Source: Methylobacter tundripaludum SV96
GTDB lineage: Bacteria > Pseudomonadota > Gammaproteobacteria > Methylococcales > Methylomonadaceae
Length of the DNA: 64,000 nt
Direction: 5' to 3'
Assembly: GCF_000190755.2 (NCBI RefSeq)
Contig: NZ_JH109152.1
Span: 2,613,576 to 2,677,575, forward strand
Within the stretch, counting starts at the first letter, position 1, and every line of letters starts with the position of its first letter. A program made the translations under genes and the position numbers. This document shows positions 1 through 64,000 of this stretch, one piece after another. The notes beneath the pieces were generated by a model that worked only from the letters and a program-made list of their open reading frames with translations, was not told the DNA's origin and ran no database searches.

Positions 1-364
1 TATCCGTCGCTACCTGATCATTACGGGAACGTCCGGTATGCAGTTTTTTTCCGGCAATGCCGATTAAATCGGTCAGGCGGGCTTCTATGTTCATGTGAAC
101 ATCTTCCTGCTTGATCGACCAGACAAATTCGCCGTTAATTATTTCCCGGCTGATTTGGGTCAGGCCGTTAATAATAGCGTCGCGTTCCTGTTCGGTCAGA
201 ATACCGCAAGAGCAAAGCATTTTGGCATGGGCGATTGAGCCCTCAATATCTTGTTGCGCCATACGTTGGTCAAAATCGACAGAGGCGGTAAATACCTCTA
301 CAAAGGCATCGGTTGCCTGGGCAAAACGGGCGCTGGAAAGTTTGTCGGAATTAACGTTGGTCAT
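1..364 (-). CDS. argH: Argininosuccinate lyase, N-terminal part (copy 1, cut by window edge)
   Basis: This is the first ~121 codons of an argininosuccinate lyase, read leftward from an ATG at 364. The DNA matches the start of the full argH gene at 18387-19835 with a constant offset of 19471 bases. The gene is cut only by the window edge; nothing here shows that it is broken. The enzyme splits argininosuccinate into arginine and fumarate. It belongs to the upstream copy of the duplicated block, so a full second argH is expected just left of the window if the duplication is genuine. Identity of the family is certain from the intact copy. Confidence 0.93.
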
Positions 365-1192
365 GGCGGTTTCATTGTAAGTTGACTATTGGGGCAAATT
401 ATACAGCGAAAGCTTACACTCCTGCTAACGCTCCTTACATACAACCTTGTAGGCAAAGCTTCCGTTCTTACCTGCATTCGTGCAGGTAAGTAATTAAAGT
501 TCGATTAACCGTCATCAACTTACACGGGTTACAATAACGTAATTTATTGTTGAAAATGAATGGTGTTCTTTTGACTGAAAAAATTATTCGTATTGCGACG
601 CGCCGGAGTCCTTTGGCGTTGTGGCAGGCAGAGCACGTTGCAGAACGTTTGGAGCGGACATTTCCAGGATGCAGGACTGAATTGGTTAAAATGACCACGC
701 AGGGCGACAAGATTCTTGATGCGCCTTTAGCCAAGATTGGCGGCAAGGGATTGTTTGTCAAAGAGTTGGAGCAGGGCATGTTGGAAGGTTTGGCCGATAT
801 TGCCGTGCATTCCATGAAAGATGTGCCGGTGGAGTTTCCGGAAGGCTTGCACTTGGCGGCCATTTTAATCCGCGAAGACCCAACCGATGCTTTTGTCTCC
901 AATCATTATGCGACGTTACACGATTTACCGGCTAATGCCAGAATCGGTACGTCCAGCTTGCGCAGACAATGCCAGATTAAAGAGCTTTACCCGGAAGCTG
1001 AAATATTGTCGTTAAGAGGTAACGTCAACACCCGCCTGTCCAAGCTGGATAGCGGTGAATACGATGCCATTATTCTGGCTTCGGCCGGTTTGAAAAGACT
1101 GGGCATGGCTGAACGCATTACTCAATGCCTGGATACCTCCGTCAGCCTACCGGCGATCGGCCAGGGCGCGATAGGCATAGAATGCCGGATTG
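1..1192. repeat. Left copy of a long direct repeat (argH 5' - hemC 5')
   Basis: Bases 1-1192 match 19472-20663 wherever I compared them, including the translated products, with no difference seen. Identity stops abruptly inside hemC: after the shared ...CCGGATTG, this copy continues CCTTATTGG while the other continues ACGATCCGG. The left border is outside the window. A repeat ending sharply at a gene-gene fusion is the expected picture for the novel joint of a tandem duplication whose unit is 19,471 bp. Near-perfect identity, including the non-coding spacer, implies a recent event or an assembly error. Confidence 0.95.
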
Positions 1193-2034
1193 CCTTATTG
1201 GTAGCGGGTGCGGGTGCTTTTTATATCGCGGATTATGCTAGTTGGAAAGTGGCTTATTTTGTAATGGCAACGGCCATGTCTGTGGGTCTGGTAACGACTC
1301 TTTGTCTTAAAGAGCCAGACCATAAGCATTTTGACGGAAGGTTGAGCGAGGATGTTGCGGTAAAGCGTCAGAATATCTGGCGGCGGTTGTCGATAAGTTT
1401 CGTGGATGCTGTGTTGCATCCCTTTGTGGAGTTTTTTGGACGCAACGGCAAGGTCGGTTTGTTAATTTTAATGCTTATCGCAGTTTACAAAATGAGCGAC
1501 ATTACCATGGGGGTTATGGCTAATCCGTTTTATCTTGATTTGGGTTTTAGTAAAAAAGATATCGCTGATATTAGTAAGGTTTTTGGGTTTTTTATGACCA
1601 TTGCCGGTGCTGCAATGGGTGGCGTGCTGGTTGTTAGGTATGGAATTATGCGTTCCTTGCTGCTAGGTGCGGTTATGGTGGCGGCTACTAATCTGTTGTT
1701 TGCTGTTTTGGCGGTTAGCGATCCCAATTTATTGCTGTTGGCAGGTGTTATAAGTGCGGATAATTTAAGTGGTGGAATAGCGACATCGGTGTTCATTGCT
1801 TACCTTTCCGGTTTAACCAGCACTGCGCACACAGCCACACAATATGCGTTGTTCAGTTCACTGATGACTTTGCCCGCCCAGCTATTAGGGGGGTTTTCCG
1901 GGGTAGTTGTAGATAGTTATGGCTACACTGTCTTTTTTATATATGCATCAACAGTAGGTTTGCCGGCAATCGTGCTGGTGCTTTTACTGATGCGCTATCA
2001 AAGCCGGTCTAAAGCGTATAACTATAATCCATGA
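556..2034 (+). CDS. Chimeric ORF: HemC N-terminal two thirds fused to AmpG-like permease C-terminal part
   Basis: Codons up to about base 1192 are identical to hydroxymethylbilane synthase (hemC at 20027), including [13 protein letters not shown] and the HSMKDVP loop. The protein then changes without a frameshift into the C-terminal ~280 residues of an AmpG-type MFS permease (muropeptide importer), recognised by [23 protein letters not shown] and [12 protein letters not shown]. The HemC part lacks domain 3 with the cofactor-binding cysteine (LSGGCQ in the intact gene), so it cannot be an active synthase. The AmpG part lacks its first few membrane helices. Neither activity is expected. The ORF stays open only because the fusion is in frame. 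ATG 556 is used; TTG at 547 or 571 are possible. Confidence 0.85.
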
Positions 2035-2054
2035 TGAGTGGAGCATGATCGGAA

Positions 2055-2082
2055 GAGTGCTCATTTTTATAAGATGAGCGCT
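2055..2082 (+). terminator. Hairpin downstream of ampG portion
   Basis: A 9-bp stem (2055-2063 with 2074-2082, one G-U pair) lies 20 bases after the stop codon of the AmpG part. There is no clear run of T after the stem, so it is only a possible terminator. Confidence 0.35.
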
Positions 2083-2199
2083 ACCGTTACTTTAATCTTT
2101 AAGAGCGGGGCTGATTATTTGACAATCAATGAGTCAGTCGACGTTTTTACCAAAGATTGACCTCTGTTTGATCGCCCGTACTGTTCTACTGTTCGGCTT

Positions 2200-2788
2200 T
2201 TTGATTAATTTAATCTGAACGCGTCTATCCTGCGTCCATTAGCAAATAATTGATTCAGCCAAGTCCTTCCTTCGGGTAAACAGCCGGAGTTCTTTTGATT
2301 GTCTCTCCAGTTTTTTGGTCAATTTCTTTGTGGGCTATGTTCCAGTCGCCGCAGATTATGTAGTCACGGTCATTTTGTGAGCATTATTGTAAAGAAGGAG
2401 TGAATTTTTCCATGAATTTAACCTTGAAGGCTTGTCGGTCTTCTCCCCTGATGAGCCGAAAGGTAAGTAAAGCGGGATAATGTTAAATCACCAAATTGAG
2501 CTTCAATAAAGCGGTCTTCGGTATTGATTTCTCGCACAACCTGTGCTGTTAATGATTTTATCGGGCTGTTTCTGCAATATAAAGCCAATCCGCTAGAGTC
2601 TTTTTTTCTGCGCCATGGTAAAAACGGTGATGGTTTACAAGGAAGAATGGATCGAAACTGAGTTGATACGGCTGGGCTTTTGTTTCTTGTATACAAATAA
2701 TATCGGTGTTTTGTGGCTGCATCCATGTGAAGAAACCTTTGCGTCCTGCGGAGCGGATGCTATTTGCGTTTAAAGTAATAATGCGCAT
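2200..2788 (-). pseudogene. xthA: Decayed exodeoxyribonuclease III
   Basis: Read leftward from ATG 2788, the first 76 residues match the N-terminus of exonuclease III (MRIITLNANSIRSAGRKGFF, then CIQETKAQP). The reading frame then breaks. Later pieces of the same family continue in other frames: VVREINTEDRFIEAQFG near 2500, DYIICGDWNIAHKEID near 2330-2380, and LPEGRTWLNQLFANGRRIDA near 2220-2280. The last ~60-80 residues of the ~260-residue family are not seen. Several frameshifts in the right order mean this was a whole gene that is now dead. Exo III is an AP endonuclease and 3'-5' exonuclease of base-excision repair; a functional copy is presumably elsewhere. Confidence 0.85.
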
Positions 2789-2883
2789 AAATTAAATTGA
2801 GTTGCGAACTTTTAATGAAATACGTATTATATGGGGTTCTTTAATAAAGTATGTAGCCCGTTTGTGGGTAATGTGAAAGTGAT

Positions 2884-3084
2884 ATGAAACCAGAAATTCA
2901 TCCAGAATATAAGCAAATTACTGTAACTTGCGGTTGCGGTAATAAATTTGAGACCGGTTCTGTATTGGGTAAGGACTTGCAAGTTGAGGTTTGTTCTTCA
3001 TGCCATCCTTTTTATACAGGAAAGCAGCGCGTTGTTGATACAGCGGGGCGTGTTGATAAATTCCGTAAAAAATACGGTAAATAA
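2884..3084 (+). CDS. rpmE: 50S ribosomal protein L31, zinc-binding type
   Basis: A 66-residue protein of the large ribosomal subunit. The conserved pattern TCGCGN...[13 protein letters not shown] carries the cysteines of the zinc-binding (C+) form of L31, and the C-terminus VDKFRKKYG is typical. Length is normal for bacterial L31. It stands alone, with an ATG start and AAAGTGA-rich leader, and is followed by a strong hairpin at 3167-3223. The cysteine-containing form is often replaced under zinc limitation by a cysteine-free paralogue; no such paralogue is in the window. Confidence 0.96.
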
Positions 3085-3166
3085 AAGGATTGGTATTTTT
3101 TATTGCATCTGATGCGTAGGTAAGCAAAAGGGCATAGGTATATTAGTCATTTTTATTTTGCATGTC

Positions 3167-3223
3167 CGCCATAAAGCAGAAAGCCAGTACAGCATTGTTG
3201 TACTGGCTTTCTGCTTTATGGCG
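3167..3223. terminator. 25-bp perfect inverted repeat after rpmE
   Basis: Bases 3167-3191 are perfectly complementary to 3199-3223 with a 7-base loop. It lies between rpmE and the convergent gene at 3379-3816 and could end transcription from both sides. There is no immediate T-run on the plus strand (a run of seven T follows about 13 bases later), and the stem is longer than most simple terminators, so it may be a dispersed palindromic repeat. Confidence 0.6.
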
Positions 3224-3378
3224 ACTAGACTTTCGATTTTTTTGTAGCGTTTGTTATTCTTGGGATTCAATAACACTTTATATTTAATGGGGGGATTTGA
3301 GTGAATTCTAAAAGGTAGTTCGCGCAATAAATTGGAGGGTGGGGCAATAATTGCGTATTAATGCCAGTAGGCAATATC

Positions 3379-3816
3379 TTAAATAGAATCTAAGCCGGAC
3401 AGTCCTTCAATGGACCAGTTGGCAAAATCAAGGGAACCTTCATCGTTGTCGCCGTTTTTGTAATTAATTCGGCAGACATATTTCTTGGTGGTTGTGTTTG
3501 CGGCAGTGCTCGTGATATCGATTTCGGCGTTAATAATATATTGGTAGTTTCCTAAGCTCCAGGCATTAAGAGGTTTTTCAGGGAAGTTAATCGATACATC
3601 TGGACCAAGTTTGGATTTAATGTAGCTATTGCAATGCATAAAGGCGAGTTTGGTTAATGGTGTGGAGATAGGGGATTGCCCTCCTTGATCTTTGCTGTCA
3701 ACAAGAAACAAATCAGATTGAACTACTTTGTAAACGAAGGGCATGATGACTTTGCTCTGGATTAAAAGTAGAGTTGATAATGCGACAATAAAAATTATGA
3801 TGGAGTATTTCTTCAT
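3379..3816 (-). CDS. Hypothetical protein with N-terminal membrane anchor or signal
   Basis: A 145-residue protein with no family I recognise. Residues 5-20 are strongly hydrophobic (IIIFIVALSTLLLIQS), consistent with a signal peptide or single anchor. The remainder is polar, with two cysteines (in MHCNSY and YVCRINYK) that could form a disulfide outside the cytoplasm, and alternating-pattern segments such as NAEIDITSTAANTTTKKYVC suggesting beta structure. The combination is that of a small periplasmic protein. It is convergent with rpmE and divergent from pmoCAB, which starts ~290 bases away. Confidence 0.6.
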   Translation of the reverse strand: MKKYSIIIFIVALSTLLLIQSKVIMPFVYKVVQSDLFLVDSKDQGGQSPISTPLTKLAFMHCNSYIKSKLGPDVSINFPEKPLNAWSLGNYQYIINAEIDITSTAANTTTKKYVCRINYKNGDNDEGSLDFANWSIEGLSGLDSI

Positions 3817-3948
3817 GGGCTTAAGATAATTGAGTTAAAGAAAAGTAAAATCAAAATTAATTCTAACAGGAATCAATGTTTTAAGTGTAGAGGAATTTGG
3901 TGGGTAAAGCCTGGATTCAAGGAAATGTATTGGGTGCTTGTTTTTGAC

Positions 3949-3976
3949 TTGACAAGGCTAATTGAACTGGTAGACT
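3949..3976 (+). promoter_or_regulatory. Sigma70-like promoter of pmoCAB
   Basis: A TTGACA box at 3949-3954 is followed after 16 bases by TAGACT at 3971-3976. Transcription would start near 3983, giving a leader of about 120 bases before pmoC. A sigma70-type promoter ahead of pmoC is known from Methylococcus. The leader holds a weak GC-rich pairing (CCCC near 4060 with GGGG near 4077). The rest of the gap 3817-3948 shows nothing else. Confidence 0.6.
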
Positions 3977-4104
3977 GACAGCTCACTAAATTGACTTGGT
4001 GGCACTTGGGCCTTAATGTTTTTAGGTTTGGGTGAGAAAATGGAGTTGTAACTATAGCCCCTGGTCATAACTGGTCGGGGATTTGATAATTTTTGGAGGT
4101 AGAA

Positions 4105-4857
4105 ATGGCAGCTACAACTGAATCAGTGAGAGCTGATGCTGCGGAAGCACCGCTGTTAAATAAGAAAAATATGATCCTTGGATCACTGCTGTATGTAGTG
4201 TTCTATGGTTGGGTTCGTTGGTATGAAGGTGTCTATGGCTGGTCAGCTGGTCTGGATTCATTCGCTCCTGAATTCGAAACATATTGGATGAACTTTCTTT
4301 ATATCGAGTTTGTTTTAGAAGTAGCAACTGCAGGCATTTTGTGGGGCTATATCTGGAAATCTCGTGATCGTAAAGTAATGTCAATCACACCAAGAGAAGA
4401 GTTAAGAAGACATTTTACTCATTGGACTTGGTTGGTAATGTATGGCTTCGCTATCTATTACGGCGCTAGCTACTTTACAGAGCAAGATGGTACATGGCAT
4501 CAAACTATCGTTCGTGATACTGACTTTACACCAAGTCACATCATCGAATTTTATTTGAGCTATCCTATCTACATCATTACTGGCGGCGCTGCTTTCTTAT
4601 ATGCAAAAACCAGACTTCCTACTTATCAGCAAGGTCTGCACCTTCAATATATGGTTGCAGTAGTTGGTCCTTTCATGATTCTGCCAAATGTTGGTTTGAA
4701 TGAATGGGGTCATACTTTCTGGTTTATGGAAGAGTTGTTTGTTGCTCCTTTACACTACGGCTTCGTATTCTTCGGATGGGCAGCTTTGGGTGTAATGGGT
4801 GTTGTGAACACAGAAGTTATAGCTATCGCTAAGCTTCTGAAAAAAGACTTAGCTTAA
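4105..4857 (+). CDS. pmoC: Particulate methane monooxygenase subunit C
   Basis: PmoC is a membrane subunit of the copper enzyme that oxidises methane to methanol in intracytoplasmic membranes. The protein is 250 residues from ATG 4105, chosen because a GGAGG ribosome site sits 5 bases upstream; an in-frame TTG at 4093 overlaps that site and is unlikely. Several membrane helices are evident. The two metal sites mapped in Methylococcus PmoC are present at equivalent spacing: Asp128, His132 and His145 (CuC), and Asn199, His203 and His217 (CuD, within NEWGHTFWF and APLHYGF). It is the first gene of pmoCAB and is separated from pmoA by a hairpin. Codon use is A/T-rich compared with the flanking genes, as expected for a very highly expressed gene. 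Confidence 0.98.
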   Translation: MAATTESVRADAAEAPLLNKKNMILGSLLYVVFYGWVRWYEGVYGWSAGLDSFAPEFETYWMNFLYIEFVLEVATAGILWGYIWKSRDRKVMSITPREELRRHFTHWTWLVMYGFAIYYGASYFTEQDGTWHQTIVRDTDFTPSHIIEFYLSYPIYIITGGAAFLYAKTRLPTYQQGLHLQYMVAVVGPFMILPNVGLNEWGHTFWFMEELFVAPLHYGFVFFGWAALGVMGVVNTEVIAIAKLLKKDLA

Positions 4858-4891
4858 TAATATAAGTCTTGGTTGTAATTACTATCTCCGC

Positions 4892-4926
4892 TTGCTGTTT
4901 CGCTTTTTTTCAGGGCGAAACAGCAA
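4892..4926 (+). promoter_or_regulatory. Hairpin between pmoC and pmoA
   Basis: A perfect 12-bp stem (4892-4903 with 4915-4926) encloses an 11-base loop that contains a T-run. It lies 35 bases after the pmoC stop and ~55 bases before the pmoA start. It could cause partial termination or protect the 3' end of pmoC mRNA after processing, setting unequal subunit levels. That role is inferred from position only. Confidence 0.6.
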
Positions 4927-4980
4927 AAGTTGAAGATGGTCATTAATAAAAATAATTTAAATCCTTTAGGAGGTAAGCTA

Positions 4981-5724
4981 ATGAGCGCATCTCAATCAGC
5001 TGTACGTTCACGCGCTGAGGCAGTTAAAGTTTCACGCACGTTCGACTGGCTAATTCTGTTCGTATTGTTCTTCGTTGTACTTGGTGGTTATCACATTCAC
5101 TACATGTTAACTGGTGGTGACTGGGATTTCTGGACTGACTGGAAAGATAGACGTCTATGGGTAACTGTAGCTCCAATCGTTTCAATCACTTTCCCAGCAG
5201 CTGTTCAAGCTGTGTTGTGGTGGCGTTACCGTTTGCCTTTCGGTGCGGTAGTTTGTATCTTAGGTCTGCTTTTAGGTGAGTGGATTAACAGATATTTAAA
5301 CTTCTGGGGTTGGACTTATTTCCCAGTGAATTTCTGCTTCCCTTCAAACCTGATGCCAGGTGCTATTGTTCTTGACGTTGTGTTGATGCTGTCAGGCAGT
5401 ATGACAGTTACAGCGGTAATCGGTGGTATGGCATGGGGTCTGTTATTCTATCCAGGCAACTGGCCAGTTATAGCACCATTACATGTTCCTGTTGAATACA
5501 ATGGCATGATGATGACACTAGCTGATTTACAAGGTTACCACTACGTAAGAACTGGTACACCTGAGTACATCAGAATGGTTGAAAAAGGTACATTAAGAAC
5601 TTTCGGTAAAGACGTTGCTCCAGTATCAGCGTTCTTCTCTGCTTTCGTGAGTATTTTGATTTACTTCTTGTGGCATTTCTTCGGTAAATGGTTCGGTGGT
5701 ACTTCATTCACCCAAAGCGCGTAA
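4981..5724 (+). CDS. pmoA: Particulate methane monooxygenase subunit A
   Basis: PmoA is the 247-residue membrane subunit used as the marker gene for methanotrophs. The start at ATG 4981 follows an AGGAGG site at 4970-4975 and gives the standard length; an in-frame upstream extension to 4930 crosses the ribosome site and is not coding. Diagnostic segments are GGDWDFWTDWKDRRLW, LLGEWINRYLNFWGW, YFPVNFCFPSN and FSAFVSILIYFLWH. The sequence is of the gammaproteobacterial type I kind and not the ammonia-oxidiser AmoA or the alphaproteobacterial kind, judged from recall. It is the second gene of the operon, 123 bases after pmoC and 110 before pmoB. Confidence 0.98.
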   Translation: MSASQSAVRSRAEAVKVSRTFDWLILFVLFFVVLGGYHIHYMLTGGDWDFWTDWKDRRLWVTVAPIVSITFPAAVQAVLWWRYRLPFGAVVCILGLLLGEWINRYLNFWGWTYFPVNFCFPSNLMPGAIVLDVVLMLSGSMTVTAVIGGMAWGLLFYPGNWPVIAPLHVPVEYNGMMMTLADLQGYHYVRTGTPEYIRMVEKGTLRTFGKDVAPVSAFFSAFVSILIYFLWHFFGKWFGGTSFTQSA

Positions 5725-5782
5725 GCACTTGGTTGTAGGAAATTACACAAAAAGACTGATGTTAACACTAAAAAATAAGCTG

Positions 5783-5811
5783 TTGACATTAGATACTCTG
5801 AAAACTATAGA
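5783..5811 (+). promoter_or_regulatory. Possible second promoter in front of pmoB
   Basis: TTGACA at 5783-5788 is separated by exactly 17 bases from TATAGA at 5806-5811, close to a consensus sigma70 promoter. A start near 5818 would leave a leader of only ~17 bases holding the GAGGAGG site. This would let pmoB be transcribed separately from pmoCA. Seen by sequence match only. Confidence 0.45.
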
Positions 5812-5834
5812 TTCTCTATTATAGAGGAGGATAT

Positions 5835-7079
5835 ATGAAATTAATAAAAGACAAGGTTGCTAAATTATCCTTTGTCGCACTGCTGGTAACTGTTACAGCA
5901 GCGATGTTTTACGCACCAACTGCATCTGCTCATGGCGAAAAGTCGCAAGCCGCATTTATGCGTATGCGTACAATTCACTGGTTTGACTTGAATTGGTCAA
6001 AAGATACAGTGCCTGTGAATGATACTATGACAATTTCCGGTAAATTCCACGTTTTCGCGGGATGGCCTGAAACTGTTGATAAACCAGAAATTTCATTCTT
6101 GAACATCGGTATTCCTGGACCTGTATTTATTCGTCAAGGTTCATGGATCGGTGGTCAATTAGTTCCACGTTCAGTTTCTCTGGAATTGGGTGAAACTTAT
6201 GAGTTTAAAGTATTGTTAAAAGCACGTCGTCCAGGTGACTGGCACGTACATACAATGATGAACGTTAAAGGCGGTGGTCCAATCATCGGTCCAGGTAAAT
6301 GGGTAACTGTTACTGGTACTATGGGATCATTTGTTAACCCAGTTACTACGTTGTTAGGTGATACAATCAACCTGGAAACGTATAATCTGAGCAACACTTA
6401 CTTTTGGCACGCTTTCTGGTATGCCTTAGGTTTGGCTTGGTTGGGATATTGGGCTCGTAAACCAATATTTGTTCCACGTCACATTGCTGTTGAAGCAGGT
6501 AAAGCTGATTCATTGATCACTGCTACTGACAAGAAAGTTGCTATGGGTTTTGCAATCGGTACAATTGCAGTTGTTGCTTTCGGTATGAGCAGCACAAACG
6601 CAGCGTATCCTGTAACAACTCCATTGCAAGCTGGTTTGTTGCGCGGCATGAAACCAATTGAAATGCCTGCAAAAACTGTTAACGTTAAAGTTGAAGATGC
6701 AACTTATCGTGTACCAGGTCGTGCAATGCAAATGACACTGACTATCACTAATAATGGTGATTCTTCAGTACGTTTAGGTGAGTTTAACACTGCTGGTGTT
6801 CGATTCTTAGATCCTAAGGTTCATGTTGACGAAACAGGCTACCCAGATGACTTGTTGGCTGAAGAAGGATTGACTGTTAGTGATAACAGCCCAATCGCTC
6901 CAGGCACATCAAGAACTGTGCAAGTTACTGCTTCTGACGCTGCTTGGGAAGTTTACCGTTTAGCTGACTTGATCTATGATCCAGACAGTCGTTTCGCTGG
7001 TTTGTTATTCTTCTTTGATGAAGCTGGCAACCGTCAAATGATTATGGTAGATGCTCCATTAATTCCATCTTTCATCTAA
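5835..7079 (+). CDS. pmoB: Particulate methane monooxygenase subunit B
   Basis: PmoB is the largely periplasmic 414-residue subunit. It begins with a signal peptide ending at ASA (residues 1-32), so the mature protein starts at His33, a copper ligand in Methylococcus PmoB. The other characterised ligands are at the same numbers: His48, His72, His137 and His139, the last two in GDWHVHTMMN. Two cupredoxin-like domains flank two membrane helices (about residues 190-210 and 235-255, with NTYFWHAFWYALGLAWLGYW). The start follows GAGGAGG with 4 bases spacing. It ends the operon and is followed by a strong terminator. With complete PmoC and PmoA the operon should encode a working enzyme. Confidence 0.98.
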   Translation: MKLIKDKVAKLSFVALLVTVTAAMFYAPTASAHGEKSQAAFMRMRTIHWFDLNWSKDTVPVNDTMTISGKFHVFAGWPETVDKPEISFLNIGIPGPVFIRQGSWIGGQLVPRSVSLELGETYEFKVLLKARRPGDWHVHTMMNVKGGGPIIGPGKWVTVTGTMGSFVNPVTTLLGDTINLETYNLSNTYFWHAFWYALGLAWLGYWARKPIFVPRHIAVEAGKADSLITATDKKVAMGFAIGTIAVVAFGMSSTNAAYPVTTPLQAGLLRGMKPIEMPAKTVNVKVEDATYRVPGRAMQMTLTITNNGDSSVRLGEFNTAGVRFLDPKVHVDETGYPDDLLAEEGLTVSDNSPIAPGTSRTVQVTASDAAWEVYRLADLIYDPDSRFAGLLFFFDEAGNRQMIMVDAPLIPSFI

Positions 7080-7126
7080 ATGAAATAATTAACTGATAAC
7101 TTTGGTTGTCAGTTAAGGGATTTGAG

Positions 7127-7162
7127 ACCCTCGTTACCAAATAGGTAGCGAGGGTTTTTTTT
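7127..7162 (+). terminator. Rho-independent terminator of pmoCAB
   Basis: A 12-bp stem (7127-7138 with 7144-7155, one G-U pair) with a 5-base loop is followed directly by a run of T to about 7163. It lies ~50 bases after the pmoB stop. A textbook terminator. Confidence 0.9.
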
Positions 7163-7264
7163 TGAATGAAAAATATGAATTTGAGTCCTCAAGGTTGATT
7201 AAAGTGGTCCCCGAAATCCGGACAGTAGTTTAAGCTATGCTCTGGGCTAAATTAGAGACCGAAA

Positions 7265-7701
7265 ATGAGTGAAAAGAAACGAAAGATTACGGGTGCGCAA
7301 AAAGCCAAGGTTGCCTTAGAAGCCGTCAAAGGGTTGAAGACGATCAATGAAATTGCTCAAGAACAGAACCAGGTGAGTCAATGGAAAAAAGAACTGTTGG
7401 AGAATGCGGGCAGCCTGTTTGAAGGCAAGCGAGGGCCGAAACCGATCAACGCGGAAAGCAACCCTGACCGCTTATACGCCAAGATTGGGCAATTGAACAT
7501 GGAGTTGGATTGGCTGAATACCCACACGGGGCACTAGAAAAAAGTCTGGGATCAGCCTTTAAACGAACGCCAGAGCTGGATAGAACCGGATGCCTCTGTC
7601 CCGTTATCAACGCAATGCAAGTTTCTCAAGGTCACGCGTTCAGTCATTTATGAGCAGAAAAAACGCTTGCTGAAAGAAACGGATAAGGACGAACTCGTGT
7701 T
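7265..7701 (+). pseudogene. IS3-family OrfA (HTH part), degenerate
   Basis: The N-terminal 90 residues are the helix-turn-helix OrfA of an IS3-family element (KRKITGAQKAKVALEAVKG, NQVSQWKKELLENA). About five residues before NQVSQW, usual in this family, appear missing. The frame meets a stop at 7535-7537, after DWLNTHTGH, where the family normally runs on (DWLKKK). Transposase-like residues continue after the stop (KKVWDQPLNERQSWIEP, LKVTRSVIYEQKKR) up to the OrfB region at 7702. Confidence 0.75.
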
Positions 7702-8513
7702 ATGCGTTTGTTAGATGAAGAGTACCCAAGGCACCCGTTTTATGGCTCGCGCCGCATGAAGAAATACCTGGGTGAATGTGGCTATAGCGTCAATCGCAAG
7801 CGGGTACAGAGATTAATGCAAAAGTTAGGCTTGGTCGGCATGTCCCCCGGCCCGAATACCAGTAAACCGCATCCGCAGCACAAAATTTATCCGTACCGAC
7901 TCCGTGGCGTTGACATTATTCAGCCCAATCAGGTGTGGAGCACTGACATCACCTATATTCGGCTACCCCGCGGATTTGTTTATCTGGTCGCGATCATCGA
8001 CTGGTACAGCCGGAAAGTACTGTCGTGGCGACTATCGAATACCATGGATGCTGGGTTTTGCGTGGACTGTCTGGAAGAGGCCATCACGCTGTACGGTACA
8101 CCGGCCATTTTCAATTCCGACCAAGGCTCGCAATTCACCAGCGACGCCTTTACCGGCGTGTTGCTCAACAACAGCATCACGATCAGTATGGATGGACGAG
8201 GCCGAGCATTGGATAATATCTTTGTCGAGCGGCTGTGGCGAACGATGAAATATGAAGAAGTGTATTTAAAGCAGCACAGCAACATGCCGGACTTGTTGAT
8301 GGGATTGACGAGTACTTCCAATTCTATAACCAGGAACGTTGGCATCAAGCGCTGGATTACAAAACGCCGGATGAAGTCTATAAAACGGCTAGAGGCGGCG
8401 GGGCAAAGATTGTGGATAAATTTAACGGTACGGCTGAAATATCAGACCTCGTGCCGCAAAACTGGGACAGCGCCATTCAGCTGGAGCGTGAACAGGGCTC
8501 TATCTTAAATTAA
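7702..8513 (+). pseudogene. IS3-family OrfB transposase (DDE), frameshifted
   Basis: The integrase-type catalytic core is present, with all three acidic residues in context: WSTDITYI, FNSDQGSQFT and DNIFVERLWRTMKYE. Upstream is the HTH_21-like segment HPFYGSRRMKKYL. Near 8300, after DLLMG, the frame is lost; the expected C-terminus (IDEYFQFYNQERWHQALDYKT...QNWDSAIQL...GSILN) continues in the next frame to a stop at 8511-8513. As it stands the protein would have a wrong C-terminus, so transposition activity is doubtful unless frameshifting rescues it. Confidence 0.8.
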
Positions 8514-8547
8514 GGTATTATTTGTCTGGACAATGGGGTCCACTTTA

Positions 8548-9652
8548 TTGCCGGAGATGCTTATACGATGAGCCGTCATTACGCTTATCCAGAGTGTTGA
8601 TAAATGTATTCATGGCTGATGGGAGTTTTTAACTTTCGAGCTTACTCAAGGTTTCAGTCTTAGTGTTTAATCATCAATATCACTTCTTCGGTCATTTTAG
8701 CGGTTAAGCCTTCCGATACACGGTGGATGATCCGCACAACAACTCTGCCATATCTTTCTTTTTTAATATATCAATCTGTATCTTTGCGCTTGGCTTAGAT
8801 GTTTACAGTTTCTCTTGCCGCCTTCTCGTCATGGTCGGCTTGAAAAAGCGTGAAACTATATTAGCTAACCTTTTTTCCGCTCCTTGTCGATTGGCATTTA
8901 TGAGCTGAATCTAGGTTAATAAATCTATCGCGCTTTGTGTGAGTGATAACTAAAAATTAACGCCAACATGGTGCTCTATATACGTGAATTTACCCGAGTG
9001 CGACAGGAGGAAGGGTAAAATCAGAAATTCAAAGAACATGAGTCTGGTTTTTTACATGCAGCTACCCAGAAAAGTTCGGTTTATTTGATTATTGACTTTA
9101 ATCGGTGATGTTGGCATTTTTGTATGGCTGATTTAATCGTATCCATGATCATGGCGGGCGTGGACGGATGAGATTTTATTGAGTGGGCAATACCCGTTTT
9201 GTTATAAAGCAAAGTGCTTGGAGTTGCGACGCCAAAAGAGTGGATATATCTATCTGGCATTTTTGGGTTGTTTGGTAGCGCGAATTTAATCCGAGTAATG
9301 TAGTCGTTGGTTGAGGGTATGCACTGGGCTTTGAGCAAATAGTTAAAAAGCATATTCAAGCCGTTTTACAAAAATAAAGGCGGAAGCGGAAGGCTGTAAA
9401 AATAAAATGAACGTTATTACGAAATATGTGATTTTGATGGTTGGATTCAATGTATTGCGTTGTCGCAATTCCTGATTGGAAGGTGGGCTATGAATTATGA
9501 GTTAGGCTAAAGGCTAAAAATCTTCTATGTAACTATGGCAGTTGAATGTATCCAGCAGAAATAATGGCCTAAAAAATTTAGTTTTTCAGGCCATTAAGAT
9601 GCAATCGTTGTTGAAAGTGTAATTCTCGGGCTGAGAACCATCAAGCGGTCAA
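8548..9652. other. Gene-poor stretch, no supported gene
   Basis: About 1.1 kb between the IS3 remnant and pyk. The only longer frame is 92 codons on the minus strand (9081-9359). It has no family I recognise, no clear ribosome site and unconvincing composition. Short coding-like pieces on the minus strand near 8667-8752 (ending EEVILMIKH) could be remnants of a lost gene. I see no RNA gene or promoter here that I can defend. Confidence 0.5.
9563..9595 (-). terminator. Probable terminator of gap-pyk
   Basis: Inverted repeat AATGGCCTAAAAA (9563-9575) with TTTTTCAGGCCATT (9582-9595), one mismatch, about 60 bases after the pyk stop on the minus strand. The inner A/T stretch supplies the T-run on either strand. 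Confidence 0.5.
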
Positions 9653-11098
9653 TCAAAGATTCAAGGAGTTATTTTGTCCAACAGTGATAACTTTTAAAGC
9701 GTTGGTGCCGCCCGCTATCCCTTCCCTGTCACCTTGAGTGATGATGAATGTATCACCTTCAACGGCAACACCGCGCCTTTTTAGTTCTGCAATGATAGCC
9801 CTGTTTACTTCATCGTGATCGCTAAGGTCATGAATGAAAAGTACCGGGAAAACACCGCGGTATAAAGTGACTTTGCCAAGCGTTTCTGGGTGAGGGCTGA
9901 GCGCAAAAATTGGAATACCCGAGCTGATTCTGGACATCCATAAAGTTGTAGAACCTGATTCGGTTAACGCAGCAATACCATGAATTTTGGTATGGTTAGC
10001 CAGATACATCGCAGACATTGCAATGGCTTCATCGACGCGCTCAAATTGAAGCTCAACACGATGCCCTGAGACACGAACTTTGGGTTGTTTTTCCGCTTCA
10101 ATACAAACGCGATTCATTGCTTCAATCGCTTTAATCGGGTGTTTACCCGATGCTGTTTCTGCAGATAGCATAATGACATCGGTGCCATCGTAAACCGCAT
10201 TGGCAACGTCAAAAACTTCAGCGCGCGTAGGAATCGGGTTGTCGATCATTGACTCCATCATTTGTGTGGCGGTAATCGCAACACGATTGAGTTCTCTGGT
10301 GCGTTTAATCAACATTTTTTGCACGGCAGGCAGGTTGGCGTCACCAATTTCGACACCGAGATCGCCACGAGCAACCATGACTGCGTCCGATGCCAGAATG
10401 ATTTCGTCAATAACATCCAGGGCTTCGGCCCGCTCAACTTTGGACACGATACCGGCATGACAGCCTTCGGCAACTAACAAGCGGCGCGCTTCATGAAGAT
10501 CCTCGGCGGTGCGTGGAAAAGAAATGGCGACATAATCGCATTTCATTATCGCAATCGTTTTAATATCTTCTTTGTCTTTGTCGGTTAATGCGGCCGCCGA
10601 TAAACCGCCGCCCAGCAGGTTGATGCCCTTGTTATTGGACAGGTCGCCGCCAACGATAACGGTACAGTTAACGCGCATGTTTTCAACATTGACCACGTCA
10701 AGCACGATACGTCCATCATCCAGTAGCAGTCTGCTGCCTGGTTTGACTTCTAAAGCTAGAGGTTCGTAAGTAATGCCAACTTGAGTATTGTCGCCGGCCA
10801 TCGGGTCAAAATTGATGTCCAGAGCAAAATTCTGCCCCTCGTGTAAAAATACCTTGGTATCTTTAAAGCGGGCGATGCGAATTTTGGGTCCTTGCAAATC
10901 GGCTAAAATACCTACCAGTCTGCCGGTTTTTAAGCTAAGTTCACGGACAGCGTTGGCTCTATTGATGTGGTCTTGAGCAGAACCATGTGAAAAGTTCATG
11001 CGAACAAAGTCAAGGCCTGCTGCAAACATGCCTTCAAGTACGCCGGGCTTGTCTGTAGCAGGGCCTAGCGTTGCTAAAATTTTGGTTCTTCTTAACAT
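9653..11098 (-). CDS. pyk: Pyruvate kinase
   Basis: It converts phosphoenolpyruvate and ADP to pyruvate and ATP, the last step of glycolysis. The 481-residue length and the N-terminus [14 protein letters not shown] fit a bacterial type II (PykA-like) enzyme. Visible family motifs are MNFSHGS, the barrel segment [18 protein letters not shown] (metal/substrate site) and [11 protein letters not shown], followed by [12 protein letters not shown]. The C-terminal domain ([24 protein letters not shown]) is complete. It lies 15 bases downstream of gap and is almost certainly cotranscribed with it. In type I methanotrophs it works below the RuMP cycle to make pyruvate. Confidence 0.97.
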
Positions 11099-11113
11099 TA
11101 TGTAGGAAATCCG

Positions 11114-12127
11114 TTATTTCGCGTTGACTAAAGCAATTGTCGTATCCAGCATACGGTTTGAGAAGCCCCATTCGTTGTCATACCAGGATAAAACCTTTAC
11201 AAGGTTGCCATTCATGACTTTAGTTAATGCTGAGTCATAAATTGACGACGCCGGATTATGATTAAAGTCGATTGAAACCAGTGGTAAGCTGTTGAACTCC
11301 AGAATGCCTTTTAAAGGGCCTTCGGAGGCTGTTTTCAGGATTTGGTCGATTTCTTCCTTGCTGGTATTTCTGGCTGCTTGGAAGGTTAAATCGACAACAG
11401 AAACGTTAATGGTGGGTACGCGCATCGCGAAACCATCCATTTTGCCAACCAGTTCAGGCAATACTAAACCAACAGCCGCGGCCGCACCGGTTTTAGTAGG
11501 GATCATTGATTGCGTAGCTGAGCGGGCGCGGTGTAAGTCGCTGTGATAAACGTCAGTCAGAACCTGGTCGTTGGTGTAAGAGTGAATAGTAGTCATTAAG
11601 CCATGTACCACGCCAACGGTGTCGAGCAGTGGCTTAACTAATGGCGATAGGCAGTTGGTTGTGCATGAGGCATTGGAAATGACGGTATCCGAAGCTTTCA
11701 GGACATCATGATTTACGCCATAGACAATGGTTGCATCAACATCGTTGCCGCCGGGTGCGGAGATAATAACCTTTTTTGCGCCGGCAGCAATGTGCGCGGA
11801 TGCTTTGGCTTTGCTGGTGAATAAACCGGTGCATTCGTGAACGGCATCAATGCCCAGCTCTGCCCAAGGTAGTTTTGATGGATCTCTTTCTGAGAAAACC
11901 TTGATCTTATCGCCGTTGATCACGATGTAGTCGCCATCAACACTTACTTCGAAAGGAAATTTTCCATGCACTGAATCATATTGAGTCAGGTGCGCATTCG
12001 TTGCAGCGTCGCCTAAATCATTGATTGCAACAATTTGAATTTCATTGGTACGGCCTGCTTCGTATAATGCGCGAACGATATTACGTCCAATACGACCATA
12101 ACCATTGATTGCAACTTTAATTGGCAT
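11114..12127 (-). CDS. gap: Glyceraldehyde-3-phosphate dehydrogenase, type I
   Basis: It oxidises glyceraldehyde-3-phosphate to 1,3-bisphosphoglycerate with NAD. The 337-residue protein has the dinucleotide-binding start [10 protein letters not shown], the NAD-selecting Asp37 in AINDLGD, the catalytic Cys155 in [12 protein letters not shown] and the catalytic His in [30 protein letters not shown] and [12 protein letters not shown] complete the family pattern. It is the first gene of a gap-pyk pair on the minus strand; the ~290-base gap upstream (12128-12418), shared with a divergent signalling gene, should hold its promoter, but no clean -35/-10 pair stands out. Confidence 0.97.
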
Positions 12128-12418
12128 AGATTTTCTCCAGATTGATGAAATGAAAACTTACAAAAACGGATAACCCTAAAGTCTCCGAGAATCCGTTTAA
12201 TTGTACCAAAAATTAAGACGGTTAGTCTATTGACGTAGAAGACAGCTATTGTGGCTATAAGCATGTTGCTGTACTGGCAAATCGTTAAGGATAAGAGATT
12301 GCTATTGATTGTCCATGGCCACAGAGTTCACTTGAAGGTAAGCAGAGATAATGTGGGCGGCTTAATTTAAAATTTGAATCCAAAATTATACATACCACAA
12401 AAACAGTAAAGGGCTAAC

Positions 12419-15400
12419 TTGAAAATAAATCCTCTCCCGCTGCTTCAGCGCCTTAAAGTATGGCAGTTATGGTTGTTCTCAGTGATCCTCTCGGTGTTGT
12501 TGACTGAGGTCATTGTTGCCGTCATGGGGTTATTGCTAAAGGGAGAAGTGCCTCCCGATTACCTGCTTACCGGGTTAGTTGCGTCGTGTTTTGTGGCTTC
12601 TTTGGTCGTGGCTATGCTGGGCTATTTTCTTGAAAAACTCACCGAGAGCCAGCTGCAGCTATACGCCATCATTGAAGCCGAACCTGAGTGCGTAAAGCTG
12701 GTGGCAGCAGACGGAACGTTGCTGCAGATGAACCGCGCCGGGTTGAATATGATCGAAGCGGATTCCCTGGATCAAGTCCTCGGTCAGCAGATACCGCAAC
12801 TTATGACAGCGGAATATCAGGACGCCTTTATAACGCTGACAAAGCGCGTGTTTGAGGGCGAGTCCGGCAATCTGAAATTCGAGATGCGTGGGCTCAAGGG
12901 TACATATCGCTGGATGGATACCCATGCGGTTCCCTTACGCGATTCACATGGTCATATTACTGCATTGCTCGCCGTTACTCGCGACATTACCGAGCACAAA
13001 GCGTCGGAAACGGCACTACAAGAAGCGTTGGATCGTCTTCAGAAAATTGCCAGTCGGGTGCCCGGACTTGTATTTCAATTTCAGATGCGCCCCGATGGTA
13101 GTTCCTGCTTTCCTTTCGCCAGTGAAGCGATCCGTGATATCTATCGGGTCAGTCCGGAGGATGTACGAGATGATGCATCCAGGGTATACGCCGTCCTGCA
13201 CCCCGACGATTATGACGGCATCGTCGCCTCCATTCAAGCGTCGGCACGGCGGTTGACCCCTTGGCGGCATGAGTATCGTGTGAAGTTTGACGATGGCACG
13301 GTGCGTTGGCTGTTCGGCAACTCATTGCCGCAACGGGAAGCGGACGGCTCGGTGCTTTGGCACGGCTTCATCACCGATGTGACTGAGCGCAAACGGGCGA
13401 CGGCGTCGCTGTTGGAGAGTGAAGCCCGTTTCCGCACTATGGCGGATAGTGCGCCTGTGCTGATCTGGATCGCCAGTCCTGACAAGTTTTTCCACTATTT
13501 TAATAAGGGCTGGCTGGAATTTACCGGGCGGACAATGGAGCAGGAAATAGGCAATGGCTGGATAGCTAACGTACATCCGGAAGACTTCCAGCGTTGCTTC
13601 AATACCTACGTCACCTCTTTCGATGCCCGTCATGAGTTCAGCATGGAATATCGTTTGCGCCGCTTTGATGGAGAATACCGCTGGCTGCTCGATCATGGGG
13701 TGCCGCTTTATGACGAGCAAGACACATTCTTGGGTTACATCGGCTCCTGCATCGATATTACCCGGCGTAAGTTGTCTGAGACGGATCTGCGCATCGCGTC
13801 TACCGCCTTCGAATCCCAGGAAGCCATGGCCATCACCGATAAGGATCAAGTCATTCTCCGGGTCAATCAGGCATTTGTCCGGGTTACCGGTTATAGCGTT
13901 GAGGAGGCTGTTGGCAAAACGCCGGCCCTGCTCAAGTCCGGGAGGCAGGATGCCCCGTTCTATCAGGCGATGTGGAAAAGCCTGTCTCGCGATGGACACT
14001 GGCAGGGCGAAATCTGGAACCGGCGCAAGAACGGCGAGGTGTACCCCGAATGGCTCAACATTACCGCCGTAACCGATGAGGGTGGCCAGGTCACCAACTA
14101 TGTCGCATCCTTTTCCGACATCACCGAGCGCAAGACGGCGGAATATGAGATCCAGCATCTGGCCTTCCATGACTCGCTTACCCAGCTTCCCAACCGCCGG
14201 TTGTTGCTGGAACGCTTGAAGCACGGTATTGAGGTAGAACGACGCGAAGGCAAGCAGCTGGCATTGCTGATGCTCGACCTGGATCGATTTAAAGCCGTCA
14301 ACGACAGCTTTGGGCATCAGGCGGGTGACGAGTTGCTGCAACAAGTCGCCCGCAGAATAACAAGCCGGTTGCGAGAGGTAGACATGGTTGCCCGTTTGGG
14401 CGGTGATGAATTTATCGTGTTGCTGGAAGATATTACACACCCGGACGATGCTGCGCGGGTCGCTGAAGGAATTATCGCAGACTTAAGCAAATCCTTTCAG
14501 CTTCCCCAAAGTGACGATGTACAGATTGGCGTCAGTATTGGTATCAGCCTGTATCCGCAACACGCAGTCAACCCAGAAATGTTACTGGATTACGCTGATA
14601 CAGCGTTATATCACGCTAAAGATAATGGGCGCGGCTGCTTTGCCTATTTTTCCGAAGACCTGACTATTGCTGTCCGTGAGCGTATTGCGTTAGAAGTCCG
14701 TCTGCGCAAAGCGATTAAACAACAGGAGCTGCGTGTGTTCTACCAGCCGCAAATGGATATTGCCAGCGGTCGTATTGTCGGTGCTGAGGCGTTAGTGCGC
14801 TGGCAAGATCCTGTCGAAGGATTGATTCCCCCTTGCCGCTTTATTCCCATTGCCGAAGAAACCAATTTGATTGTGGAGATTGGCGAATGGGTGCTGCGCG
14901 AAACCTGTAGGCAGGGTCGGCAGTGGCTGAATATGGGGTTGCCACCGTTAACCCTGGCGGTTAATGTTTCCCCGCACCAATTCCGGCGCAGTGACATTAA
15001 CGCCTTGGTTGCAACGGTACTGCGCGACACCGGTTTTCCGGCAGGGCAGCTGGAATTGGAGATAACCGAAAGCGGGTTGATGGAAAACCAGGACAAAACG
15101 ACGAACATTCTCAACAGCCTGCATGCCCAAGGCGTTCATCTTGCCATTGACGATTTCGGCACCGGTTATTCGTCGCTGACCTATCTCAAACACTTTCCTC
15201 TGGACGTACTGAAAATCGATAAGAGTTTTATCGACGATATTCCCCATAATAAAGACGACATGGAAATTGCAGCGACCATTGTGGCGATGGGGCATATCTT
15301 GGGTTTCAAAGTGCTGGCGGAAGGCGTGGAAACGCTGGAACAGCTGGCTTTCCTGCAAGAGCAAAGTTGCGACTTATACCAAGGTTATCTCAAAAGTCAC

Positions 15401-15481
15401 CCGCTGCCGGCGGATGATTTTGTCGCGCTGCTCCAGGCAAACGATTCATCTCCAAAAAAGCCAGTCGAAAGCGACAGATAA
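12419..15481 (+). CDS. Membrane-bound PAS-GGDEF-EAL protein (c-di-GMP turnover)
   Basis: A 1020-residue signalling protein starting at TTG 12419. Two membrane helices (about 14-40 and 47-68) are followed by four PAS-like domains, each ending in the typical DITEHK, DVTERK, DITRRK and DITERK tails (about residues 77-200, 205-325, 330-455 and 460-580). The diguanylate cyclase domain has an intact GGDEF motif (~661-665), with an RxxD product-inhibition site (REVD) five residues before it. The EAL phosphodiesterase domain has EALVRW (~789), NVSPHQF, the DDFGTGYS loop, KIDKSFI and EGVET. Both activities look catalytically complete, so the net direction cannot be told. Its stop lies 2 bases from the cyaA stop, so the genes converge without room for a terminator. 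Confidence 0.95.
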   Translation: MKINPLPLLQRLKVWQLWLFSVILSVLLTEVIVAVMGLLLKGEVPPDYLLTGLVASCFVASLVVAMLGYFLEKLTESQLQLYAIIEAEPECVKLVAADGTLLQMNRAGLNMIEADSLDQVLGQQIPQLMTAEYQDAFITLTKRVFEGESGNLKFEMRGLKGTYRWMDTHAVPLRDSHGHITALLAVTRDITEHKASETALQEALDRLQKIASRVPGLVFQFQMRPDGSSCFPFASEAIRDIYRVSPEDVRDDASRVYAVLHPDDYDGIVASIQASARRLTPWRHEYRVKFDDGTVRWLFGNSLPQREADGSVLWHGFITDVTERKRATASLLESEARFRTMADSAPVLIWIASPDKFFHYFNKGWLEFTGRTMEQEIGNGWIANVHPEDFQRCFNTYVTSFDARHEFSMEYRLRRFDGEYRWLLDHGVPLYDEQDTFLGYIGSCIDITRRKLSETDLRIASTAFESQEAMAITDKDQVILRVNQAFVRVTGYSVEEAVGKTPALLKSGRQDAPFYQAMWKSLSRDGHWQGEIWNRRKNGEVYPEWLNITAVTDEGGQVTNYVASFSDITERKTAEYEIQHLAFHDSLTQLPNRRLLLERLKHGIEVERREGKQLALLMLDLDRFKAVNDSFGHQAGDELLQQVARRITSRLREVDMVARLGGDEFIVLLEDITHPDDAARVAEGIIADLSKSFQLPQSDDVQIGVSIGISLYPQHAVNPEMLLDYADTALYHAKDNGRGCFAYFSEDLTIAVRERIALEVRLRKAIKQQELRVFYQPQMDIASGRIVGAEALVRWQDPVEGLIPPCRFIPIAEETNLIVEIGEWVLRETCRQGRQWLNMGLPPLTLAVNVSPHQFRRSDINALVATVLRDTGFPAGQLELEITESGLMENQDKTTNILNSLHAQGVHLAIDDFGTGYSSLTYLKHFPLDVLKIDKSFIDDIPHNKDDMEIAATIVAMGHILGFKVLAEGVETLEQLAFLQEQSCDLYQGYLKSHPLPADDFVALLQANDSSPKKPVESDR

Positions 15482-15483
15482 GA

Positions 15484-18288
15484 TTAAATGTTGAATTTAT
15501 CCTCTATTTTTTGTTTGTAGTTTAAATAATGGATGGTTTGCAATTGCTCCGGGTTGTCGATGCGGAATGCAGAAAGGGGCAGGTCTATATCGGTAATATG
15601 AATCGGATAATTAATCTTACCGTTCCGAAATTGGAGTATATGCTGGTAAGCGGCATAAAAGACTTGATTGCCGTGGTCTAGCGAGGAAAACTCTTTTTCA
15701 TTGCAGTAGATCGAATAGATAATGCCCTTGTGGGTATCTTCCCCGGTAATGCGCAAGCTTAATTCCTGGTTTGATGCGGTTGCTTTCAGTTGTACAGGGG
15801 CATAAGAAAAGATGCCGGCAGGACTTTTCGTGATCTCGTAATATTCAATGGTCAAAAGCGTTTCAAAAAGATTGCGGTTGAGGATCGATTCTAAAAAAAT
15901 GGCATATTGTTTTAGCAGTTGGCTCGGCTTTGCTTTGCTATGCGGCTGGATATACAGGGCGCCTTTTTCATCAACAATATAGACACTGGTGTCAGTCTTG
16001 CTTTCATAGTAAAAAAGCTGGATCACTTGCGGCCTGTTCAGGGAATAAATAAGATGAATGGGTGTGTTTTCGAGGACCGCTGGGTCGAAATGAATGGTGC
16101 TGAACTGTTCCTGAGGGCTTGCTAATTCGCTTAATAACTGTTTTCTGGTTGCCAGCTGTTTGTAGCTTAGGGTTTTGTTTGCGGATTGGAAGACATAAAA
16201 CGAAGTTCCGCCAGGCAAAATATAGCGGGGTGAGCGATTATGATGTTGTTTGGAGAAAAGTTTAATCAGGGTATTAAATACTGCTTCAACGCGGAGGATA
16301 ATGCCTTTGGCCCGAGCCGGAGTGTGGCACACAAACTTCAGGCTACTCAAGGATAACGGTTTTTTACTGTTATTAATGGCATCCGCTAAACAGTTAAATA
16401 GCCCTTCTATGCCTTCATCCTGGCTGGTTGTGATTTCGCCCCAGCTGGACAGTGAAATCCTGTTGATAGTTTGAATAAAACACTGGCGGTTCATGCCGTA
16501 ACTTAACGCATCGGAACGCTCACTCATAACGCACAGGCCGTCGTCATCCGATATGCCCATATTGATAATAAGCAGTGAATTCAGTTGAGCTTTGAGGGTT
16601 TGGTAGGTTTCCAGCGGAGGGTCGTAGTTAAAGCTCTGGGTTAAATAAAGGTTGATCTGCGTCAGCGTTGAATGCAGCTCTTCATTCGGTATTTTAAGTG
16701 AATGCGAACTGAACTGGAGCTGTAGCTGTTTGTGATAGAGTCCGTTGATGATCAGCCAGCAAAGGATTTCGATTAAAGACCGACATTTTTGTATGGGTTC
16801 GAAATCTGCGGCGTTAGTCATCTGTACGTTTTTCAGGTACATAGCCCAGCCATCGCCGCCGGGAAGACGGTTTTCTACGATAGACAAGGTATTTTCTTTT
16901 GAGTGGACTTCCGAGCGAGTCGTGATGATTTCAATCTTACCCGGCTTTTTTTCCAAAAAGGAATGAAGCTTTCTGCCGATCAATTTCAGGTCGTTGCTGT
17001 TTTCCTGGTTTTGGGCAACATGGTCTCTGGCGAACCCCATAATCATGCGGTAGCAGTGGGTCAATTGTTGCACGATAACGGCATGTTCCGACGTTGCTTT
17101 TTTTATATTCCAGAGTCGCTGATATTTAAGGTTATCAATAGTGGAGGCGGGCCAATTCCAGTTATTAGCAATAGAGTGCATATATTTTTCCCTGGTGGCT
17201 CTGGTCTGGGAATCCATGGTGTTGTCGGACGAACCCATGACTTTTAAATAAAAGCATTGACGAGCCAAGGCCAATCTTCCGTGGCTATGCGCTTTTTGCA
17301 GATATTTTTCGACTTTTTGGTAAATGAGCAAATACGGGTCGAGATCGGTCGTCATATAGTCGCCCTGATAAACGGCCTTTTTTATGTCCTGACACAGCCA
17401 TTCAGGCTGAGGATATTCGCTGGCATAGCATTCCATTAACAACAGTTTCAATAGCGATTTATGCGGTGAATGCAGCGCCTTATAAAGATGCCAAAGGGTT
17501 GCGCTGGTAAATTCTTCAGCCGGGACAGCGTCGAAGCCGCCGAAATCGATAAGCTCATGTTCGGGAATGAACCGGTTAGCTATTAAGTGCTTGATATAGG
17601 CTGTGTAGTTTCTTTCTTCATGCGGCGGGACCAGCCACCATGCAGGGCTTTTCCCCGCAATATAAATTGCCGTCCGGTAAAACTCTTCAAGCAGTAGATA
17701 ATGCTGGGTTTGGCCGCTGCTTTCCGTGGAAATGGGGGTGTTTTCACCGAGCAGGAATTGTTTGCTGTCCATCAGAAAGAAATGCACTTCCAGTCCTAGC
17801 GATGCCGCCCAAATCTCTATTGCGGTGGCTTTTTTTTGCAGCTCGGCAATGGCGCAGGACAATAAGTCGGATTGATGGCATAACCAAATGTCCATATCGC
17901 TGGTTTTGGAAAATGCGATGCTGCCGACGCTGCCCATCAAGAACAGGCCTTCAATAGGGTAAGTCTGTGATGCCGCGCGGGTATAAGTGAAGTTTTTTGC
18001 AAGTTGCCTGGCGGCATTTATTGCCTGGATGCCAGGGTTGTATTCGGGTATTCCTGCGGGAGTTGTCGAAGAAATAAATCCCGGTAACATCGGGAAGTTG
18101 CAATGGAAAAGCAGGGGTAATAAGTCCAGGAATGTTTGTTGGCGAGGTTGCAAAAAATCCTGGACTCGTTGTTCGCGTAGCTGATTCAAGCGTTTAAATC
18201 GGTATTTAATCGTTTGAAGGTCTTGTATGCTGATTTCTTCGCCGGGTGAGCCTAAATGGATGGCAGGCTCTGGGTGTGGTCTTATCAT
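15484..18288 (-). CDS. cyaA: Class I adenylate cyclase
   Basis: It makes cAMP from ATP and is typical of gammaproteobacteria. The 934-residue protein is somewhat longer than the enterobacterial enzyme (~848). The N-terminal catalytic nucleotidyltransferase region shows LFLMGSVGSIAFSKTSDMDIW, the GS...DxD pattern of this class, with RFKRLNQLREQR before it. The large C-terminal regulatory region is present and ends in short family-like segments (YFQ-type repeats are not obvious). It is encoded against the c-di-GMP gene, so two second-messenger genes lie tail to tail. No partner PTS gene is nearby. Confidence 0.93.
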   Translation of the reverse strand: MIRPHPEPAIHLGSPGEEISIQDLQTIKYRFKRLNQLREQRVQDFLQPRQQTFLDLLPLLFHCNFPMLPGFISSTTPAGIPEYNPGIQAINAARQLAKNFTYTRAASQTYPIEGLFLMGSVGSIAFSKTSDMDIWLCHQSDLLSCAIAELQKKATAIEIWAASLGLEVHFFLMDSKQFLLGENTPISTESSGQTQHYLLLEEFYRTAIYIAGKSPAWWLVPPHEERNYTAYIKHLIANRFIPEHELIDFGGFDAVPAEEFTSATLWHLYKALHSPHKSLLKLLLMECYASEYPQPEWLCQDIKKAVYQGDYMTTDLDPYLLIYQKVEKYLQKAHSHGRLALARQCFYLKVMGSSDNTMDSQTRATREKYMHSIANNWNWPASTIDNLKYQRLWNIKKATSEHAVIVQQLTHCYRMIMGFARDHVAQNQENSNDLKLIGRKLHSFLEKKPGKIEIITTRSEVHSKENTLSIVENRLPGGDGWAMYLKNVQMTNAADFEPIQKCRSLIEILCWLIINGLYHKQLQLQFSSHSLKIPNEELHSTLTQINLYLTQSFNYDPPLETYQTLKAQLNSLLIINMGISDDDGLCVMSERSDALSYGMNRQCFIQTINRISLSSWGEITTSQDEGIEGLFNCLADAINNSKKPLSLSSLKFVCHTPARAKGIILRVEAVFNTLIKLFSKQHHNRSPRYILPGGTSFYVFQSANKTLSYKQLATRKQLLSELASPQEQFSTIHFDPAVLENTPIHLIYSLNRPQVIQLFYYESKTDTSVYIVDEKGALYIQPHSKAKPSQLLKQYAIFLESILNRNLFETLLTIEYYEITKSPAGIFSYAPVQLKATASNQELSLRITGEDTHKGIIYSIYCNEKEFSSLDHGNQVFYAAYQHILQFRNGKINYPIHITDIDLPLSAFRIDNPEQLQTIHYLNYKQKIEDKFNI

Positions 18289-18386
18289 GGTGAAAGCATT
18301 ATTTTTAAACTGAAACTAAGCCGATAATCAAGAGTCTTTTAACAAAGCGCACCGCCGAGATACGAAGATCCGGACGCTAACAAATA

Positions 18387-19835
18387 TTACAATCCAGGTG
18401 CTGCCGCACCGGTTTTGTGGTGAGTAATTAACAGGCTTAGTTGATCGTGCTCCAGCGTTGCCCGTGCTGTCTGGATGGCGAGCCTAACCGTACCGGGAGC
18501 CGTGCCGCCAATGTGTTTACGAGCCGAAACCGAGCCTTCCAGCGTTAAATAATCAAAAACATCATCGGTAATCAAGCCCGAAAAATGCTGTAGCTCTGGC
18601 AGGGACAGTTCCGATAAATCGCGTTTGCTTTCCAACCCTAAGCGCACTGCCAAGCCCACGACTTCATGAGCATCGCGAAAAGCCATGCCTTTACGTACCA
18701 GATAATCGGCAAGGTCGGTGGCCGTGGCAAAGCCGCGTTTGGCCGAGTTGTACATATTGGTTTTTTTGGCTTCGAGGTGGGGAACCATATCGGCATAAGC
18801 CCGCAAGCAATTGATTAAGGTGTCGGCGGTATCGAATAGCGGTTCTTTATCTTCCTGATTGTCTTTGTTGTAGGCCAGCGGCTGGCTTTTCATCAGCATC
18901 AGCAGCGAAACCAAGTGACCGGTGACCCGGCCTGATTTGCCGCGCACCAGTTCGGGTACGTCGGGGTTTTTCTTTTGCGGCATAATCGAGGAGCCGGTGC
19001 AGAAAGCATCGGGCATCTCGATAAAGTCGAACTGGGCGCTGGACCACAGGATTAATTCTTCGGAAAAACGCGATAAATGCATCATGATCAAGCTGCCGGC
19101 CGCCGCAAACTCAATCGCAAAATCGCGGTCACTGACCGAGTCCAGCGAGTTGGCCGAAGGGCGGCTAAAACCGAGTAAATCGGACGTCATCTGGCGGTCT
19201 ATCGGGTAACTGGTTCCGGCCAATGCCGCAGAGCCTAAAGGCATAATGTTGACGCGCTTGCAGCAATCTTGCAGTCTTTCCCGGTCGCGACTGAGCATTT
19301 CAAACCAGGCCATCAGGTGGTGGCCGAAAGTAATCGGTTGGGCGACCTGTAAATGCGTAAAGCCCGGCATGATGGTATCGGCGTGTTGCTCCGCCAAATC
19401 CAGAATGGCTGTTTGCAAGCGCGTGAGCTGGCCTAAAATCTGGGTGATTTCACTGCGCAGGTAAAGGCGAATATCCGTCGCTACCTGATCATTACGGGAA
19501 CGTCCGGTATGCAGTTTTTTTCCGGCAATGCCGATTAAATCGGTCAGGCGGGCTTCTATGTTCATGTGAACATCTTCCTGCTTGATCGACCAGACAAATT
19601 CGCCGTTAATTATTTCCCGGCTGATTTGGGTCAGGCCGTTAATAATAGCGTCGCGTTCCTGTTCGGTCAGAATACCGCAAGAGCAAAGCATTTTGGCATG
19701 GGCGATTGAGCCCTCAATATCTTGTTGCGCCATACGTTGGTCAAAATCGACAGAGGCGGTAAATACCTCTACAAAGGCATCGGTTGCCTGGGCAAAACGG
19801 GCGCTGGAAAGTTTGTCGGAATTAACGTTGGTCAT
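18387..19835 (-). CDS. argH: Argininosuccinate lyase (intact copy)
   Basis: The last enzyme of arginine synthesis: argininosuccinate to arginine and fumarate. The 482-residue protein has the fumarase/aspartase signature [12 protein letters not shown], the [13 protein letters not shown] segment near the N-terminus and [13 protein letters not shown], with the usual ending [10 protein letters not shown]. Its start at 19835 is conserved in both copies. It is divergent from hemC across ~190 bases. Only the first 121 codons of the other copy are visible at the window edge, so whether the cell has two full argH genes depends on the upstream sequence. Confidence 0.97.
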
Positions 19836-20663
19836 GGCGGTTTCATTGTAAGTTGACTATTGGGGCAAATTATACAGCGAAAGCTTACACTCCTGCTAAC
19901 GCTCCTTACATACAACCTTGTAGGCAAAGCTTCCGTTCTTACCTGCATTCGTGCAGGTAAGTAATTAAAGTTCGATTAACCGTCATCAACTTACACGGGT
20001 TACAATAACGTAATTTATTGTTGAAAATGAATGGTGTTCTTTTGACTGAAAAAATTATTCGTATTGCGACGCGCCGGAGTCCTTTGGCGTTGTGGCAGGC
20101 AGAGCACGTTGCAGAACGTTTGGAGCGGACATTTCCAGGATGCAGGACTGAATTGGTTAAAATGACCACGCAGGGCGACAAGATTCTTGATGCGCCTTTA
20201 GCCAAGATTGGCGGCAAGGGATTGTTTGTCAAAGAGTTGGAGCAGGGCATGTTGGAAGGTTTGGCCGATATTGCCGTGCATTCCATGAAAGATGTGCCGG
20301 TGGAGTTTCCGGAAGGCTTGCACTTGGCGGCCATTTTAATCCGCGAAGACCCAACCGATGCTTTTGTCTCCAATCATTATGCGACGTTACACGATTTACC
20401 GGCTAATGCCAGAATCGGTACGTCCAGCTTGCGCAGACAATGCCAGATTAAAGAGCTTTACCCGGAAGCTGAAATATTGTCGTTAAGAGGTAACGTCAAC
20501 ACCCGCCTGTCCAAGCTGGATAGCGGTGAATACGATGCCATTATTCTGGCTTCGGCCGGTTTGAAAAGACTGGGCATGGCTGAACGCATTACTCAATGCC
20601 TGGATACCTCCGTCAGCCTACCGGCGATCGGCCAGGGCGCGATAGGCATAGAATGCCGGATTG
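19472..20663. repeat. Right copy of the long direct repeat (argH 5' - hemC 5')
   Basis: Counterpart of bases 1-1192 at a constant offset of 19471. In this copy hemC continues normally past 20663, so this is the parental arrangement and the left copy carries the new joint. The distance between copies defines a 19,471-bp unit, 1193-20663. Confidence 0.95.
19938..19961. promoter_or_regulatory. UUCG-loop hairpin in the argH-hemC spacer
   Basis: A perfect 10-bp stem (19938-19947 with 19952-19961) closes on a TTCG tetraloop, an unusually stable combination. The same structure is at 467-490 in the left copy. Just upstream (about 19880-19935) is a segment akin to a dispersed repeat also found inside hemX. 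It may be part of that repeat and not a regulator. Confidence 0.5.
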
Positions 20664-20968
20664 ACGATCCGGAAATTAATGAGATGTTGAGTGCGTTGCA
20701 TGATAGTGAAACCGGACTGTGTGTGGCGGCGGAAAGGGCAATGAACGCGCGTTTGAGTGGCGGCTGCCAGGTTCCGATTGCCGGTTTTGCCACGATGCAG
20801 GGCGAGCAACTGTTCATGCGCGGATTGGTCGGCAGTCCTGACGGCAGCGTGATCTATCGGGCTGAACGGACGGACAGCGTGGACAGCGCTGAAGCTATCG
20901 GCAAAATGATTGCCGAAGACTTACTGGCTCAAGGCGCCGATGAAATTCTGCAAGCGCTGTTTCATTGA
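20027..20968 (+). CDS. hemC: Hydroxymethylbilane synthase (porphobilinogen deaminase)
   Basis: It joins four porphobilinogens to hydroxymethylbilane in haem, sirohaem and cobalamin synthesis. Domains 1 and 2 show [42 protein letters not shown] and RGNVNTRL. The dipyrromethane cofactor is held by the cysteine of [11 protein letters not shown] in domain 3, present here but missing from the chimera at 556-2034. ATG 20027 is the only ATG near the start; TTG at 20018 or 20042 is possible, the last giving the length closest to the E. coli protein. It heads the hemC-hemD-hemX-hemY cluster. Confidence 0.97.
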
Positions 20969-20998
20969 ATGCAGGGATGTAGTTAAGGGGCGGAAGCG

Positions 20999-21769
20999 TT
21001 GAGTAAAGTTTTGAACGGCGCACGCGTTTTAGTCACGCGGCCGGAGCATCAGGCGGAAAATCTGAGCCGTTTAATTGAACAGCGGGGCGGGATAGCGGTC
21101 CGGTTTCCTACCCTGGAAATCGTTTCGCGGGATGACGACCGGATAAAATCTACGCTGGAGAATCTGGATGGATTCCAATGGGTTGTTTTTATCAGCGCCA
21201 ATGCAGTAAATTTTGCTCTAAAGACGAATAGTGGCAAAATACCCCGCACGAAATCCGTGCGTTTTGCCGCAGTGGGGCAGGCTACGGCGCAAGCCATGAA
21301 AATGGCCGGATTACCCGTCGATTTAGTGCCTGAATACGGTTATAACAGTGAGGCGTTGCTGGAAATGCCGCAACTACAGCAAGTCGAAGGGCAAAATTGT
21401 TTAATCGTTCGCGGTGAAGGCGGGCGTGAACAGTTGGCAACCACGTTGCGCAGCAGAGGCGCAGAAGTTGACTATCTGGAAGTCTACAAAAGAATAATCC
21501 CCCGTATGGATAGCTCTCCGGTTGTCGAGTTGCTTGCTCAGCACCGCCTGGATGTCATTACCGTGACCAGTGCCGAAGCGTTGCAGAACTTAAGTTTAAT
21601 GCTGGGTGAAAAAAATAATAAGCTATTGTCATTAATACCCTTGGTGGTAGTTAGCGATAGAATCAGGTGTTTAGCCGCCGATATGGGATTTAATCGAATT
21701 ACTGTGACGGATAGTCCTATCGATACAGCAATTCTTGAGACAGTAATAACGTGTGTGACAGGGGAATAG
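20999..21769 (+). CDS. hemD: Uroporphyrinogen-III synthase
   Basis: It closes hydroxymethylbilane, the product of HemC, to uroporphyrinogen III with inversion of ring D. The 256-residue protein starts at TTG 20999 with the family-typical ARVLVTRPEHQAENLSRLIEQRGG. FISANAVNFAL, RGEGGREQL and TVTSAEALQNL mark the two Rossmann-like lobes. Its place 30 bases after hemC and 1 base before hemX supports one transcript. Confidence 0.95.
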   Translation: MSKVLNGARVLVTRPEHQAENLSRLIEQRGGIAVRFPTLEIVSRDDDRIKSTLENLDGFQWVVFISANAVNFALKTNSGKIPRTKSVRFAAVGQATAQAMKMAGLPVDLVPEYGYNSEALLEMPQLQQVEGQNCLIVRGEGGREQLATTLRSRGAEVDYLEVYKRIIPRMDSSPVVELLAQHRLDVITVTSAEALQNLSLMLGEKNNKLLSLIPLVVVSDRIRCLAADMGFNRITVTDSPIDTAILETVITCVTGE

Positions 21770-21770
21770 A

Positions 21771-23090
21771 GTGGCCGAATTGACTGAACAACAAGAACAG
21801 AATGTGAGCGAAAATAGCAAAGCTTCCGCTCCTGCTAACGCCCCTAGCCTACGTCCTGAAGGCGAAGCTCGCAAGTCGCGTAGCGGACTCTGGTTTGGCA
21901 TCATTATGCTGCTCATTATTATCAGCGTGGCAGGCGCGGGTTTTTATCTTTTTCAGCAATTGCGCTCTCAACAGGCTGATTTAGGCGGGGAAGTTAATAA
22001 AGGCGACATGCAGCTGATCGAGTTGTCGAAACAGATTAGCGGCTATCAGACGCAACTTGCCGCCATTCAATCCCAACTGGCAACCGTAGAAGCCGATGTT
22101 GCCGGGAAGGAATCCCACTATACCAAAACCCTGGCGGATTTTTCCCAGTTACATAGCGAAAAACTGGATGCTACACGGAATGAATTAAATAGTGCAGTCC
22201 AGCAGGTACAACGCCAGCTGGGCAAGACACGCGGCGACTGGTTAATTGCCGATGCGGAATACCTGTTAAGCATAGCCAATCAACGCCTGTATTTAATGGG
22301 CGATGTTAATACCACCCGCGAAGCCCTGGAAGCTGCAGATCAACGTCTCAGAGAAAGCGGGGATGCAGGCGCTTTTAAAATACGCGAACAAATCGCCAAG
22401 GATATTGCCGCGATCCGTAATGTTGCCGTTGCCGATATTGTCGGGATGTATGCCTCGATTCAATCGCTGCAAGGTCAGGTCGATACCTTAACCTTGTTTT
22501 TGCCTTATACCGGAAAAACATTGACTCAACCCAAACCGGCACAGGAACCGGCGGATAAGGAAGGTCAAAATCTGCTTGATTCTGCATTGGGACAATTGGA
22601 AGGGGTAGTGACCATCAGGCACACCGAACATCCCATTAAGGAAATATTAACGCCGGAACAAGCCCAGTTTATTCGGGAACAGTTAAGGGTAAAACTGGAA
22701 ATGGTTAAAATTGCCCTGGTTCAGCAAAACGAGCAGCTTTACCAATCCAGTTTGGCCGATGCAAAAAAATGGATCGAACAAAACTTTGCCAAGAACACAG
22801 AGACGAGCAATTTCATTGCCGAGCTGGACAAGTTTAGCGCCATCAAAATCCGCAGCCATTTCCCGGACATCAGCCTGTCGTTGAAAATGCTCAGGGATAT
22901 TACCAAGCTGAGATTGGAAGCCGATAAAGCCATGCCGCCTGCTGAAAAAGCCAAATCCGAACCGGTCGAAAAACCGGTTGAACCAGCAAAACCGGTGACA
23001 GTGAATCCGGCCGAAGCGATAAAGCCGACTGAGACCGCGCCGCCCGCCGAGACACCGAAGCCGGTTGAAGCAGCACCTGCCGCACAATAA
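21771..23090 (+). CDS. hemX: HemX-family membrane protein
   Basis: A 439-residue membrane protein from GTG 21771. It is of the HemX family found between hemD and hemY in gammaproteobacteria, often annotated as a uroporphyrin-III C-methyltransferase although catalytic evidence is weak. A polar N-terminal tail precedes one membrane helix (about 43-65, FGIIMLLIIISVAGAG), then a long helical, probably coiled-coil region. The C-terminal ~50 residues are rich in Pro, Ala, Glu and Lys (EKPVEPAKPV, APPAETPKPV). Residues ~16-36 of the N-terminal tail are encoded by a segment resembling the dispersed repeat of the argH-hemC spacer. Confidence 0.88.
   Translation: MAELTEQQEQNVSENSKASAPANAPSLRPEGEARKSRSGLWFGIIMLLIIISVAGAGFYLFQQLRSQQADLGGEVNKGDMQLIELSKQISGYQTQLAAIQSQLATVEADVAGKESHYTKTLADFSQLHSEKLDATRNELNSAVQQVQRQLGKTRGDWLIADAEYLLSIANQRLYLMGDVNTTREALEAADQRLRESGDAGAFKIREQIAKDIAAIRNVAVADIVGMYASIQSLQGQVDTLTLFLPYTGKTLTQPKPAQEPADKEGQNLLDSALGQLEGVVTIRHTEHPIKEILTPEQAQFIREQLRVKLEMVKIALVQQNEQLYQSSLADAKKWIEQNFAKNTETSNFIAELDKFSAIKIRSHFPDISLSLKMLRDITKLRLEADKAMPPAEKAKSEPVEKPVEPAKPVTVNPAEAIKPTETAPPAETPKPVEAAPAAQ
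21817..21880. repeat. Dispersed repeat inside the hemX coding region
   Basis: AGCAAAGCTTCCGCTCC followed by TGCTAACGCCCCTAG and GAAGGCGAAGCTCGC parallels AGCTTACACTCC-TGCTAACGCTCCTTA-GTAGGCAAAGCTTCC of the argH-hemC spacer (about 19881-19934 and 410-463). It lies in frame within the disordered N-terminal tail of HemX. Confidence 0.55.
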
Positions 23091-23102
23091 TCCAGAGAGT
23101 AC

Positions 23103-24335
23103 ATGATGAAAAATATAATGTATTTTCTGGGTTCACTCCTTGTTGCCGTTGCAGCCGCTTTTTTTGCCTATAAATGGTTGGGTGGATTCGAGAATCCAGG
23201 CTATGTCCTGATCGGCATCGGCTATTGGTCCCTTGAAACATCGTTAATCGTTTTTGCGGTTAGCTTGATCATGGGATTTTTTGTATTTTATATCTTCTTC
23301 AGGTTTTTAGGCTGGCTGCTCAGATTGCCGGGCCAAATCAAGAACCGCGGCAAAAGCATCAAATTCAATCGTTCTCAGGAAGCTTTGATTGCCGGTCTGG
23401 TCGATTCCGCCGAAGGTAACTGGGAAAAAGCCGAAAAAGTATTAATCAAACATGCCTCGCACAGCGGCGCACCGCTGATCCACTATTTAACCGCAGCAAG
23501 AGCCGCGCAATCCCGTGGCGCGTATGACAAAAGGGACGAATACCTGAAAAAGGCAGCCGACCAGGCGCCGGGTTCCGATGTGGCGATAGGCCTGACCCAG
23601 GCGGAACTGCACTTATCGGAAAAACAATTCGAGCAAGCCCTGCAAACCTTGACACGCCTGCAGTCCATCGATCCGACTCACGCCAGCGTTTTAAAATTAC
23701 TACATCAAGCCTATCAACAAGCCGGCGATTGGGAAGGCATCCGCAAACTGATTCCGTCATTGAACAATAATAAAGTGTTGATGGAAGCCGAGATAAAATT
23801 GCTGGAAACCGAAGCATTCAGCAAATTGTTAAAGCAGGCGGCCGAGCGAGGCAGTGCTGATGAAATTGATTCGTTATGGTCGGAAATTCCCGATTACATC
23901 AGAAACATGAAGGGCGTTTCGGCGATCTATTTCGCCGCGATGATTGATGCAGGGGCGGGCGCAAAGGTCGAAGGCGGCTTGTCCAGAGCCTTGTCGACAA
24001 CCTGGGATCAAACGCTGGTGGTGTTGTTCGGCAATGTCCAGTCGATCGATGTCGCAAGACAGCTTGAAACAGCCGAGCAGTGGCTGCCGATGCACCCACG
24101 GGATGCGGTGTTCCTGACCGTACTGGGCAAGTTGAGCATGAAATGCGGAGACAACCAAAAAGCGACAACCTACCTGACCAAAAGCCTTTCGATAGAGCCT
24201 ACCGTTCCGGCTTATCAACTATTCGGCGATTTGCTGTCTGCCCAAGGCGACAAGGACAGGGCCAGCGAATGTTACAAGCAGGGCTTGGAGCTGGCATCCA
24301 GCGAGATTGTCAGCCGGATTGATTCAATATCTTGA
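23103..24335 (+). CDS. hemY: HemY-family TPR membrane protein
   Basis: A 410-residue inner-membrane protein of the proteobacterial HemY_N family, unrelated to the HemY oxidase of Bacillus. Two N-terminal helices (about 5-22 and 42-65) are followed by helical repeats of TPR character (ALIAGLVDSAEGNWEKAEKVL; YQLFGDLLSAQGDKDRASECY). It is thought to act in a late haem step or its coordination; the exact role is unsettled. It starts 12 bases after hemX and closes the cluster. Confidence 0.92.
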   Translation: MMKNIMYFLGSLLVAVAAAFFAYKWLGGFENPGYVLIGIGYWSLETSLIVFAVSLIMGFFVFYIFFRFLGWLLRLPGQIKNRGKSIKFNRSQEALIAGLVDSAEGNWEKAEKVLIKHASHSGAPLIHYLTAARAAQSRGAYDKRDEYLKKAADQAPGSDVAIGLTQAELHLSEKQFEQALQTLTRLQSIDPTHASVLKLLHQAYQQAGDWEGIRKLIPSLNNNKVLMEAEIKLLETEAFSKLLKQAAERGSADEIDSLWSEIPDYIRNMKGVSAIYFAAMIDAGAGAKVEGGLSRALSTTWDQTLVVLFGNVQSIDVARQLETAEQWLPMHPRDAVFLTVLGKLSMKCGDNQKATTYLTKSLSIEPTVPAYQLFGDLLSAQGDKDRASECYKQGLELASSEIVSRIDSIS

Positions 24336-24342
24336 GTAGGCG

Positions 24343-24377
24343 GTAGGATGGATAGAGTAACGCCCTACCCATCCTAC
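24343..24377. repeat. Short palindromic repeat after hemY
   Basis: GTAGGATGG (24343-24351) pairs with CCATCCTAC (24369-24377). Related sequences are at 35455-35470 and 36515-36530, on either side of the insertion sequence. It could end hemY transcription but has no T-run. The rest of 24336-24553 shows nothing clear. Confidence 0.6.
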
Positions 24378-24553
24378 GAACTGAGTGCATAAAAAAGAGT
24401 TATAATTTTTTAACGCTTTACCCCCCAATTCATATCCCACGCTTTATTCAATCAGGCCAGGATATGACGATCTTTTACTTTATGGAGATAACACATGCTT
24501 GTATTTGGCATGATCATTATCACATTAAGCCCGCAAAGTTTTACCTAATCCCT

Positions 24554-25729
24554 ATGAATATCATCGGCAGTTGGACGTGGAAAGGTTTGGGCGATGCGCT
24601 CTTTAGCCCCAAAGCGACCGGCATAGAGTCCAAAATAAACGAAGTTAAGCAACGCTTACCGATTCCTGTTTTTTGGCTGCTGGGCAAAACACAAGCCGGA
24701 AAAACATCGCTGATTCGAGCATTAACCGGCAGCGATGCGGCGGAAATCGGCAATGGCTTCCAGGCTTGCACGAAAAGATCGCGATTTTATGATTTTCCGT
24801 CATCCAGCCATCCGATGATGCGTTTTCTGGATACGCGGGGTTTGGGCGAAACTGCTTACAATCCGGGCGAAGACCTAGCCTGGTGTGCCAATCAGGCGCA
24901 TTTATTAGTCGTAGTGCTACGGGCGTTGGACATGAACCAAGCGGAAGTGGTTGATACCGTGTTGACCATTCATCAGCAGCACCCGGACTGGCCTATCATA
25001 GTGGTCCAAACCGCCTTGCACGAAGGATATGTAAGCGACGCCGAGCATATTCAACCGTATCCTTACCAACAGATCCCCTTTCCGCCGCAAGTGCCTCATG
25101 CTTTGGCGCAAGTGCTGTTACATCAGCGCGACTGGTTTAAGTCGGTGCCGGTACATTTTGTGCCGCTTGATTTCACGCTGCCGGAAGACGGTTTTGAGCC
25201 TGCCGATTACGGGTTGGATGCGTTATGGCGCACCATTGAAAGCGTGTTGCCGGCGGGTGTGATCGGCTTATTGCGCGGTACCGAACAGCATAAAGAATTA
25301 CTGGATTTTCATGCTCAGCAAGCTCATCCGCACCTGATCGGTTACGCAGTGCTTAATGTCGGCATGGGCGCGATTCCCCTGGCAGGTTTGCCGTTAGTGC
25401 TGGCTGTGCAGGCCAAACTGTTTCATAGTATCGCTTCAATTTATGGCCTGGAGCTGACCCGCAGACTTTATGCCGAATTTACCAGCCTGATCGGCGTCAG
25501 TGTCGGCGTAGGATTATTAGGACGGGAACTGCTTAAATTTGTCCCTGTTTACGGCTCGGCGGTGGCGGGCGTTTATTCGGGAGCGATGACTTATGCACTG
25601 GGCAAAGCTTTTTGCGTATATTTGCATGGCGTAAAACGCGGCGCTTTACCTGACCATGCGACGTTAAAACAGGCTTACGACGAAGCCTTCGTTCATGCGC
25701 GTCAATTACTCAAAAACAAGGAAACTTAG
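24554..25729 (+). CDS. Era/YcjX-type GTPase with C-terminal DUF697-like membrane region
   Basis: A P-loop GTPase of about 391 residues. The Walker A motif is GKTQAGKT (residues 44-51 from ATG 24554) and the G3 motif DTRG lies at ~95. The C-terminal third is hydrophobic and Gly-rich (NVGMGAIPLAGLPLVLAVQAK, then YGSAVAGVYSGAMTYALGKA), which resembles the DUF697/YcjF region. An in-frame ATG at 24464 would add 30 unusual residues; ATG 24554 is preferred. It precedes a second GTPase by 3 bases, so the two are probably made together. Function is unknown; paired GTPases of this kind are generally linked to membrane stress. Confidence 0.8.
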   Translation: MNIIGSWTWKGLGDALFSPKATGIESKINEVKQRLPIPVFWLLGKTQAGKTSLIRALTGSDAAEIGNGFQACTKRSRFYDFPSSSHPMMRFLDTRGLGETAYNPGEDLAWCANQAHLLVVVLRALDMNQAEVVDTVLTIHQQHPDWPIIVVQTALHEGYVSDAEHIQPYPYQQIPFPPQVPHALAQVLLHQRDWFKSVPVHFVPLDFTLPEDGFEPADYGLDALWRTIESVLPAGVIGLLRGTEQHKELLDFHAQQAHPHLIGYAVLNVGMGAIPLAGLPLVLAVQAKLFHSIASIYGLELTRRLYAEFTSLIGVSVGVGLLGRELLKFVPVYGSAVAGVYSGAMTYALGKAFCVYLHGVKRGALPDHATLKQAYDEAFVHARQLLKNKET

Positions 25730-25732
25730 CTT

Positions 25733-27250
25733 ATGCTTGTAACGCGCTTTAGCATTGTCTTGGCGGTGATGTTTTTAATGCCTTGGCTGGCGTTAATAGG
25801 CTTGGGCGGTTACTGGGTATGGCAACACGGTTGGCTTTATCAGGGCTTGGGCATCTTGTCGGCGAACATGGCGCTGGTCTATGGACTGCTGCACTGGCGC
25901 AGTCATAGCGAAAAACCGTTGTTTGTAGAACCCATCGAGATTCAGCCTAATCCAAACTGGCCGGATAAAGCCCAACTGGCGTGGCGAGAACTTAAGCCGT
26001 TAACCGAACGCTGGCAAACAGAATCGGATGTATTGACGGACTCAAGCAAAGCCTTAAAACTGACCAATGAAGTATTAACGCTGGTTGCGCGGCACTTTCA
26101 TGCCGATTCCAAATACCCCATTTTAGAATTTCCGCTGCCGTATTTGCTGAAACTGATTGTATTGGTCTGCGAAGATATTCAGCACGACGTATTAGACAAA
26201 ATTCCCGGCAGCCATGCGGTCAGAGTCGGCGATTTATTACGCGCCAAGCAAGCCGTCGATACCTTGAGTAAGCTTAAATCAGTTTTCGATGTCGGGAATT
26301 GGCTGTTTAATTGGGCGGGTGCGGCGCTGGCTAAAGCGCGCAGTGTATTAATCGGCAAAGGCCTGAATGCCGTTACCCATGAAATATCGCAACGCCTGAT
26401 CAGTGCTTATATCAACAAGCTAGGTTATTACGCGATTCAACTCTACAGCGGTCAATTAACCTTGGACGATATTGTCCCGACTGACAGATTAACCGCCGCA
26501 TCAAAACAAGACATTGCGGAAAGCGAAGCGCATGACCAGTCGATAGAACCGCTCCGGCTACTTGTTGTAGGCCAAGTCAGCAGCGGCAAATCCAGTTTGA
26601 TTAACGCCTTATTCGGCGAAATAAAAAGCGCAGAAGGACTCTTGCCGACTACCGCAGAAATCACCCCTTACCTGCTCGAACGCGACGGCTTGCAACAAGC
26701 GATCATACTGGACAGCGCCGGTTACGGCGGCTTAATGCACGACCAGGCACCTGAGGCATTAATGCAGGAGTGGACAAAAGTCGATGTGATTTTAATGGTT
26801 TGCAATGCCGCGCAAGCCGCCCGCCAAGTCGATACAGAACAAGTGAACGCCATTCGCCGCTATTTCCAGGAGCAATGTCCAAACCAAGCCTTGCCGGTTA
26901 TCATCGCGGTGGCGACGCATTGCGACCGTTTACGCCCGGCCCGTGAATGGAATCCCCCCTACAATATTCAACAACCGGACAACGCCAAAGCACACAGTAT
27001 TCGACAGGCTTGTGAGGCGATGGCCCACGATTTGAGTTTATCGCTGGATTGCATCGTCCCCGTTTGTCTGGCCCCTGAAAAACCCGCTTACAATATCGAA
27101 GACGGTTTGATGCCGTTGATTTACGAACATCTTAACGCGGCCCAACGGGTGCGTTATTTGCGCTGTTTACGTCAGCAACAATCGGAAAGCTACTGGCGGC
27201 AATGGCGAAAACAGGCATTACAAGCGGGGCAGCTTATTTTTAAACGTTGA
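25733..27250 (+). CDS. Membrane-associated dynamin/Era-like GTPase
   Basis: A 505-residue protein with two N-terminal membrane helices (about 5-25 and 30-48), a helical middle region and a GTPase domain: G1 GQVSSGKSS (~279-287), G3 DSAGYGG (~326) and a G4-like ATHCDRL. The C-terminal tail RYLRCLRQQQSESYWRQWRKQ is highly basic. It directly follows the first GTPase. Its last ~370 bases recur as a pseudogene at 34181-34578 and its last ~90 bases again at 36533-36625. Function unknown. Confidence 0.82.
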   Translation: MLVTRFSIVLAVMFLMPWLALIGLGGYWVWQHGWLYQGLGILSANMALVYGLLHWRSHSEKPLFVEPIEIQPNPNWPDKAQLAWRELKPLTERWQTESDVLTDSSKALKLTNEVLTLVARHFHADSKYPILEFPLPYLLKLIVLVCEDIQHDVLDKIPGSHAVRVGDLLRAKQAVDTLSKLKSVFDVGNWLFNWAGAALAKARSVLIGKGLNAVTHEISQRLISAYINKLGYYAIQLYSGQLTLDDIVPTDRLTAASKQDIAESEAHDQSIEPLRLLVVGQVSSGKSSLINALFGEIKSAEGLLPTTAEITPYLLERDGLQQAIILDSAGYGGLMHDQAPEALMQEWTKVDVILMVCNAAQAARQVDTEQVNAIRRYFQEQCPNQALPVIIAVATHCDRLRPAREWNPPYNIQQPDNAKAHSIRQACEAMAHDLSLSLDCIVPVCLAPEKPAYNIEDGLMPLIYEHLNAAQRVRYLRCLRQQQSESYWRQWRKQALQAGQLIFKR

Positions 27251-27403
27251 AGAAAAAATAATACAGGCTAAATAATATTTTTCGGTTTTACAAACTGTGC
27301 GACAGAACCATGAACGAAATAAACACAAACCGTTCCCTGGGTTTGCCGAATGGCCGAAAGACGGGATCAGGTCATTCACGGATTCCGTATAGCCGCATTA
27401 ACT

Positions 27404-30400
27404 TCAAAGCCTCAGTCCCGCATCGGATGCTTTGGCGGAGGCATAGCGCCGCCAAAGCGCCTTGATCCAGCTATTGAAATCATCCAAATAGGTATACGCC
27501 ACCGGAATCACCAACAGGCTGAGCAAGGTGGAAGTCACCAAGCCGCCGATCACGGCGACCGCCATCGGGCTGCGGAAAGATGAATCCGCGCCGCCCATGC
27601 CAAGCGCAACCGGCAGCATGCCTGCACCCATCGCAATGGTGGTCATGACGATAGGGCGGGCGCGTTTCCGGCAGGCATCCAGTAGCGCATCCCTTCGAGG
27701 CATGCCATGATCTCGCCGCGCAACAATGGCATATTCGACCAGCAATATGGAATTCTTGGTGGCAATGCCCATCAGCATAATGAGCCCGATCAGCGACGGC
27801 ATGGAAAACGCTTTACCGGTCAACAGCAGCGCCACAAAACCGCCGCCGAAAGAAAGCGGCAGCGCGGCCAAGATGGTGATCGGCTGCAAAAACTCCTTGA
27901 ACAGCAGTACCAGCACGATGAATATGCACAGCATGCCGGTGAGCATGGCGAGGCCAAAACTGGCGAAAAGCTCAGCCATCATTTCGGCATCGCCAATATT
28001 GATCCGCTTTACCCCGGCAGGCAGATTGCGAATGCTGGGCAAATTTTGCACTGCGGAAGTCACATCCCCTAACGGCAGGCCGGAGAGTTCAATTTCAAAA
28101 TTGATGTTGCGTGAGCGGTCATAACGATCAATGACCGCAGGTCCGCTGGAAAAATCCAGATCGGCCACCTGACTCACCATCACCGATCCCGAACCTGCTT
28201 TGCCTGACGGCACCGCGAGCCGTTCCAGCACCGAAAGATCGCTGCGTCCATCTGCGGCCAGTTTCACCACCACCGGCACCTGGCGTTGGGCGAGATTGAG
28301 CTTGGGCAAAGACCAGTCGTAATCCCCTATCGTGGCAATGCGCAGCGTCTCTGCGATAGCCGCGGTGGTGACGCCCAAATCGGCGGCACGGGAAAAATCC
28401 GTTCGTACCGCAATTTCAGGCCTTACCAACGCGGCGCTGGAGGCGATGCTGCCCAGGCCGGGAATAGTCCGAAGATCGCGCTCAACGTTACGGGCAGCGG
28501 TGCTTAAGGCCTGCGGATCGTCGCCGCTCAGCACCAGCACGTATTTCTCGCCCGACCCGCCGAGGCCTACTTTGGTGCGCACGCCGGGCAAGTTTTGCAG
28601 CGCCTGCCGGATGTTTTGCTCGATGACTTGCTTACGCACGGGCCGGTCTTGACGATTAGCCAGCGTAATCGTCAACGTGGCTTTACGCACTTCGCCGCTT
28701 TGAGAGGCGGCAAGAGGATCGCCGCCGGCTGAACCGCCGCCGATCGTGGTATAAACCGATTTTACATAAGGCACGTTTGCCACCAGTTGCCGGGCAGCTT
28801 CCGCCGAGGCACTGGTTTGGGCAAGGCCGGCGCCGGGCGATAATTCGACGAAAACCTGGGTCTGCGGATTATCATCCGGCGGTATGAATCCCGTGGGCAA
28901 TAAAGGGATCAGCAGCAAGGAGCCGATGAAAAACGCCGCCGCAGCCGCTATCGTGGTCAGGCGATGCTTCAAACACCAGGCCGCCAGTTTCATATAGTTT
29001 TTCATGATGCGCCCTTCCGGTGGCTCGAAGTGGCCGCTGTCTTTCAACAGATACGCGGCCATCATCGGCGTCAGCATCCGCGCCACTACCAGCGAGGCCA
29101 GTACGGCCAGCGCTGCGGTCCAGCCGAATTGTTTGAAGAAGCGCCCGGCAATCCCGCTCATGAAGGCCGTGGGCAAAAATACCGCAACCAGTGCGAACGT
29201 GGTAGCGACCACCGCCAGGCCGATTTCATCCGCCGCCTGCATGGCCGCCTGATAAGGTGTTTTGCCCATACGCAAGTGGCGCACGATATTTTCCACTTCG
29301 ACGATAGCATCATCCACCAGGATGCCAACCACCAGAGATAACGCCAACAAAGTGATCCCGTTCAGGGAAAAACCTAAATAGTCCATGCCCAAAAAGGCCG
29401 GAATTATCGACAGCGGCAGGGCTACGGAGGAGATGAAAGTCGCCCGCCAATCTTTTAAAAACAGCCAGACGACCAATATCGCCAACAAAGCGCCTTCGTA
29501 AAGCATGGTCATGGAGCCGTGGAATTCTTCCTGCACCGGGGTGACAAAATTGAACGCTTCGGTAAATTCTATGTCCGGGTTGGCAAGCCGTAATTCCGCT
29601 AACGCTTTTTGCACGCCCGCGCCCACCTCGACGTCGCTGGCGCCGCGGCTGCGGGTGACTTCAAACCCTACCACCGGTTTGCCGTTGAGCAAGGCCAGCG
29701 ATCGGGGCTCCGCCACCGTGTCGTCGATGGTCGCGACCTGGTCGAGCCGGAAACTGCGGCCGTCTGCCAACGAGAGTTGCAACGGTCGCATTTCTTCCAC
29801 CGACGCAACGTTGGCTAAGGTGCGTACCGGCTGTTCACCACTACTCAAATTGGTACGGCCGCCTGCACTTTCTCTTTGTATCGCGCGCAACTGCCGGGAA
29901 ATGTCGGCAGCCGTAGCGCCCAACGATTGCAATTTGACCGGGTCCAGGGCAATGGCCACTTCCCGGCTAGCGCCGCCCACCCGGCTAACTTGGCCCACAC
30001 CGCGCACGCTGAGCAACTTTTTGGCAATCGTGTCTTCTACAAACCAGGAAAGCGCTTCGTCATCGCGCTGGGCGGAGGCGACAGTAAACGCCAGGATCGG
30101 CGAACCGGCCAAATCCAGCTTGGTAACGACCGGGTCGCGCAGATCGGCAGGCAGATCGGAACGCACTTTGGACACAGCGGAACGCATGTCGTCCACCACT
30201 TCCTGTACGGGTTTTTCCAGACGGAACTCGGCAGTAATAATAACGCTGCCGTCCTGCACTTTAGTGGTGATGTGCTTTAGGCCTTGCAAGGTGGCGATAG
30301 CGTTTTCGATCTTACGCGCCACCTCGCTTTCCAGCTGGGAAGGCGAGGCGCCGGGCAAAGATGCCGTGACCGTTACCGTAGGCAAGTCCAGATCCGGCAT

Positions 30401-30508
30401 ATTTTGAACTTTCATCGACTGAAAACTTAACAGCCCCCCGAAGCTCAGCAGCACAAACAACATCAGCGCCGGAATGGGGTTGCGGATACACCATGAGGAG
30501 ACGTTCAT
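27404..30508 (-). CDS. RND-family efflux transporter (inner-membrane pump)
   Basis: A 1034-residue resistance-nodulation-division pump that uses the proton gradient to expel compounds through a tripartite channel. The start RNPIPALMLFVLLSFGG is typical. The proton-relay aspartates are in GILVDDAIVEVENI (helix 4), and the two large periplasmic loops and twelve helices fit the length. The closest named relatives by memory are the multidrug-type and not the heavy-metal pumps, but the substrate cannot be read from sequence. It overlaps the adaptor gene by 4 bases, so the two are translationally coupled. Confidence 0.95.
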   Translation of the reverse strand: MNVSSWCIRNPIPALMLFVLLSFGGLLSFQSMKVQNMPDLDLPTVTVTASLPGASPSQLESEVARKIENAIATLQGLKHITTKVQDGSVIITAEFRLEKPVQEVVDDMRSAVSKVRSDLPADLRDPVVTKLDLAGSPILAFTVASAQRDDEALSWFVEDTIAKKLLSVRGVGQVSRVGGASREVAIALDPVKLQSLGATAADISRQLRAIQRESAGGRTNLSSGEQPVRTLANVASVEEMRPLQLSLADGRSFRLDQVATIDDTVAEPRSLALLNGKPVVGFEVTRSRGASDVEVGAGVQKALAELRLANPDIEFTEAFNFVTPVQEEFHGSMTMLYEGALLAILVVWLFLKDWRATFISSVALPLSIIPAFLGMDYLGFSLNGITLLALSLVVGILVDDAIVEVENIVRHLRMGKTPYQAAMQAADEIGLAVVATTFALVAVFLPTAFMSGIAGRFFKQFGWTAALAVLASLVVARMLTPMMAAYLLKDSGHFEPPEGRIMKNYMKLAAWCLKHRLTTIAAAAAFFIGSLLLIPLLPTGFIPPDDNPQTQVFVELSPGAGLAQTSASAEAARQLVANVPYVKSVYTTIGGGSAGGDPLAASQSGEVRKATLTITLANRQDRPVRKQVIEQNIRQALQNLPGVRTKVGLGGSGEKYVLVLSGDDPQALSTAARNVERDLRTIPGLGSIASSAALVRPEIAVRTDFSRAADLGVTTAAIAETLRIATIGDYDWSLPKLNLAQRQVPVVVKLAADGRSDLSVLERLAVPSGKAGSGSVMVSQVADLDFSSGPAVIDRYDRSRNINFEIELSGLPLGDVTSAVQNLPSIRNLPAGVKRINIGDAEMMAELFASFGLAMLTGMLCIFIVLVLLFKEFLQPITILAALPLSFGGGFVALLLTGKAFSMPSLIGLIMLMGIATKNSILLVEYAIVARRDHGMPRRDALLDACRKRARPIVMTTIAMGAGMLPVALGMGGADSSFRSPMAVAVIGGLVTSTLLSLLVIPVAYTYLDDFNSWIKALWRRYASAKASDAGLRL

Positions 30509-31617
30509 GGCTGCACCAGCTGCACAGTATCGCCATCGGTCAGGAATGAGGCGCCGATGGCAACCAGACGATCCCCCGGATTGAGTCCAGAAAGTATTTC
30601 CAAGCTGTCACCGGTTCTTCGGCCCAGTTGCACTTTGACCTGAGAGACCTTGGCAAGCGAACCGCTCTGCTCGCCCAGTTTGAAGACATAGCTGAAGCCT
30701 TCCCGCAAAGATAGCGCAGTCTGGGGGACGATGAGACCGGCGTTGATACCGATTTGGAATTCGCCCCGGCCGAACATTCCCGCGCGTAAGCCATGCTGGG
30801 CGGCTTCCGGTAAATCCACATAGACCAAACCATTGCGGCTCTGGACATCCAAGGTCGGAGCCAATGCACGAATCTTGCCCTTGATGCTGCCGACGTTGGG
30901 CACTTCGACGCTAACAGCGATGCCGGGCTTGAGTTGGGCCATTTCGGAGGCAGTGACTTCGCCCCGCCATTCCAGCCGGTTTTGCCGGATCATGCGAAAC
31001 AATTCCTGCCCCTTTGCAGCGACCGCACCCAAGGTGGCGCTACGGGAAGAAATAACGCCCTCATCGCCGGCTAAAACCTTGGTATATTTCAGCCGCAACA
31101 ATTGCGAGTCCAACTGCGCTTTGGCCGACTGGACCTTGGCTTTAGCGGTTTTTTCGCCGGTCAGATATTGGTTCACTTGTTGGCTGCTTAGCGCCCCGGA
31201 AGCCGAGATCTGTCCGGCCCGTTCGGCGTTAACGCGTGCATCGGCCAGATTCGCCTCGGCCTCGGCCAGCGCTGCCCGGCTTTGGGCGACATCGGCTAAT
31301 ACGCTTTCGTCGGAAAAAACCGCCAGCAGCTGTCCTTTCTTTACGGTTTCGCCCACTTGCACATTCACCTCAATCAAACGCAGGTCGCTTATTTCAGCGC
31401 CGATAATGGCCTCCTGCCATGCCGCTATCGAACCGTTGGCCGTCAGTGTCATGGGAATGTCGCGCATGGCAGGCTGGATTACCGTTACGCTGAGCGCAGG
31501 CTTCGGCGCGGGAGCTGTGTCGGCGGTGGCAGAATAGCTACTGCGTCCGGCGATAATGCCAATGCCGATCAGTACGCTTAAGGCTGTCAGAAGAGCGCCT
31601 GTTTTTCCTTTTATCAT
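30505..31617 (-). CDS. RND efflux periplasmic adaptor (membrane fusion protein)
   Basis: A 370-residue HlyD-like adaptor linking the pump to the outer-membrane channel. An N-terminal signal or anchor (LLTALSVLIGIGIIAG) is followed by the lipoyl half (IGAEISDLRLIEVNVQVGETVKKGQLLAVF), a helical hairpin (RAALAEAEANLADARVNAERAG) and a beta-barrel domain. Overlaps of 4 bases with the genes on both sides show one operon. Confidence 0.93.
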   Translation of the reverse strand: MIKGKTGALLTALSVLIGIGIIAGRSSYSATADTAPAPKPALSVTVIQPAMRDIPMTLTANGSIAAWQEAIIGAEISDLRLIEVNVQVGETVKKGQLLAVFSDESVLADVAQSRAALAEAEANLADARVNAERAGQISASGALSSQQVNQYLTGEKTAKAKVQSAKAQLDSQLLRLKYTKVLAGDEGVISSRSATLGAVAAKGQELFRMIRQNRLEWRGEVTASEMAQLKPGIAVSVEVPNVGSIKGKIRALAPTLDVQSRNGLVYVDLPEAAQHGLRAGMFGRGEFQIGINAGLIVPQTALSLREGFSYVFKLGEQSGSLAKVSQVKVQLGRRTGDSLEILSGLNPGDRLVAIGASFLTDGDTVQLVQP

Positions 31618-33176
31618 GATTTTCCTCCGGTGAAATCGACTTGATGATTTAAATAGTGATCTGGTTTTTCGGGTTCGCCGCTGCTTGGAGCAGAAGAGCT
31701 TGCGGCGCCAATTTTCCGGGCATCGTCATGTGCTTCCCAGCTGCCGCCGACTGCACGGTACAGAGCGATCCAGGCGCTGACCTGCTCCTGCTCTAACTCT
31801 TTAAGGGCCATTTCAGCGGACAGAACGTTACGCCTTGATGTTTCGACATCAATCAAATTACCTAATCCGACTTGGTAAAGTTGCTGGACAGCCAGAAAAT
31901 TTGCCCGGTAACCGGTGACAGCCTTTCGGCCTTCGGGTAAGCGTTGGCTGGCGCTATCTAATCGCACCAAGGCTTCTTCCACTTCTTTTACCGCCGTACG
32001 CACTTTGCTGCGAAATTTGCTTTCGGCAGCCTGATATTGGACTCGCGCCGCTTCCACGTCGGCGGCCCGCTTACCGGCATCGAACAGCGGCAAGCTGAGT
32101 GTCGGGCCGATCGCCCAGGTTTGTGCGAGCAAAAACGCTCCCCCGTTAATGTTTTGCAACGTCGGCGTGATGTTGCCGGACAGACTCAACTTCGGAAACC
32201 GCTTGGCCTGTTCGACGCCGATATTGGCGCTGGCCTCCGCGACATCGCGCTCGGCGGAGGCCACGTCGGGCCGTTGCAGCAACACGCGGGCAGGCAGGGA
32301 ATCAATTCGGAACGCCGGTGGGATGGGCAGCTTTGCCACCCGGTCCGGCGCCTCAGTTAACAATTTACGAACTTCCGGTTCCTGTAAGCCGGTCATTGCG
32401 ACAAGACCCTTTATCGAACGTTCGCATTGCGCTTGTTGTTGCAGCAACGTTCTATTGCCCTCGGCGGCACTGGCATTGGCAAGCGCGACGTCGCCTGGTG
32501 CACGGAATCCGGCTTTACCTGCGATTTCCGAGAGCCTGGCCGATTCCCGGCGCGACGCGGTGTCGGCCTGCACTATTTGCACTTGACCCTCGCAATAACG
32601 ATAAGCCAGATAAGCATTGGCGGCTTCCGCCGCCACCGAGACGCGGGCGTCGTGCCAGGATGCATTTCTCGATTCCAGTTGGCTGCGGGCCGCTTCCTCC
32701 TGGCGCGCCAAGCCGCCGAACAAGTCGACTTCCCAGCTGGATTGCAGCCCAGCCGGTAATTGGTTCCATACGAACGGAGCGCCTCCAAAGGAAGAAGAGG
32801 AGCGTTTAGCGCCTATGCTGGAATCTATCGAGGGCAGTAAGGCGGCATCGGCGCCGACCAGGTTGGCTCGGGCTTGCTCGATGCGCGCCCTGGCGTCGGC
32901 CACGGACGCGCTTTCTTGCTGGGCTGCCGCTAAAAAGCGGTTCAGAACCGGATCATTAAAGCGTTGCCACCACCGGTTGAGATTGGCCGGGTCGCCTTGG
33001 TGAGCAGTGGGCAAGTTATTCTCGCCTGACTGGGGGGCTTGCCAGTTAGCCGCTGCCTTCAAAGGCTTAGTTTGGTAATCAGGACCCACAGTGGTCAGCA
33101 AGCCGCTGGAGCCGCATGCTGAAAGGAGCAAAGGCAGAAGACTCCAGCTTAGTCGTTGTAGATTTTTATCACTCAT
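31614..33176 (-). CDS. Outer-membrane efflux lipoprotein, NodT/TolC-like
   Basis: A 520-residue outer-membrane factor. It has a lipoprotein signal with LLLSACGSS (Cys at ~21). Two repeated helical halves contain family-typical stretches (VADARARIEQARANLVGADAALLPSID; RVLLQRPDVASAERDVAEASANIG). It supplies the exit duct of the tripartite pump and overlaps the TetR gene by 8 bases upstream and the adaptor by 4 downstream. Encoded in the order regulator, channel, adaptor, pump. Confidence 0.93.
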   Translation of the reverse strand: MSDKNLQRLSWSLLPLLLSACGSSGLLTTVGPDYQTKPLKAAANWQAPQSGENNLPTAHQGDPANLNRWWQRFNDPVLNRFLAAAQQESASVADARARIEQARANLVGADAALLPSIDSSIGAKRSSSSFGGAPFVWNQLPAGLQSSWEVDLFGGLARQEEAARSQLESRNASWHDARVSVAAEAANAYLAYRYCEGQVQIVQADTASRRESARLSEIAGKAGFRAPGDVALANASAAEGNRTLLQQQAQCERSIKGLVAMTGLQEPEVRKLLTEAPDRVAKLPIPPAFRIDSLPARVLLQRPDVASAERDVAEASANIGVEQAKRFPKLSLSGNITPTLQNINGGAFLLAQTWAIGPTLSLPLFDAGKRAADVEAARVQYQAAESKFRSKVRTAVKEVEEALVRLDSASQRLPEGRKAVTGYRANFLAVQQLYQVGLGNLIDVETSRRNVLSAEMALKELEQEQVSAWIALYRAVGGSWEAHDDARKIGAASSSAPSSGEPEKPDHYLNHQVDFTGGKS

Positions 33177-33834
33177 GATTTGCTTCTTGCGCGCGACGCC
33201 GGGCCTCGCCTTCGATCATCGACACGGCGTACCCGGCCAGGCGTTCTGCCAGAACATCAATCGCCTTGAGAGTGTTCAACACTTGCGGCGAAATGGCCGA
33301 AACAACCTCTTGCCCGACATAAAAATGCACGGCCATGCCGATGATGGCAAAAGCCAGTCGATGAACATCAGTATCAATGCGTTGCAGGGCCAAATGCTCT
33401 TTGAGCAGCGAAACCAATGCTTCATGTTGCGGTTTGATCTCCGCATCGATTTCCTGCTGCCAGACTCCGGTCGGCTCGATCATTTCCCGGAAGTGCAGTT
33501 TCATCACCAGCCTGATCTCTTCGCCTTTTTTCAGCGGTTCAAGAAATTCCGTGAAAAACCTGGCTAGCGCTTCGGGCAGCGGTAAACCGGCATAAGCTGC
33601 GATATTGGAGCCACAGGGTGTGTCGCCCATCGGTTCGGTAAATGCGGCGCGATAAAGGCCGGCCTTATCGCCGAAGTAGTAGCGGATGGCCGAAATATTC
33701 GCGCCCGCCGCTTCGCAGATTTCTCGGGTGGAGGCGGCCTTGTAGCCTTTTTCGGCAAATAGCCGTAATGCCGACATGACCAGTCTGCTGCGTGCGTCGT
33801 GAGTTTCTGTTCCGGGATTTTCGTTAGTGACCAT
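33169..33834 (-). CDS. TetR-family repressor (CecR/YbiH-like)
   Basis: A 221-residue regulator. The N-terminal helix-turn-helix is ALRLFAEKGYKAASTREICEAAG...IRYYFGDKAGLY. The C-terminal part (PLPEALARFFTEFLEPL, LHFREMIEPTGVWQQEI) resembles the ligand domain of CecR/YbiH, a controller of an efflux operon in E. coli. It is the first gene of the efflux operon, so it should repress itself and the pump. The palindrome at 33864-33906 is the likely operator. Confidence 0.93.
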   Translation of the reverse strand: MVTNENPGTETHDARSRLVMSALRLFAEKGYKAASTREICEAAGANISAIRYYFGDKAGLYRAAFTEPMGDTPCGSNIAAYAGLPLPEALARFFTEFLEPLKKGEEIRLVMKLHFREMIEPTGVWQQEIDAEIKPQHEALVSLLKEHLALQRIDTDVHRLAFAIIGMAVHFYVGQEVVSAISPQVLNTLKAIDVLAERLAGYAVSMIEGEARRRAQEANHE

Positions 33835-33863
33835 GCTGCCTCAGGAATTGCTTACAAAAAATA

Positions 33864-33906
33864 AATCAAACGATTGATTGTCACAATATCAATCAATCGT
33901 TTGATT
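33864..33906. promoter_or_regulatory. Double TetR operator upstream of the efflux operon
   Basis: Two 16-base arms, AATCAAACGATTGATT at 33864-33879 and its exact inverse complement at 33891-33906, flank an 11-base spacer. Each arm is itself a dyad (AATCAA-N4-TTGATT), giving two sites whose centres are 27 bases apart, as expected for two repressor dimers. It starts 30 bases before the TetR start codon, where the operon promoter must lie. Confidence 0.8.
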
Positions 33907-34180
33907 GTCAATTCTGGGGTGTTTGGAGGATTTATTGAGGCAGGTGTCCAGTTGCTGCAAATTAACCTAGACGAAGTTAAGGATTAATATGGGGTGTTAA
34001 TCAACATGCAAAAATTATCGGGGAATCGGGGGAATAAAGATTGAAAACTTTTCAGGTTCCAAGAGTGTTGCTTAGGAAATCAATGTCATACAGTACATTA
34101 AGCGGGTAGAGTCAGTGTTGATAACTGGAAAATGTGGGGCGTTGATTGACAATAACTGAATGCTGTTTGCCACTCTTTTC

Positions 34181-34578
34181 AAGAACAAAGCCCCAATCAA
34201 GCCTTGCCGGTTATCATTGCGGTGGCTACGCATTGCGGCCGTTTGCGTCCGGTCCGGGAATGGAACCCTCCCTACAATATTCAACAACCGGACAATGCCA
34301 AAGCACACAGCATTCGACAGGCTTGTGACGCGTTGGCCCAAGATTTGAGTTTACCGCTGGACTGCATCGTCCCCGTTTAACTTGCTCCTGAAAAAACCGC
34401 TTACAATATCGAAGACGGTTTGATGCCGCTGATTCACGAACATCTTAACGCGGCGCAACGGGTGCGTTATTTGCGTTGTTTACGTCAGCAGCAAGTAGAA
34501 AGCACCTGGCGGCAATGGCGAAAACAGGCGTTACACGAGGGGCAACTTATTTTTAATATCGGCAGGGGTAAAAGTTAA
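34181..34578 (+). pseudogene. Truncated copy of the 3' end of the second GTPase gene
   Basis: From about 34181 the DNA parallels 26870-27246 closely (for example CCAATCAAGCCTTGCCGGTT, the ATHC segment, EWNPPYNIQQPDNAKAHSIRQAC and the basic tail), at roughly 90 percent by eye. A stop codon interrupts it (CCCGTTTAA where the gene reads CCCGTTTGT), and the first three quarters of the gene are absent. It is in the same direction as the intact gene, with the whole RND operon between the two. The stretch 34579-34854 after it shows no gene. Confidence 0.88.
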
Positions 34579-34854
34579 GCCGTGTAAATGCTCTGTTCAA
34601 AGCCAAACCTATTTCGTTGATTTTTGGTTATCCGGCAGATGCCGGAATTGCATAAAAGCGTGGAGAAAAGGGCCTTTCGTCACCCATTAATCCTTGATAT
34701 TGCATCGCTAATTTAGGCTAACTGCCGTGTTAATTTGAAGCGAGGTAACGACGCTCAGCGTGAGAATGCTATAAATTCAGTTTAATCATCAACTGTTAGG
34801 CCTGTTTTATTCACGGGTGTAGAATGCACAATCACTTTCATCTTTGGAGGCATC

Positions 34855-35061
34855 ATGAATTTTCATATTGAATATGAGCGTGAAGACGATGGCCGTTGGT
34901 TGGCAGAGGTTCCCGAAATTCCCGGCGTATTAACTTATGGCGCTACTGCTGACGAGGCAATGGCTAAAGCTGAAATATTAGCCCTTCGCGCACTGGCCGA
35001 GCGCATCGAAACCGGGGAAAGCCGTCCCATGTCAATCAACATTGAACTCGTTGCCGCATGA
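34855..35061 (+). CDS. hicB: HicB-like antitoxin
   Basis: A 68-residue protein with the partial RNase-H fold typical of HicB: HIEYEREDDGRWLAEVPEIPGV, TYGATADEAMAKAEILALRALAER. It lacks an obvious C-terminal DNA-binding domain, as in the short HicB forms. It overlaps hicA by 4 bases (ATGA). The antitoxin comes first, the reverse of the classical hicAB order but common for this short type. A GGAGG site precedes the ATG. Confidence 0.9.
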   Translation: MNFHIEYEREDDGRWLAEVPEIPGVLTYGATADEAMAKAEILALRALAERIETGESRPMSINIELVAA

Positions 35062-35270
35062 GTCAATGGCCTTCGGCAAAGGCCAAACGTGTTCTTGCCG
35101 CGCTGCTTAGCATCGGCTGGGAAATCAAGCGTCAATCAGGATCGCATCACACCTTAGCTCGAACCGGCTGGCCCGATTTCGTATTCGCTTTTCATAACAG
35201 CGAAGAAATAGGCCCTCGTATGCTGGCTCGTATTTCCAAACATACTGGGCTAAAACCCAGCGACTTGTAG
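35058..35270 (+). CDS. hicA: HicA-like mRNA interferase toxin
   Basis: A 70-residue double-stranded-RNA-binding-fold toxin. The family core is intact: VLAALLSIGWEIKRQSGSHHTLAR with the catalytic histidine in GSHH, then IGPRMLARISKHTGL. It would cleave mRNA when not held by HicB. Likely a plasmid- or island-type stabilisation module in the accessory patch between 34181 and 36625. Confidence 0.9.
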   Translation: MSQWPSAKAKRVLAALLSIGWEIKRQSGSHHTLARTGWPDFVFAFHNSEEIGPRMLARISKHTGLKPSDL

Positions 35271-35514
35271 CCCCGGAATACGGTTAGACAAGCGGTAGCG
35301 TCGCCGGGCGTTTCCGGCTTTTCGTGCTGTTGTACCGGAAACGCCTATTCTCGCTTTCGCTCAAGCAAGCTTATTCCAGCCTGCAGGACTGGAATTGGCG
35401 TCTCGCGCGATTGTCCGCCGGATTGTTTAATATCTGGTTAGGCTGGGCAGGCGGTAGGATGGGTAGAGCAACGCGAAACCCATCGCATAGATGATTGAGT
35501 ATGATGGGTTTCGG

Positions 35515-36512
35515 CTATAATGTGAATTAAGAGCTAAATAGAAGCCAGCTCACCGGTTGGGCTAGAATATTGGGAAAGACACGACTCCCCCCAATCCTCT
35601 AAGTAAGCGATGAACTGGCAAGAACAATTAATAACAATTTACCTGTATGTATGCAAGCGCTATCAGGATAACCTTTGGGTTTATAGTCAGCGAATGTCGA
35701 ATTACGCAGACTTGAGTTTTACAGATGAAGAAGTCATAGCGATCTATCTATTCGGTGTCATTGATAAAAATAGAGAGCTAAAAAAGATCTATGGTTATGC
35801 CGATCGCCATTTGCGGCATTGGTTTCCAAGGCTACCCAGTTACACAGCCTTTGTTCAGCGACTGAATAAGGTAGCTGATGTTTTCGCGCCGTTGCTGGAA
35901 ATCATTCAGCAAGAGCAAGAAGAAAAAAATCAAGGGCAAGTCTGGTTGATGGATTCTTTCCCTGTGGCGCTAGCCAAGCAAGGTCACCGGTTTAAAGCAC
36001 GCGTTGCAAGGGAGTTAGCGGATGCGGGCTATTGTTCAACCAAGAAACTGTACTATTACGGTGTTCGGGTTCATATCGTCGGGCGTCGTCAAGCGGGCAC
36101 GTTGCCGAATCCTGAATACATTGGTGTAACCGGAGCAAGTTGCCATGATGGAACAGTATTTGATCAGATTAGGCCTGAATTAACTCACAATGAGCTCTAT
36201 GGCGATAAAGCCTATCACCGATCAGATGCAAAAGAAGTGAAAGAAACTCAAAACCTGACGGTATTAACGCCGGTAAAAAAACAAAAAGGCCAAAGGTATT
36301 TAGAGCCCCAGGATCAATGGTTATCGACTGCCGTTTCTCGTATCAGGCAGCCGATTGAAACTTTATTCGGCTGGATTGAACAACAAACAGGCATTGAATG
36401 CGCGGGTAAGGTTCGATCATACAGCGGTCTGATGGTGCATGTATTCGGCAAGTTGGCCGCCGCCATGTTTTTTTGGAATTATTTACGCGTTAGCTCTTAA
36501 TTCACATTATAG
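35515..36512 (+). mobile_element. Complete insertion sequence, ~998 bp
   Basis: A perfect 23-bp inverted repeat bounds the element: CTATAATGTGAATTAAGAGC... at 35515-35537 and its complement at 36490-36512. One transposase gene fills it, and the right repeat overlaps the gene's last codons. No clear target-site duplication is seen. The flanks (GGTAGGATGGGTAGAG at ~35455 and CTACCTATCCTACGAG at ~36516) look like two halves of the palindromic repeat seen at 24343, so the element may have inserted into one. The 35271-35514 stretch contains another palindrome (CGTTTCCGG ... CCGGAAACG). Confidence 0.88.
35610..36500 (+). CDS. Transposase, DDE type (IS982-like)
   Basis: A 296-residue transposase with no frameshift. 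The DDE core is read as D in LMDSFPVALAKQGHRF, a second D in LYGDKAYHRSDAKEV and E in QPIETLFGWIE. The DSFPV motif and length recall IS982-type elements, but assignment to the family is from memory; an IS5-like group is possible. The uninterrupted gene and perfect ends suggest the element may still be mobile. Confidence 0.85.
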   Translation: MNWQEQLITIYLYVCKRYQDNLWVYSQRMSNYADLSFTDEEVIAIYLFGVIDKNRELKKIYGYADRHLRHWFPRLPSYTAFVQRLNKVADVFAPLLEIIQQEQEEKNQGQVWLMDSFPVALAKQGHRFKARVARELADAGYCSTKKLYYYGVRVHIVGRRQAGTLPNPEYIGVTGASCHDGTVFDQIRPELTHNELYGDKAYHRSDAKEVKETQNLTVLTPVKKQKGQRYLEPQDQWLSTAVSRIRQPIETLFGWIEQQTGIECAGKVRSYSGLMVHVFGKLAAAMFFWNYLRVSS

Positions 36513-36532
36513 TCTCTACCTATCCTACGAGC

Positions 36533-36625
36533 TGTTTACGGCAGCAACAATCAGAAAACTACTGGAAGCAATGGCGAAAGCAGGCGTTACAGGCGGGGCA
36601 ACTTATTCTTGATAAGATTAGCTGA
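36533..36625 (+). pseudogene. Second, shorter copy of the GTPase 3' tail
   Basis: This ~90-base piece matches the last codons of the GTPase at 25733-27250 (CTGTTTACG-CAGCAACAATC, then CAATGGCGAAAACAGGC in the gene against CAATGGCGAAAGCAGGC here, and GCGGGGCAACTTATT). It encodes the basic tail ending NYWKQWRKQALQAGQLI. It is again in the same direction, now after hicBA and the insertion sequence. Confidence 0.8.
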
Positions 36626-36638
36626 AACGGTAAGTGAT

Positions 36639-36711
36639 GTAGGGTACGCTGTGCGTACCTTTATAAATTTCTGTAAAAATCAATGTAAGAGGTACGCACA
36701 GCGTACCCTAC
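36639..36711. repeat. 22-bp perfect inverted repeat
   Basis: Bases 36639-36660 are the exact inverse complement of 36690-36711 (GTAGGGTACGCTGTGCGTACC type), loop 29 bases. It lies just 3' of the HNH gene, which ends at 36740 on the minus strand. The long loop and strong stem look like a miniature dispersed palindrome more than a terminator. Confidence 0.8.
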
Positions 36712-36739
36712 CTAGCTTACTTTTTATCTACCGTCCAAT

Positions 36740-37570
36740 TTATAAGCCGAATGGATCTGCCTCGTCCAAGTTTTCGAAACGAAACTCAAGTTGTGTTGCT
36801 AGAGCAGCATTATTAGGTGCTTTACCATTAGGTGGACTATACATTCCTGCACAGCCTCTTGCCTTAAAGTTATTGATATCACCAAGGTTTTTCCAATCAT
36901 ACAAGTTAAGAGCGAATATACAACTCCAGGAACCATTGCTCAATTTATCCCATACGCACTCATATCTCAATCTTCCGTTATTAGATTGGATGCAATCCAA
37001 TTTACCTATAGCTCGATTTTTCTTTATACACTCAACAAATTCGTAGTGTTGTTCTTTTATAGGGGCATCAATGAACTGATCATCTTTTTTAACACCTGAG
37101 GGAAACGGAGTTTGAATAGCAAATCTAGTGTTTTCATCTAGAGGCTCACGGTATAAGGCGGCATGAAATCCTTTTAACCAGCGTCTAAGTAGAATTTCGA
37201 TGTTACGTTCACTAAAAGAGGCCATTATTGCTCCTGTCTCTGTCCTTTGGTAGACGCCAATTTTTAACTTGTCGTTTTTTTCGCTTGGCTGTTTTCCGTG
37301 AATTAGTGCAAACAACTGACTGATTACTTCATCATCTAAATTCATTGGGCTATGGCATTGATCTTTATGGGTAGTAAATTTCAATGGAAAATCTCTGTCT
37401 GGCTTAGCGAATATGGATTTTGGTGGAACATGGTCGAGGTTTTTTGAATCGCTTTCCTGAAAATCTATCCCGCAAATATAACAGAAAGACAAATCTCTAA
37501 TTTTTCCTGCATCTTTCTGCGTTGTTATAGAAATCATCCCACCAGTTCCTCTAGCATCTATAAATAACAT
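36740..37570 (-). CDS. HNH-endonuclease-like protein
   Basis: A 276-residue protein with an N-terminal zinc-finger-like HNH start: Cys30-x-x-Cys33 (FCYICG), then LDHVPPKSIF with Asp46-His47, the bba-metal pattern of HNH nucleases. A second half with RNIEILLRRWLKGFHAAL and WSCIFALNLYDW is not recognised. An internal ATG at residue 12 is an alternative start. It is lower in GC than its neighbours and next to mobile DNA, so it was probably acquired. It could be a defence or mobile-element nuclease; no partner gene is beside it. Confidence 0.65.
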   Translation of the reverse strand: MLFIDARGTGGMISITTQKDAGKIRDLSFCYICGIDFQESDSKNLDHVPPKSIFAKPDRDFPLKFTTHKDQCHSPMNLDDEVISQLFALIHGKQPSEKNDKLKIGVYQRTETGAIMASFSERNIEILLRRWLKGFHAALYREPLDENTRFAIQTPFPSGVKKDDQFIDAPIKEQHYEFVECIKKNRAIGKLDCIQSNNGRLRYECVWDKLSNGSWSCIFALNLYDWKNLGDINNFKARGCAGMYSPPNGKAPNNAALATQLEFRFENLDEADPFGL

Positions 37571-37707
37571 TTTTCTGCTGCGCTACAAAGCCAAATCACT
37601 AAGTCCACCAAGCCCATAGGATGTGCTGAGGTACGAAGCGCATCGATCGCGAATGATGCGCTGCACTGCGTTTAGCTCATCCTGCGTAGATGAGGGTCCC
37701 TACATGA

Positions 37708-39168
37708 TTAAAACAATGTATCCCACATCTCATCCACTTTCTTGACCACCTCCGGCGACATCACGATAGTTCTGCCCCATTCCCGGTTGGTTTCGCCCGG
37801 CCATTTATTGGTTGCGTCAAATCCCACCTTGGAGCCTAAGCCTGAAACCGGCGAGGCGAAATCGAGATAATCGATCGGCGTGTTCTCCAGTATGGTCAAG
37901 TCCCTGGCGGGGTCCATGCGGGTGGTCATCGCCCAGATCACGTCCTGCCAGTTGCGGACATCGACATCGTCATCGACGACGATCACGAACTTGGTATACA
38001 TGAATTGTCGCAGGAACGACCAAGTGCCCAGCATCACGCGTTTGGCGTGACCGGCGTATTGCTTTTTCATGCTGATGACGGCCATGCGGTAGGAGCAGCC
38101 TTCCGGCGGCAGGTAGAAATCGACGATTTCCGGAAATTGTTTTTGCAAAATGGGCACGAAGACCTCATTTAACGCAACGCCCAGGATGGCCGGTTCGTCA
38201 GGCGGTCTGCCGGTGTAGGTGCTGTGATAAATCGGCGCTTGGCGTTGGGTGATGCGTTCGATGGTGAACACCGGAAAATCGGCGACTTCGTTGTAATAGC
38301 CGGTGTGGTCGCCGTAAGGACCTTCGGCGGCGAATTCGCCGGGATAGATAAAGCCTTCCAGCACGATTTCAGCGCTGGCCGGGACCTGCAAATCGTTAAT
38401 CAGCGATTTGGCGACTTCGGTTTTGCTGCCGCGCAATAAACCGGCGAACGCATATTCGGACAGGGAGTCCGGCACCGGCGTGACGGCGGCCAGTATGGTT
38501 GCAGGGTCGGCGCCCAGGGCCACGGAAACGGGGAAGGGCTTACCGGGATGTGCGGCCTGGAATTCCTTGAAATCCAATGCGCCGCCCCGATGTGCGAGCC
38601 AGCGCATGATGACTTTGTTTTTGCCGATGACTTGCATGCGATAGATGCCGAGATTTTGCCGTTCCTTGTTCGGGCCTTTGGTAATGACCAGCGGCCAGGT
38701 AATCAACGGAGCGGCGTCTTCCGGCCAGCAGGTTTGGATGGGGTAATCGCCGAGATCGATTTCATCGCCTTCCCGAACCAGTTCCTGGCACGGCGGGGAA
38801 CTGATTATTTTTGGCGCCATATTCAGCACCTGCTTGAACACCGGGAATTTCTCCCAGGCGTCTTTCATGCCTTTGGGCGGCTCGGGTTCTTTCAGGTAAG
38901 CCAGTAACTCGCCGATGCCGCGTAATTCGGTAACGGAATCTGCGCCCATGCCCATCGCGACGCGGCGCGGCGTACCGAATAGGTTGGCCAGCACCGGAAT
39001 GTTTGCGCCTTTGGGGTTTTCAAACAGCAACGCGGGGCCGCCCATTTTTAAGGTGCGGTCGCAAATTTCAGTCATTTCCAGATAGGGATCGACTTTAACG
39101 GTGATGCGCTTTAGCTCCCCCTGTTTTTCCAGCTGCTTGATAAAGTCGCGCAGGTCTTTGTATTTCAT
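37708..39168 (-). CDS. ubiD: 4-hydroxy-3-polyprenylbenzoate decarboxylase
   Basis: The ubiquinone-pathway decarboxylase that uses prenylated FMN supplied by UbiX. The 486-residue protein opens with [21 protein letters not shown]. It shows [32 protein letters not shown] and the C-terminal KTxDE-type region [25 protein letters not shown]. Length is normal. It overlaps prlC by 4 bases. The 137-base gap after the HNH gene holds a palindromic repeat (GAGGTACGAAGCGCATC...GATGCGCTGCAC). Confidence 0.96.
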
Positions 39169-41252
39169 GCGGCTATGCCGTTATGTCTGAGCAATGCGTC
39201 AATAGTGGGTTTGCGGCCGCGGAAGTTGATAAATAATTCCATCGCGATTTGACTGCCGCCTTTTTCAAGGATGTTGGTTAAAAAGGCTTTGCCGGTTTCC
39301 TGGTCGAAAATGCCTTTTTCTTCAAACAGCGAAAAAGCATCGCTGGACAAGACTTCCGCCCATTTGTAGCTGTAATAGCCTGCGCCATAACCGCCTGCAA
39401 AGATATGCGAGAAGCTGTGCGCAAAGCGGTTGAACTTGGGTGGCCGGACAACGGCAACCTGTTCCCTGACTTGTTCCAGAATTTCATAGATGCGACCGCC
39501 TTTTTCAGGGTCGTAGTCGCGGTGAATTCGGAAATCGAACAGGCTGAATTCCAGTTGCCGTACCATGATCATTCCGGCCTGGAAATTTTTTGCCGCGATC
39601 ATCTTATCAAACAAGGCATCCGGCAATTTCTCGTCGGTTTGATAGTGGCCCGACATCAGCGCCAGCGCTTCCTTTTCCCAGCACCAGTTTTCCATGAACT
39701 GGCTGGGCAGCTCGACCGCGTCCCATTCCACGCCGTTAATGCCGGAGACGCCGAGGTGATCAACTTGCGTCAGCATATGGTGCAGACCGTGGCCGAATTC
39801 ATGGAACAAGGTGGTAACCTCGTCATGAGTCAGCAATGCCGGTGTATCGCCGGTCGGCGGGGTGAAATTGCAGGTCAGGTAGGCGACTGGGATTTGAATG
39901 GTGTCGTCGAATCTTTTGCGGCTGACGCAATCATCCATCCAGGCACCGCCGCGTTTTTTGGCGCGGGCGTAAAGGTCGAGATAAAACTGACCGCGCAGCT
40001 GGTCGGTTTGGTCATGGATCTGGAAAAAACGCACATCGGGATGCCAGCTGTCGAAATCGCTAATCTCGGTTATTTGCAAGCCGTACAGTTTTTCCACGAT
40101 TGCAAACAGGCCGGGCAGGACGCGGGTGATCGGAAAATAGGTTTTAACTTCTTCCTGCGACAGCTGGTAAAAATGTTGGCGCATTTTTTCCGAATAGTAG
40201 GTCATATCCCAGGATTGCAGGTCGTTAATGCCGTAGTGTTGCTTGGCGAACTCGCGCAGTTCGGCCAGGTCCTTGCGCGCATGTCGCCAGGATCGGTCGG
40301 CCAAATCTTCCAGAAAATGGGTCACGTCATCCGGCTTTTCCGCCATTTTGGTCGCCAGCGACAGTTCCGCGTAATTGTTGAATCCCAGCAAACGGGCTTT
40401 TTCATGGCGCAAAGCCAGGATTTTTTCCATGTTTTCGCTGTTGTCCCACTGTTCGGCGTGCGGGCCCTGATCGGAAGCGCGGGTTGCGAAGGCTTCGTAA
40501 TGTTCGCGGCGCAATTCTCGGTTGTCGGCGTAAGTCATCACCGAAATATAGGACGGGAATTGCAGGGTGATCATCCAGCCGTCTTCATTATGGCTTCCGG
40601 CAACTGCTCCATGCGTTGCTCTACCTCCTGCATCCTTGCAGTCGTCGGCGGTCTGTTTGGCCTGGGCCAAGGCGGATTCAGGCAATCCGGCCAGATCCTG
40701 TTCGTCCCTGATCAGCTTGCTCCAGGCATTGGTTGAATCCAGCAGGTTTTCTTCGTAGTTGCTGGCAAGCGCGGACAATTCCTGACTAATATCCTTGTAA
40801 CGTTGCTTTTTTTCGTTATCCAGGTCGATGCCGGACAATTTGAAATCTCTTAGGGCGTTGCGGATGATTTTTTGCTGGGCGGTGTCCAGCGTCGCAAATT
40901 CATCGCTGTCGGCAATAAAGCGATAGGCTTTAAACAAGGCTTCGTTTTGTCCCATTTCAGTCGAGTAGGCGCTGAGCTTGGGCAGGCAAGCGTTATAGGC
41001 GTCACGTAATTCGTCGCTGTTGACTACGGAATTCATGTGGCTGATCGGAGACCAGGCTTTGTTGAGCTTATCGTCCACATCTTCCAGGGGTTCGATCAGG
41101 TTTTTCCACGTGTAATGTTGTGTAGTCTGGAGATGCTGTTCCACAGACGAACGGGCTTCGGCCAAGAGTTGGTCAATGGCCGGTACGATGTGTTCCGGTT
41201 TAATCTGGGAAAACATCGGCAGTGTGGCGTTGGCTAATAAAGGATTATTCAT
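39165..41252 (-). CDS. prlC: Oligopeptidase A (M3 metallopeptidase) with in-frame insert
   Basis: A cytoplasmic zinc peptidase that degrades signal peptides and short peptides. It has the [12 protein letters not shown] zinc motif (HExxH) and a downstream ligand in [17 protein letters not shown]. The protein is 695 residues against ~680 in E. coli. The excess is about 17 residues ([18 protein letters not shown]) between [11 protein letters not shown] and [11 protein letters not shown], where the family is continuous. The insert is encoded by a segment shared with an intergenic repeat at ~47830. It lies in the N-terminal helical half, away from the active site, so the enzyme may still work. Overlaps ubiD by 4 bases. 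Confidence 0.95.
40596..40652. repeat. Dispersed repeat inside prlC
   Basis: GTTGCTCTACCTCCTGCATC at 40615-40634 recurs in the non-coding stretch at about 47832-47851 and sits exactly where PrlC has residues not expected from the family. Both copies continue with similar bases (CCTTGCAG against CCATGCTC). Confidence 0.65.
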
Positions 41253-41259
41253 AGTGGTA

Positions 41260-42618
41260 TCAGGAAAGAAAGTTCATGGCTGCATTGATGCGATGCTTGG
41301 CTTTGTGCAGTACGTCCAAGGAAAAGTCGGGGGTTAGTTTGCTGTTTTTAAGTTTAGTGTAGGCGGGTATCGAGTTCATATACGGTATTTCCTTGGCCCT
41401 GTTGGTGCCGAAATAACTGTGCAATTTGGCGAGTATGACTATATCAATCAGATTCAGCTTATCGCCTTCGCTTTCATAGAACCAGTCCTCGGCGTGCTTG
41501 GGGATGCCTGCTAATTCTGTAGAAAAGCCCAGTGTGTGCAACACAAGGGTGCCGACTGAAGGATTCAAAAATGGGATTGCGGACTCCAATACATCTAAAT
41601 TCGGGTATTCATCCGGATTCTGCTCGGCAAAATGCAATATCGGTATCGTGCCTATGTCGCTGACCAGTCCTGCCAATAAGGCATCTTCCGGGTTGACCGT
41701 GCCGTTTTCCTGTGCAAGTACAAAACTCAAGCTTGATACATAGAGGCTGTTTTTCCACAAGGTTTGCATTTTTTCCATCAGTTGCGGGTTATTGCAGCTG
41801 AATAACTGTTTTAGACTGATGCCCATGACCAGTTTGCGCGTTTGATCCAGGCCCAATCGGGTAACAGCGGCGTGGCAGTTGGTAATCGGCGATATGGGCG
41901 AGTATAGCGGACTGTTGGCCAGTTGGATCAGCTTGGCTACGATGGATGCATCGACCCCGATAATTTTTACAGCCTCGTTGATGCCTAAATCTTTCTCCAT
42001 CGCTTCTTTCAGTTTTAAAGCGACATTGGGTAATGAGGGCAGGCTTAATCTATTTTCCCGGTAGGCGTGAGAAAAGCTGGTGAAAAAACGGTTGCCGGCA
42101 ATTTGTTCGGGCAAGTCAATGTCAAGGAGTTCAACGGCAATAGACTGTTGGAGGCTTTTACCCGACCAGTGGCAGATGAATTCTCCTGAAATCGCCAAAA
42201 TAGTGACGTTCGTTTTAGCGAATGCGGTTGCCCCGCAAACCTTACCGCTATTGAGCGGCAAATTGGCCAGTGATGATTCTGCCGACAGGGTATAGCGGTT
42301 GTCGCTATCCGGTTGAAGTTCGACGATGCCTTCAAGCAGGTAAAAAACTGAATTGGCTTTTTGACCCAGCTTGAAAATTACAGAGCCTTGAGTATAGCTT
42401 AATGTAGTGTGAGCCAGTTGCTCAACATAGGCATCATCCATGTCTCGAAGCGGCGCCAGTTTTTTTAGCGTTGCCAACGGGAGTTTTTTACGTTCGGTGA
42501 AGACCGGTTCCGAACAGGTAAGCGGATTATTTGGACTGGCAAGGGGGGCGATGTTTGGTTTCTTTTCCGGGTGTGTGTGCTTGGGGCGGCGGGAAAATAG
42601 TTTAGTAAACCAATTCAT
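41260..42618 (-). CDS. Cyclic-nucleotide-binding-like + HDOD domain protein
   Basis: About 452 residues from ATG 42618 (an upstream in-frame extension to 42753 has no similarity and overlaps the next gene). The first half has a cNMP-binding-like beta roll (VIFKLGQKANSVFYLLEGIVELQPD). The second half is an HDOD domain (LPSLPNVALKLKEAMEKDLGI, IIGVDASIVAKLIQLANSPLYSPISPI, LGLDQTRKLVMGISLKQLF). HDOD proteins take part in signalling and stress control without a known catalytic activity. It begins 55 bases after the RDD gene. Confidence 0.88.
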   Translation of the reverse strand: MNWFTKLFSRRPKHTHPEKKPNIAPLASPNNPLTCSEPVFTERKKLPLATLKKLAPLRDMDDAYVEQLAHTTLSYTQGSVIFKLGQKANSVFYLLEGIVELQPDSDNRYTLSAESSLANLPLNSGKVCGATAFAKTNVTILAISGEFICHWSGKSLQQSIAVELLDIDLPEQIAGNRFFTSFSHAYRENRLSLPSLPNVALKLKEAMEKDLGINEAVKIIGVDASIVAKLIQLANSPLYSPISPITNCHAAVTRLGLDQTRKLVMGISLKQLFSCNNPQLMEKMQTLWKNSLYVSSLSFVLAQENGTVNPEDALLAGLVSDIGTIPILHFAEQNPDEYPNLDVLESAIPFLNPSVGTLVLHTLGFSTELAGIPKHAEDWFYESEGDKLNLIDIVILAKLHSYFGTNRAKEIPYMNSIPAYTKLKNSKLTPDFSLDVLHKAKHRINAAMNFLS

Positions 42619-42673
42619 GATGACATCACGTGTTATTGTTTGGAGGGTATGTAGCTTGATGTTTTGTAATGGC

Positions 42674-43144
42674 TTAAGGATGTGTGTCGCGAGTATCAAA
42701 AAAAAGGGCAGTTTGGGATAGATGATCGTGCCAGCTGCGTTGATTTTTATCAATAAGAATCCACAGGAAACCCAGTCCGAAAAATCCCCATGATACGATG
42801 GCGACCATGAAACGGAGCAAAGCTTGCTTCCAGCTGATGGGTTTCATCTCCAGCGTGAGTACTTTGATTTTCCAAGCGCGCAGGCCCAGGGTTTGCCCGC
42901 CATGAGTCCAAAACCAGGCATAAAAGAAGAAGCTGACTAGCAGTAGATACAGGGGGAAAAAGAATTGTTGGGCAGAGAAAGCCTCACCCCCATTTAAAGG
43001 TAGCAATAGTGCGGTCGCGACAAATAAAACGCCGATCAGTAGCAGGAGGTCGTAGAGTGTTGCTGTCAGACGACGTAAAAAACCAGGTTTGGAAATGGGG
43101 GCGTTACCTGGTTTTTGCTGTATATTCTTTGTAGAATCGACCAA
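42674..43144 (-). CDS. RDD-family membrane protein
   Basis: A 156-residue integral membrane protein. The R-D-D pattern is in FLRRLTATLYDLLLL. GGQTLGLRAWKIKVLT and the ending SWHDHLSQTALFFDTR complete the family. Four hydrophobic helices are evident. Some RDD proteins act in ion or solute transport; the role here is unknown. The start is TTG 43144, immediately after the stop of a 59-codon frame upstream, which suggests coupled translation. Confidence 0.9.
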   Translation of the reverse strand: MVDSTKNIQQKPGNAPISKPGFLRRLTATLYDLLLLIGVLFVATALLLPLNGGEAFSAQQFFFPLYLLLVSFFFYAWFWTHGGQTLGLRAWKIKVLTLEMKPISWKQALLRFMVAIVSWGFFGLGFLWILIDKNQRSWHDHLSQTALFFDTRDTHP

Positions 43145-43324
43145 TTAAATTTTAAATAAAGCCAGTTTTTGACCGAAATACATGCACATCGCCATGAGCG
43201 CTCCCAGCATTACGAGAGAAAATAAAAATGGCGGTCTATGAAACAGAAGAATGAAAAAATCTGTTGCAAAAAGGCTGGTTAACAAAGGTTGGTCAATTAA
43301 GCTATTAAGAATCTTTTTGAACAT
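43145..43324 (-). CDS. Small membrane protein (59 aa)
   Basis: A short frame ATG 43324 to TAA 43145, encoding FKKILNSLIDQPLLTSLFAT...PPFLFSLVMLGALMAMCMYFG. Two hydrophobic stretches are probable membrane helices. Its stop codon directly abuts the TTG start of the RDD gene, so the pair looks like one transcript. No family recognised. The gap 43325-43546 upstream, shared with pcnB, shows no further gene. Confidence 0.5.
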   Translation of the reverse strand: MFKKILNSLIDQPLLTSLFATDFFILLFHRPPFLFSLVMLGALMAMCMYFGQKLALFKI

Positions 43325-43546
43325 AACAAATTCCAGTCAAGCACGCTAATGATTGTGCGAGTGTTTAAAAAATGGTGGTCTGATCTTTTATCTGGTGTGC
43401 GCAACGTGATGTAATTAGAATTGCTTGAAAAAAATCAGAATGGTGATTCTACTCCATTCAAAAGGGGAATGTAAAAGAAACTTGCGGATTGGGTTAGAAT
43501 TCATTAGCAATGATATAATCAAAATAATTAGAAAAATAAACAAGGT

Positions 43547-44950
43547 GTGAAGACTATTTTAAACTTCTTTAAAAAAATTATTAAGCCCGTACTGAGCAGG
43601 GTCGAAGCGTCAGCCAGAAATGAAGCTGAACCGGTCGATGCACGCGTCAAAATTTATTCGCGTGCGGAACATAATATTTCACGAGCCCAGATCAGCGAGC
43701 ATGCGCTGAAGGTTTTGTACCGATTGCAAAAGGAGGGCTTCGATGCTTACCTTGTCGGCGGGTGTGTGCGTGATTTGTTGTTGGGACGGGAGCCTAAGGA
43801 TTTTGATGTCGTCACCAATGCCGATCCTGATCAAGTCAGAAAAGTATTCCGCAATTGCCGGTTAATCGGGCGCAGGTTTCGTCTGGCGCATGTGCATTTT
43901 GGCCGGGAAATTATTGAAGTTGCGACTTTTCGTGGTGCGGGAGAAGAGCAGAACGACAAGCAGGTACTCAACAAGGAAGGGCGATTATTGCGGGATAATG
44001 TCTACGGCACGATTGAAGAAGATGTTTGGCGCAGGGATTTTACCGTTAATGCACTCTATTACAATATCAAGGATTTTTCGGTAGTCGATTATGTCGGCGG
44101 CATGGCTGACCATAAAACCGGCACGCTCAAGCTTATCGGCGATCCTGAAATGCGTTTTCGTGAAGACCCCGTGCGTATGTTAAGGGCGGTGCGCTTTGCC
44201 GTAAAACTCGGTTTCAAGCTGGATAGCGCTTGCGAGAAGGCGATACACAACGATGTTCAGTTACTGGCCAGCATACCGTCCGCCCGGCTTTATGATGAAG
44301 CGTTAAAATTGTTTTTATCCGGTTATGCGCTGCAAACTTTTGAAATGCTCAGGCATTACGGGCTTTTTCAAGTGCTGTTTCCTTCCACGGAGAACAGTTT
44401 GGCGGTTGAAGACAGTGGTTTCCCCCGATTACTGTTGATTAAAGCGCTGGAAAATTCGGACAAGAGGATAGCGGAAGGTAAAACGGTTACGGCTTACTTT
44501 TTATTGGCGGCCTTTTTGTGGGAGCCGGTGCGGATGTTGGCCAAAGAAAAAATGGCGCAAGGCGAAGTTGAATTTGTCGCCTATCAGGATGCGGCCAGTG
44601 AGGTTATTGCCAGGCAGATTAGAAGTACGGCTCTCCCGCGTCATATCAGCATGGCTATGCGTGAGGTTTGGAATATGCAGCCCAAGTTTAAGGCGCGTAT
44701 CGGTTCTAAACCCAGTCGTTTGATCGGCCATCCTCGCTTTAGAGCGGGCTATGATTTTTTGGTACTGCGCGCCGAGACCGGAGGGGCCGACCCCGAGTTG
44801 GCCGAGTGGTGGACCAAGTATCAGAATGCCAGTGAAAACGAGCAAAGAAAAATGACCCAGCCGCCGCGCAACGCCCAAAGTAACAAGCCGGGGCGCAAAA
44901 GAAGCTATCCTAGAAAAGGTAAAGATAGTTCTCCAAAAACAGAATCTTAA
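43547..44950 (+). CDS. pcnB: Poly(A) polymerase I
   Basis: It adds 3' poly(A) tails that promote RNA decay. The 467-residue protein starts at GTG 43547. The nucleotidyltransferase core is AYLVGGCVRDLLLGREPKDFDVVTNADP, with the catalytic DxD in FDVVT, then FRLAHVHFGREIIEVATFR and RRDFTVNALYYN. A basic C-terminal tail (GRKRSYPRKGK) is usual for PcnB as opposed to the tRNA CCA enzyme. Residues ~15-25 (VLSRVEASARN) may come from a dispersed repeat. It is followed within 15 bases by folK, as in many gammaproteobacteria. Confidence 0.94.
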   Translation: MKTILNFFKKIIKPVLSRVEASARNEAEPVDARVKIYSRAEHNISRAQISEHALKVLYRLQKEGFDAYLVGGCVRDLLLGREPKDFDVVTNADPDQVRKVFRNCRLIGRRFRLAHVHFGREIIEVATFRGAGEEQNDKQVLNKEGRLLRDNVYGTIEEDVWRRDFTVNALYYNIKDFSVVDYVGGMADHKTGTLKLIGDPEMRFREDPVRMLRAVRFAVKLGFKLDSACEKAIHNDVQLLASIPSARLYDEALKLFLSGYALQTFEMLRHYGLFQVLFPSTENSLAVEDSGFPRLLLIKALENSDKRIAEGKTVTAYFLLAAFLWEPVRMLAKEKMAQGEVEFVAYQDAASEVIARQIRSTALPRHISMAMREVWNMQPKFKARIGSKPSRLIGHPRFRAGYDFLVLRAETGGADPELAEWWTKYQNASENEQRKMTQPPRNAQSNKPGRKRSYPRKGKDSSPKTES

Positions 44951-44964
44951 CGTATTCGATAGCT

Positions 44965-45468
44965 ATGGAAAATTCAAAAGCTGACTTGATAACGGCTTAT
45001 ATAGGTTTAGGCAGTAATCTTGCAAACCCCGCCGAACAAATAAAATCAGCGCGCACTGCAATAACACAAATCGCAGGAGTGCAGGAGCTGGCATTTTCCA
45101 GTTTGTATCATAGTGCGCCTATGGGGCCGCAGGATCAGCCTGATTACGTTAATGCGGTGATATGTGTCGCAACCGATTTGTCGCCGATAAATTTGTTGCG
45201 TTGCCTGCAACGCATCGAAAACGACCATGGGCGGGTCAGAAAAACCGAACGCTGGGGAGCACGAACGCTGGATTTGGATGTGTTGATCTATGGCGATCAG
45301 CTCATTGAACATCCTGATTTAATCGTGCCGCACCCAGGACTGGCTGATCGGGCTTTTGTCTTGTATCCCTTGTTTGAAATCGCTCCGCAATTGGTGGTAC
45401 CCGGGAAAGGCAATATTGCCGACCTGGTTGCCCAATGTCCGATGAATGAACTGAAACGGCTGGATTGA
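44965..45468 (+). CDS. folK: 2-amino-4-hydroxy-6-hydroxymethyldihydropteridine pyrophosphokinase
   Basis: It transfers pyrophosphate from ATP to the pterin in folate synthesis. The 167-residue protein has the family start YIGLGSNLANP, SSLYHSAPMGPQDQPDYVNAV and the signature RWGARTLDLDVLIYG with its Asp-x-Asp metal site. It sits between pcnB and panB in an operon-like run. Confidence 0.95.
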   Translation: MENSKADLITAYIGLGSNLANPAEQIKSARTAITQIAGVQELAFSSLYHSAPMGPQDQPDYVNAVICVATDLSPINLLRCLQRIENDHGRVRKTERWGARTLDLDVLIYGDQLIEHPDLIVPHPGLADRAFVLYPLFEIAPQLVVPGKGNIADLVAQCPMNELKRLD

Positions 45469-45505
45469 ATCTTGCTCCAGTAAATCCGATATTTCTTTGA
45501 ATGAC

Positions 45506-46321
45506 ATGAATCAATATTCCTCCACAGCTGCGCTAAAGCCGTTGTCGATTACCGATCTGGCCGCCATGAAACAACGCGGCGAGAAAATCTCCTGCTTAAC
45601 CGCTTATGACGCGGGGTTTAGCGCACTGATCGACAAAGTGGGTGTCGATATGATGCTGGTGGGGGATTCTCTGGGTATGGTTATCCAGGGGCATGATACA
45701 ACGCTCCCGGTCACTATCAGGGACATGATTTATCATACCCGGTGCGTCAGCAAGGCCAGACAGCGGGCCTTTATCATCGCCGATTTGCCGTTTATGACCT
45801 ATGCCACGCCGGTTATGGCGGCCAAAAATGCGGCTAAATTGATGCAACTTGGCGGCGCGCAAATGGTTAAGCTGGAAGGGTCGAGAATTGATTGCGTCAG
45901 GTTTCTGGTCGATCAGGGTATTCCGGTTTGCGGGCATTTGGGCTTGTTGCCGCAATCGATTAATCAATTGGGCAGTTATAAGGTTCAGGGCAAGGAACAG
46001 GCGGCTGCCGAAAAAATGCTTGTCGATGCCCAGCAATTACAGCAAGCGGGTGCCAGTCTGCTGGTATTGGAGTGCGTTCCTGCAAGCTTGGCTAAAGAGA
46101 TCAGTTTGCAGTTAACGATTCCTGTTATAGGCATCGGTGCCGGTGTAGACTGCGACGGACAGGTGCTGGTGCTTTATGACATGCTCAATATCGGCACAAT
46201 CAAACGCCCGCGTTTTTCCAGGAATTTCATGAGCGACGCGGCGAATATCGAGGAAGCTATCAATGCTTATCACCAGGCGGTCAAGCAATCCCGGTTTCCC
46301 GCCGTTGAACATAGTTTTTAA
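45506..46321 (+). CDS. panB: 3-methyl-2-oxobutanoate hydroxymethyltransferase
   Basis: First committed step of pantothenate synthesis: ketopantoate from ketoisovalerate using methylene-THF. ITDLAAMKQRGEKISCLTAYDAGF, the metal-binding VGDSLGMVIQGHDTTLPVT, EGSRIDCVRFLVDQGIPVCGHLGLLPQS and IGIGAGVDCDGQVLV identify it. ATG 45506 is preferred over in-frame TTG 45497. It is followed after 5 bases by panC. Confidence 0.96.
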   Translation: MNQYSSTAALKPLSITDLAAMKQRGEKISCLTAYDAGFSALIDKVGVDMMLVGDSLGMVIQGHDTTLPVTIRDMIYHTRCVSKARQRAFIIADLPFMTYATPVMAAKNAAKLMQLGGAQMVKLEGSRIDCVRFLVDQGIPVCGHLGLLPQSINQLGSYKVQGKEQAAAEKMLVDAQQLQQAGASLLVLECVPASLAKEISLQLTIPVIGIGAGVDCDGQVLVLYDMLNIGTIKRPRFSRNFMSDAANIEEAINAYHQAVKQSRFPAVEHSF

Positions 46322-46326
46322 GGCTT

Positions 46327-47169
46327 ATGCGCATAGTTAATACCGTATTAGAATTACGCGATGCCGTTAGAGCGTGGCGCTTGGCAGGACAGAGCGTTGC
46401 ATTGGTGCCAACGATGGGCAATTTGCACGCGGGGCATCTAACGCTGGTGAATGAAGCCAAAAAAAAAGCGGATCGGGTGGTTGTCAGTATCTTTGTAAAC
46501 CCTACCCAGTTTGGCGTCGGCGAGGATTTTGAGACCTATCCCCGCACCGAGCGTGAAGATCAGGAAAAGCTTGATGCCTCCGGTGCGGATTTGTTGTTTC
46601 AACCGGCTGTTTCAGAAGTTTATGCGCCGGATGCCAAGACGGTCGTGTCGGTAGCCGGTCTGTCCGAACAGTATTGCGGCGCGTCCAGGTCGGGGCATTT
46701 TGACGGTGTTGCAACGGTTGTTTGTAAATTATTCAATATGGTGCAACCGGATGTCGCCTTATTTGGCTTAAAAGATTTTCAGCAGTTGACGGTGATACGG
46801 ACGATGGTCAGGGATTTGAATATTCCTGTTGAAATAATCGGCGTAGAAACGGTTCGGGAAGAAAGCGGCTTGGCGATGAGTTCCAGAAACGGCTATTTAA
46901 CCGCAGAGGAAAAAACAGTCGCTGCAAAATTGTATCAGTCCTTATGCGTTGCGCGTGATGCGGTTTTGGCGGGGCAGCAATCTTATGAGGAAATAGAGCA
47001 CAGGGCGTTGCTGTTTTTGCAGGAATCAGGTTTTCAGCCGGATTATTTTAGTGTGTGCAGGATGAGTGATTTAAAAAAAGCAGGGACGGATGATATGGAG
47101 CTGGTTTTGCTGACGGCGGCAAGGCTCGGCAAAACTCGGTTAATCGATAATATTTGCTTTTCCAGATAG
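46327..47169 (+). CDS. panC: Pantothenate synthetase
   Basis: It joins pantoate and beta-alanine with ATP. The 280-residue protein shows VPTMGNLHAGHLTLV (HIGH-like motif), VSIFVNPTQFG, GHFDGVATVVCKLFNMVQPD, FGLKDFQQL and the KMSKS-like MSSRNGYL. It is directly downstream of panB and supplies the step that uses the PanD product. Confidence 0.97.
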   Translation: MRIVNTVLELRDAVRAWRLAGQSVALVPTMGNLHAGHLTLVNEAKKKADRVVVSIFVNPTQFGVGEDFETYPRTEREDQEKLDASGADLLFQPAVSEVYAPDAKTVVSVAGLSEQYCGASRSGHFDGVATVVCKLFNMVQPDVALFGLKDFQQLTVIRTMVRDLNIPVEIIGVETVREESGLAMSSRNGYLTAEEKTVAAKLYQSLCVARDAVLAGQQSYEEIEHRALLFLQESGFQPDYFSVCRMSDLKKAGTDDMELVLLTAARLGKTRLIDNICFSR

Positions 47170-47271
47170 GCATTAGCAGAATTTGTGCGGTTTGGAAAAT
47201 GCTAAAAGTTGATGCATTGTTGCTAATAATGGATAATGCGCGGTTCTCAAGGGTATTTATAGTGTTTTATT

Positions 47272-47658
47272 ATGCAAATCACGATGCTTAAAGCGAAATT
47301 ACATAGAGCCACGGTGACTCATTCAGAATTGGGTTATGAGGGTTCTTGTGCGATTGACAGCAATATTCTCGACTTGTCTGGTATCAGGGAATACGAGCAG
47401 ATACAGATTTACAATATCAACAATGGTGCGCGTTTTACAACTTATGCCATTCGTGCCGAAGCAGGATCGGGGTTGTTTTCAGTTAATGGTGCGGCTGCCC
47501 GTCTGGCGTGTCCCGGTGACCTGATTATTGTTTGCGCATTTGCAATATTGGATCAAAAGGAAGCGGAAAATCATAAGCCTACCCTGATTTATTTTAATGA
47601 AAAGAACCAGGTTCAGCGTTCGGCCAGTTCCATTCCCGTTCAGGCTGCCTCTGCCTGA
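47272..47658 (+). CDS. panD: Aspartate 1-decarboxylase
   Basis: It makes beta-alanine from aspartate. It is a pyruvoyl enzyme that cleaves itself at Gly24-Ser25, visible in [14 protein letters not shown]. The 128-residue length is standard. It comes ~100 bases after panC and completes panBCD. Confidence 0.96.
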
Positions 47659-48088
47659 TTGCCTGTATTGGAGGCTGTTTTTGAGCATTCCCGGATTAGC
47701 GCGGGCAATGTCTTGAATGAATAAGTAGAATTATCAACAGGGTAGGGTTTTTTCACTGGAAATCTGCATAGCTCTCAGTATGCATGGGGGCTCGGATATT
47801 GTCCTGATGGCAGGCATATTGAAAAGCTTGTGTTGCTCTACCTCCTGCATCCATGCTCACGCCCCTTGCCTACATAATCCACATGAATGTGGTGAATGCA
47901 GATATTGCATAACGCCATGGATGGCGTGTAGTAGAGTAATGCAGGGGCGTAATTACCGAGGAGCAAGTATCTGCCGCTGCAGCAAAACTGCCGCTAAAAA
48001 GCGGCAGTAATAATAGAGCTGTTAAGTCCGCGGCTAAAAAACGGTTTACATGCCTCTTTTTGAAGCAGCAGCATAATGCTTGCTGGCT
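47659..48088. other. Non-coding stretch with dispersed repeats
   Basis: No gene is supported here. About 47815-47880 carries the repeat shared with prlC (GTTGCTCTACCTCCTGCATC), followed by CACGCCCCTTGCCTACATAA, which also resembles the argH-hemC spacer repeat. A palindrome (CCACATGAATGTGG) lies at about 47879-47892. A terminator-like hairpin is at 47987-48008. Confidence 0.6.
47987..48008 (-). terminator. Terminator of fliW
   Basis: An 8-bp stem (47987-47994 with 48001-48008) of the form ACTGCCGC/GCGGCAGT is followed on the minus strand by TTTTGCT. It lies ~80 bases beyond the fliW stop. Confidence 0.6.
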
Positions 48089-48544
48089 TTACGCACTTTC
48101 AGAAACGTTAATTTCATTACTAACGTCAGTCAACGTTATGCTTTGTTCTACTTGAGTAAGCACTTTTTGCAGACCTATTTTCTTTGCACTGTTAATAACC
48201 AGCGGAGATTTAATGGAGCCTTTAACGGTGGGCTGATCGGATTCGTCTTTAAGCAGAATGATCAAGATAAGTGCGTCGGCGGTATCTTCAATTCCCAATG
48301 TGGCTTCTTCTGCATCGCTTAATAAAAAGTTGTAATTGATATTGAACATAGACGGCTGAGCAACTGAAAAGATAAGAGATTCATCATCTAATGATTGAAG
48401 CCAGAAAATGAGGGGATTGCCGCCTTCCTGATGAAATAGCTTGAAACGGGTTTGATCTTCAAAGCCTGGGATTCCGTTAGGGAAGCTAATGATAGTGCTG
48501 GGGTCAATGGTTTGTTCGCCGAAAAAACTTGATTTAATTTCCAT
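48089..48544 (-). CDS. fliW: Flagellar assembly factor FliW
   Basis: A 151-residue protein that binds flagellin and antagonises the RNA-binding regulator CsrA, tying flagellin synthesis to secretion. The family pattern is FGEQTIDPSTIISFPNGIPGFEDQTRFKLF, followed by FWLQSLDDESLIFSVAQP and the ILIILLKDE strand. No csrA is in the window. It is on the same strand as flgT and flgP just upstream. Confidence 0.93.
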   Translation of the reverse strand: MEIKSSFFGEQTIDPSTIISFPNGIPGFEDQTRFKLFHQEGGNPLIFWLQSLDDESLIFSVAQPSMFNINYNFLLSDAEEATLGIEDTADALILIILLKDESDQPTVKGSIKSPLVINSAKKIGLQKVLTQVEQSITLTDVSNEINVSESA

Positions 48545-48621
48545 GATGGACTCTGGTAAATGTAAAGTAAATATATAGTCTAAAGCTATCAGTATAGCAA
48601 TGCTAGCTTGTGATGAACTGT

Positions 48622-49848
48622 TTACCAGGATTTCACCCAGTCGCCAACCTTGACGCCCAGTTCACGGGCGGGGACTTCCAAACTGCCTATAGAGTAACGC
48701 GGAGTGATAGTGTGGATGGTCAGTACGCCGGCCGGTTGCTTGTCTTTACCTATAAAACCGAGGCCGCCATCAAGATTTAAGTCATCCCCGCCCGTACTAT
48801 AAACCACTAGCTGATCCCCGACATTAATTTTTTCCTGCGCACCCGCATTAATAAACACTTTATTATCCTTGATTTCAACAATACGGGTTGTAAAGGGGTA
48901 GCAACTTAATGTCCTGCGAATATCAGTGCTTGCCTGATCTATAATTCGGGCTATTTTTGCACCGGTTGAGGTGGAGTTAAAACGCTCGCTCCCTACCGTA
49001 TAAGTTGCGGGGATCCATACGTCGCCGATGACGGTATCAACATAACGCTGTTGGAACAGTAATGCGCCGGTAAATCCGTCATGTACATAAGCATCAATTC
49101 CAATGCCGCGTCTGGCTACAACTTCGCGGGCCAAGCTTCTGGCGAATGCCAAAGGTCCTGCGCCGCTCATGTATTCGGTGGATTCGACTTCCAAATCCCT
49201 AATCACGCCCGATAGCACGAATTGCACACCGTTTGACGCGGCTATTTGCATCACTTTTGAGGGGCGGTAAGCCGCTTGGTCTTGTGATTCCGGGGCCAAG
49301 TCGGCTCTCGGATATAAATTGATATTGGTGGCGTTGGTACCGATAAAATCGCCGGATTCGATTAAAAGATTATTAAGCTCGCGTGGAATGCCGCTATATA
49401 AATCCTGTGTTTCATAACCGGTTACCTGCTCTTGCTTAACTAAAGGGAAGGCTGTTGCGATAATGCGTTTGCGATGGTGGGCGGTACAGGAATTGTCGGC
49501 GGATAACTCCACCATGGCTACAACATGATAAACGTTATCGGTAGTCCATTCCTTGATGATTTTAGTATTGCTCACGTCAGCAGCGGTGCGCATGGAAACG
49601 GTATCGAGCGAAACGTTATTTTGGCTGACCAAAGTCTGGCTGTGAATATTAACGGACGATTGCAGGGATGCCTGACGGATGGCATCCTGCAATGCTTGTT
49701 TTTTAGCTAATAGGGGCATGCCTTTGTTAATGGCCGCCTGACCTTCAACGGTGACAGTATTAGCACGCGCCTGAGGTTGGACATTGGCACAGGACAGGCC
49801 TAGTAAAATTACCGATACCAAGATGCATTTGAATAATATTTTTGCCAT
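48622..49848 (-). CDS. flgT: FlgT-like flagellar H-ring protein
   Basis: A 408-residue secreted protein with a signal peptide (FKCILVSVILLGLSCANVQPQARA). FlgT builds the H ring around the basal body of polar flagella in Vibrio. The N-terminal domain (VEGQAAINKGMPLLAKKQALQDAIRQA) and the middle domain (LSGVIRDLEVES...RRGIGIDAYVHDGFTGALLFQQRY) follow the family, as does the C-terminal beta-barrel-like part (INVGDQLVVYS). The identification rests on these patterns and on flgP upstream. Confidence 0.85.
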   Translation of the reverse strand: MAKILFKCILVSVILLGLSCANVQPQARANTVTVEGQAAINKGMPLLAKKQALQDAIRQASLQSSVNIHSQTLVSQNNVSLDTVSMRTAADVSNTKIIKEWTTDNVYHVVAMVELSADNSCTAHHRKRIIATAFPLVKQEQVTGYETQDLYSGIPRELNNLLIESGDFIGTNATNINLYPRADLAPESQDQAAYRPSKVMQIAASNGVQFVLSGVIRDLEVESTEYMSGAGPLAFARSLAREVVARRGIGIDAYVHDGFTGALLFQQRYVDTVIGDVWIPATYTVGSERFNSTSTGAKIARIIDQASTDIRRTLSCYPFTTRIVEIKDNKVFINAGAQEKINVGDQLVVYSTGGDDLNLDGGLGFIGKDKQPAGVLTIHTITPRYSIGSLEVPARELGVKVGDWVKSW

Positions 49849-50001
49849 TGACTAAACCGGTTTGTTGCGGTGAGTAATTACCAGCCGTCATTAAACGCTA
49901 TTTAAGACAATTTTCAAAGCGAGTGTTTGTGGCGTAACCGTTTTATAAACCGCTCAGGAATACAAAAAAGTTACGCCTCCAATAACTTGGTTTTGGTCGG
50001 A

Positions 50002-50646
50002 TTATTTCCGATTAAATCCCTTGGTATTAGGATAGCTGTAACAATCTATGGCATTACATCCTGGATTAATGCTCGATACCTTGGGTGGGTTTTGGTCAAA
50101 ACTGGGCGCCGGACTTTCCGGGTTTTGTTGGAGACACTGGTTAATCAATTCGCTTGAACCGTTGATACATTCATAGAATCTCGGTGTCAAATCAAGCTCT
50201 ACAACCGTTTCAAAAGTATCATCTCCCGCGTAGATGTCGCTGCCGATAGGTGAGGTTCTTTTTACTCTTGCTCCGCGCAAATAGGCATTAAGATAAACCT
50301 GGTAACTGTCATGAGTGACTTGCATATTTTCGACAGCAGTCTGGCCGCGCAATTGAATGCCGTTAAGCTGCTCGGCCAAACTTCTGTAAGCATCCATTTT
50401 AGATGCCCTCATGGCCATTAATTTAATTTGCGAGCGCGAATACCGATCGCTTTTTTCGACGGTGCCATAGCCTATGGCGCTTATAGTTTTATGCGGCAGA
50501 AATACAGTCGGCGGCGCTTTGGCAGTCGTGCAAGCGGTCATCAATAAGCTGACGACTAACCCCGCTATCGTCAGGGATGGTGTGCGTGTCGCAAGCTTGC
50601 CTGGAACGGGCGTGGCGAATGCGGGTTTTAAATATTTAATGTTCAC
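50002..50646 (-). CDS. flgP: FlgP-like outer-membrane lipoprotein (LPP20 family)
   Basis: A 214-residue lipoprotein with lipobox LLMTACTT (Cys ~39) and an LPP20 core: ISAIGYGTVEKSD, MAMRASKMDAYRSLAEQLNG, ARVKRTSPIGSDIYAGDDTFETVVELDL. In Vibrio and Campylobacter FlgP forms a basal-body disc or H-ring component with FlgT/FlgO. The stretch before the membrane helix is unusually long (~25 residues, ATPVPGKLATRTPS) and contains a repeat-like DNA segment, so it could have been lengthened by repeat insertion. The C-terminus is extended and Pro/Asn-rich. Confidence 0.8.
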   Translation of the reverse strand: MNIKYLKPAFATPVPGKLATRTPSLTIAGLVVSLLMTACTTAKAPPTVFLPHKTISAIGYGTVEKSDRYSRSQIKLMAMRASKMDAYRSLAEQLNGIQLRGQTAVENMQVTHDSYQVYLNAYLRGARVKRTSPIGSDIYAGDDTFETVVELDLTPRFYECINGSSELINQCLQQNPESPAPSFDQNPPKVSSINPGCNAIDCYSYPNTKGFNRK

Positions 50647-50779
50647 GGTACTTACTCCTGTGTCGGTTTTTCAATATAGCGGCTGATAAGCCCATTTCTT
50701 AAGTTTTTTAGCGTGCTATTTTTGTTACAGGATATGACCGCATTGCATCTCAAGCCTGTTCTCCTGTATCCTGCACCGC

Positions 50780-51247
50780 ATGCAAATAAATCTGATTTCA
50801 GTAGGGAATCGTATGCCGGGTTGGGTTCAGCAGGGCTACGATGAATATGCCAAACGGCTGCCCCGTGAATGCGAATTGGTGCTTAAGGAAATTGCGCCGG
50901 GCAAACGGACCAAAAACAGCGATGTCGCCAGGATTGTCAAAGAGGAAGGAGAACGGATGATCGCGGCTATTCCGCAAAGCACGCATATCGTAACCCTGGA
51001 CATCCCCGGCAAACCCTGGACGACGCCCGAATTGGCGGAAGCGATGCAGCGCTGGCTGGAAAGCGGGCAGCATGTCTCGTTGTTGATCGGCGGGCCGGAA
51101 GGTCTGGCGGATTCGGTCAAACAACTGGCGCGGGAATCATGGAGTTTATCGAAACTGACCTTTCCCCATCCGCTGGTGCGTATCGTTGTCGCCGAACAGC
51201 TTTATCGTGCCTGGAGCATTCTCCACAACCATCCTTATCATCGCTAA
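50780..51247 (+). CDS. rlmH: 23S rRNA pseudouridine1915 N3-methyltransferase
   Basis: A SPOUT methyltransferase of 155 residues acting on assembled ribosomes. It shows [32 protein letters not shown] and the knot [25 protein letters not shown] ending HPYHR. Its stop overlaps the maf ATG by one base (TAATG). Confidence 0.96.
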
Positions 51248-51822
51248 TGACTGCACAGATTATTCTTGCCTCAGCCTCTCCTCGCCGACAGGAATTATTG
51301 GATCAGATTAAGGTTGCTTATAGAGTCAATCCGGTCGATCTTGACGAGACGCCTTTGCCCAATGAAACGCCGCTGGACTATGTGCAGCGACTGGCCGCCG
51401 AGAAGTCGGCGGCATGCCTCGCGCAATTGGGCGACAGCTTGCCGGTTCTGGCCGCGGATACCGCCGTGGTTTTGGGCGAGCTGATTATGGGAAAACCCAA
51501 AGACCGGGAGGATGCGCTTGCCATGTTAAGACAGTTGTCCGGTAAAATGCACCGGGTTTATAGCGCGATTTCGCTCAGGGGCCGGGAACATGGTCAAGCG
51601 GTCAGTATTACCGAGGTGACTTTCAGAGCGCTGACGGAATGCGAAATAGCGGCCTACTGGCAAAGCGGCGAACCGGTCGATAAAGCCGGGAGTTATGCAA
51701 TTCAAGGCATGGGCGGCGTATTTGTAGAGTCGATAAGCGGCAGTTTTTCCGGCGTAGTCGGTTTGCCGTTGTTTGAAACTGCGGATCTTTTATCCAGGCA
51801 AGGTATCGAGTTTTTCAAATGA
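51247..51822 (+). CDS. maf: Maf-family nucleotide pyrophosphatase
   Basis: A 191-residue house-cleaning pyrophosphatase of non-canonical or excess nucleotides. The signature ILASASPRRQELLDQI is at the start, with VLAADTAVVL, GKPKDREDA and DKAGSYAIQGMGGVFV. The start is ATG 51247 and not the upstream in-frame ATG 51139, which lies within rlmH. The substrate (dTTP/UTP against other) is not decided here. It overlaps rng by 4 bases. Confidence 0.95.
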   Translation: MTAQIILASASPRRQELLDQIKVAYRVNPVDLDETPLPNETPLDYVQRLAAEKSAACLAQLGDSLPVLAADTAVVLGELIMGKPKDREDALAMLRQLSGKMHRVYSAISLRGREHGQAVSITEVTFRALTECEIAAYWQSGEPVDKAGSYAIQGMGGVFVESISGSFSGVVGLPLFETADLLSRQGIEFFK

Positions 51823-53273
51823 GTGAAGAAATTTTAATCAATGTTACCCCGCCAGAGACGCGCGTTGCGGTTATTGAAAACGGCGTCCTGCAGGAATTGA
51901 TCATTGAAAGAACCCGGCAGCGGGGCTTGGTGGGTAACATTTATAAAGGTGAAGTGTGCAGGGTTCTGCCCGGTATGCAGGCGGCTTTCGTCGATATTGG
52001 CCTGCCCAGGGCGGCGTTTTTACATCTTTCCGACTTGTGCGCCAAGGATCTGGAAAAAAAAGCTTCGGAAAACATTGAGCATTACCTGCATGAGGGTCAG
52101 CATATTATCGTGCAGGTGGTCAAAGATCCTTTGGGCAGCAAAGGCGCACGCTTAACCACGGAAATATCGATTCCGTCGCGGTTTCAGGTCTACATGCCTT
52201 ACGCGCACAATTCCGGCGTATCCCAGCGGATTGAATGCGAGACCGAGCGCGTCCGGTTAAGAACTTGCCTTGACACTTTCAGGCTGGAGAATAAATGCGG
52301 CGGCTTTATCGCAAGAACCGCGGCAGAATGCGTGGATGAAACGGTATTGATTGCCGATATGACGTTTTTGCTGAAATTGTGGGAGTCAATAGCCGCCAAA
52401 ATTGCCGGAGCCAAGCCCAAGCAGTTTATCCACAAGGATTTGCCGCTGAGCATCAGAACCTTGAGGGACTTGTATCGGGAAGGCATAGAAAGAGTCCGGG
52501 TGGATTCAAGGGAGACCTATCATCGCCTGGTTGAATTTGCGGAGATTTTTGCGCCGGAAATCGTGCCGGTTATCGAACATTACACCGGCGAGTGCCCGGT
52601 ATTCGATATTTACAGCGTCGAAGATGAAATCCAAAAAGCGCTGGAGCGCAAAGTCAACCTGAAATCGGGCGGGCATCTGGTGTTCGATCAGACCGAATCA
52701 ATGACCACAGTTGACGTGAATACCGGCGGCTATGTCGGCGGCCGTAACCTCGAAGAGACTATATTTAAAACCAACCTTGAAGCGGCGCAAACCATTTCCA
52801 GACAGCTCAGGCTCCGAAACCTCGGCGGCATCATTATTATCGATTTTATCGATATGCAAAGCGAGGATCATAAAAAACAGGTTTTGCAGGCGTTCGAGCG
52901 GCATCTTGAAAAAGACCACGCGAAAACCAACATTACTGAAGTATCGGTGCTGGGGTTGGTGGAAATGACCCGCAAAAGAACCCGTGAAAGTCTGGAACAT
53001 ATACTTTGCGAACCTTGTAGCGCCTGCGGCGGTCGAGGCGTTTTGAAGACCGCAGAATCCATGTGCCTGGAAATATTTCGGGAGATTATTCGTGAAGTTC
53101 GGCAGTACAAAGTTAAGAAGATACTGGTTCTGGCATCCAATGAAGTTGTGGAGATGCTGCTTGATGAGGAAGCGGATATGCTGGCTGAACTGGAAGTCTT
53201 CTTGAGCGTACGCATCAAGTTCAGGGCCGAGGCTGAATACAATCAGGAGCAGTATGATGTGGTGTTGCTTTAA
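51819..53273 (+). CDS. rng: Ribonuclease G
   Basis: An endonuclease maturing the 5' end of 16S rRNA. The 484-residue protein has an S1 domain (GLVGNIYKGEVCRVLPGMQAAFVDIGL), then the catalytic DNase-I-like part with VDVNTGGYVGGRNLEETI (Mg-binding aspartate) and IIIIDFIDMQ. The zinc-link CEPCSACGGRG near the C-terminus is intact. It lacks the long C-terminal scaffold of RNase E. rlmH-maf-rng are joined by overlaps. Confidence 0.96.
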   Translation: MSEEILINVTPPETRVAVIENGVLQELIIERTRQRGLVGNIYKGEVCRVLPGMQAAFVDIGLPRAAFLHLSDLCAKDLEKKASENIEHYLHEGQHIIVQVVKDPLGSKGARLTTEISIPSRFQVYMPYAHNSGVSQRIECETERVRLRTCLDTFRLENKCGGFIARTAAECVDETVLIADMTFLLKLWESIAAKIAGAKPKQFIHKDLPLSIRTLRDLYREGIERVRVDSRETYHRLVEFAEIFAPEIVPVIEHYTGECPVFDIYSVEDEIQKALERKVNLKSGGHLVFDQTESMTTVDVNTGGYVGGRNLEETIFKTNLEAAQTISRQLRLRNLGGIIIIDFIDMQSEDHKKQVLQAFERHLEKDHAKTNITEVSVLGLVEMTRKRTRESLEHILCEPCSACGGRGVLKTAESMCLEIFREIIREVRQYKVKKILVLASNEVVEMLLDEEADMLAELEVFLSVRIKFRAEAEYNQEQYDVVLL

Positions 53274-53710
53274 GGCGCAGGGCAGTATGTGCGACAAAAT
53301 ACAATAGAACGTAGATGAATATGATGAGTGTGGATAATCAGGCAATTAAGGCACATGCACAAAATAACTTGAGCAAGTTGCCAATAGCCGGAGTGCAGGC
53401 TTCGCCTGCAAACGCAAGCAAAGCTTGCACTCCCGCTGAAAACTTACGGCGCGGGTTGTTCAAGTTATTTCATGCTTATTCCTAAGCGGGGCGAGATTTG
53501 TAAAACCCGCCTCTAACGTTTAAACGATAACAATGCGCTTAAGCAACGCAAAACGTTTCGGCCGTAGCTGTGCTCCGTCCGTCTTGGGATTATTTAATCC
53601 AGCATCCTGAAAATCTTATTTAACATAGTTATCAGCGTTCCATTTTTCGATCTTGAATTGTTAGTCATGAATCTTTCGCCTTTCGTCCTTCGCCTTTAGC
53701 CTTATCTTTA
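53274..53710. other. Gap between rng and the YhdP-like gene, with a palindromic repeat
   Basis: Within this 437-base gap, 53390-53433 is a compound palindrome: outer arms GGAGTGCA (53390-53397) and TGCACTCC (53426-53433), with an inner hairpin GCAGGC-TTC-GCCTGC. The core AGCAAAGCTTGCACTCC matches the repeat family of the argH-hemC spacer and hemX. Further on is a CTTTCGCCTTTCGTCCTTCGCC tract (~53664) akin to 59225-59295. No gene is seen. Confidence 0.6.
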
Positions 53711-56700
53711 ATGATCCATCATATTACGCGTGCAACGCGGCATCTCATTTTCTGGTCTTTGATCGCGGCAGCTATCGGCTTGACTGGCGTACGCTTGCTC
53801 TTGTCGGGGATTGAGCACTATAAGTCCGATTTGGCGACCAGTATCAGCGCACTTGTCGGCACGCCGGTAACAATAGGCCGTCTGGGCGCAAAAATGCGCG
53901 GATTTAATCCTGAACTGATATTAAAAGACATTGCTGTTTCATCCCAGGCTGCCCCAGTCCATCCCCCTTCGGGCGCTACACAGGCAAATCCGCTCCAGGC
54001 GGATTTATCATCCGCCGCACCCACCGGGAACGAAGAGCCCGCTATCCAGTTTAATGAGATACGGTTGGGCATTAACTTACTGGATATGCTGGTCAGAAGG
54101 GATTTATTGTCATCGTCATGGGTCACTTTGGTGGGGGCCAAGCTTGCCATTAAACGGCAACAGGACGGCAGCATCGTTATTGTCGGTTTAAAAGCCAGTG
54201 GTGGACAGCCGCAGTGGTTATTGCAGGGTGGGAAATACGAAGTCTTGCAAAGCGAAATTATCTGGCAGGATGAAGCAAGCCGTGCTCGACCGTTGTTGTT
54301 TAATGGGGTGGATCTGGCGATCAGCAATCAGGGCGAGCATCATCGGCTCAATATGCTGATGAAGTTGCCGAAAAGAGTCGGCAACGCATTAAGAGTATCC
54401 ATGGATTTTAAAGGCAACGTTTTTGAGCCTTCAACTATTGAGGGTCGCGTTTATATAGAGGGACAAGCCGTTTTATTGCCTGAATTGGCCGCGCTCGGGC
54501 AAGCTTCAGTCGGGGATCGAATACATATCAATGCCGGCACCGGCGACTTTAAAATCTGGGGCGATTGGCGGCAAGCGCAGCTGACGTCAATGGATGTTGC
54601 GGCACAAATTCAACAGATGACGCTGGTTCGGCAGGATAAGCGGGAATTTTCTGTTAAACAGCTGAAAACCCGCCTTCACTGGGGACTCAATGACGCAGGC
54701 AAGCAATGGCAACTCGATGTAAACGACTTTTCACTGGAAACTCAGGATAATCCCAAAGATGTCGTTAAAAAATGGCCTGCCGCCGTATTCAGCGTTTCCG
54801 GGCAGCGCAGGGATGATGCTGCTTTGCATAAATTAGCGCTGTATGTTGAACGAGTGGACTTGCAGGAAGCGTCCGAGCTGGCGCAGTTCTTTGCCCCCTT
54901 GCCGGATGAACAGGCTAACACCCTGGCGCAAGCCCGGTTACAAGGAACGCTGGAGAATTTCTCCTTGTTCGCCGATCCTGATACAAAGTCGGTTGCCCTG
55001 AACGGCAGGTTTGCCAAAATCGGTGTTGCGTCGTTGTTGTCAGTTCCCGGCATAGAGAATTTGACCGGCCAAATAAAGGGTAGTGAAAAACAGGGCGTTA
55101 TTACGCTTGCGACTAAAGATGCCCGGCTGATAGCGCCGGATCTGTTCCGCGAAATTTTGCCGGTCAATCGTCTTCAAGGCACGCTCGACTGGCAGCAGGC
55201 GGATGATGCCTGGTCTGTATCCAGCCCCATGATTGAACTGGATTCCTTGAGTTTTCAGAGCAAAACCCGGTTTCGGATCGATATTCCCAAAACAGGTAAA
55301 CCCGTTTTTATGGATCTGCAAAGCGCATTTGCCGGCGAAGACGCAAGCGAGGTCAAACATTATTTGCCGGTGGGCATTATGGAGAAAGGTGTCGTTGCCT
55401 GGCTGGATAGCGCCTTTGTTGGCGGTAGCATGACCAACGGCGGCTTGTTGGTTTACGGTAACCTGAACGATTTTCCGTTTAACAGTGCGCCGGGCGTTTT
55501 TGAAGCGGTATTTAACGGCGAGCAGTTTGATTTGTCATACGCTCCCGAATGGCCTCACATTACCGGTATGAATGCCGAGGTCATGTTTTCGCAGGACAGT
55601 CTCAAGGTTAATGTCCTGCAAGGGCAATCCGGTAACGTGATCATTAAGCAAGCCGAAGTTACTATTCCGAAGTTGAATAAAAGCAAGCACTTGCTGATTC
55701 AGGGCGAGGCTGAAAGCGGCATTGACCAGGTTTTGGCCTTTATGCAGCAGACGCCGCTGAGCTCGCCGGTGGATTCGCTGCTGGAAGCCATTACCCCGCA
55801 AGGAAATACCCTGGTAACGCTGGATCTTAAAATCCCCTTGGTTGACGGCGCGCCAACCAAGGTCGATGGCATGGCGCAGTTGAAAGATGCCCGATTGATG
55901 GTGAAGTCGCTGGATCTGCCGGTCAGCAAAATTAACGGCGAACTCAAATTCAATGAGCAGGGCGTTTATAGCGACACCATCCGTGCCGCGGCCTTGGGTC
56001 ATCCGATACAAATCAACATTAAAAGTTCGGAGAGTCAAACCACCGTCAACGTCGAGGGTAGCGCCGGGGTTAGCGACCTACAGGCGCAATTTGACATGCC
56101 TTGGTGGAAAATCGCTTCCGGGACAACAGATTATCAGTTAAAACTGGAGCTGCCTCACGGAAATATTGCTCCGGAGCTTGTCGTCGAGTCGATGCTGTCC
56201 GGCGTGTCACTCGATTTGCCTGAGTCATTGGCTAAGACGCGGGAACAAAAAATACCTTTGTCGTTGACGTTTAGCTTAGGCGATAAACAGTTATTACCGC
56301 TGATGCTAAATTACGACAATAAACTGAAAGCGGCTATTCAGTTGGATACCAGGCAGAAGACTCTCTATTCAGGGCATGTCCTGGTGGGGACCGGTGAGGT
56401 CGCCCAGACTCAGGAAGCAGGATTAAAGCTGGAGATCAATCGTGAGCGGTTGGCATTGCAAGACTGGTTGGGCTTGGCTGCTGCCCAAGGCGCGGGAGAT
56501 GGTGTCAGGGAACTGAAGATTCACAGCGATCATGCGTTGTGGAAGAAAACCGATATAGGTCTTTTCGATCTGGCCTTGAAGCATAATGACAGCTATTGGA
56601 CCGGGGCTATAGCCGGATCATTCGCAAAGGGAAAAATCCGGATTCCTGTTGATTTTACTAATCCGCCGGGAGCGGATTTGCACGCGCAGCGCCCGAAGGG

Positions 56701-57712
56701 GGACGGGCAGGGACAGTCCGGCATGACAAGCACAGACAGAATCAATCTGGATATGGAACTATTGGATCTTTCGGCATTAAAGCAAATAGGGGCAAAACAG
56801 GCTTCGCCTCTCCAGGCGGTATCGCCGGAGCTTATGCCTTTATTGACGGTCACCAGTCAAAAAACGCTGTGGCAGTCGATCGATTTGGGCCGGTTGTCAT
56901 TGGAAACCGAGCGTATACCGGGCGGCATGGGTTTTAAGAACGTTGAGCTGTCGGGAGAAAACCAAAAGCTGGTTTTGTCGGGCGACTGGCAAGCAAACGG
57001 AGGGCAAGCGGTCACACATACCCAAGGCCATCTGGACGTGCCTCGTGCCGGGCAAATGCTGGCACAGCTGGGCATTACCAAAGACCTGACCGAAACCAGC
57101 GCAGCCGTTGATTTTACCGTTGAGTGGAACGCGGCGCCGTATCAATTTTCGTTGGCGGATTTGAAAGGCCGGCTGGATATTAAGCTCAAAAACGGACGTA
57201 TTTTAAGTATAGAACCCGGATTCGGCCGGGTGCTGGGAATGCTGGCGCTGGCTCAGTGGATAAAGCGCGCGCAGCTTGATTTCAGCGATATTTATGCAGA
57301 AGGATTGACGTTTAACAGCATCAAGGGGCATTTTGATTTGGCTGGCGGAATCGCATCAACTCATGATTTAGTTGTCGATGCCGTCCCTGCAAAAATTGCT
57401 ATCAGCGGGGACACCAATCTGGTAAGTCAAACGGTTGACCATATTATTGATGTCACACCTAAAAGTGCCGATGCAGTGCCTATTGCTGGTACAATTATGG
57501 GTAAAGTAGCGGCCTTGGTTGGGCGGTCTTTGACAGGTAAAGACCAGGAAGGGTTTTTCTTTGGTTCCCAATATCTGGTAAAAGGTGCGTGGGGAAATGC
57601 AGAAATTATTCCGATGCATAAAAACGATGGATTGTTACAGAAAACCTGGAACGGCATTACCGACTTTCCATGGCTACGGCAAGAAGAAACTACGCAGCAG
57701 TTAGAAAAATAG
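53711..57712 (+). CDS. yhdP: YhdP-like AsmA-superfamily envelope protein
   Basis: A 1333-residue protein with one N-terminal membrane helix (about 12-35), followed by a long beta-rich periplasmic region of the AsmA/TamB-like superfamily and a typical YhdP C-terminus (PGFGRVLGMLALAQWIKR, DAVPIAGTIMGKVAALVGR). YhdP, TamB and YdbH are thought to move phospholipids to the outer membrane. Two in-frame insert-like segments, about residues 80-105 and 983-1000, are encoded by inverted copies of one dispersed repeat. A third repeat-like piece (KQASPLQAVSP) is near residue 1030. The inserts are Pro/Ala/Gly-rich and likely in loops. Confidence 0.88.
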   Translation: MIHHITRATRHLIFWSLIAAAIGLTGVRLLLSGIEHYKSDLATSISALVGTPVTIGRLGAKMRGFNPELILKDIAVSSQAAPVHPPSGATQANPLQADLSSAAPTGNEEPAIQFNEIRLGINLLDMLVRRDLLSSSWVTLVGAKLAIKRQQDGSIVIVGLKASGGQPQWLLQGGKYEVLQSEIIWQDEASRARPLLFNGVDLAISNQGEHHRLNMLMKLPKRVGNALRVSMDFKGNVFEPSTIEGRVYIEGQAVLLPELAALGQASVGDRIHINAGTGDFKIWGDWRQAQLTSMDVAAQIQQMTLVRQDKREFSVKQLKTRLHWGLNDAGKQWQLDVNDFSLETQDNPKDVVKKWPAAVFSVSGQRRDDAALHKLALYVERVDLQEASELAQFFAPLPDEQANTLAQARLQGTLENFSLFADPDTKSVALNGRFAKIGVASLLSVPGIENLTGQIKGSEKQGVITLATKDARLIAPDLFREILPVNRLQGTLDWQQADDAWSVSSPMIELDSLSFQSKTRFRIDIPKTGKPVFMDLQSAFAGEDASEVKHYLPVGIMEKGVVAWLDSAFVGGSMTNGGLLVYGNLNDFPFNSAPGVFEAVFNGEQFDLSYAPEWPHITGMNAEVMFSQDSLKVNVLQGQSGNVIIKQAEVTIPKLNKSKHLLIQGEAESGIDQVLAFMQQTPLSSPVDSLLEAITPQGNTLVTLDLKIPLVDGAPTKVDGMAQLKDARLMVKSLDLPVSKINGELKFNEQGVYSDTIRAAALGHPIQINIKSSESQTTVNVEGSAGVSDLQAQFDMPWWKIASGTTDYQLKLELPHGNIAPELVVESMLSGVSLDLPESLAKTREQKIPLSLTFSLGDKQLLPLMLNYDNKLKAAIQLDTRQKTLYSGHVLVGTGEVAQTQEAGLKLEINRERLALQDWLGLAAAQGAGDGVRELKIHSDHALWKKTDIGLFDLALKHNDSYWTGAIAGSFAKGKIRIPVDFTNPPGADLHAQRPKGDGQGQSGMTSTDRINLDMELLDLSALKQIGAKQASPLQAVSPELMPLLTVTSQKTLWQSIDLGRLSLETERIPGGMGFKNVELSGENQKLVLSGDWQANGGQAVTHTQGHLDVPRAGQMLAQLGITKDLTETSAAVDFTVEWNAAPYQFSLADLKGRLDIKLKNGRILSIEPGFGRVLGMLALAQWIKRAQLDFSDIYAEGLTFNSIKGHFDLAGGIASTHDLVVDAVPAKIAISGDTNLVSQTVDHIIDVTPKSADAVPIAGTIMGKVAALVGRSLTGKDQEGFFFGSQYLVKGAWGNAEIIPMHKNDGLLQKTWNGITDFPWLRQEETTQQLEK
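53962..54005 (+). repeat. Dispersed repeat inside yhdP, forward copy
   Basis: A 44-base element TCCCCCTTCGGGCGCT...GCAAATCCGCTCC.GGCGGATT. Most positions agree with the inverse complement of 56660-56703. It contains two small palindromes (CCCTTCGGG and ATCCGC..GCGGAT). Translated in frame as part of HPPSGATQANPLQADLS. Confidence 0.8.
56660..56703 (-). repeat. Dispersed repeat inside yhdP, inverted copy
   Basis: The same 44-base element as 53962-54005 in the opposite orientation, about five differences by eye. It is read in frame from the other strand as NPPGADLHAQRPKGDG. Confidence 0.8.
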
Positions 57713-57827
57713 AACGCGGATGATTAAGATTAAATAAGATTTTCATCGAATACTCTGCGATGATCATATTCATCTGCGTTCCATTGTATTCGGTGGCTGA
57801 GTGGTTATAAATTAAAGAGAGAACAAT

Positions 57828-58631
57828 ATGAGTAGATGTGCGGCCATACAAATGGCATCGAGTCCCAATATCAGCGCTAACTTGCTGGAAGCCGACAAGC
57901 TGATAGCGGAAGCGGTTAAAGCGGGCGCAAAACTGGTGGCTTTGCCGGAGAATTTTGCCCTGATGGGCGATCATGAACTGGACAAAATCAAGGCAAAGGA
58001 AGTCGACGGTTCAGGGCCTATCCAGAATTTTTTGGCGTCGGTCGCTAAAAAATACGGCGTCTGGGTGGTTGGCGGCACCATTCCGATAGTCGGCGACGAC
58101 AGCAATAAAGTACGGGCGGCTTGTCTGGTTTATAACGACCAGGGCGAACGGGTTGCACGCTACGATAAAGTGCATTTGTTCGATGTCAGCGTTCCGGGCA
58201 GCAATGACGTTTACCGCGAATCCGACTCTATTGAAGCGGGCGCTGACATGTTGGTGATTGACACGCCTTTCGGCAGGCTGGGCGTCGCGGTCTGTTACGA
58301 TCTGCGCTTTCCCGAGTTTTTCCGTAAGATGGACATGGAAATACTGGTCATTCCGTCAGCATTTACCGCAGAAACAGGAGCCGCTCACTGGGAGTTGCTG
58401 CTGCGTGCGCGTGCCGTGGAAAACCTGTGTTATGTGGTTGCGCCGAATCAGGGCGGTTTTCATCTTAATGGCCGTAAAACGTTCGGGCACAGCATGGTTA
58501 TCGATCCGTGGGGTGTGGTGCTGGATTGCTATAAAACCGGCGGCGGCTTTGTCTCCGCTGAAATAGATCTGGAGCGTCTGGAAAAAGTGCGGGGCGCATT
58601 TCCGGCGTTGAACCATCGTCGTTTTTTTTGA
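57828..58631 (+). CDS. Nitrilase-superfamily amidohydrolase
   Basis: A 267-residue carbon-nitrogen hydrolase. The catalytic triad is in LVALPENFALMG (Glu), YDKVHLFDV (Lys) and GVAVCYDLRFPEFFR (Cys). It resembles the Nit1/YafV-like group that repairs deaminated glutathione or acts on omega-amides, which often follows yhdP in gammaproteobacteria. The exact substrate is not certain. An AGAGAGAACAAT leader precedes ATG 57828. Confidence 0.9.
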   Translation: MSRCAAIQMASSPNISANLLEADKLIAEAVKAGAKLVALPENFALMGDHELDKIKAKEVDGSGPIQNFLASVAKKYGVWVVGGTIPIVGDDSNKVRAACLVYNDQGERVARYDKVHLFDVSVPGSNDVYRESDSIEAGADMLVIDTPFGRLGVAVCYDLRFPEFFRKMDMEILVIPSAFTAETGAAHWELLLRARAVENLCYVVAPNQGGFHLNGRKTFGHSMVIDPWGVVLDCYKTGGGFVSAEIDLERLEKVRGAFPALNHRRFF

Positions 58632-58638
58632 GGAAACT

Positions 58639-59220
58639 ATGCGCGTAATAGTTAAAAGTTTATTGTTGACCGGTTTTCTGGTTTCCTGCGGAACCACGGA
58701 AGAAAATCGTTACCGCAACACCGAAGCCCTTGAGCGTCCGCCAATTGTGACTAACAGCAGTCCGACCAAGGAGCAGCGCGTTGTCGACAGCAGCTCTATT
58801 CCGAAGAAAAAAGACCGTACTGGCTTAGGCTCGGATGTTTACCTGAGTACGCCGACGCAGCTGGTGATCAAGCAGTCTTTTGGTGACGCGTGGAACACCT
58901 TAAACCGGGCGTTGAAGCAAAGCGGCATCAAAATAACCGATCATGAACGTGATAAGGGGCTTTTTTATGTCACTCAGGATACAACGGATACCAACAGTTT
59001 TTTTGCAAAAGCGACTGCTTTTTTAAGCGATGATGCGGCCATCTATCTGCTGACCGTAAAACAAGAAGGCGAAGAAACAAGGGTGACTGCGACTGTAGCC
59101 AATGCGGCCGAACAAAGCAGCGCGACTCAGGATGGTACGCCGCCTCCGTCTGCCGAAGGTGCGGAAGACCTGTTGCAATTATTGTTCAAGACCTTGCGCG
59201 ATAAGCTGGAAGAAGAATGA
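58639..59220 (+). CDS. BamC-like outer-membrane lipoprotein
   Basis: A 193-residue lipoprotein (lipobox LVSCGTT, Cys ~17). It contains one BamC/NlpB-type domain (SFGDAWNTLNRALKQSGIKITDHERDKGLFYVTQ). BamC is an accessory of the beta-barrel assembly machine; the family normally has two such domains, and here the second is short or absent. It starts 7 bases after the nitrilase-like gene. Confidence 0.75.
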   Translation: MRVIVKSLLLTGFLVSCGTTEENRYRNTEALERPPIVTNSSPTKEQRVVDSSSIPKKKDRTGLGSDVYLSTPTQLVIKQSFGDAWNTLNRALKQSGIKITDHERDKGLFYVTQDTTDTNSFFAKATAFLSDDAAIYLLTVKQEGEETRVTATVANAAEQSSATQDGTPPPSAEGAEDLLQLLFKTLRDKLEEE

Positions 59221-59315
59221 TGAAGGCGCAGGGCAAAGGGCTAAAGGCGAAAGAACGTCGTTTTGCACCTTTGGCCCTTTGCCTTTTACTTTAAACCTCT
59301 ATTATTGATTTTTTG

Positions 59316-60767
59316 ATGGAAATACTAAACCTTGCACGACAAGCTATCTTAATACCGGCCGGTATTCAGGATGGCGATATTGAAAAGATTATGAACCGGT
59401 TGCTCAGCTCGCCGGTTGATGCGGCGGATATTTACTTTCAATCCAGCCATTTCGAATCTTGGGTCATGGAAGGCGGCATCATTAAAGAAGGCAGCCATAA
59501 TATCGAGCAGGGCGCTGGGGTGCGTGCGGTATTCGGCGAAAAAACCGGCTTTGCCTACAGCGACCGGATTGAGCTGCCGGTGCTGTTGGAGGCGGCTAAT
59601 AATGTTAAAGCTATCGTCCGACAAGGGCAGGATGCAGATCCTTCGCATTGCAAGGTCACCACAAAAGCCGCGGCTTGGACGAACTATTACGCTACGCAAA
59701 ATCCGTTAAAATCGCTGGAAGACCAGCAGAAAATCGATTTATTGCGTCGTGTAGACAGCGAAACGCGCAAACTGGACAGCCGGATTGAAGAAGTTATCGT
59801 CAGCCTGGTCGGGGTTCATGAGCATATTCTGGTGGCCAGGCAAGACGGTTCTTTGGTTGCCGATGTGCGGCCTTTGGTGCGGATGAATGTCGCCGTCATC
59901 GTCGAGCAAAACGGTCAGCGCGAACAGGGCAGCATGGGCGGCGGCGGGCGTAGCGATTACAGCTATTTTATCGATGGAGATACTGCGTTAGCATACGGCC
60001 GCGAAGCCGTAAGACAGGCGCTGGTTAATCTGGAAGCCGTCGAAGCCCCGGCCGGTAATATGACTGTCGTATTGGGCTCGGGTTGGCCGGGCATTTTACT
60101 GCATGAGGCCATCGGTCACGGTCTGGAAGGCGACTTTAACCGCAAAGGCACCTCGGCATTCAGCGGTCGCGTCGGCGAGCGGGTGGCGTCCGATTTATGC
60201 ACCGTAGTCGATGACGGCACCTTGCCGGGACGGCGCGGTTCGTTAAGCATCGATGATGAAGGCACGCCGACGGAACTTACCGTATTGATCGAAAACGGCA
60301 TACTCAAAGGCTACATGCAGGACCAGCTCAATGCCCGGCTAATGGGCGTTAATTCCACAGGCAACGGGCGGCGCGAATCCTACGCGCATCTGCCGATGCC
60401 GCGCATGACCAACACCTATATGTTGCCGGGACAGCATGATCCCGAAGAAATCATAAAATCGGTAAAAAAAGGCCTGTATGCCAAAAACTTCGGCGGCGGG
60501 CAGGTCGATATTACCTCGGGCAAGTTTGTGTTTTCCGCCAGCGAAGCCTATCTGATCGAAAACGGCAAAATAACCCGTGCCGTCAAAGGCGCGACGCTGA
60601 TCGGCAACGGGCCGGAGGTGTTAACCAAGGTGTCTATGGTCGGCACCGATCTGGCGCTGGATAGCGGCGTAGGCTCCTGCGGCAAGGACGGTCAAAGCGT
60701 GCCGGTCGGCGTCGGGCAGCCTACGTTGAAGATTGATGGGTTGACGGTTGGCGGGACGAGTGTTTAG
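59316..60767 (+). CDS. tldD: Metalloprotease subunit TldD
   Basis: The catalytic half of the TldD/TldE(PmbA) peptidase that degrades unfolded peptides and processes modified peptides such as microcin B17. The 483-residue protein has the zinc motif [18 protein letters not shown] (HExxxH form of this family), [18 protein letters not shown] and the C-terminal [24 protein letters not shown] 59316 is used over TTG 59313. Its partner pmbA follows after ~500 bases. Confidence 0.96.
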
Positions 60768-60849
60768 GTGTAATTGATGTCAAAGTTAGGAAAGCATAAA
60801 AGCCGAACTTTCGCTTCATGAAAAAATACTTTTTGCAGCAGTAGCTATC

Positions 60850-61005
60850 ATGATTACTTTAGTCGGCTGGACGGCAGCAAACTATCTTGTCGTTAAAAGC
60901 TGGTTGTTATTTATGGCGTTGCTGGCCATAGTTGGCATCAGTATATTTATTGTTTACCAGTATCGCATTATCAAAAAATTGATAAAGGAGTTAATCGATG
61001 TTTAA
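60850..61005 (+). CDS. Small membrane protein (51 aa)
   Basis: ATG 60850 to TAA 61005. The product has one or two hydrophobic segments (WTAANYLVVKSWLLFMALLAIVGISIFIVYQ) and a basic tail (YRIIKKLIKELIDV). It overlaps the next small frame by 8 bases, a sign that both are real. No family recognised. Confidence 0.45.
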   Translation: MITLVGWTAANYLVVKSWLLFMALLAIVGISIFIVYQYRIIKKLIKELIDV

Positions 61006-61105
61006 TACTATTATCATGTTTTTAATTGCTACAGTTTTTGTAGCTTTAATCAGTTATTTTGCCTGGGATTCTTATCAAGATTTCAAGGATCACGAATCAA
61101 AATAG
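60998..61105 (+). CDS. Small single-span membrane protein (35 aa)
   Basis: ATG 60998 to TAG 61105 with a good AAGGAG site at 60985-60990. One hydrophobic helix (IIMFLIATVFVALISYFAW) is followed by an acidic/basic tail (DSYQDFKDHESK). The ribosome site and overlap with the previous frame support expression. No function known. Confidence 0.5.
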   Translation: MFNTIIMFLIATVFVALISYFAWDSYQDFKDHESK

Positions 61106-61133
61106 TGCGTCATTTCTTTTTGCAGATAGAGCC

Positions 61134-61205
61134 GTGAAAATTAAATATTTTGAAGATACGGATACGGCATTGCTGGAGTTTGTAGGTTGGATTAGCGTAG
61201 CGTAA
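61134..61205 (+). pseudogene. DUF2283-like remnant cut by a palindromic repeat
   Basis: GTG 61134 starts KIKYFEDTDTALLEF, the N-terminus typical of small DUF2283 proteins (~60-70 residues). After 16 residues the frame runs into the palindrome at 61182 and stops at 61205. The remainder of the domain is missing. Probably a gene truncated by insertion or deletion next to the repeat. Confidence 0.55.
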
Positions 61206-61257
61206 CCCAACAATCGGAATGACTTATGTCGGGTTACGCTACGCTAACCCGACCTAC
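61182..61257. repeat. 27-bp-stem palindromic repeat in front of pmbA
   Basis: Bases 61182-61208 pair with 61231-61257 with two G-T positions (core TTAGCGTAGCGTAACCC / GGGTTACGCTACGCTAA). It lies at the 5' end of pmbA and includes an in-frame ATG at 61219. Confidence 0.85.
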
Positions 61258-61275
61258 ACAGAATTAGAGAAAATA

Positions 61276-62607
61276 GTGCAAAATCACGAACAAATCAACC
61301 GCTTGAAAAACACCGTTCAGTCCATATTGGACGAGGCCGCAAAGCAAGGTGCCAGTGCCGCAGAAGCGGGCTTGAGCCAGGAAAACGGCTTGTCCGTATC
61401 GGTGCGTCTGGGCGATGTCGAAACCATTGAGCATCATTGCGATCAGGGGCTGGGCGTGACCGTTTATTTTGGCAAGCGCAAAGGTTCTGCCAGCACCACG
61501 GATTTGTCGCCCGCTTCGATCAAGGAAACGGTCAGTGCGGCATGCAGCATCGCCCGTTACACCAGCGAAGACGAGTATTCAGGACTGCCGGAAAAAGAAT
61601 TGTTGGCTACCGAATTTCCCGACCTTGATCTTAATCATCCGTGGGATATTGGTGTTGACGGGGCTATTGCCTTGGCCATTGAATGCGAAGATGCGGCACG
61701 GTCTTATCATGAGGAAATCACCAATTCCGAAGGCGCGTCGGTTGATACGCATCAGGGCATCCGGGTGATGGGCAATACGCTGGGCTTTCTTCAAGGCTAT
61801 GCCTCAACCCGCCATTCTTTGAGCTGTTCGGTATTGGCGCAACGCGGCGACAGCATGCAGCGCGATTACTGGTACACCGTGGCAAGAAATGCGCGCGATT
61901 TGGAATCCGCAGTCAGCGTGGGCAACAAAGCGGCCGAGCGGACGCTTCGGCGTTTGCAGGCCCGCAGCCTCAGCACGCGGCAGTGTCCGGTGCTGTATTG
62001 CGCGGAAACCGCTTCCGGTTTGCTAAGTTCGTTTATCGGCGCAATCAGCGGCGGTAATTTGTATCGCAAATCGTCATTTTTGCTGGATGCATTGGATACC
62101 CGAGTTTTTCCTGAATTTGTCCGTATCCATGAGCAGCCCTACCTCAAAGGCGCTTTGGGCAGTGGGGCGTATGACGGTGAAGGTGTCGCCACCCAAACTC
62201 GCGATATCGTCAGCGACGGTATTTTGCGCGGCTATGTGTTGAGCACCTATTCCGCCCGCAAGCTGGGAATGCGCAGTACAGGCAATGCCGGTGGTGTACA
62301 TAATTTAACGATTGATCCGGGCAAACTTGATTATCAGGGCCTGTTAAAAGAACTGAATACCGGTTTGTTGGTCACCGAACTGATGGGGCAGGGCGTCAAT
62401 ATGGTAACCGGCGATTATTCGCGTGGCGCTGCCGGATTCTGGGTGGAAAACGGCGAAATCCAGTATCCGGTTGAGGAAATCACCATTGCCGGTAATTTGA
62501 AAGACATGCTTAAAAACATCGTTGCCGTGGGCAATGACGTCGATTATCGCGGCAATATCCGTACCGGCTCCATACTGGTTGAGCGGATGTCGATTGCCGG
62601 GGAATAA
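61276..62607 (+). CDS. pmbA: TldE/PmbA peptidase subunit
   Basis: The partner of TldD, lacking the zinc motif. About 443 residues from GTG 61276, with VSVRLGDVETIEHHCDQGLGVTVYFGKRKGSAST, AETASGLLSSFIGAISGGNLYRKSSFL and TELMGQGVNMVTGDYSRGAAGFWVENG. An in-frame ATG at 61219 would add 19 residues (MTYVGLRYANPTYTELEKI) that are mostly encoded by the palindrome; GTG 61276 fits the family better, but the ATG may be used. Confidence 0.95.
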   Translation: MQNHEQINRLKNTVQSILDEAAKQGASAAEAGLSQENGLSVSVRLGDVETIEHHCDQGLGVTVYFGKRKGSASTTDLSPASIKETVSAACSIARYTSEDEYSGLPEKELLATEFPDLDLNHPWDIGVDGAIALAIECEDAARSYHEEITNSEGASVDTHQGIRVMGNTLGFLQGYASTRHSLSCSVLAQRGDSMQRDYWYTVARNARDLESAVSVGNKAAERTLRRLQARSLSTRQCPVLYCAETASGLLSSFIGAISGGNLYRKSSFLLDALDTRVFPEFVRIHEQPYLKGALGSGAYDGEGVATQTRDIVSDGILRGYVLSTYSARKLGMRSTGNAGGVHNLTIDPGKLDYQGLLKELNTGLLVTELMGQGVNMVTGDYSRGAAGFWVENGEIQYPVEEITIAGNLKDMLKNIVAVGNDVDYRGNIRTGSILVERMSIAGE

Positions 62608-62617
62608 GTGGATCAAT

Positions 62618-62678
62618 TCACCGCGAAGACACGAAGCTCACCTTATTTTTCTTCGTGAACTTCGTGTCTTCGCGGTGA
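62618..62678. terminator. 19-bp perfect hairpin between convergent pmbA and pyrD
   Basis: Bases 62618-62636 (TCACCGCGAAGACACGAAG) are the exact inverse complement of 62660-62678, with a 23-base loop holding a T-run. Position between two convergent genes suggests a two-way terminator; the sequence also resembles a dispersed repeat common in such genomes. Confidence 0.65.
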
Positions 62679-62689
62679 GATGTCTTATA

Positions 62690-63703
62690 TCATAAGCTTT
62701 TAACAATATCTTCGATCAACTGCGGGCCGCGATAAATAAGCCCGCTGTATATCTGCACCAGACTCGCTCCGGCTGTTAATTTTTCCTGTGCATCGTTCGC
62801 AGTTAAAATCCCGCCTGCCGCAATAATAGGAATCTTGCCATTCAGTTCCGCCGCCAATCCACGCACGACCAACGTAGACTTTTCCTTAACCGGCGCGCCG
62901 CTCAATCCGCCAGCTTCATCGGCCAGCGGATGCCCGGCAATCAGGTCGCGGGCAATGGTGGTGTTGGTTGCAATCACGCCGTCAATTTCAAACTCCAGCA
63001 ACAGTTTGGCGATATGGATTATTTCATCGTCGGTCAGATCGGGCGCGATTTTCAGGGCTAAGGGCACGTATTTTCCGTGTTCCTGTTGCAGTTTCAGTTG
63101 TTCTTCTTTTAAGGCGGAAATCAGGCTTTTGATTTCATCGCCCTGCTGTAACTGGCGTAGATTATTGGTGTTCGGGGAGGAAATATTAATGGTGATGTAG
63201 CTGGCAGATGTATAGGCCTTGCGCAAACCGATCAAATAATCGTCCGCCGCATTCTCAATTGGTGTGTCGAAATTTTTGCCGATATTAATGCCCAGAATGC
63301 CGCAGTAACGGCTTTGTTTTACCTGAGTCAGCAGGTGGTCTATGCCCAGATTGTTAAAGCCCATGCGGTTGATGATCGCCTGATGCTCAGGCAGCCTGAA
63401 CAAGCGCGGTTTCGGGTTGCCCGGTTGCGGGCGCGGCGTTACCGTGCCTATTTCGACAAAGCCGAAACCCAGTGCGGCCAGCGCATTAATATAATCGCCG
63501 TTTTTATCCAGGCCGGCGGCAAGTCCGACCGGGTTTTTAAAATCCAGTCCCATGACGTTGACAGGTTTGCGGTCAATTTCCGGGTAGATGAGTTTGGACA
63601 AGCCCGAAATATAGGCCGCGTTCAGCAGTTTAAGCGTCACTTCGTGAGCGGTTTCCGGATCCAGGGAAAATAACAGGGGGCGTAGTAACGGATAAAGATT
63701 CAT
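62690..63703 (-). CDS. pyrD: Dihydroorotate dehydrogenase (quinone), class 2
   Basis: A membrane-associated FMN enzyme that oxidises dihydroorotate to orotate and passes electrons to ubiquinone in pyrimidine synthesis. The 337-residue protein starts with [21 protein letters not shown] (the N-terminal membrane-binding helices of class 2). It shows [31 protein letters not shown] (catalytic Ser region), PIIAAGGI and [14 protein letters not shown]. Confidence 0.97.
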
Positions 63704-63760
63704 AAATGTGGCTAATAGAAGTTCATGTAGTGGAGGCTACCGGCCGGCCGCCCATTAAAA

Positions 63761-64000
63761 TCAGTGTGTGCTGTTGAGTTGATAAGGCTCCGGCGCTACC
63801 TGTGTCGTGCGCTGCAAAACAAGATCGACCAGCAGTTGCGCCGATGCAGGCCCCATCGCCAAGCCGTTTCTAAAATGACCGGCATTAATGCATAAATTGT
63901 CGATTTCGGGATGTTTATCGATATACGGTATGCCGTGTTCAGTGCCCGGTCTTAATCCGGCCCAGTGTTTAATTAGCGGGCAGTCGTTAAGTGATGGTAA
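63761..64000 (-). CDS. thiO: Glycine oxidase ThiO, C-terminal part (cut by window edge)
   Basis: The last 79 codons of a FAD-dependent D-amino acid/glycine oxidase that supplies dehydroglycine for the thiazole of thiamine. LIKHWAGLRPGTEHGIPYID and NAGHFRNGLAMGPASAQLLVDL are typical of the ThiO C-terminus. The stop is at 63761-63763; the start lies beyond the window. Confidence 0.88.
   Translation of the reverse strand, partial: LPSLNDCPLIKHWAGLRPGTEHGIPYIDKHPEIDNLCINAGHFRNGLAMGPASAQLLVDLVLQRTTQVAPEPYQLNSTH

Follow-up and report, generated by a model that had tools for sequence, protein, structure and literature searches.

A probable tandem duplication of a 19,471-bp unit carrying pmoCAB in a Methylobacter-type chromosome

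The window, a stretch of 64,000 nucleotides that includes the methane monooxygenase operon pmoCAB, opens with a sequence that recurs 19,471 bp further on, which raises the question of how the end of this gene neighbourhood came to stand directly before its own beginning. Direct sequence comparison of bases 1-1192 with 19472-20663 (direct-repeat family D1, spacing 19,471) gave an identity run of 1192 bases with 0 mismatches, and a chance match is rejected as the source of such a repeat. The two copies diverge at 1192/1193, where the 20663 side is connected head-to-tail to the 1193 side. The first-pass annotation had described a match ending sharply inside hemC, with the right-hand copy in the native arrangement, and both statements hold: the right-hand copy runs on through an intact hemC into hemD. 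The unit's length, put there at 19,471 bp, also stands, but the phase of the unit may slide by up to 7 bp. The features of the repeat and of the unit are as follows, with a dot where no strand applies.

1..1192, dot: putative right-hand end of an upstream unit (argH start and 5' part of hemC), identical to 19472-20663
2-364, minus: argH start within the repeat 1-1192
547..2034, plus: hybrid ORF hemC'-'ampG, 495 aa, one open frame across the joint
1186..1193, plus: novel joint 1192/1193, from unit end to unit start, with CGGATTG at 1186-1192
1193..20663, dot: probable duplicated unit, 19,471 bp, the sole complete copy in the assembly
4105..4857, plus: pmoC (Pfam AmoC, 405 bits)
4978..5724, plus: pmoA (Pfam AMO, 435 bits), the sole canonical copy assembled, by own-genome search
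5835..7079, plus: pmoB (Pfam Monooxygenase_B, 640 bits)
7702..8508, plus: transposase ORF (Pfam rve, HTH_21), inside the unit and away from the breakpoints
9653-11098, minus: pyk (Pfam PK)
11114-12127, minus: gap (Pfam Gp_dh)
12419..15481, plus: PAS-GGDEF-EAL signalling protein (Pfam)
15484..18288, minus: cyaA, class I adenylate cyclase (Pfam)
18387..19835, minus: argH (Pfam Lyase_1, ASL_C2)
20018..20968, plus: intact hemC (Pfam, both domains), lying over the native right boundary 20663/20664, with hemD next
20657..20663, plus: right breakpoint copy of CGGATTG, in hemC

No Pfam family matched the unit ORF at 3379-3816. The transposase ORF, probably of the IS3 type, has a partial 99% match elsewhere in an own-genome DNA search (G000:C1:675-1123). 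In the hybrid ORF, Pfam places Porphobil_deam at residues 14-214 and MFS_1 at 218-442, such that the first porphobilinogen deaminase domain is kept while the HemC C-terminal domain and the AmpG N-terminal part are missing; judged by this domain content, the hybrid is presumably non-functional.

We compared both breakpoints and the joint with 22 other genomes of the genus. The hemC breakpoint was matched continuously in 21 of them, 20 over nearly all 600 bases and one (G009) from base 205, with one genome (G007) giving no match; the ampG breakpoint was matched continuously in 11 of the 22. No genome matched across the joint (0/22), with 21 matching one or both halves and G007 matching nothing, and the joint as a conserved arrangement is thus rejected. 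Since relatives are unbroken across the breakpoints and span the joint in no case, the comparison indicates that the joint 1192/1193 is derived. The full order ampG-pmoCAB-pyk-gap-cyaA-argH-hemC was found in no single relative locus, its left and right parts being present in different relatives.

The window begins immediately after a scaffold gap of 100 N (G000:C1:2613476-2613575; L016:5901-6000), and the cut at base 1 is therefore non-biological. Before the gap, ampG stands in its native context from L016:4590 onward and leads into the first 758 bp of the unit, 100% identical to the assembled unit, until the gap breaks into ampG 84 bp before its stop. Each of the three junctions that a direct tandem duplication would leave is accordingly assembled: the outer native junctions, ampG to the left of the gap and hemC-hemD to the right, and the joint. 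The first-pass annotation had proposed looking upstream for a second unit and a full ampG. The predicted ampG is there in native context, short of its last 84 bp, and so is the start of a unit; the predicted readable unit with a second pmoCAB, argH, cyaA and gap-pyk is not, as only 758 bp precede the 100 N. We infer that this gap conceals what remains of the other unit, 17,521 bp or more.

Searches of the own genome with DNA 1-1192, 1193-9193 and 9194-19471 and with PmoA found no second unit elsewhere, and the assembly lacks a further pmoCAB, gap-pyk or argH. Beyond the window, the matches comprised the 758-bp stub, short repeats, IS pieces, a 78% cyaA paralogue, GGDEF-EAL/PAS relatives at 68-78% and a PmoA-like protein at 53%, presumably of the pxm type. 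The assembly therefore holds one complete unit and one pmoCAB copy, with one canonical PmoA and the 53% relative. Two further gaps were present among 67 sampled loci (1,236,994 bases, overlaps included), each of exactly 100 N and each within a repeat: one lies in a third 16S rRNA gene and hides about 1,298 bp, the other in a 2.6-kb repeat and hides about 715 bp. Their flanks extend 807, 820, 1048 and 3723 bp into the repeats, comparable with the 758 and 1192 bp seen here. The flanks of those gaps are 0.1-1.1% different from the other repeat copy, and those of the pmoCAB unit show 0 differences over 1,950 bp, which fits a young duplication and a re-used consensus sequence equally well. If the locus were single-copy, the assembler would seemingly have had no cause to break here.

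The breakpoints themselves carry a clue to how the joint may have formed. Both native breakpoints share the 7-bp motif CGGATTG, of which one copy is kept at the joint; it lies at 1186-1192, at 20657-20663 and at the end of the native left side of ampG (L016:5136-5142), and because it also ends that left side, the exact breakpoint could lie anywhere within these 7 bp. Among 400,000 random ampG/hemC joints, the proportion with microhomology of at least 7 bp was 0.00057 (0.06%). We found no inverted repeats of at least 8 bp within 100 bp of either breakpoint or the joint, and at these settings a palindrome-driven origin is rejected. Homologous recombination between long repeats or IS copies is likewise rejected, since the ends share 7 bp only and the IS ORF is internal. 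The short breakpoint match, with neither end carrying a long repeat or IS, is the pattern of a microhomology-mediated rearrangement, and a RecA-independent origin of this kind would fit the breakpoints.

Taken together, these observations make it probable that the chromosome underwent a recent, microhomology-mediated direct tandem duplication of 19,471 bp, of which the full second unit was not assembled. A replication or repair event would have joined a point in hemC to a point in ampG via CGGATTG, by RecA-independent template switching or end joining, and the product would have the order ampG-[unit]-[unit]-hemC. The breaks fall inside ampG and hemC and the array ends would retain intact copies of both, with the hybrid at the middle joint only, so no function need be lost. 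One dose each of pmoCAB, pyk, gap, cyaA, argH and the signalling protein would be added, which might bring a growth advantage. The assembler would then have retained one full unit, failed to bridge the other and represented 17,521 bp or more by an arbitrary run of 100 N. The array would have at least two units and may be longer or vary in length.

Against a duplication stand the absence of a second pmoCAB from the assembly, the lack of the full gene order in any single relative locus, and the fact that the joint is known from one assembly of one genome and from none of the 22 relatives. An assembly or library artefact, in which a chimeric template or finishing error made the joint in a chromosome with one unit, has several points in its favour. 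The joint lies 1192 bp from the contig edge beside a scaffold gap, the usual place for a mis-join; a single complete unit is assembled; the draft is broken at other repeats too; and template-switch chimeras from library preparation can use microhomology. However, a 7-bp overlap is generally far below what assemblers accept, such that software alone would hardly make this joint, and a rare chimera should neither displace the native ampG junction from a long contig nor break the contig. A single-copy locus also leaves the native junction with its 758 bp of duplicated sequence unexplained. Assembly error, the main alternative in the first-pass annotation, is weakened by that junction and by the short overlap; it stays as a rival that we consider unlikely.

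An excised 19.47-kb circle or plasmid beside a single chromosomal copy, with the joint as the circle closure, would predict the identical joint sequence and assembly graph. A subset of the unit's ORFs, 10 in all, was scanned with Pfam; one (3379-3816) was unmatched, and none was identified as a replication gene. In 72,556 plasmid records, from which those of the own genome may have been left out, 80% of 893-4092 was covered nowhere, and none of the 11 plasmid records among the matches listed spanned the joint; a plasmid origin is thus without support in this search. A circle unable to replicate should be scarce and is not expected to dominate the contig, and we regard the circle as highly improbable. 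A mixed population is a form of the tandem duplication itself, with the duplication in part of the culture or arrays of differing length, and with the assembly as a composite. The same assembly appearance would be expected, and PMC11721125 portrays tandem amplifications as unstable, with heterogeneous copy numbers, but the assembly gives no positive sign of a mixture; we hold this form to be possible, though the less probable one.

If the tandem duplication is real, the event is ordinary in kind and unusual in place. We take the pmoCAB copies of Methylococcus strain Bath to lie far apart in the chromosome, and two of the three Methylacidiphilum operons to be adjacent. In Escherichia coli lac amplification, all 40 sequenced amplification junctions carried microhomology (PMC3161906), and the joint described here resembles these in its short match; unlike the laboratory-selected lac events, for which the selection is known, the probable pmoCAB-unit duplication has been read from an assembly. 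Methylococcus carries its RuMP genes in an identical direct repeat, 5,267 bp in strain Bath (PMC517821, PMC8527097), termed a tandem duplication in PMC517821. There too, C1-metabolism genes of a methanotroph stand in the chromosome as identical direct copies, but the RuMP repeat lacks pmoCAB and is reported from all Methylococcus genomes studied, whereas the pmoCAB-unit joint was found in one genome. Raised pmoCAB copy number is shared with Methylococcus and Methylospira, which have two pmoCAB operons (PMC517821, PMC8527097, PMC6956133); here, in contrast, the second pmoCAB would adjoin the first as part of a repeated 19.5-kb unit, and the host family is otherwise single-copy. Methylacidiphilum also has several operons, three in number, of which pmoCAB1 and pmoCAB2 differ in response (PMC4210602), but these are separately regulated rather than an identical repeat with neighbouring genes. 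In the open literature covered, we found no report of the pmoCAB-unit duplication.

PmoA was single, counting canonical copies, in 152 of the 153 PmoA-bearing genomes of the host family, and paired pmoCAB operons are thus not the rule there. The first-pass statement that many methanotrophs hold two near-identical pmoCAB operons agrees with what is reported for Methylococcus (PMC517821, PMC8527097) and does not extend to this family. The tandem duplication, if real, would capture with exact breakpoints the first step of a rise in pmoCAB dosage in an otherwise one-copy lineage. An adjustable array at its founding stage, with at least two tandem 19.5-kb units expanding and contracting by recombination and raising methane monooxygenase dosage under selection in a family otherwise single-copy, is a more speculative and rather unlikely extension. 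The tandem duplication, again if real, would also caution that an entire pmoCAB copy can go missing in a scaffold gap of a draft methanotroph genome, which makes one-copy counts taken from drafts minimum values. Among 80 PmoA loci of relatives, many of them truncated contigs, none had the identical ends of 15-200 bases looked for as a sign of collapsed tandem units. Exact direct repeats of 41-53 bases, the longest present in these often truncated loci, occur in three of the 80.

Self-comparison of the window, G000:C1:2613576-2677575, showed that positions 1-1192 are identical to 19472-20663 over all 1192 bases, with sharp divergence at 1192/1193. In the right copy hemC is complete, with hemD after it. 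In the left copy its reading frame continues without a shift into that of ampG, and the resulting hybrid ORF of 495 aa combines the first domain of porphobilinogen deaminase with the later portion of an MFS transporter. The first-pass annotation had placed a second copy of the pmoCAB-carrying unit (1193-20663), preceded by a full ampG, outside the window. Directly upstream of base 1 we found exactly 100 N and, 5' of these, a 758-bp stub identical to window 1193-1950, whose upstream side carries the 5' part of ampG and, beyond it, ampG's neighbours, presumably nhaD and cysI. The expectation was thus borne out for ampG (assembled up to 84 bp short of its stop) and for the first 758 bp of a unit, after which the draft runs into N and offers no readable unit. 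The draft order in this 4.85-Mb genome (4,848,329 bases, 3 contigs) is cysI, nhaD, ampG, the unit's first 758 bp, the gap, the unit's last 1192 bp, the joint, a full unit, the rest of hemC and hemD. Should the gap conceal the rest of one unit, its 100 N would replace 17,521 bp (window 1951-19471), and each further unit would add 19,471 bp.

We surveyed 67 own-genome loci (1,236,994 bases including overlaps) and found three gaps, each exactly 100 N, one of which (the 16S gap) is seen in both L124 and L142:

G000:C1:1958385-1958484 (L142:13385-13484), inside the 16S gene of the third rRNA operon, with about 1,298 bp missing when set against another rRNA operon
G000:C1:2871157-2871256 (L131:1157-1256), inside a repeat of about 2.6 kb also found at C1:2788748-2791318, hiding about 715 bp
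The pmo gap, before window base 1

The genome's other two 16S genes are complete. Since gaps hiding about 1,298 and 715 bp are all written as exactly 100 N, this length is a placeholder. At the other two gaps the assembly enters the repeat for 807-3723 bp before breaking, and at pmo for 758 and 1192 bp; a true repeat at pmo fits this pattern. The flanks of the pmo gap are 100% identical to their second copies, compared to 98.9-99.9% at the others.

Comparison with the 22 other genus genomes indicated which junction is derived. Continuous matches crossed the hemC breakpoint in 21 of them (with a 600-base query, 20 matched over nearly the whole length and G009 from base 205), while G007 gave no match at all. 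The ampG breakpoint was crossed in 11/22; of the remainder, one matched over 68 bases and ten not at all. At such similarity, ampG is therefore missing from about half of these genomes. No match in the 22 crossed the joint. Relatives thus span both breakpoints and none spans the joint, which marks the outer junctions as native and the joint as the derived one.

Compared over 60 bases each, native ampG ahead of the unit and the sequence ahead of the joint have exactly their last 7 in common, CGGATTG, which also ends the native right side in hemC. Among 400,000 random ampG/hemC joints, at least 7 shared bases occurred at a frequency of 0.00057. A 7-base match is too short for an assembler overlap. 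As the source of the joint, a library or assembly artefact has a low but real probability, and an excised circle is unlikely. A mixed population would be a form of the tandem-duplication reading, and the confidences of these readings therefore overlap. No inverted repeats of at least 8 bp were detected within 100 bp of the breakpoints or joint. Junctions of bacterial amplifications typically carry such short matches: microhomology is described at each of 40 lac amplification junctions sequenced from starving E. coli (PMC3161906).

The sequence is most economically read as a direct tandem duplication of recent date, joined through microhomology, with the gap concealing what remains of the second unit. 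Such a duplication would leave both cut genes intact at the array ends, ampG as far as it is assembled, and would add dosage of pmoCAB, pyk, gap, cyaA, argH and a PAS-GGDEF-EAL protein; as both cut genes survive, it may be neutral apart from that dosage. This kind of event is well known, and a tandem repeat of C1 genes has been described in Methylococcus (PMC517821, PMC8527097), involving RuMP genes there and the pmoCAB unit here. Our searches of a library of open-access papers turned up no report of plain tandem duplication of pmoCAB.

In own-genome searches, 100% matches to 1-1192, 1193-9193 and 9194-19471 were confined to the window and the stub, with 1-1192 matched twice within the window. 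The assembly holds a single complete unit. Weaker matches to the unit were a cyaA paralogue (78%), GGDEF-EAL/PAS relatives, IS pieces and short repeats. The paralogue is a second, diverged whole cyaA far from the pmo locus (G000:C2:239497-242313 against window 15484-18288, 78% DNA identity), and reads as an older duplication or acquisition. Downstream of pmoB, inside the unit, lies a transposase ORF (7702-8508; rve, HTH_21), part of which has a 99% match at 675-1123 of contig C1, close to the contig's beginning.

A PmoA search of the own genome returned PmoA itself and one 53% relative. Among the 23 genus genomes, own included, 20 had a PmoA match (one a mere 60-residue fragment), five had a second match at 51-53% and none had two canonical copies. 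Among 179 family genomes with completeness of 90% or more, the own genome among them, PmoA was found at E <= 1e-110 in 153, of which 152 were single-copy. These counts are lower bounds, since short-read drafts merge identical copies, but 13 of the 152 genomes are single-contig entries. The exception, G031, has two copies on different contigs, 92% and 89% identical to the query. According to published work, pmoCAB is present twice in Methylococcus and Methylospira (PMC517821, PMC8527097, PMC6956133) and once in Methylomicrobium album BG8 and strain KS41 (PMC3624686, PMC6119699).

Finally, we compared gene order across 80 PmoA loci from named GTDB genomes:

L020, L021, L022, L023, L028, L030, L031, L039, L079 (9/80): cysI-nhaD-ampG-orf-pmoCAB, ampG identity 74-91%
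L032: the same order, ampG match merely 35%
L024, L029: cysI-nhaD-orf-pmoCAB, without ampG
L024, L052: pmoCAB-pyk-gap-cyaA-argH, L024 additionally with the start of hemC

Different genomes thus carry the left part and the right part of the order. The whole order from ampG through hemC occurred in none of the 80, and pyk-gap was absent downstream in several loci with upstream ampG and 5-10 kb of downstream sequence (e.g. L020, L028, L031, L039), indicating that the pmo neighbourhood is variable in the genus. Contigs ended about 0.2-0.8 kb past pmoB in 6/80 loci (L023, L030, L032, L050, L059, L079), perhaps because the sequence downstream of pmo contains repeats or IS elements there, or comes from a mixture of strains.

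Further along the window, the 3' end of an ORF that we take to be GTPase-like (25733-27250) is repeated: 26838-27243 recurs 7.3 kb downstream at 34151-34556 (87.7% over 406 bp), beyond an apparent RND-type efflux operon (27404-33834), and a third short piece lies at 36531-36610. This three-piece repeat has the look of a scar left by an old duplication or insertion.
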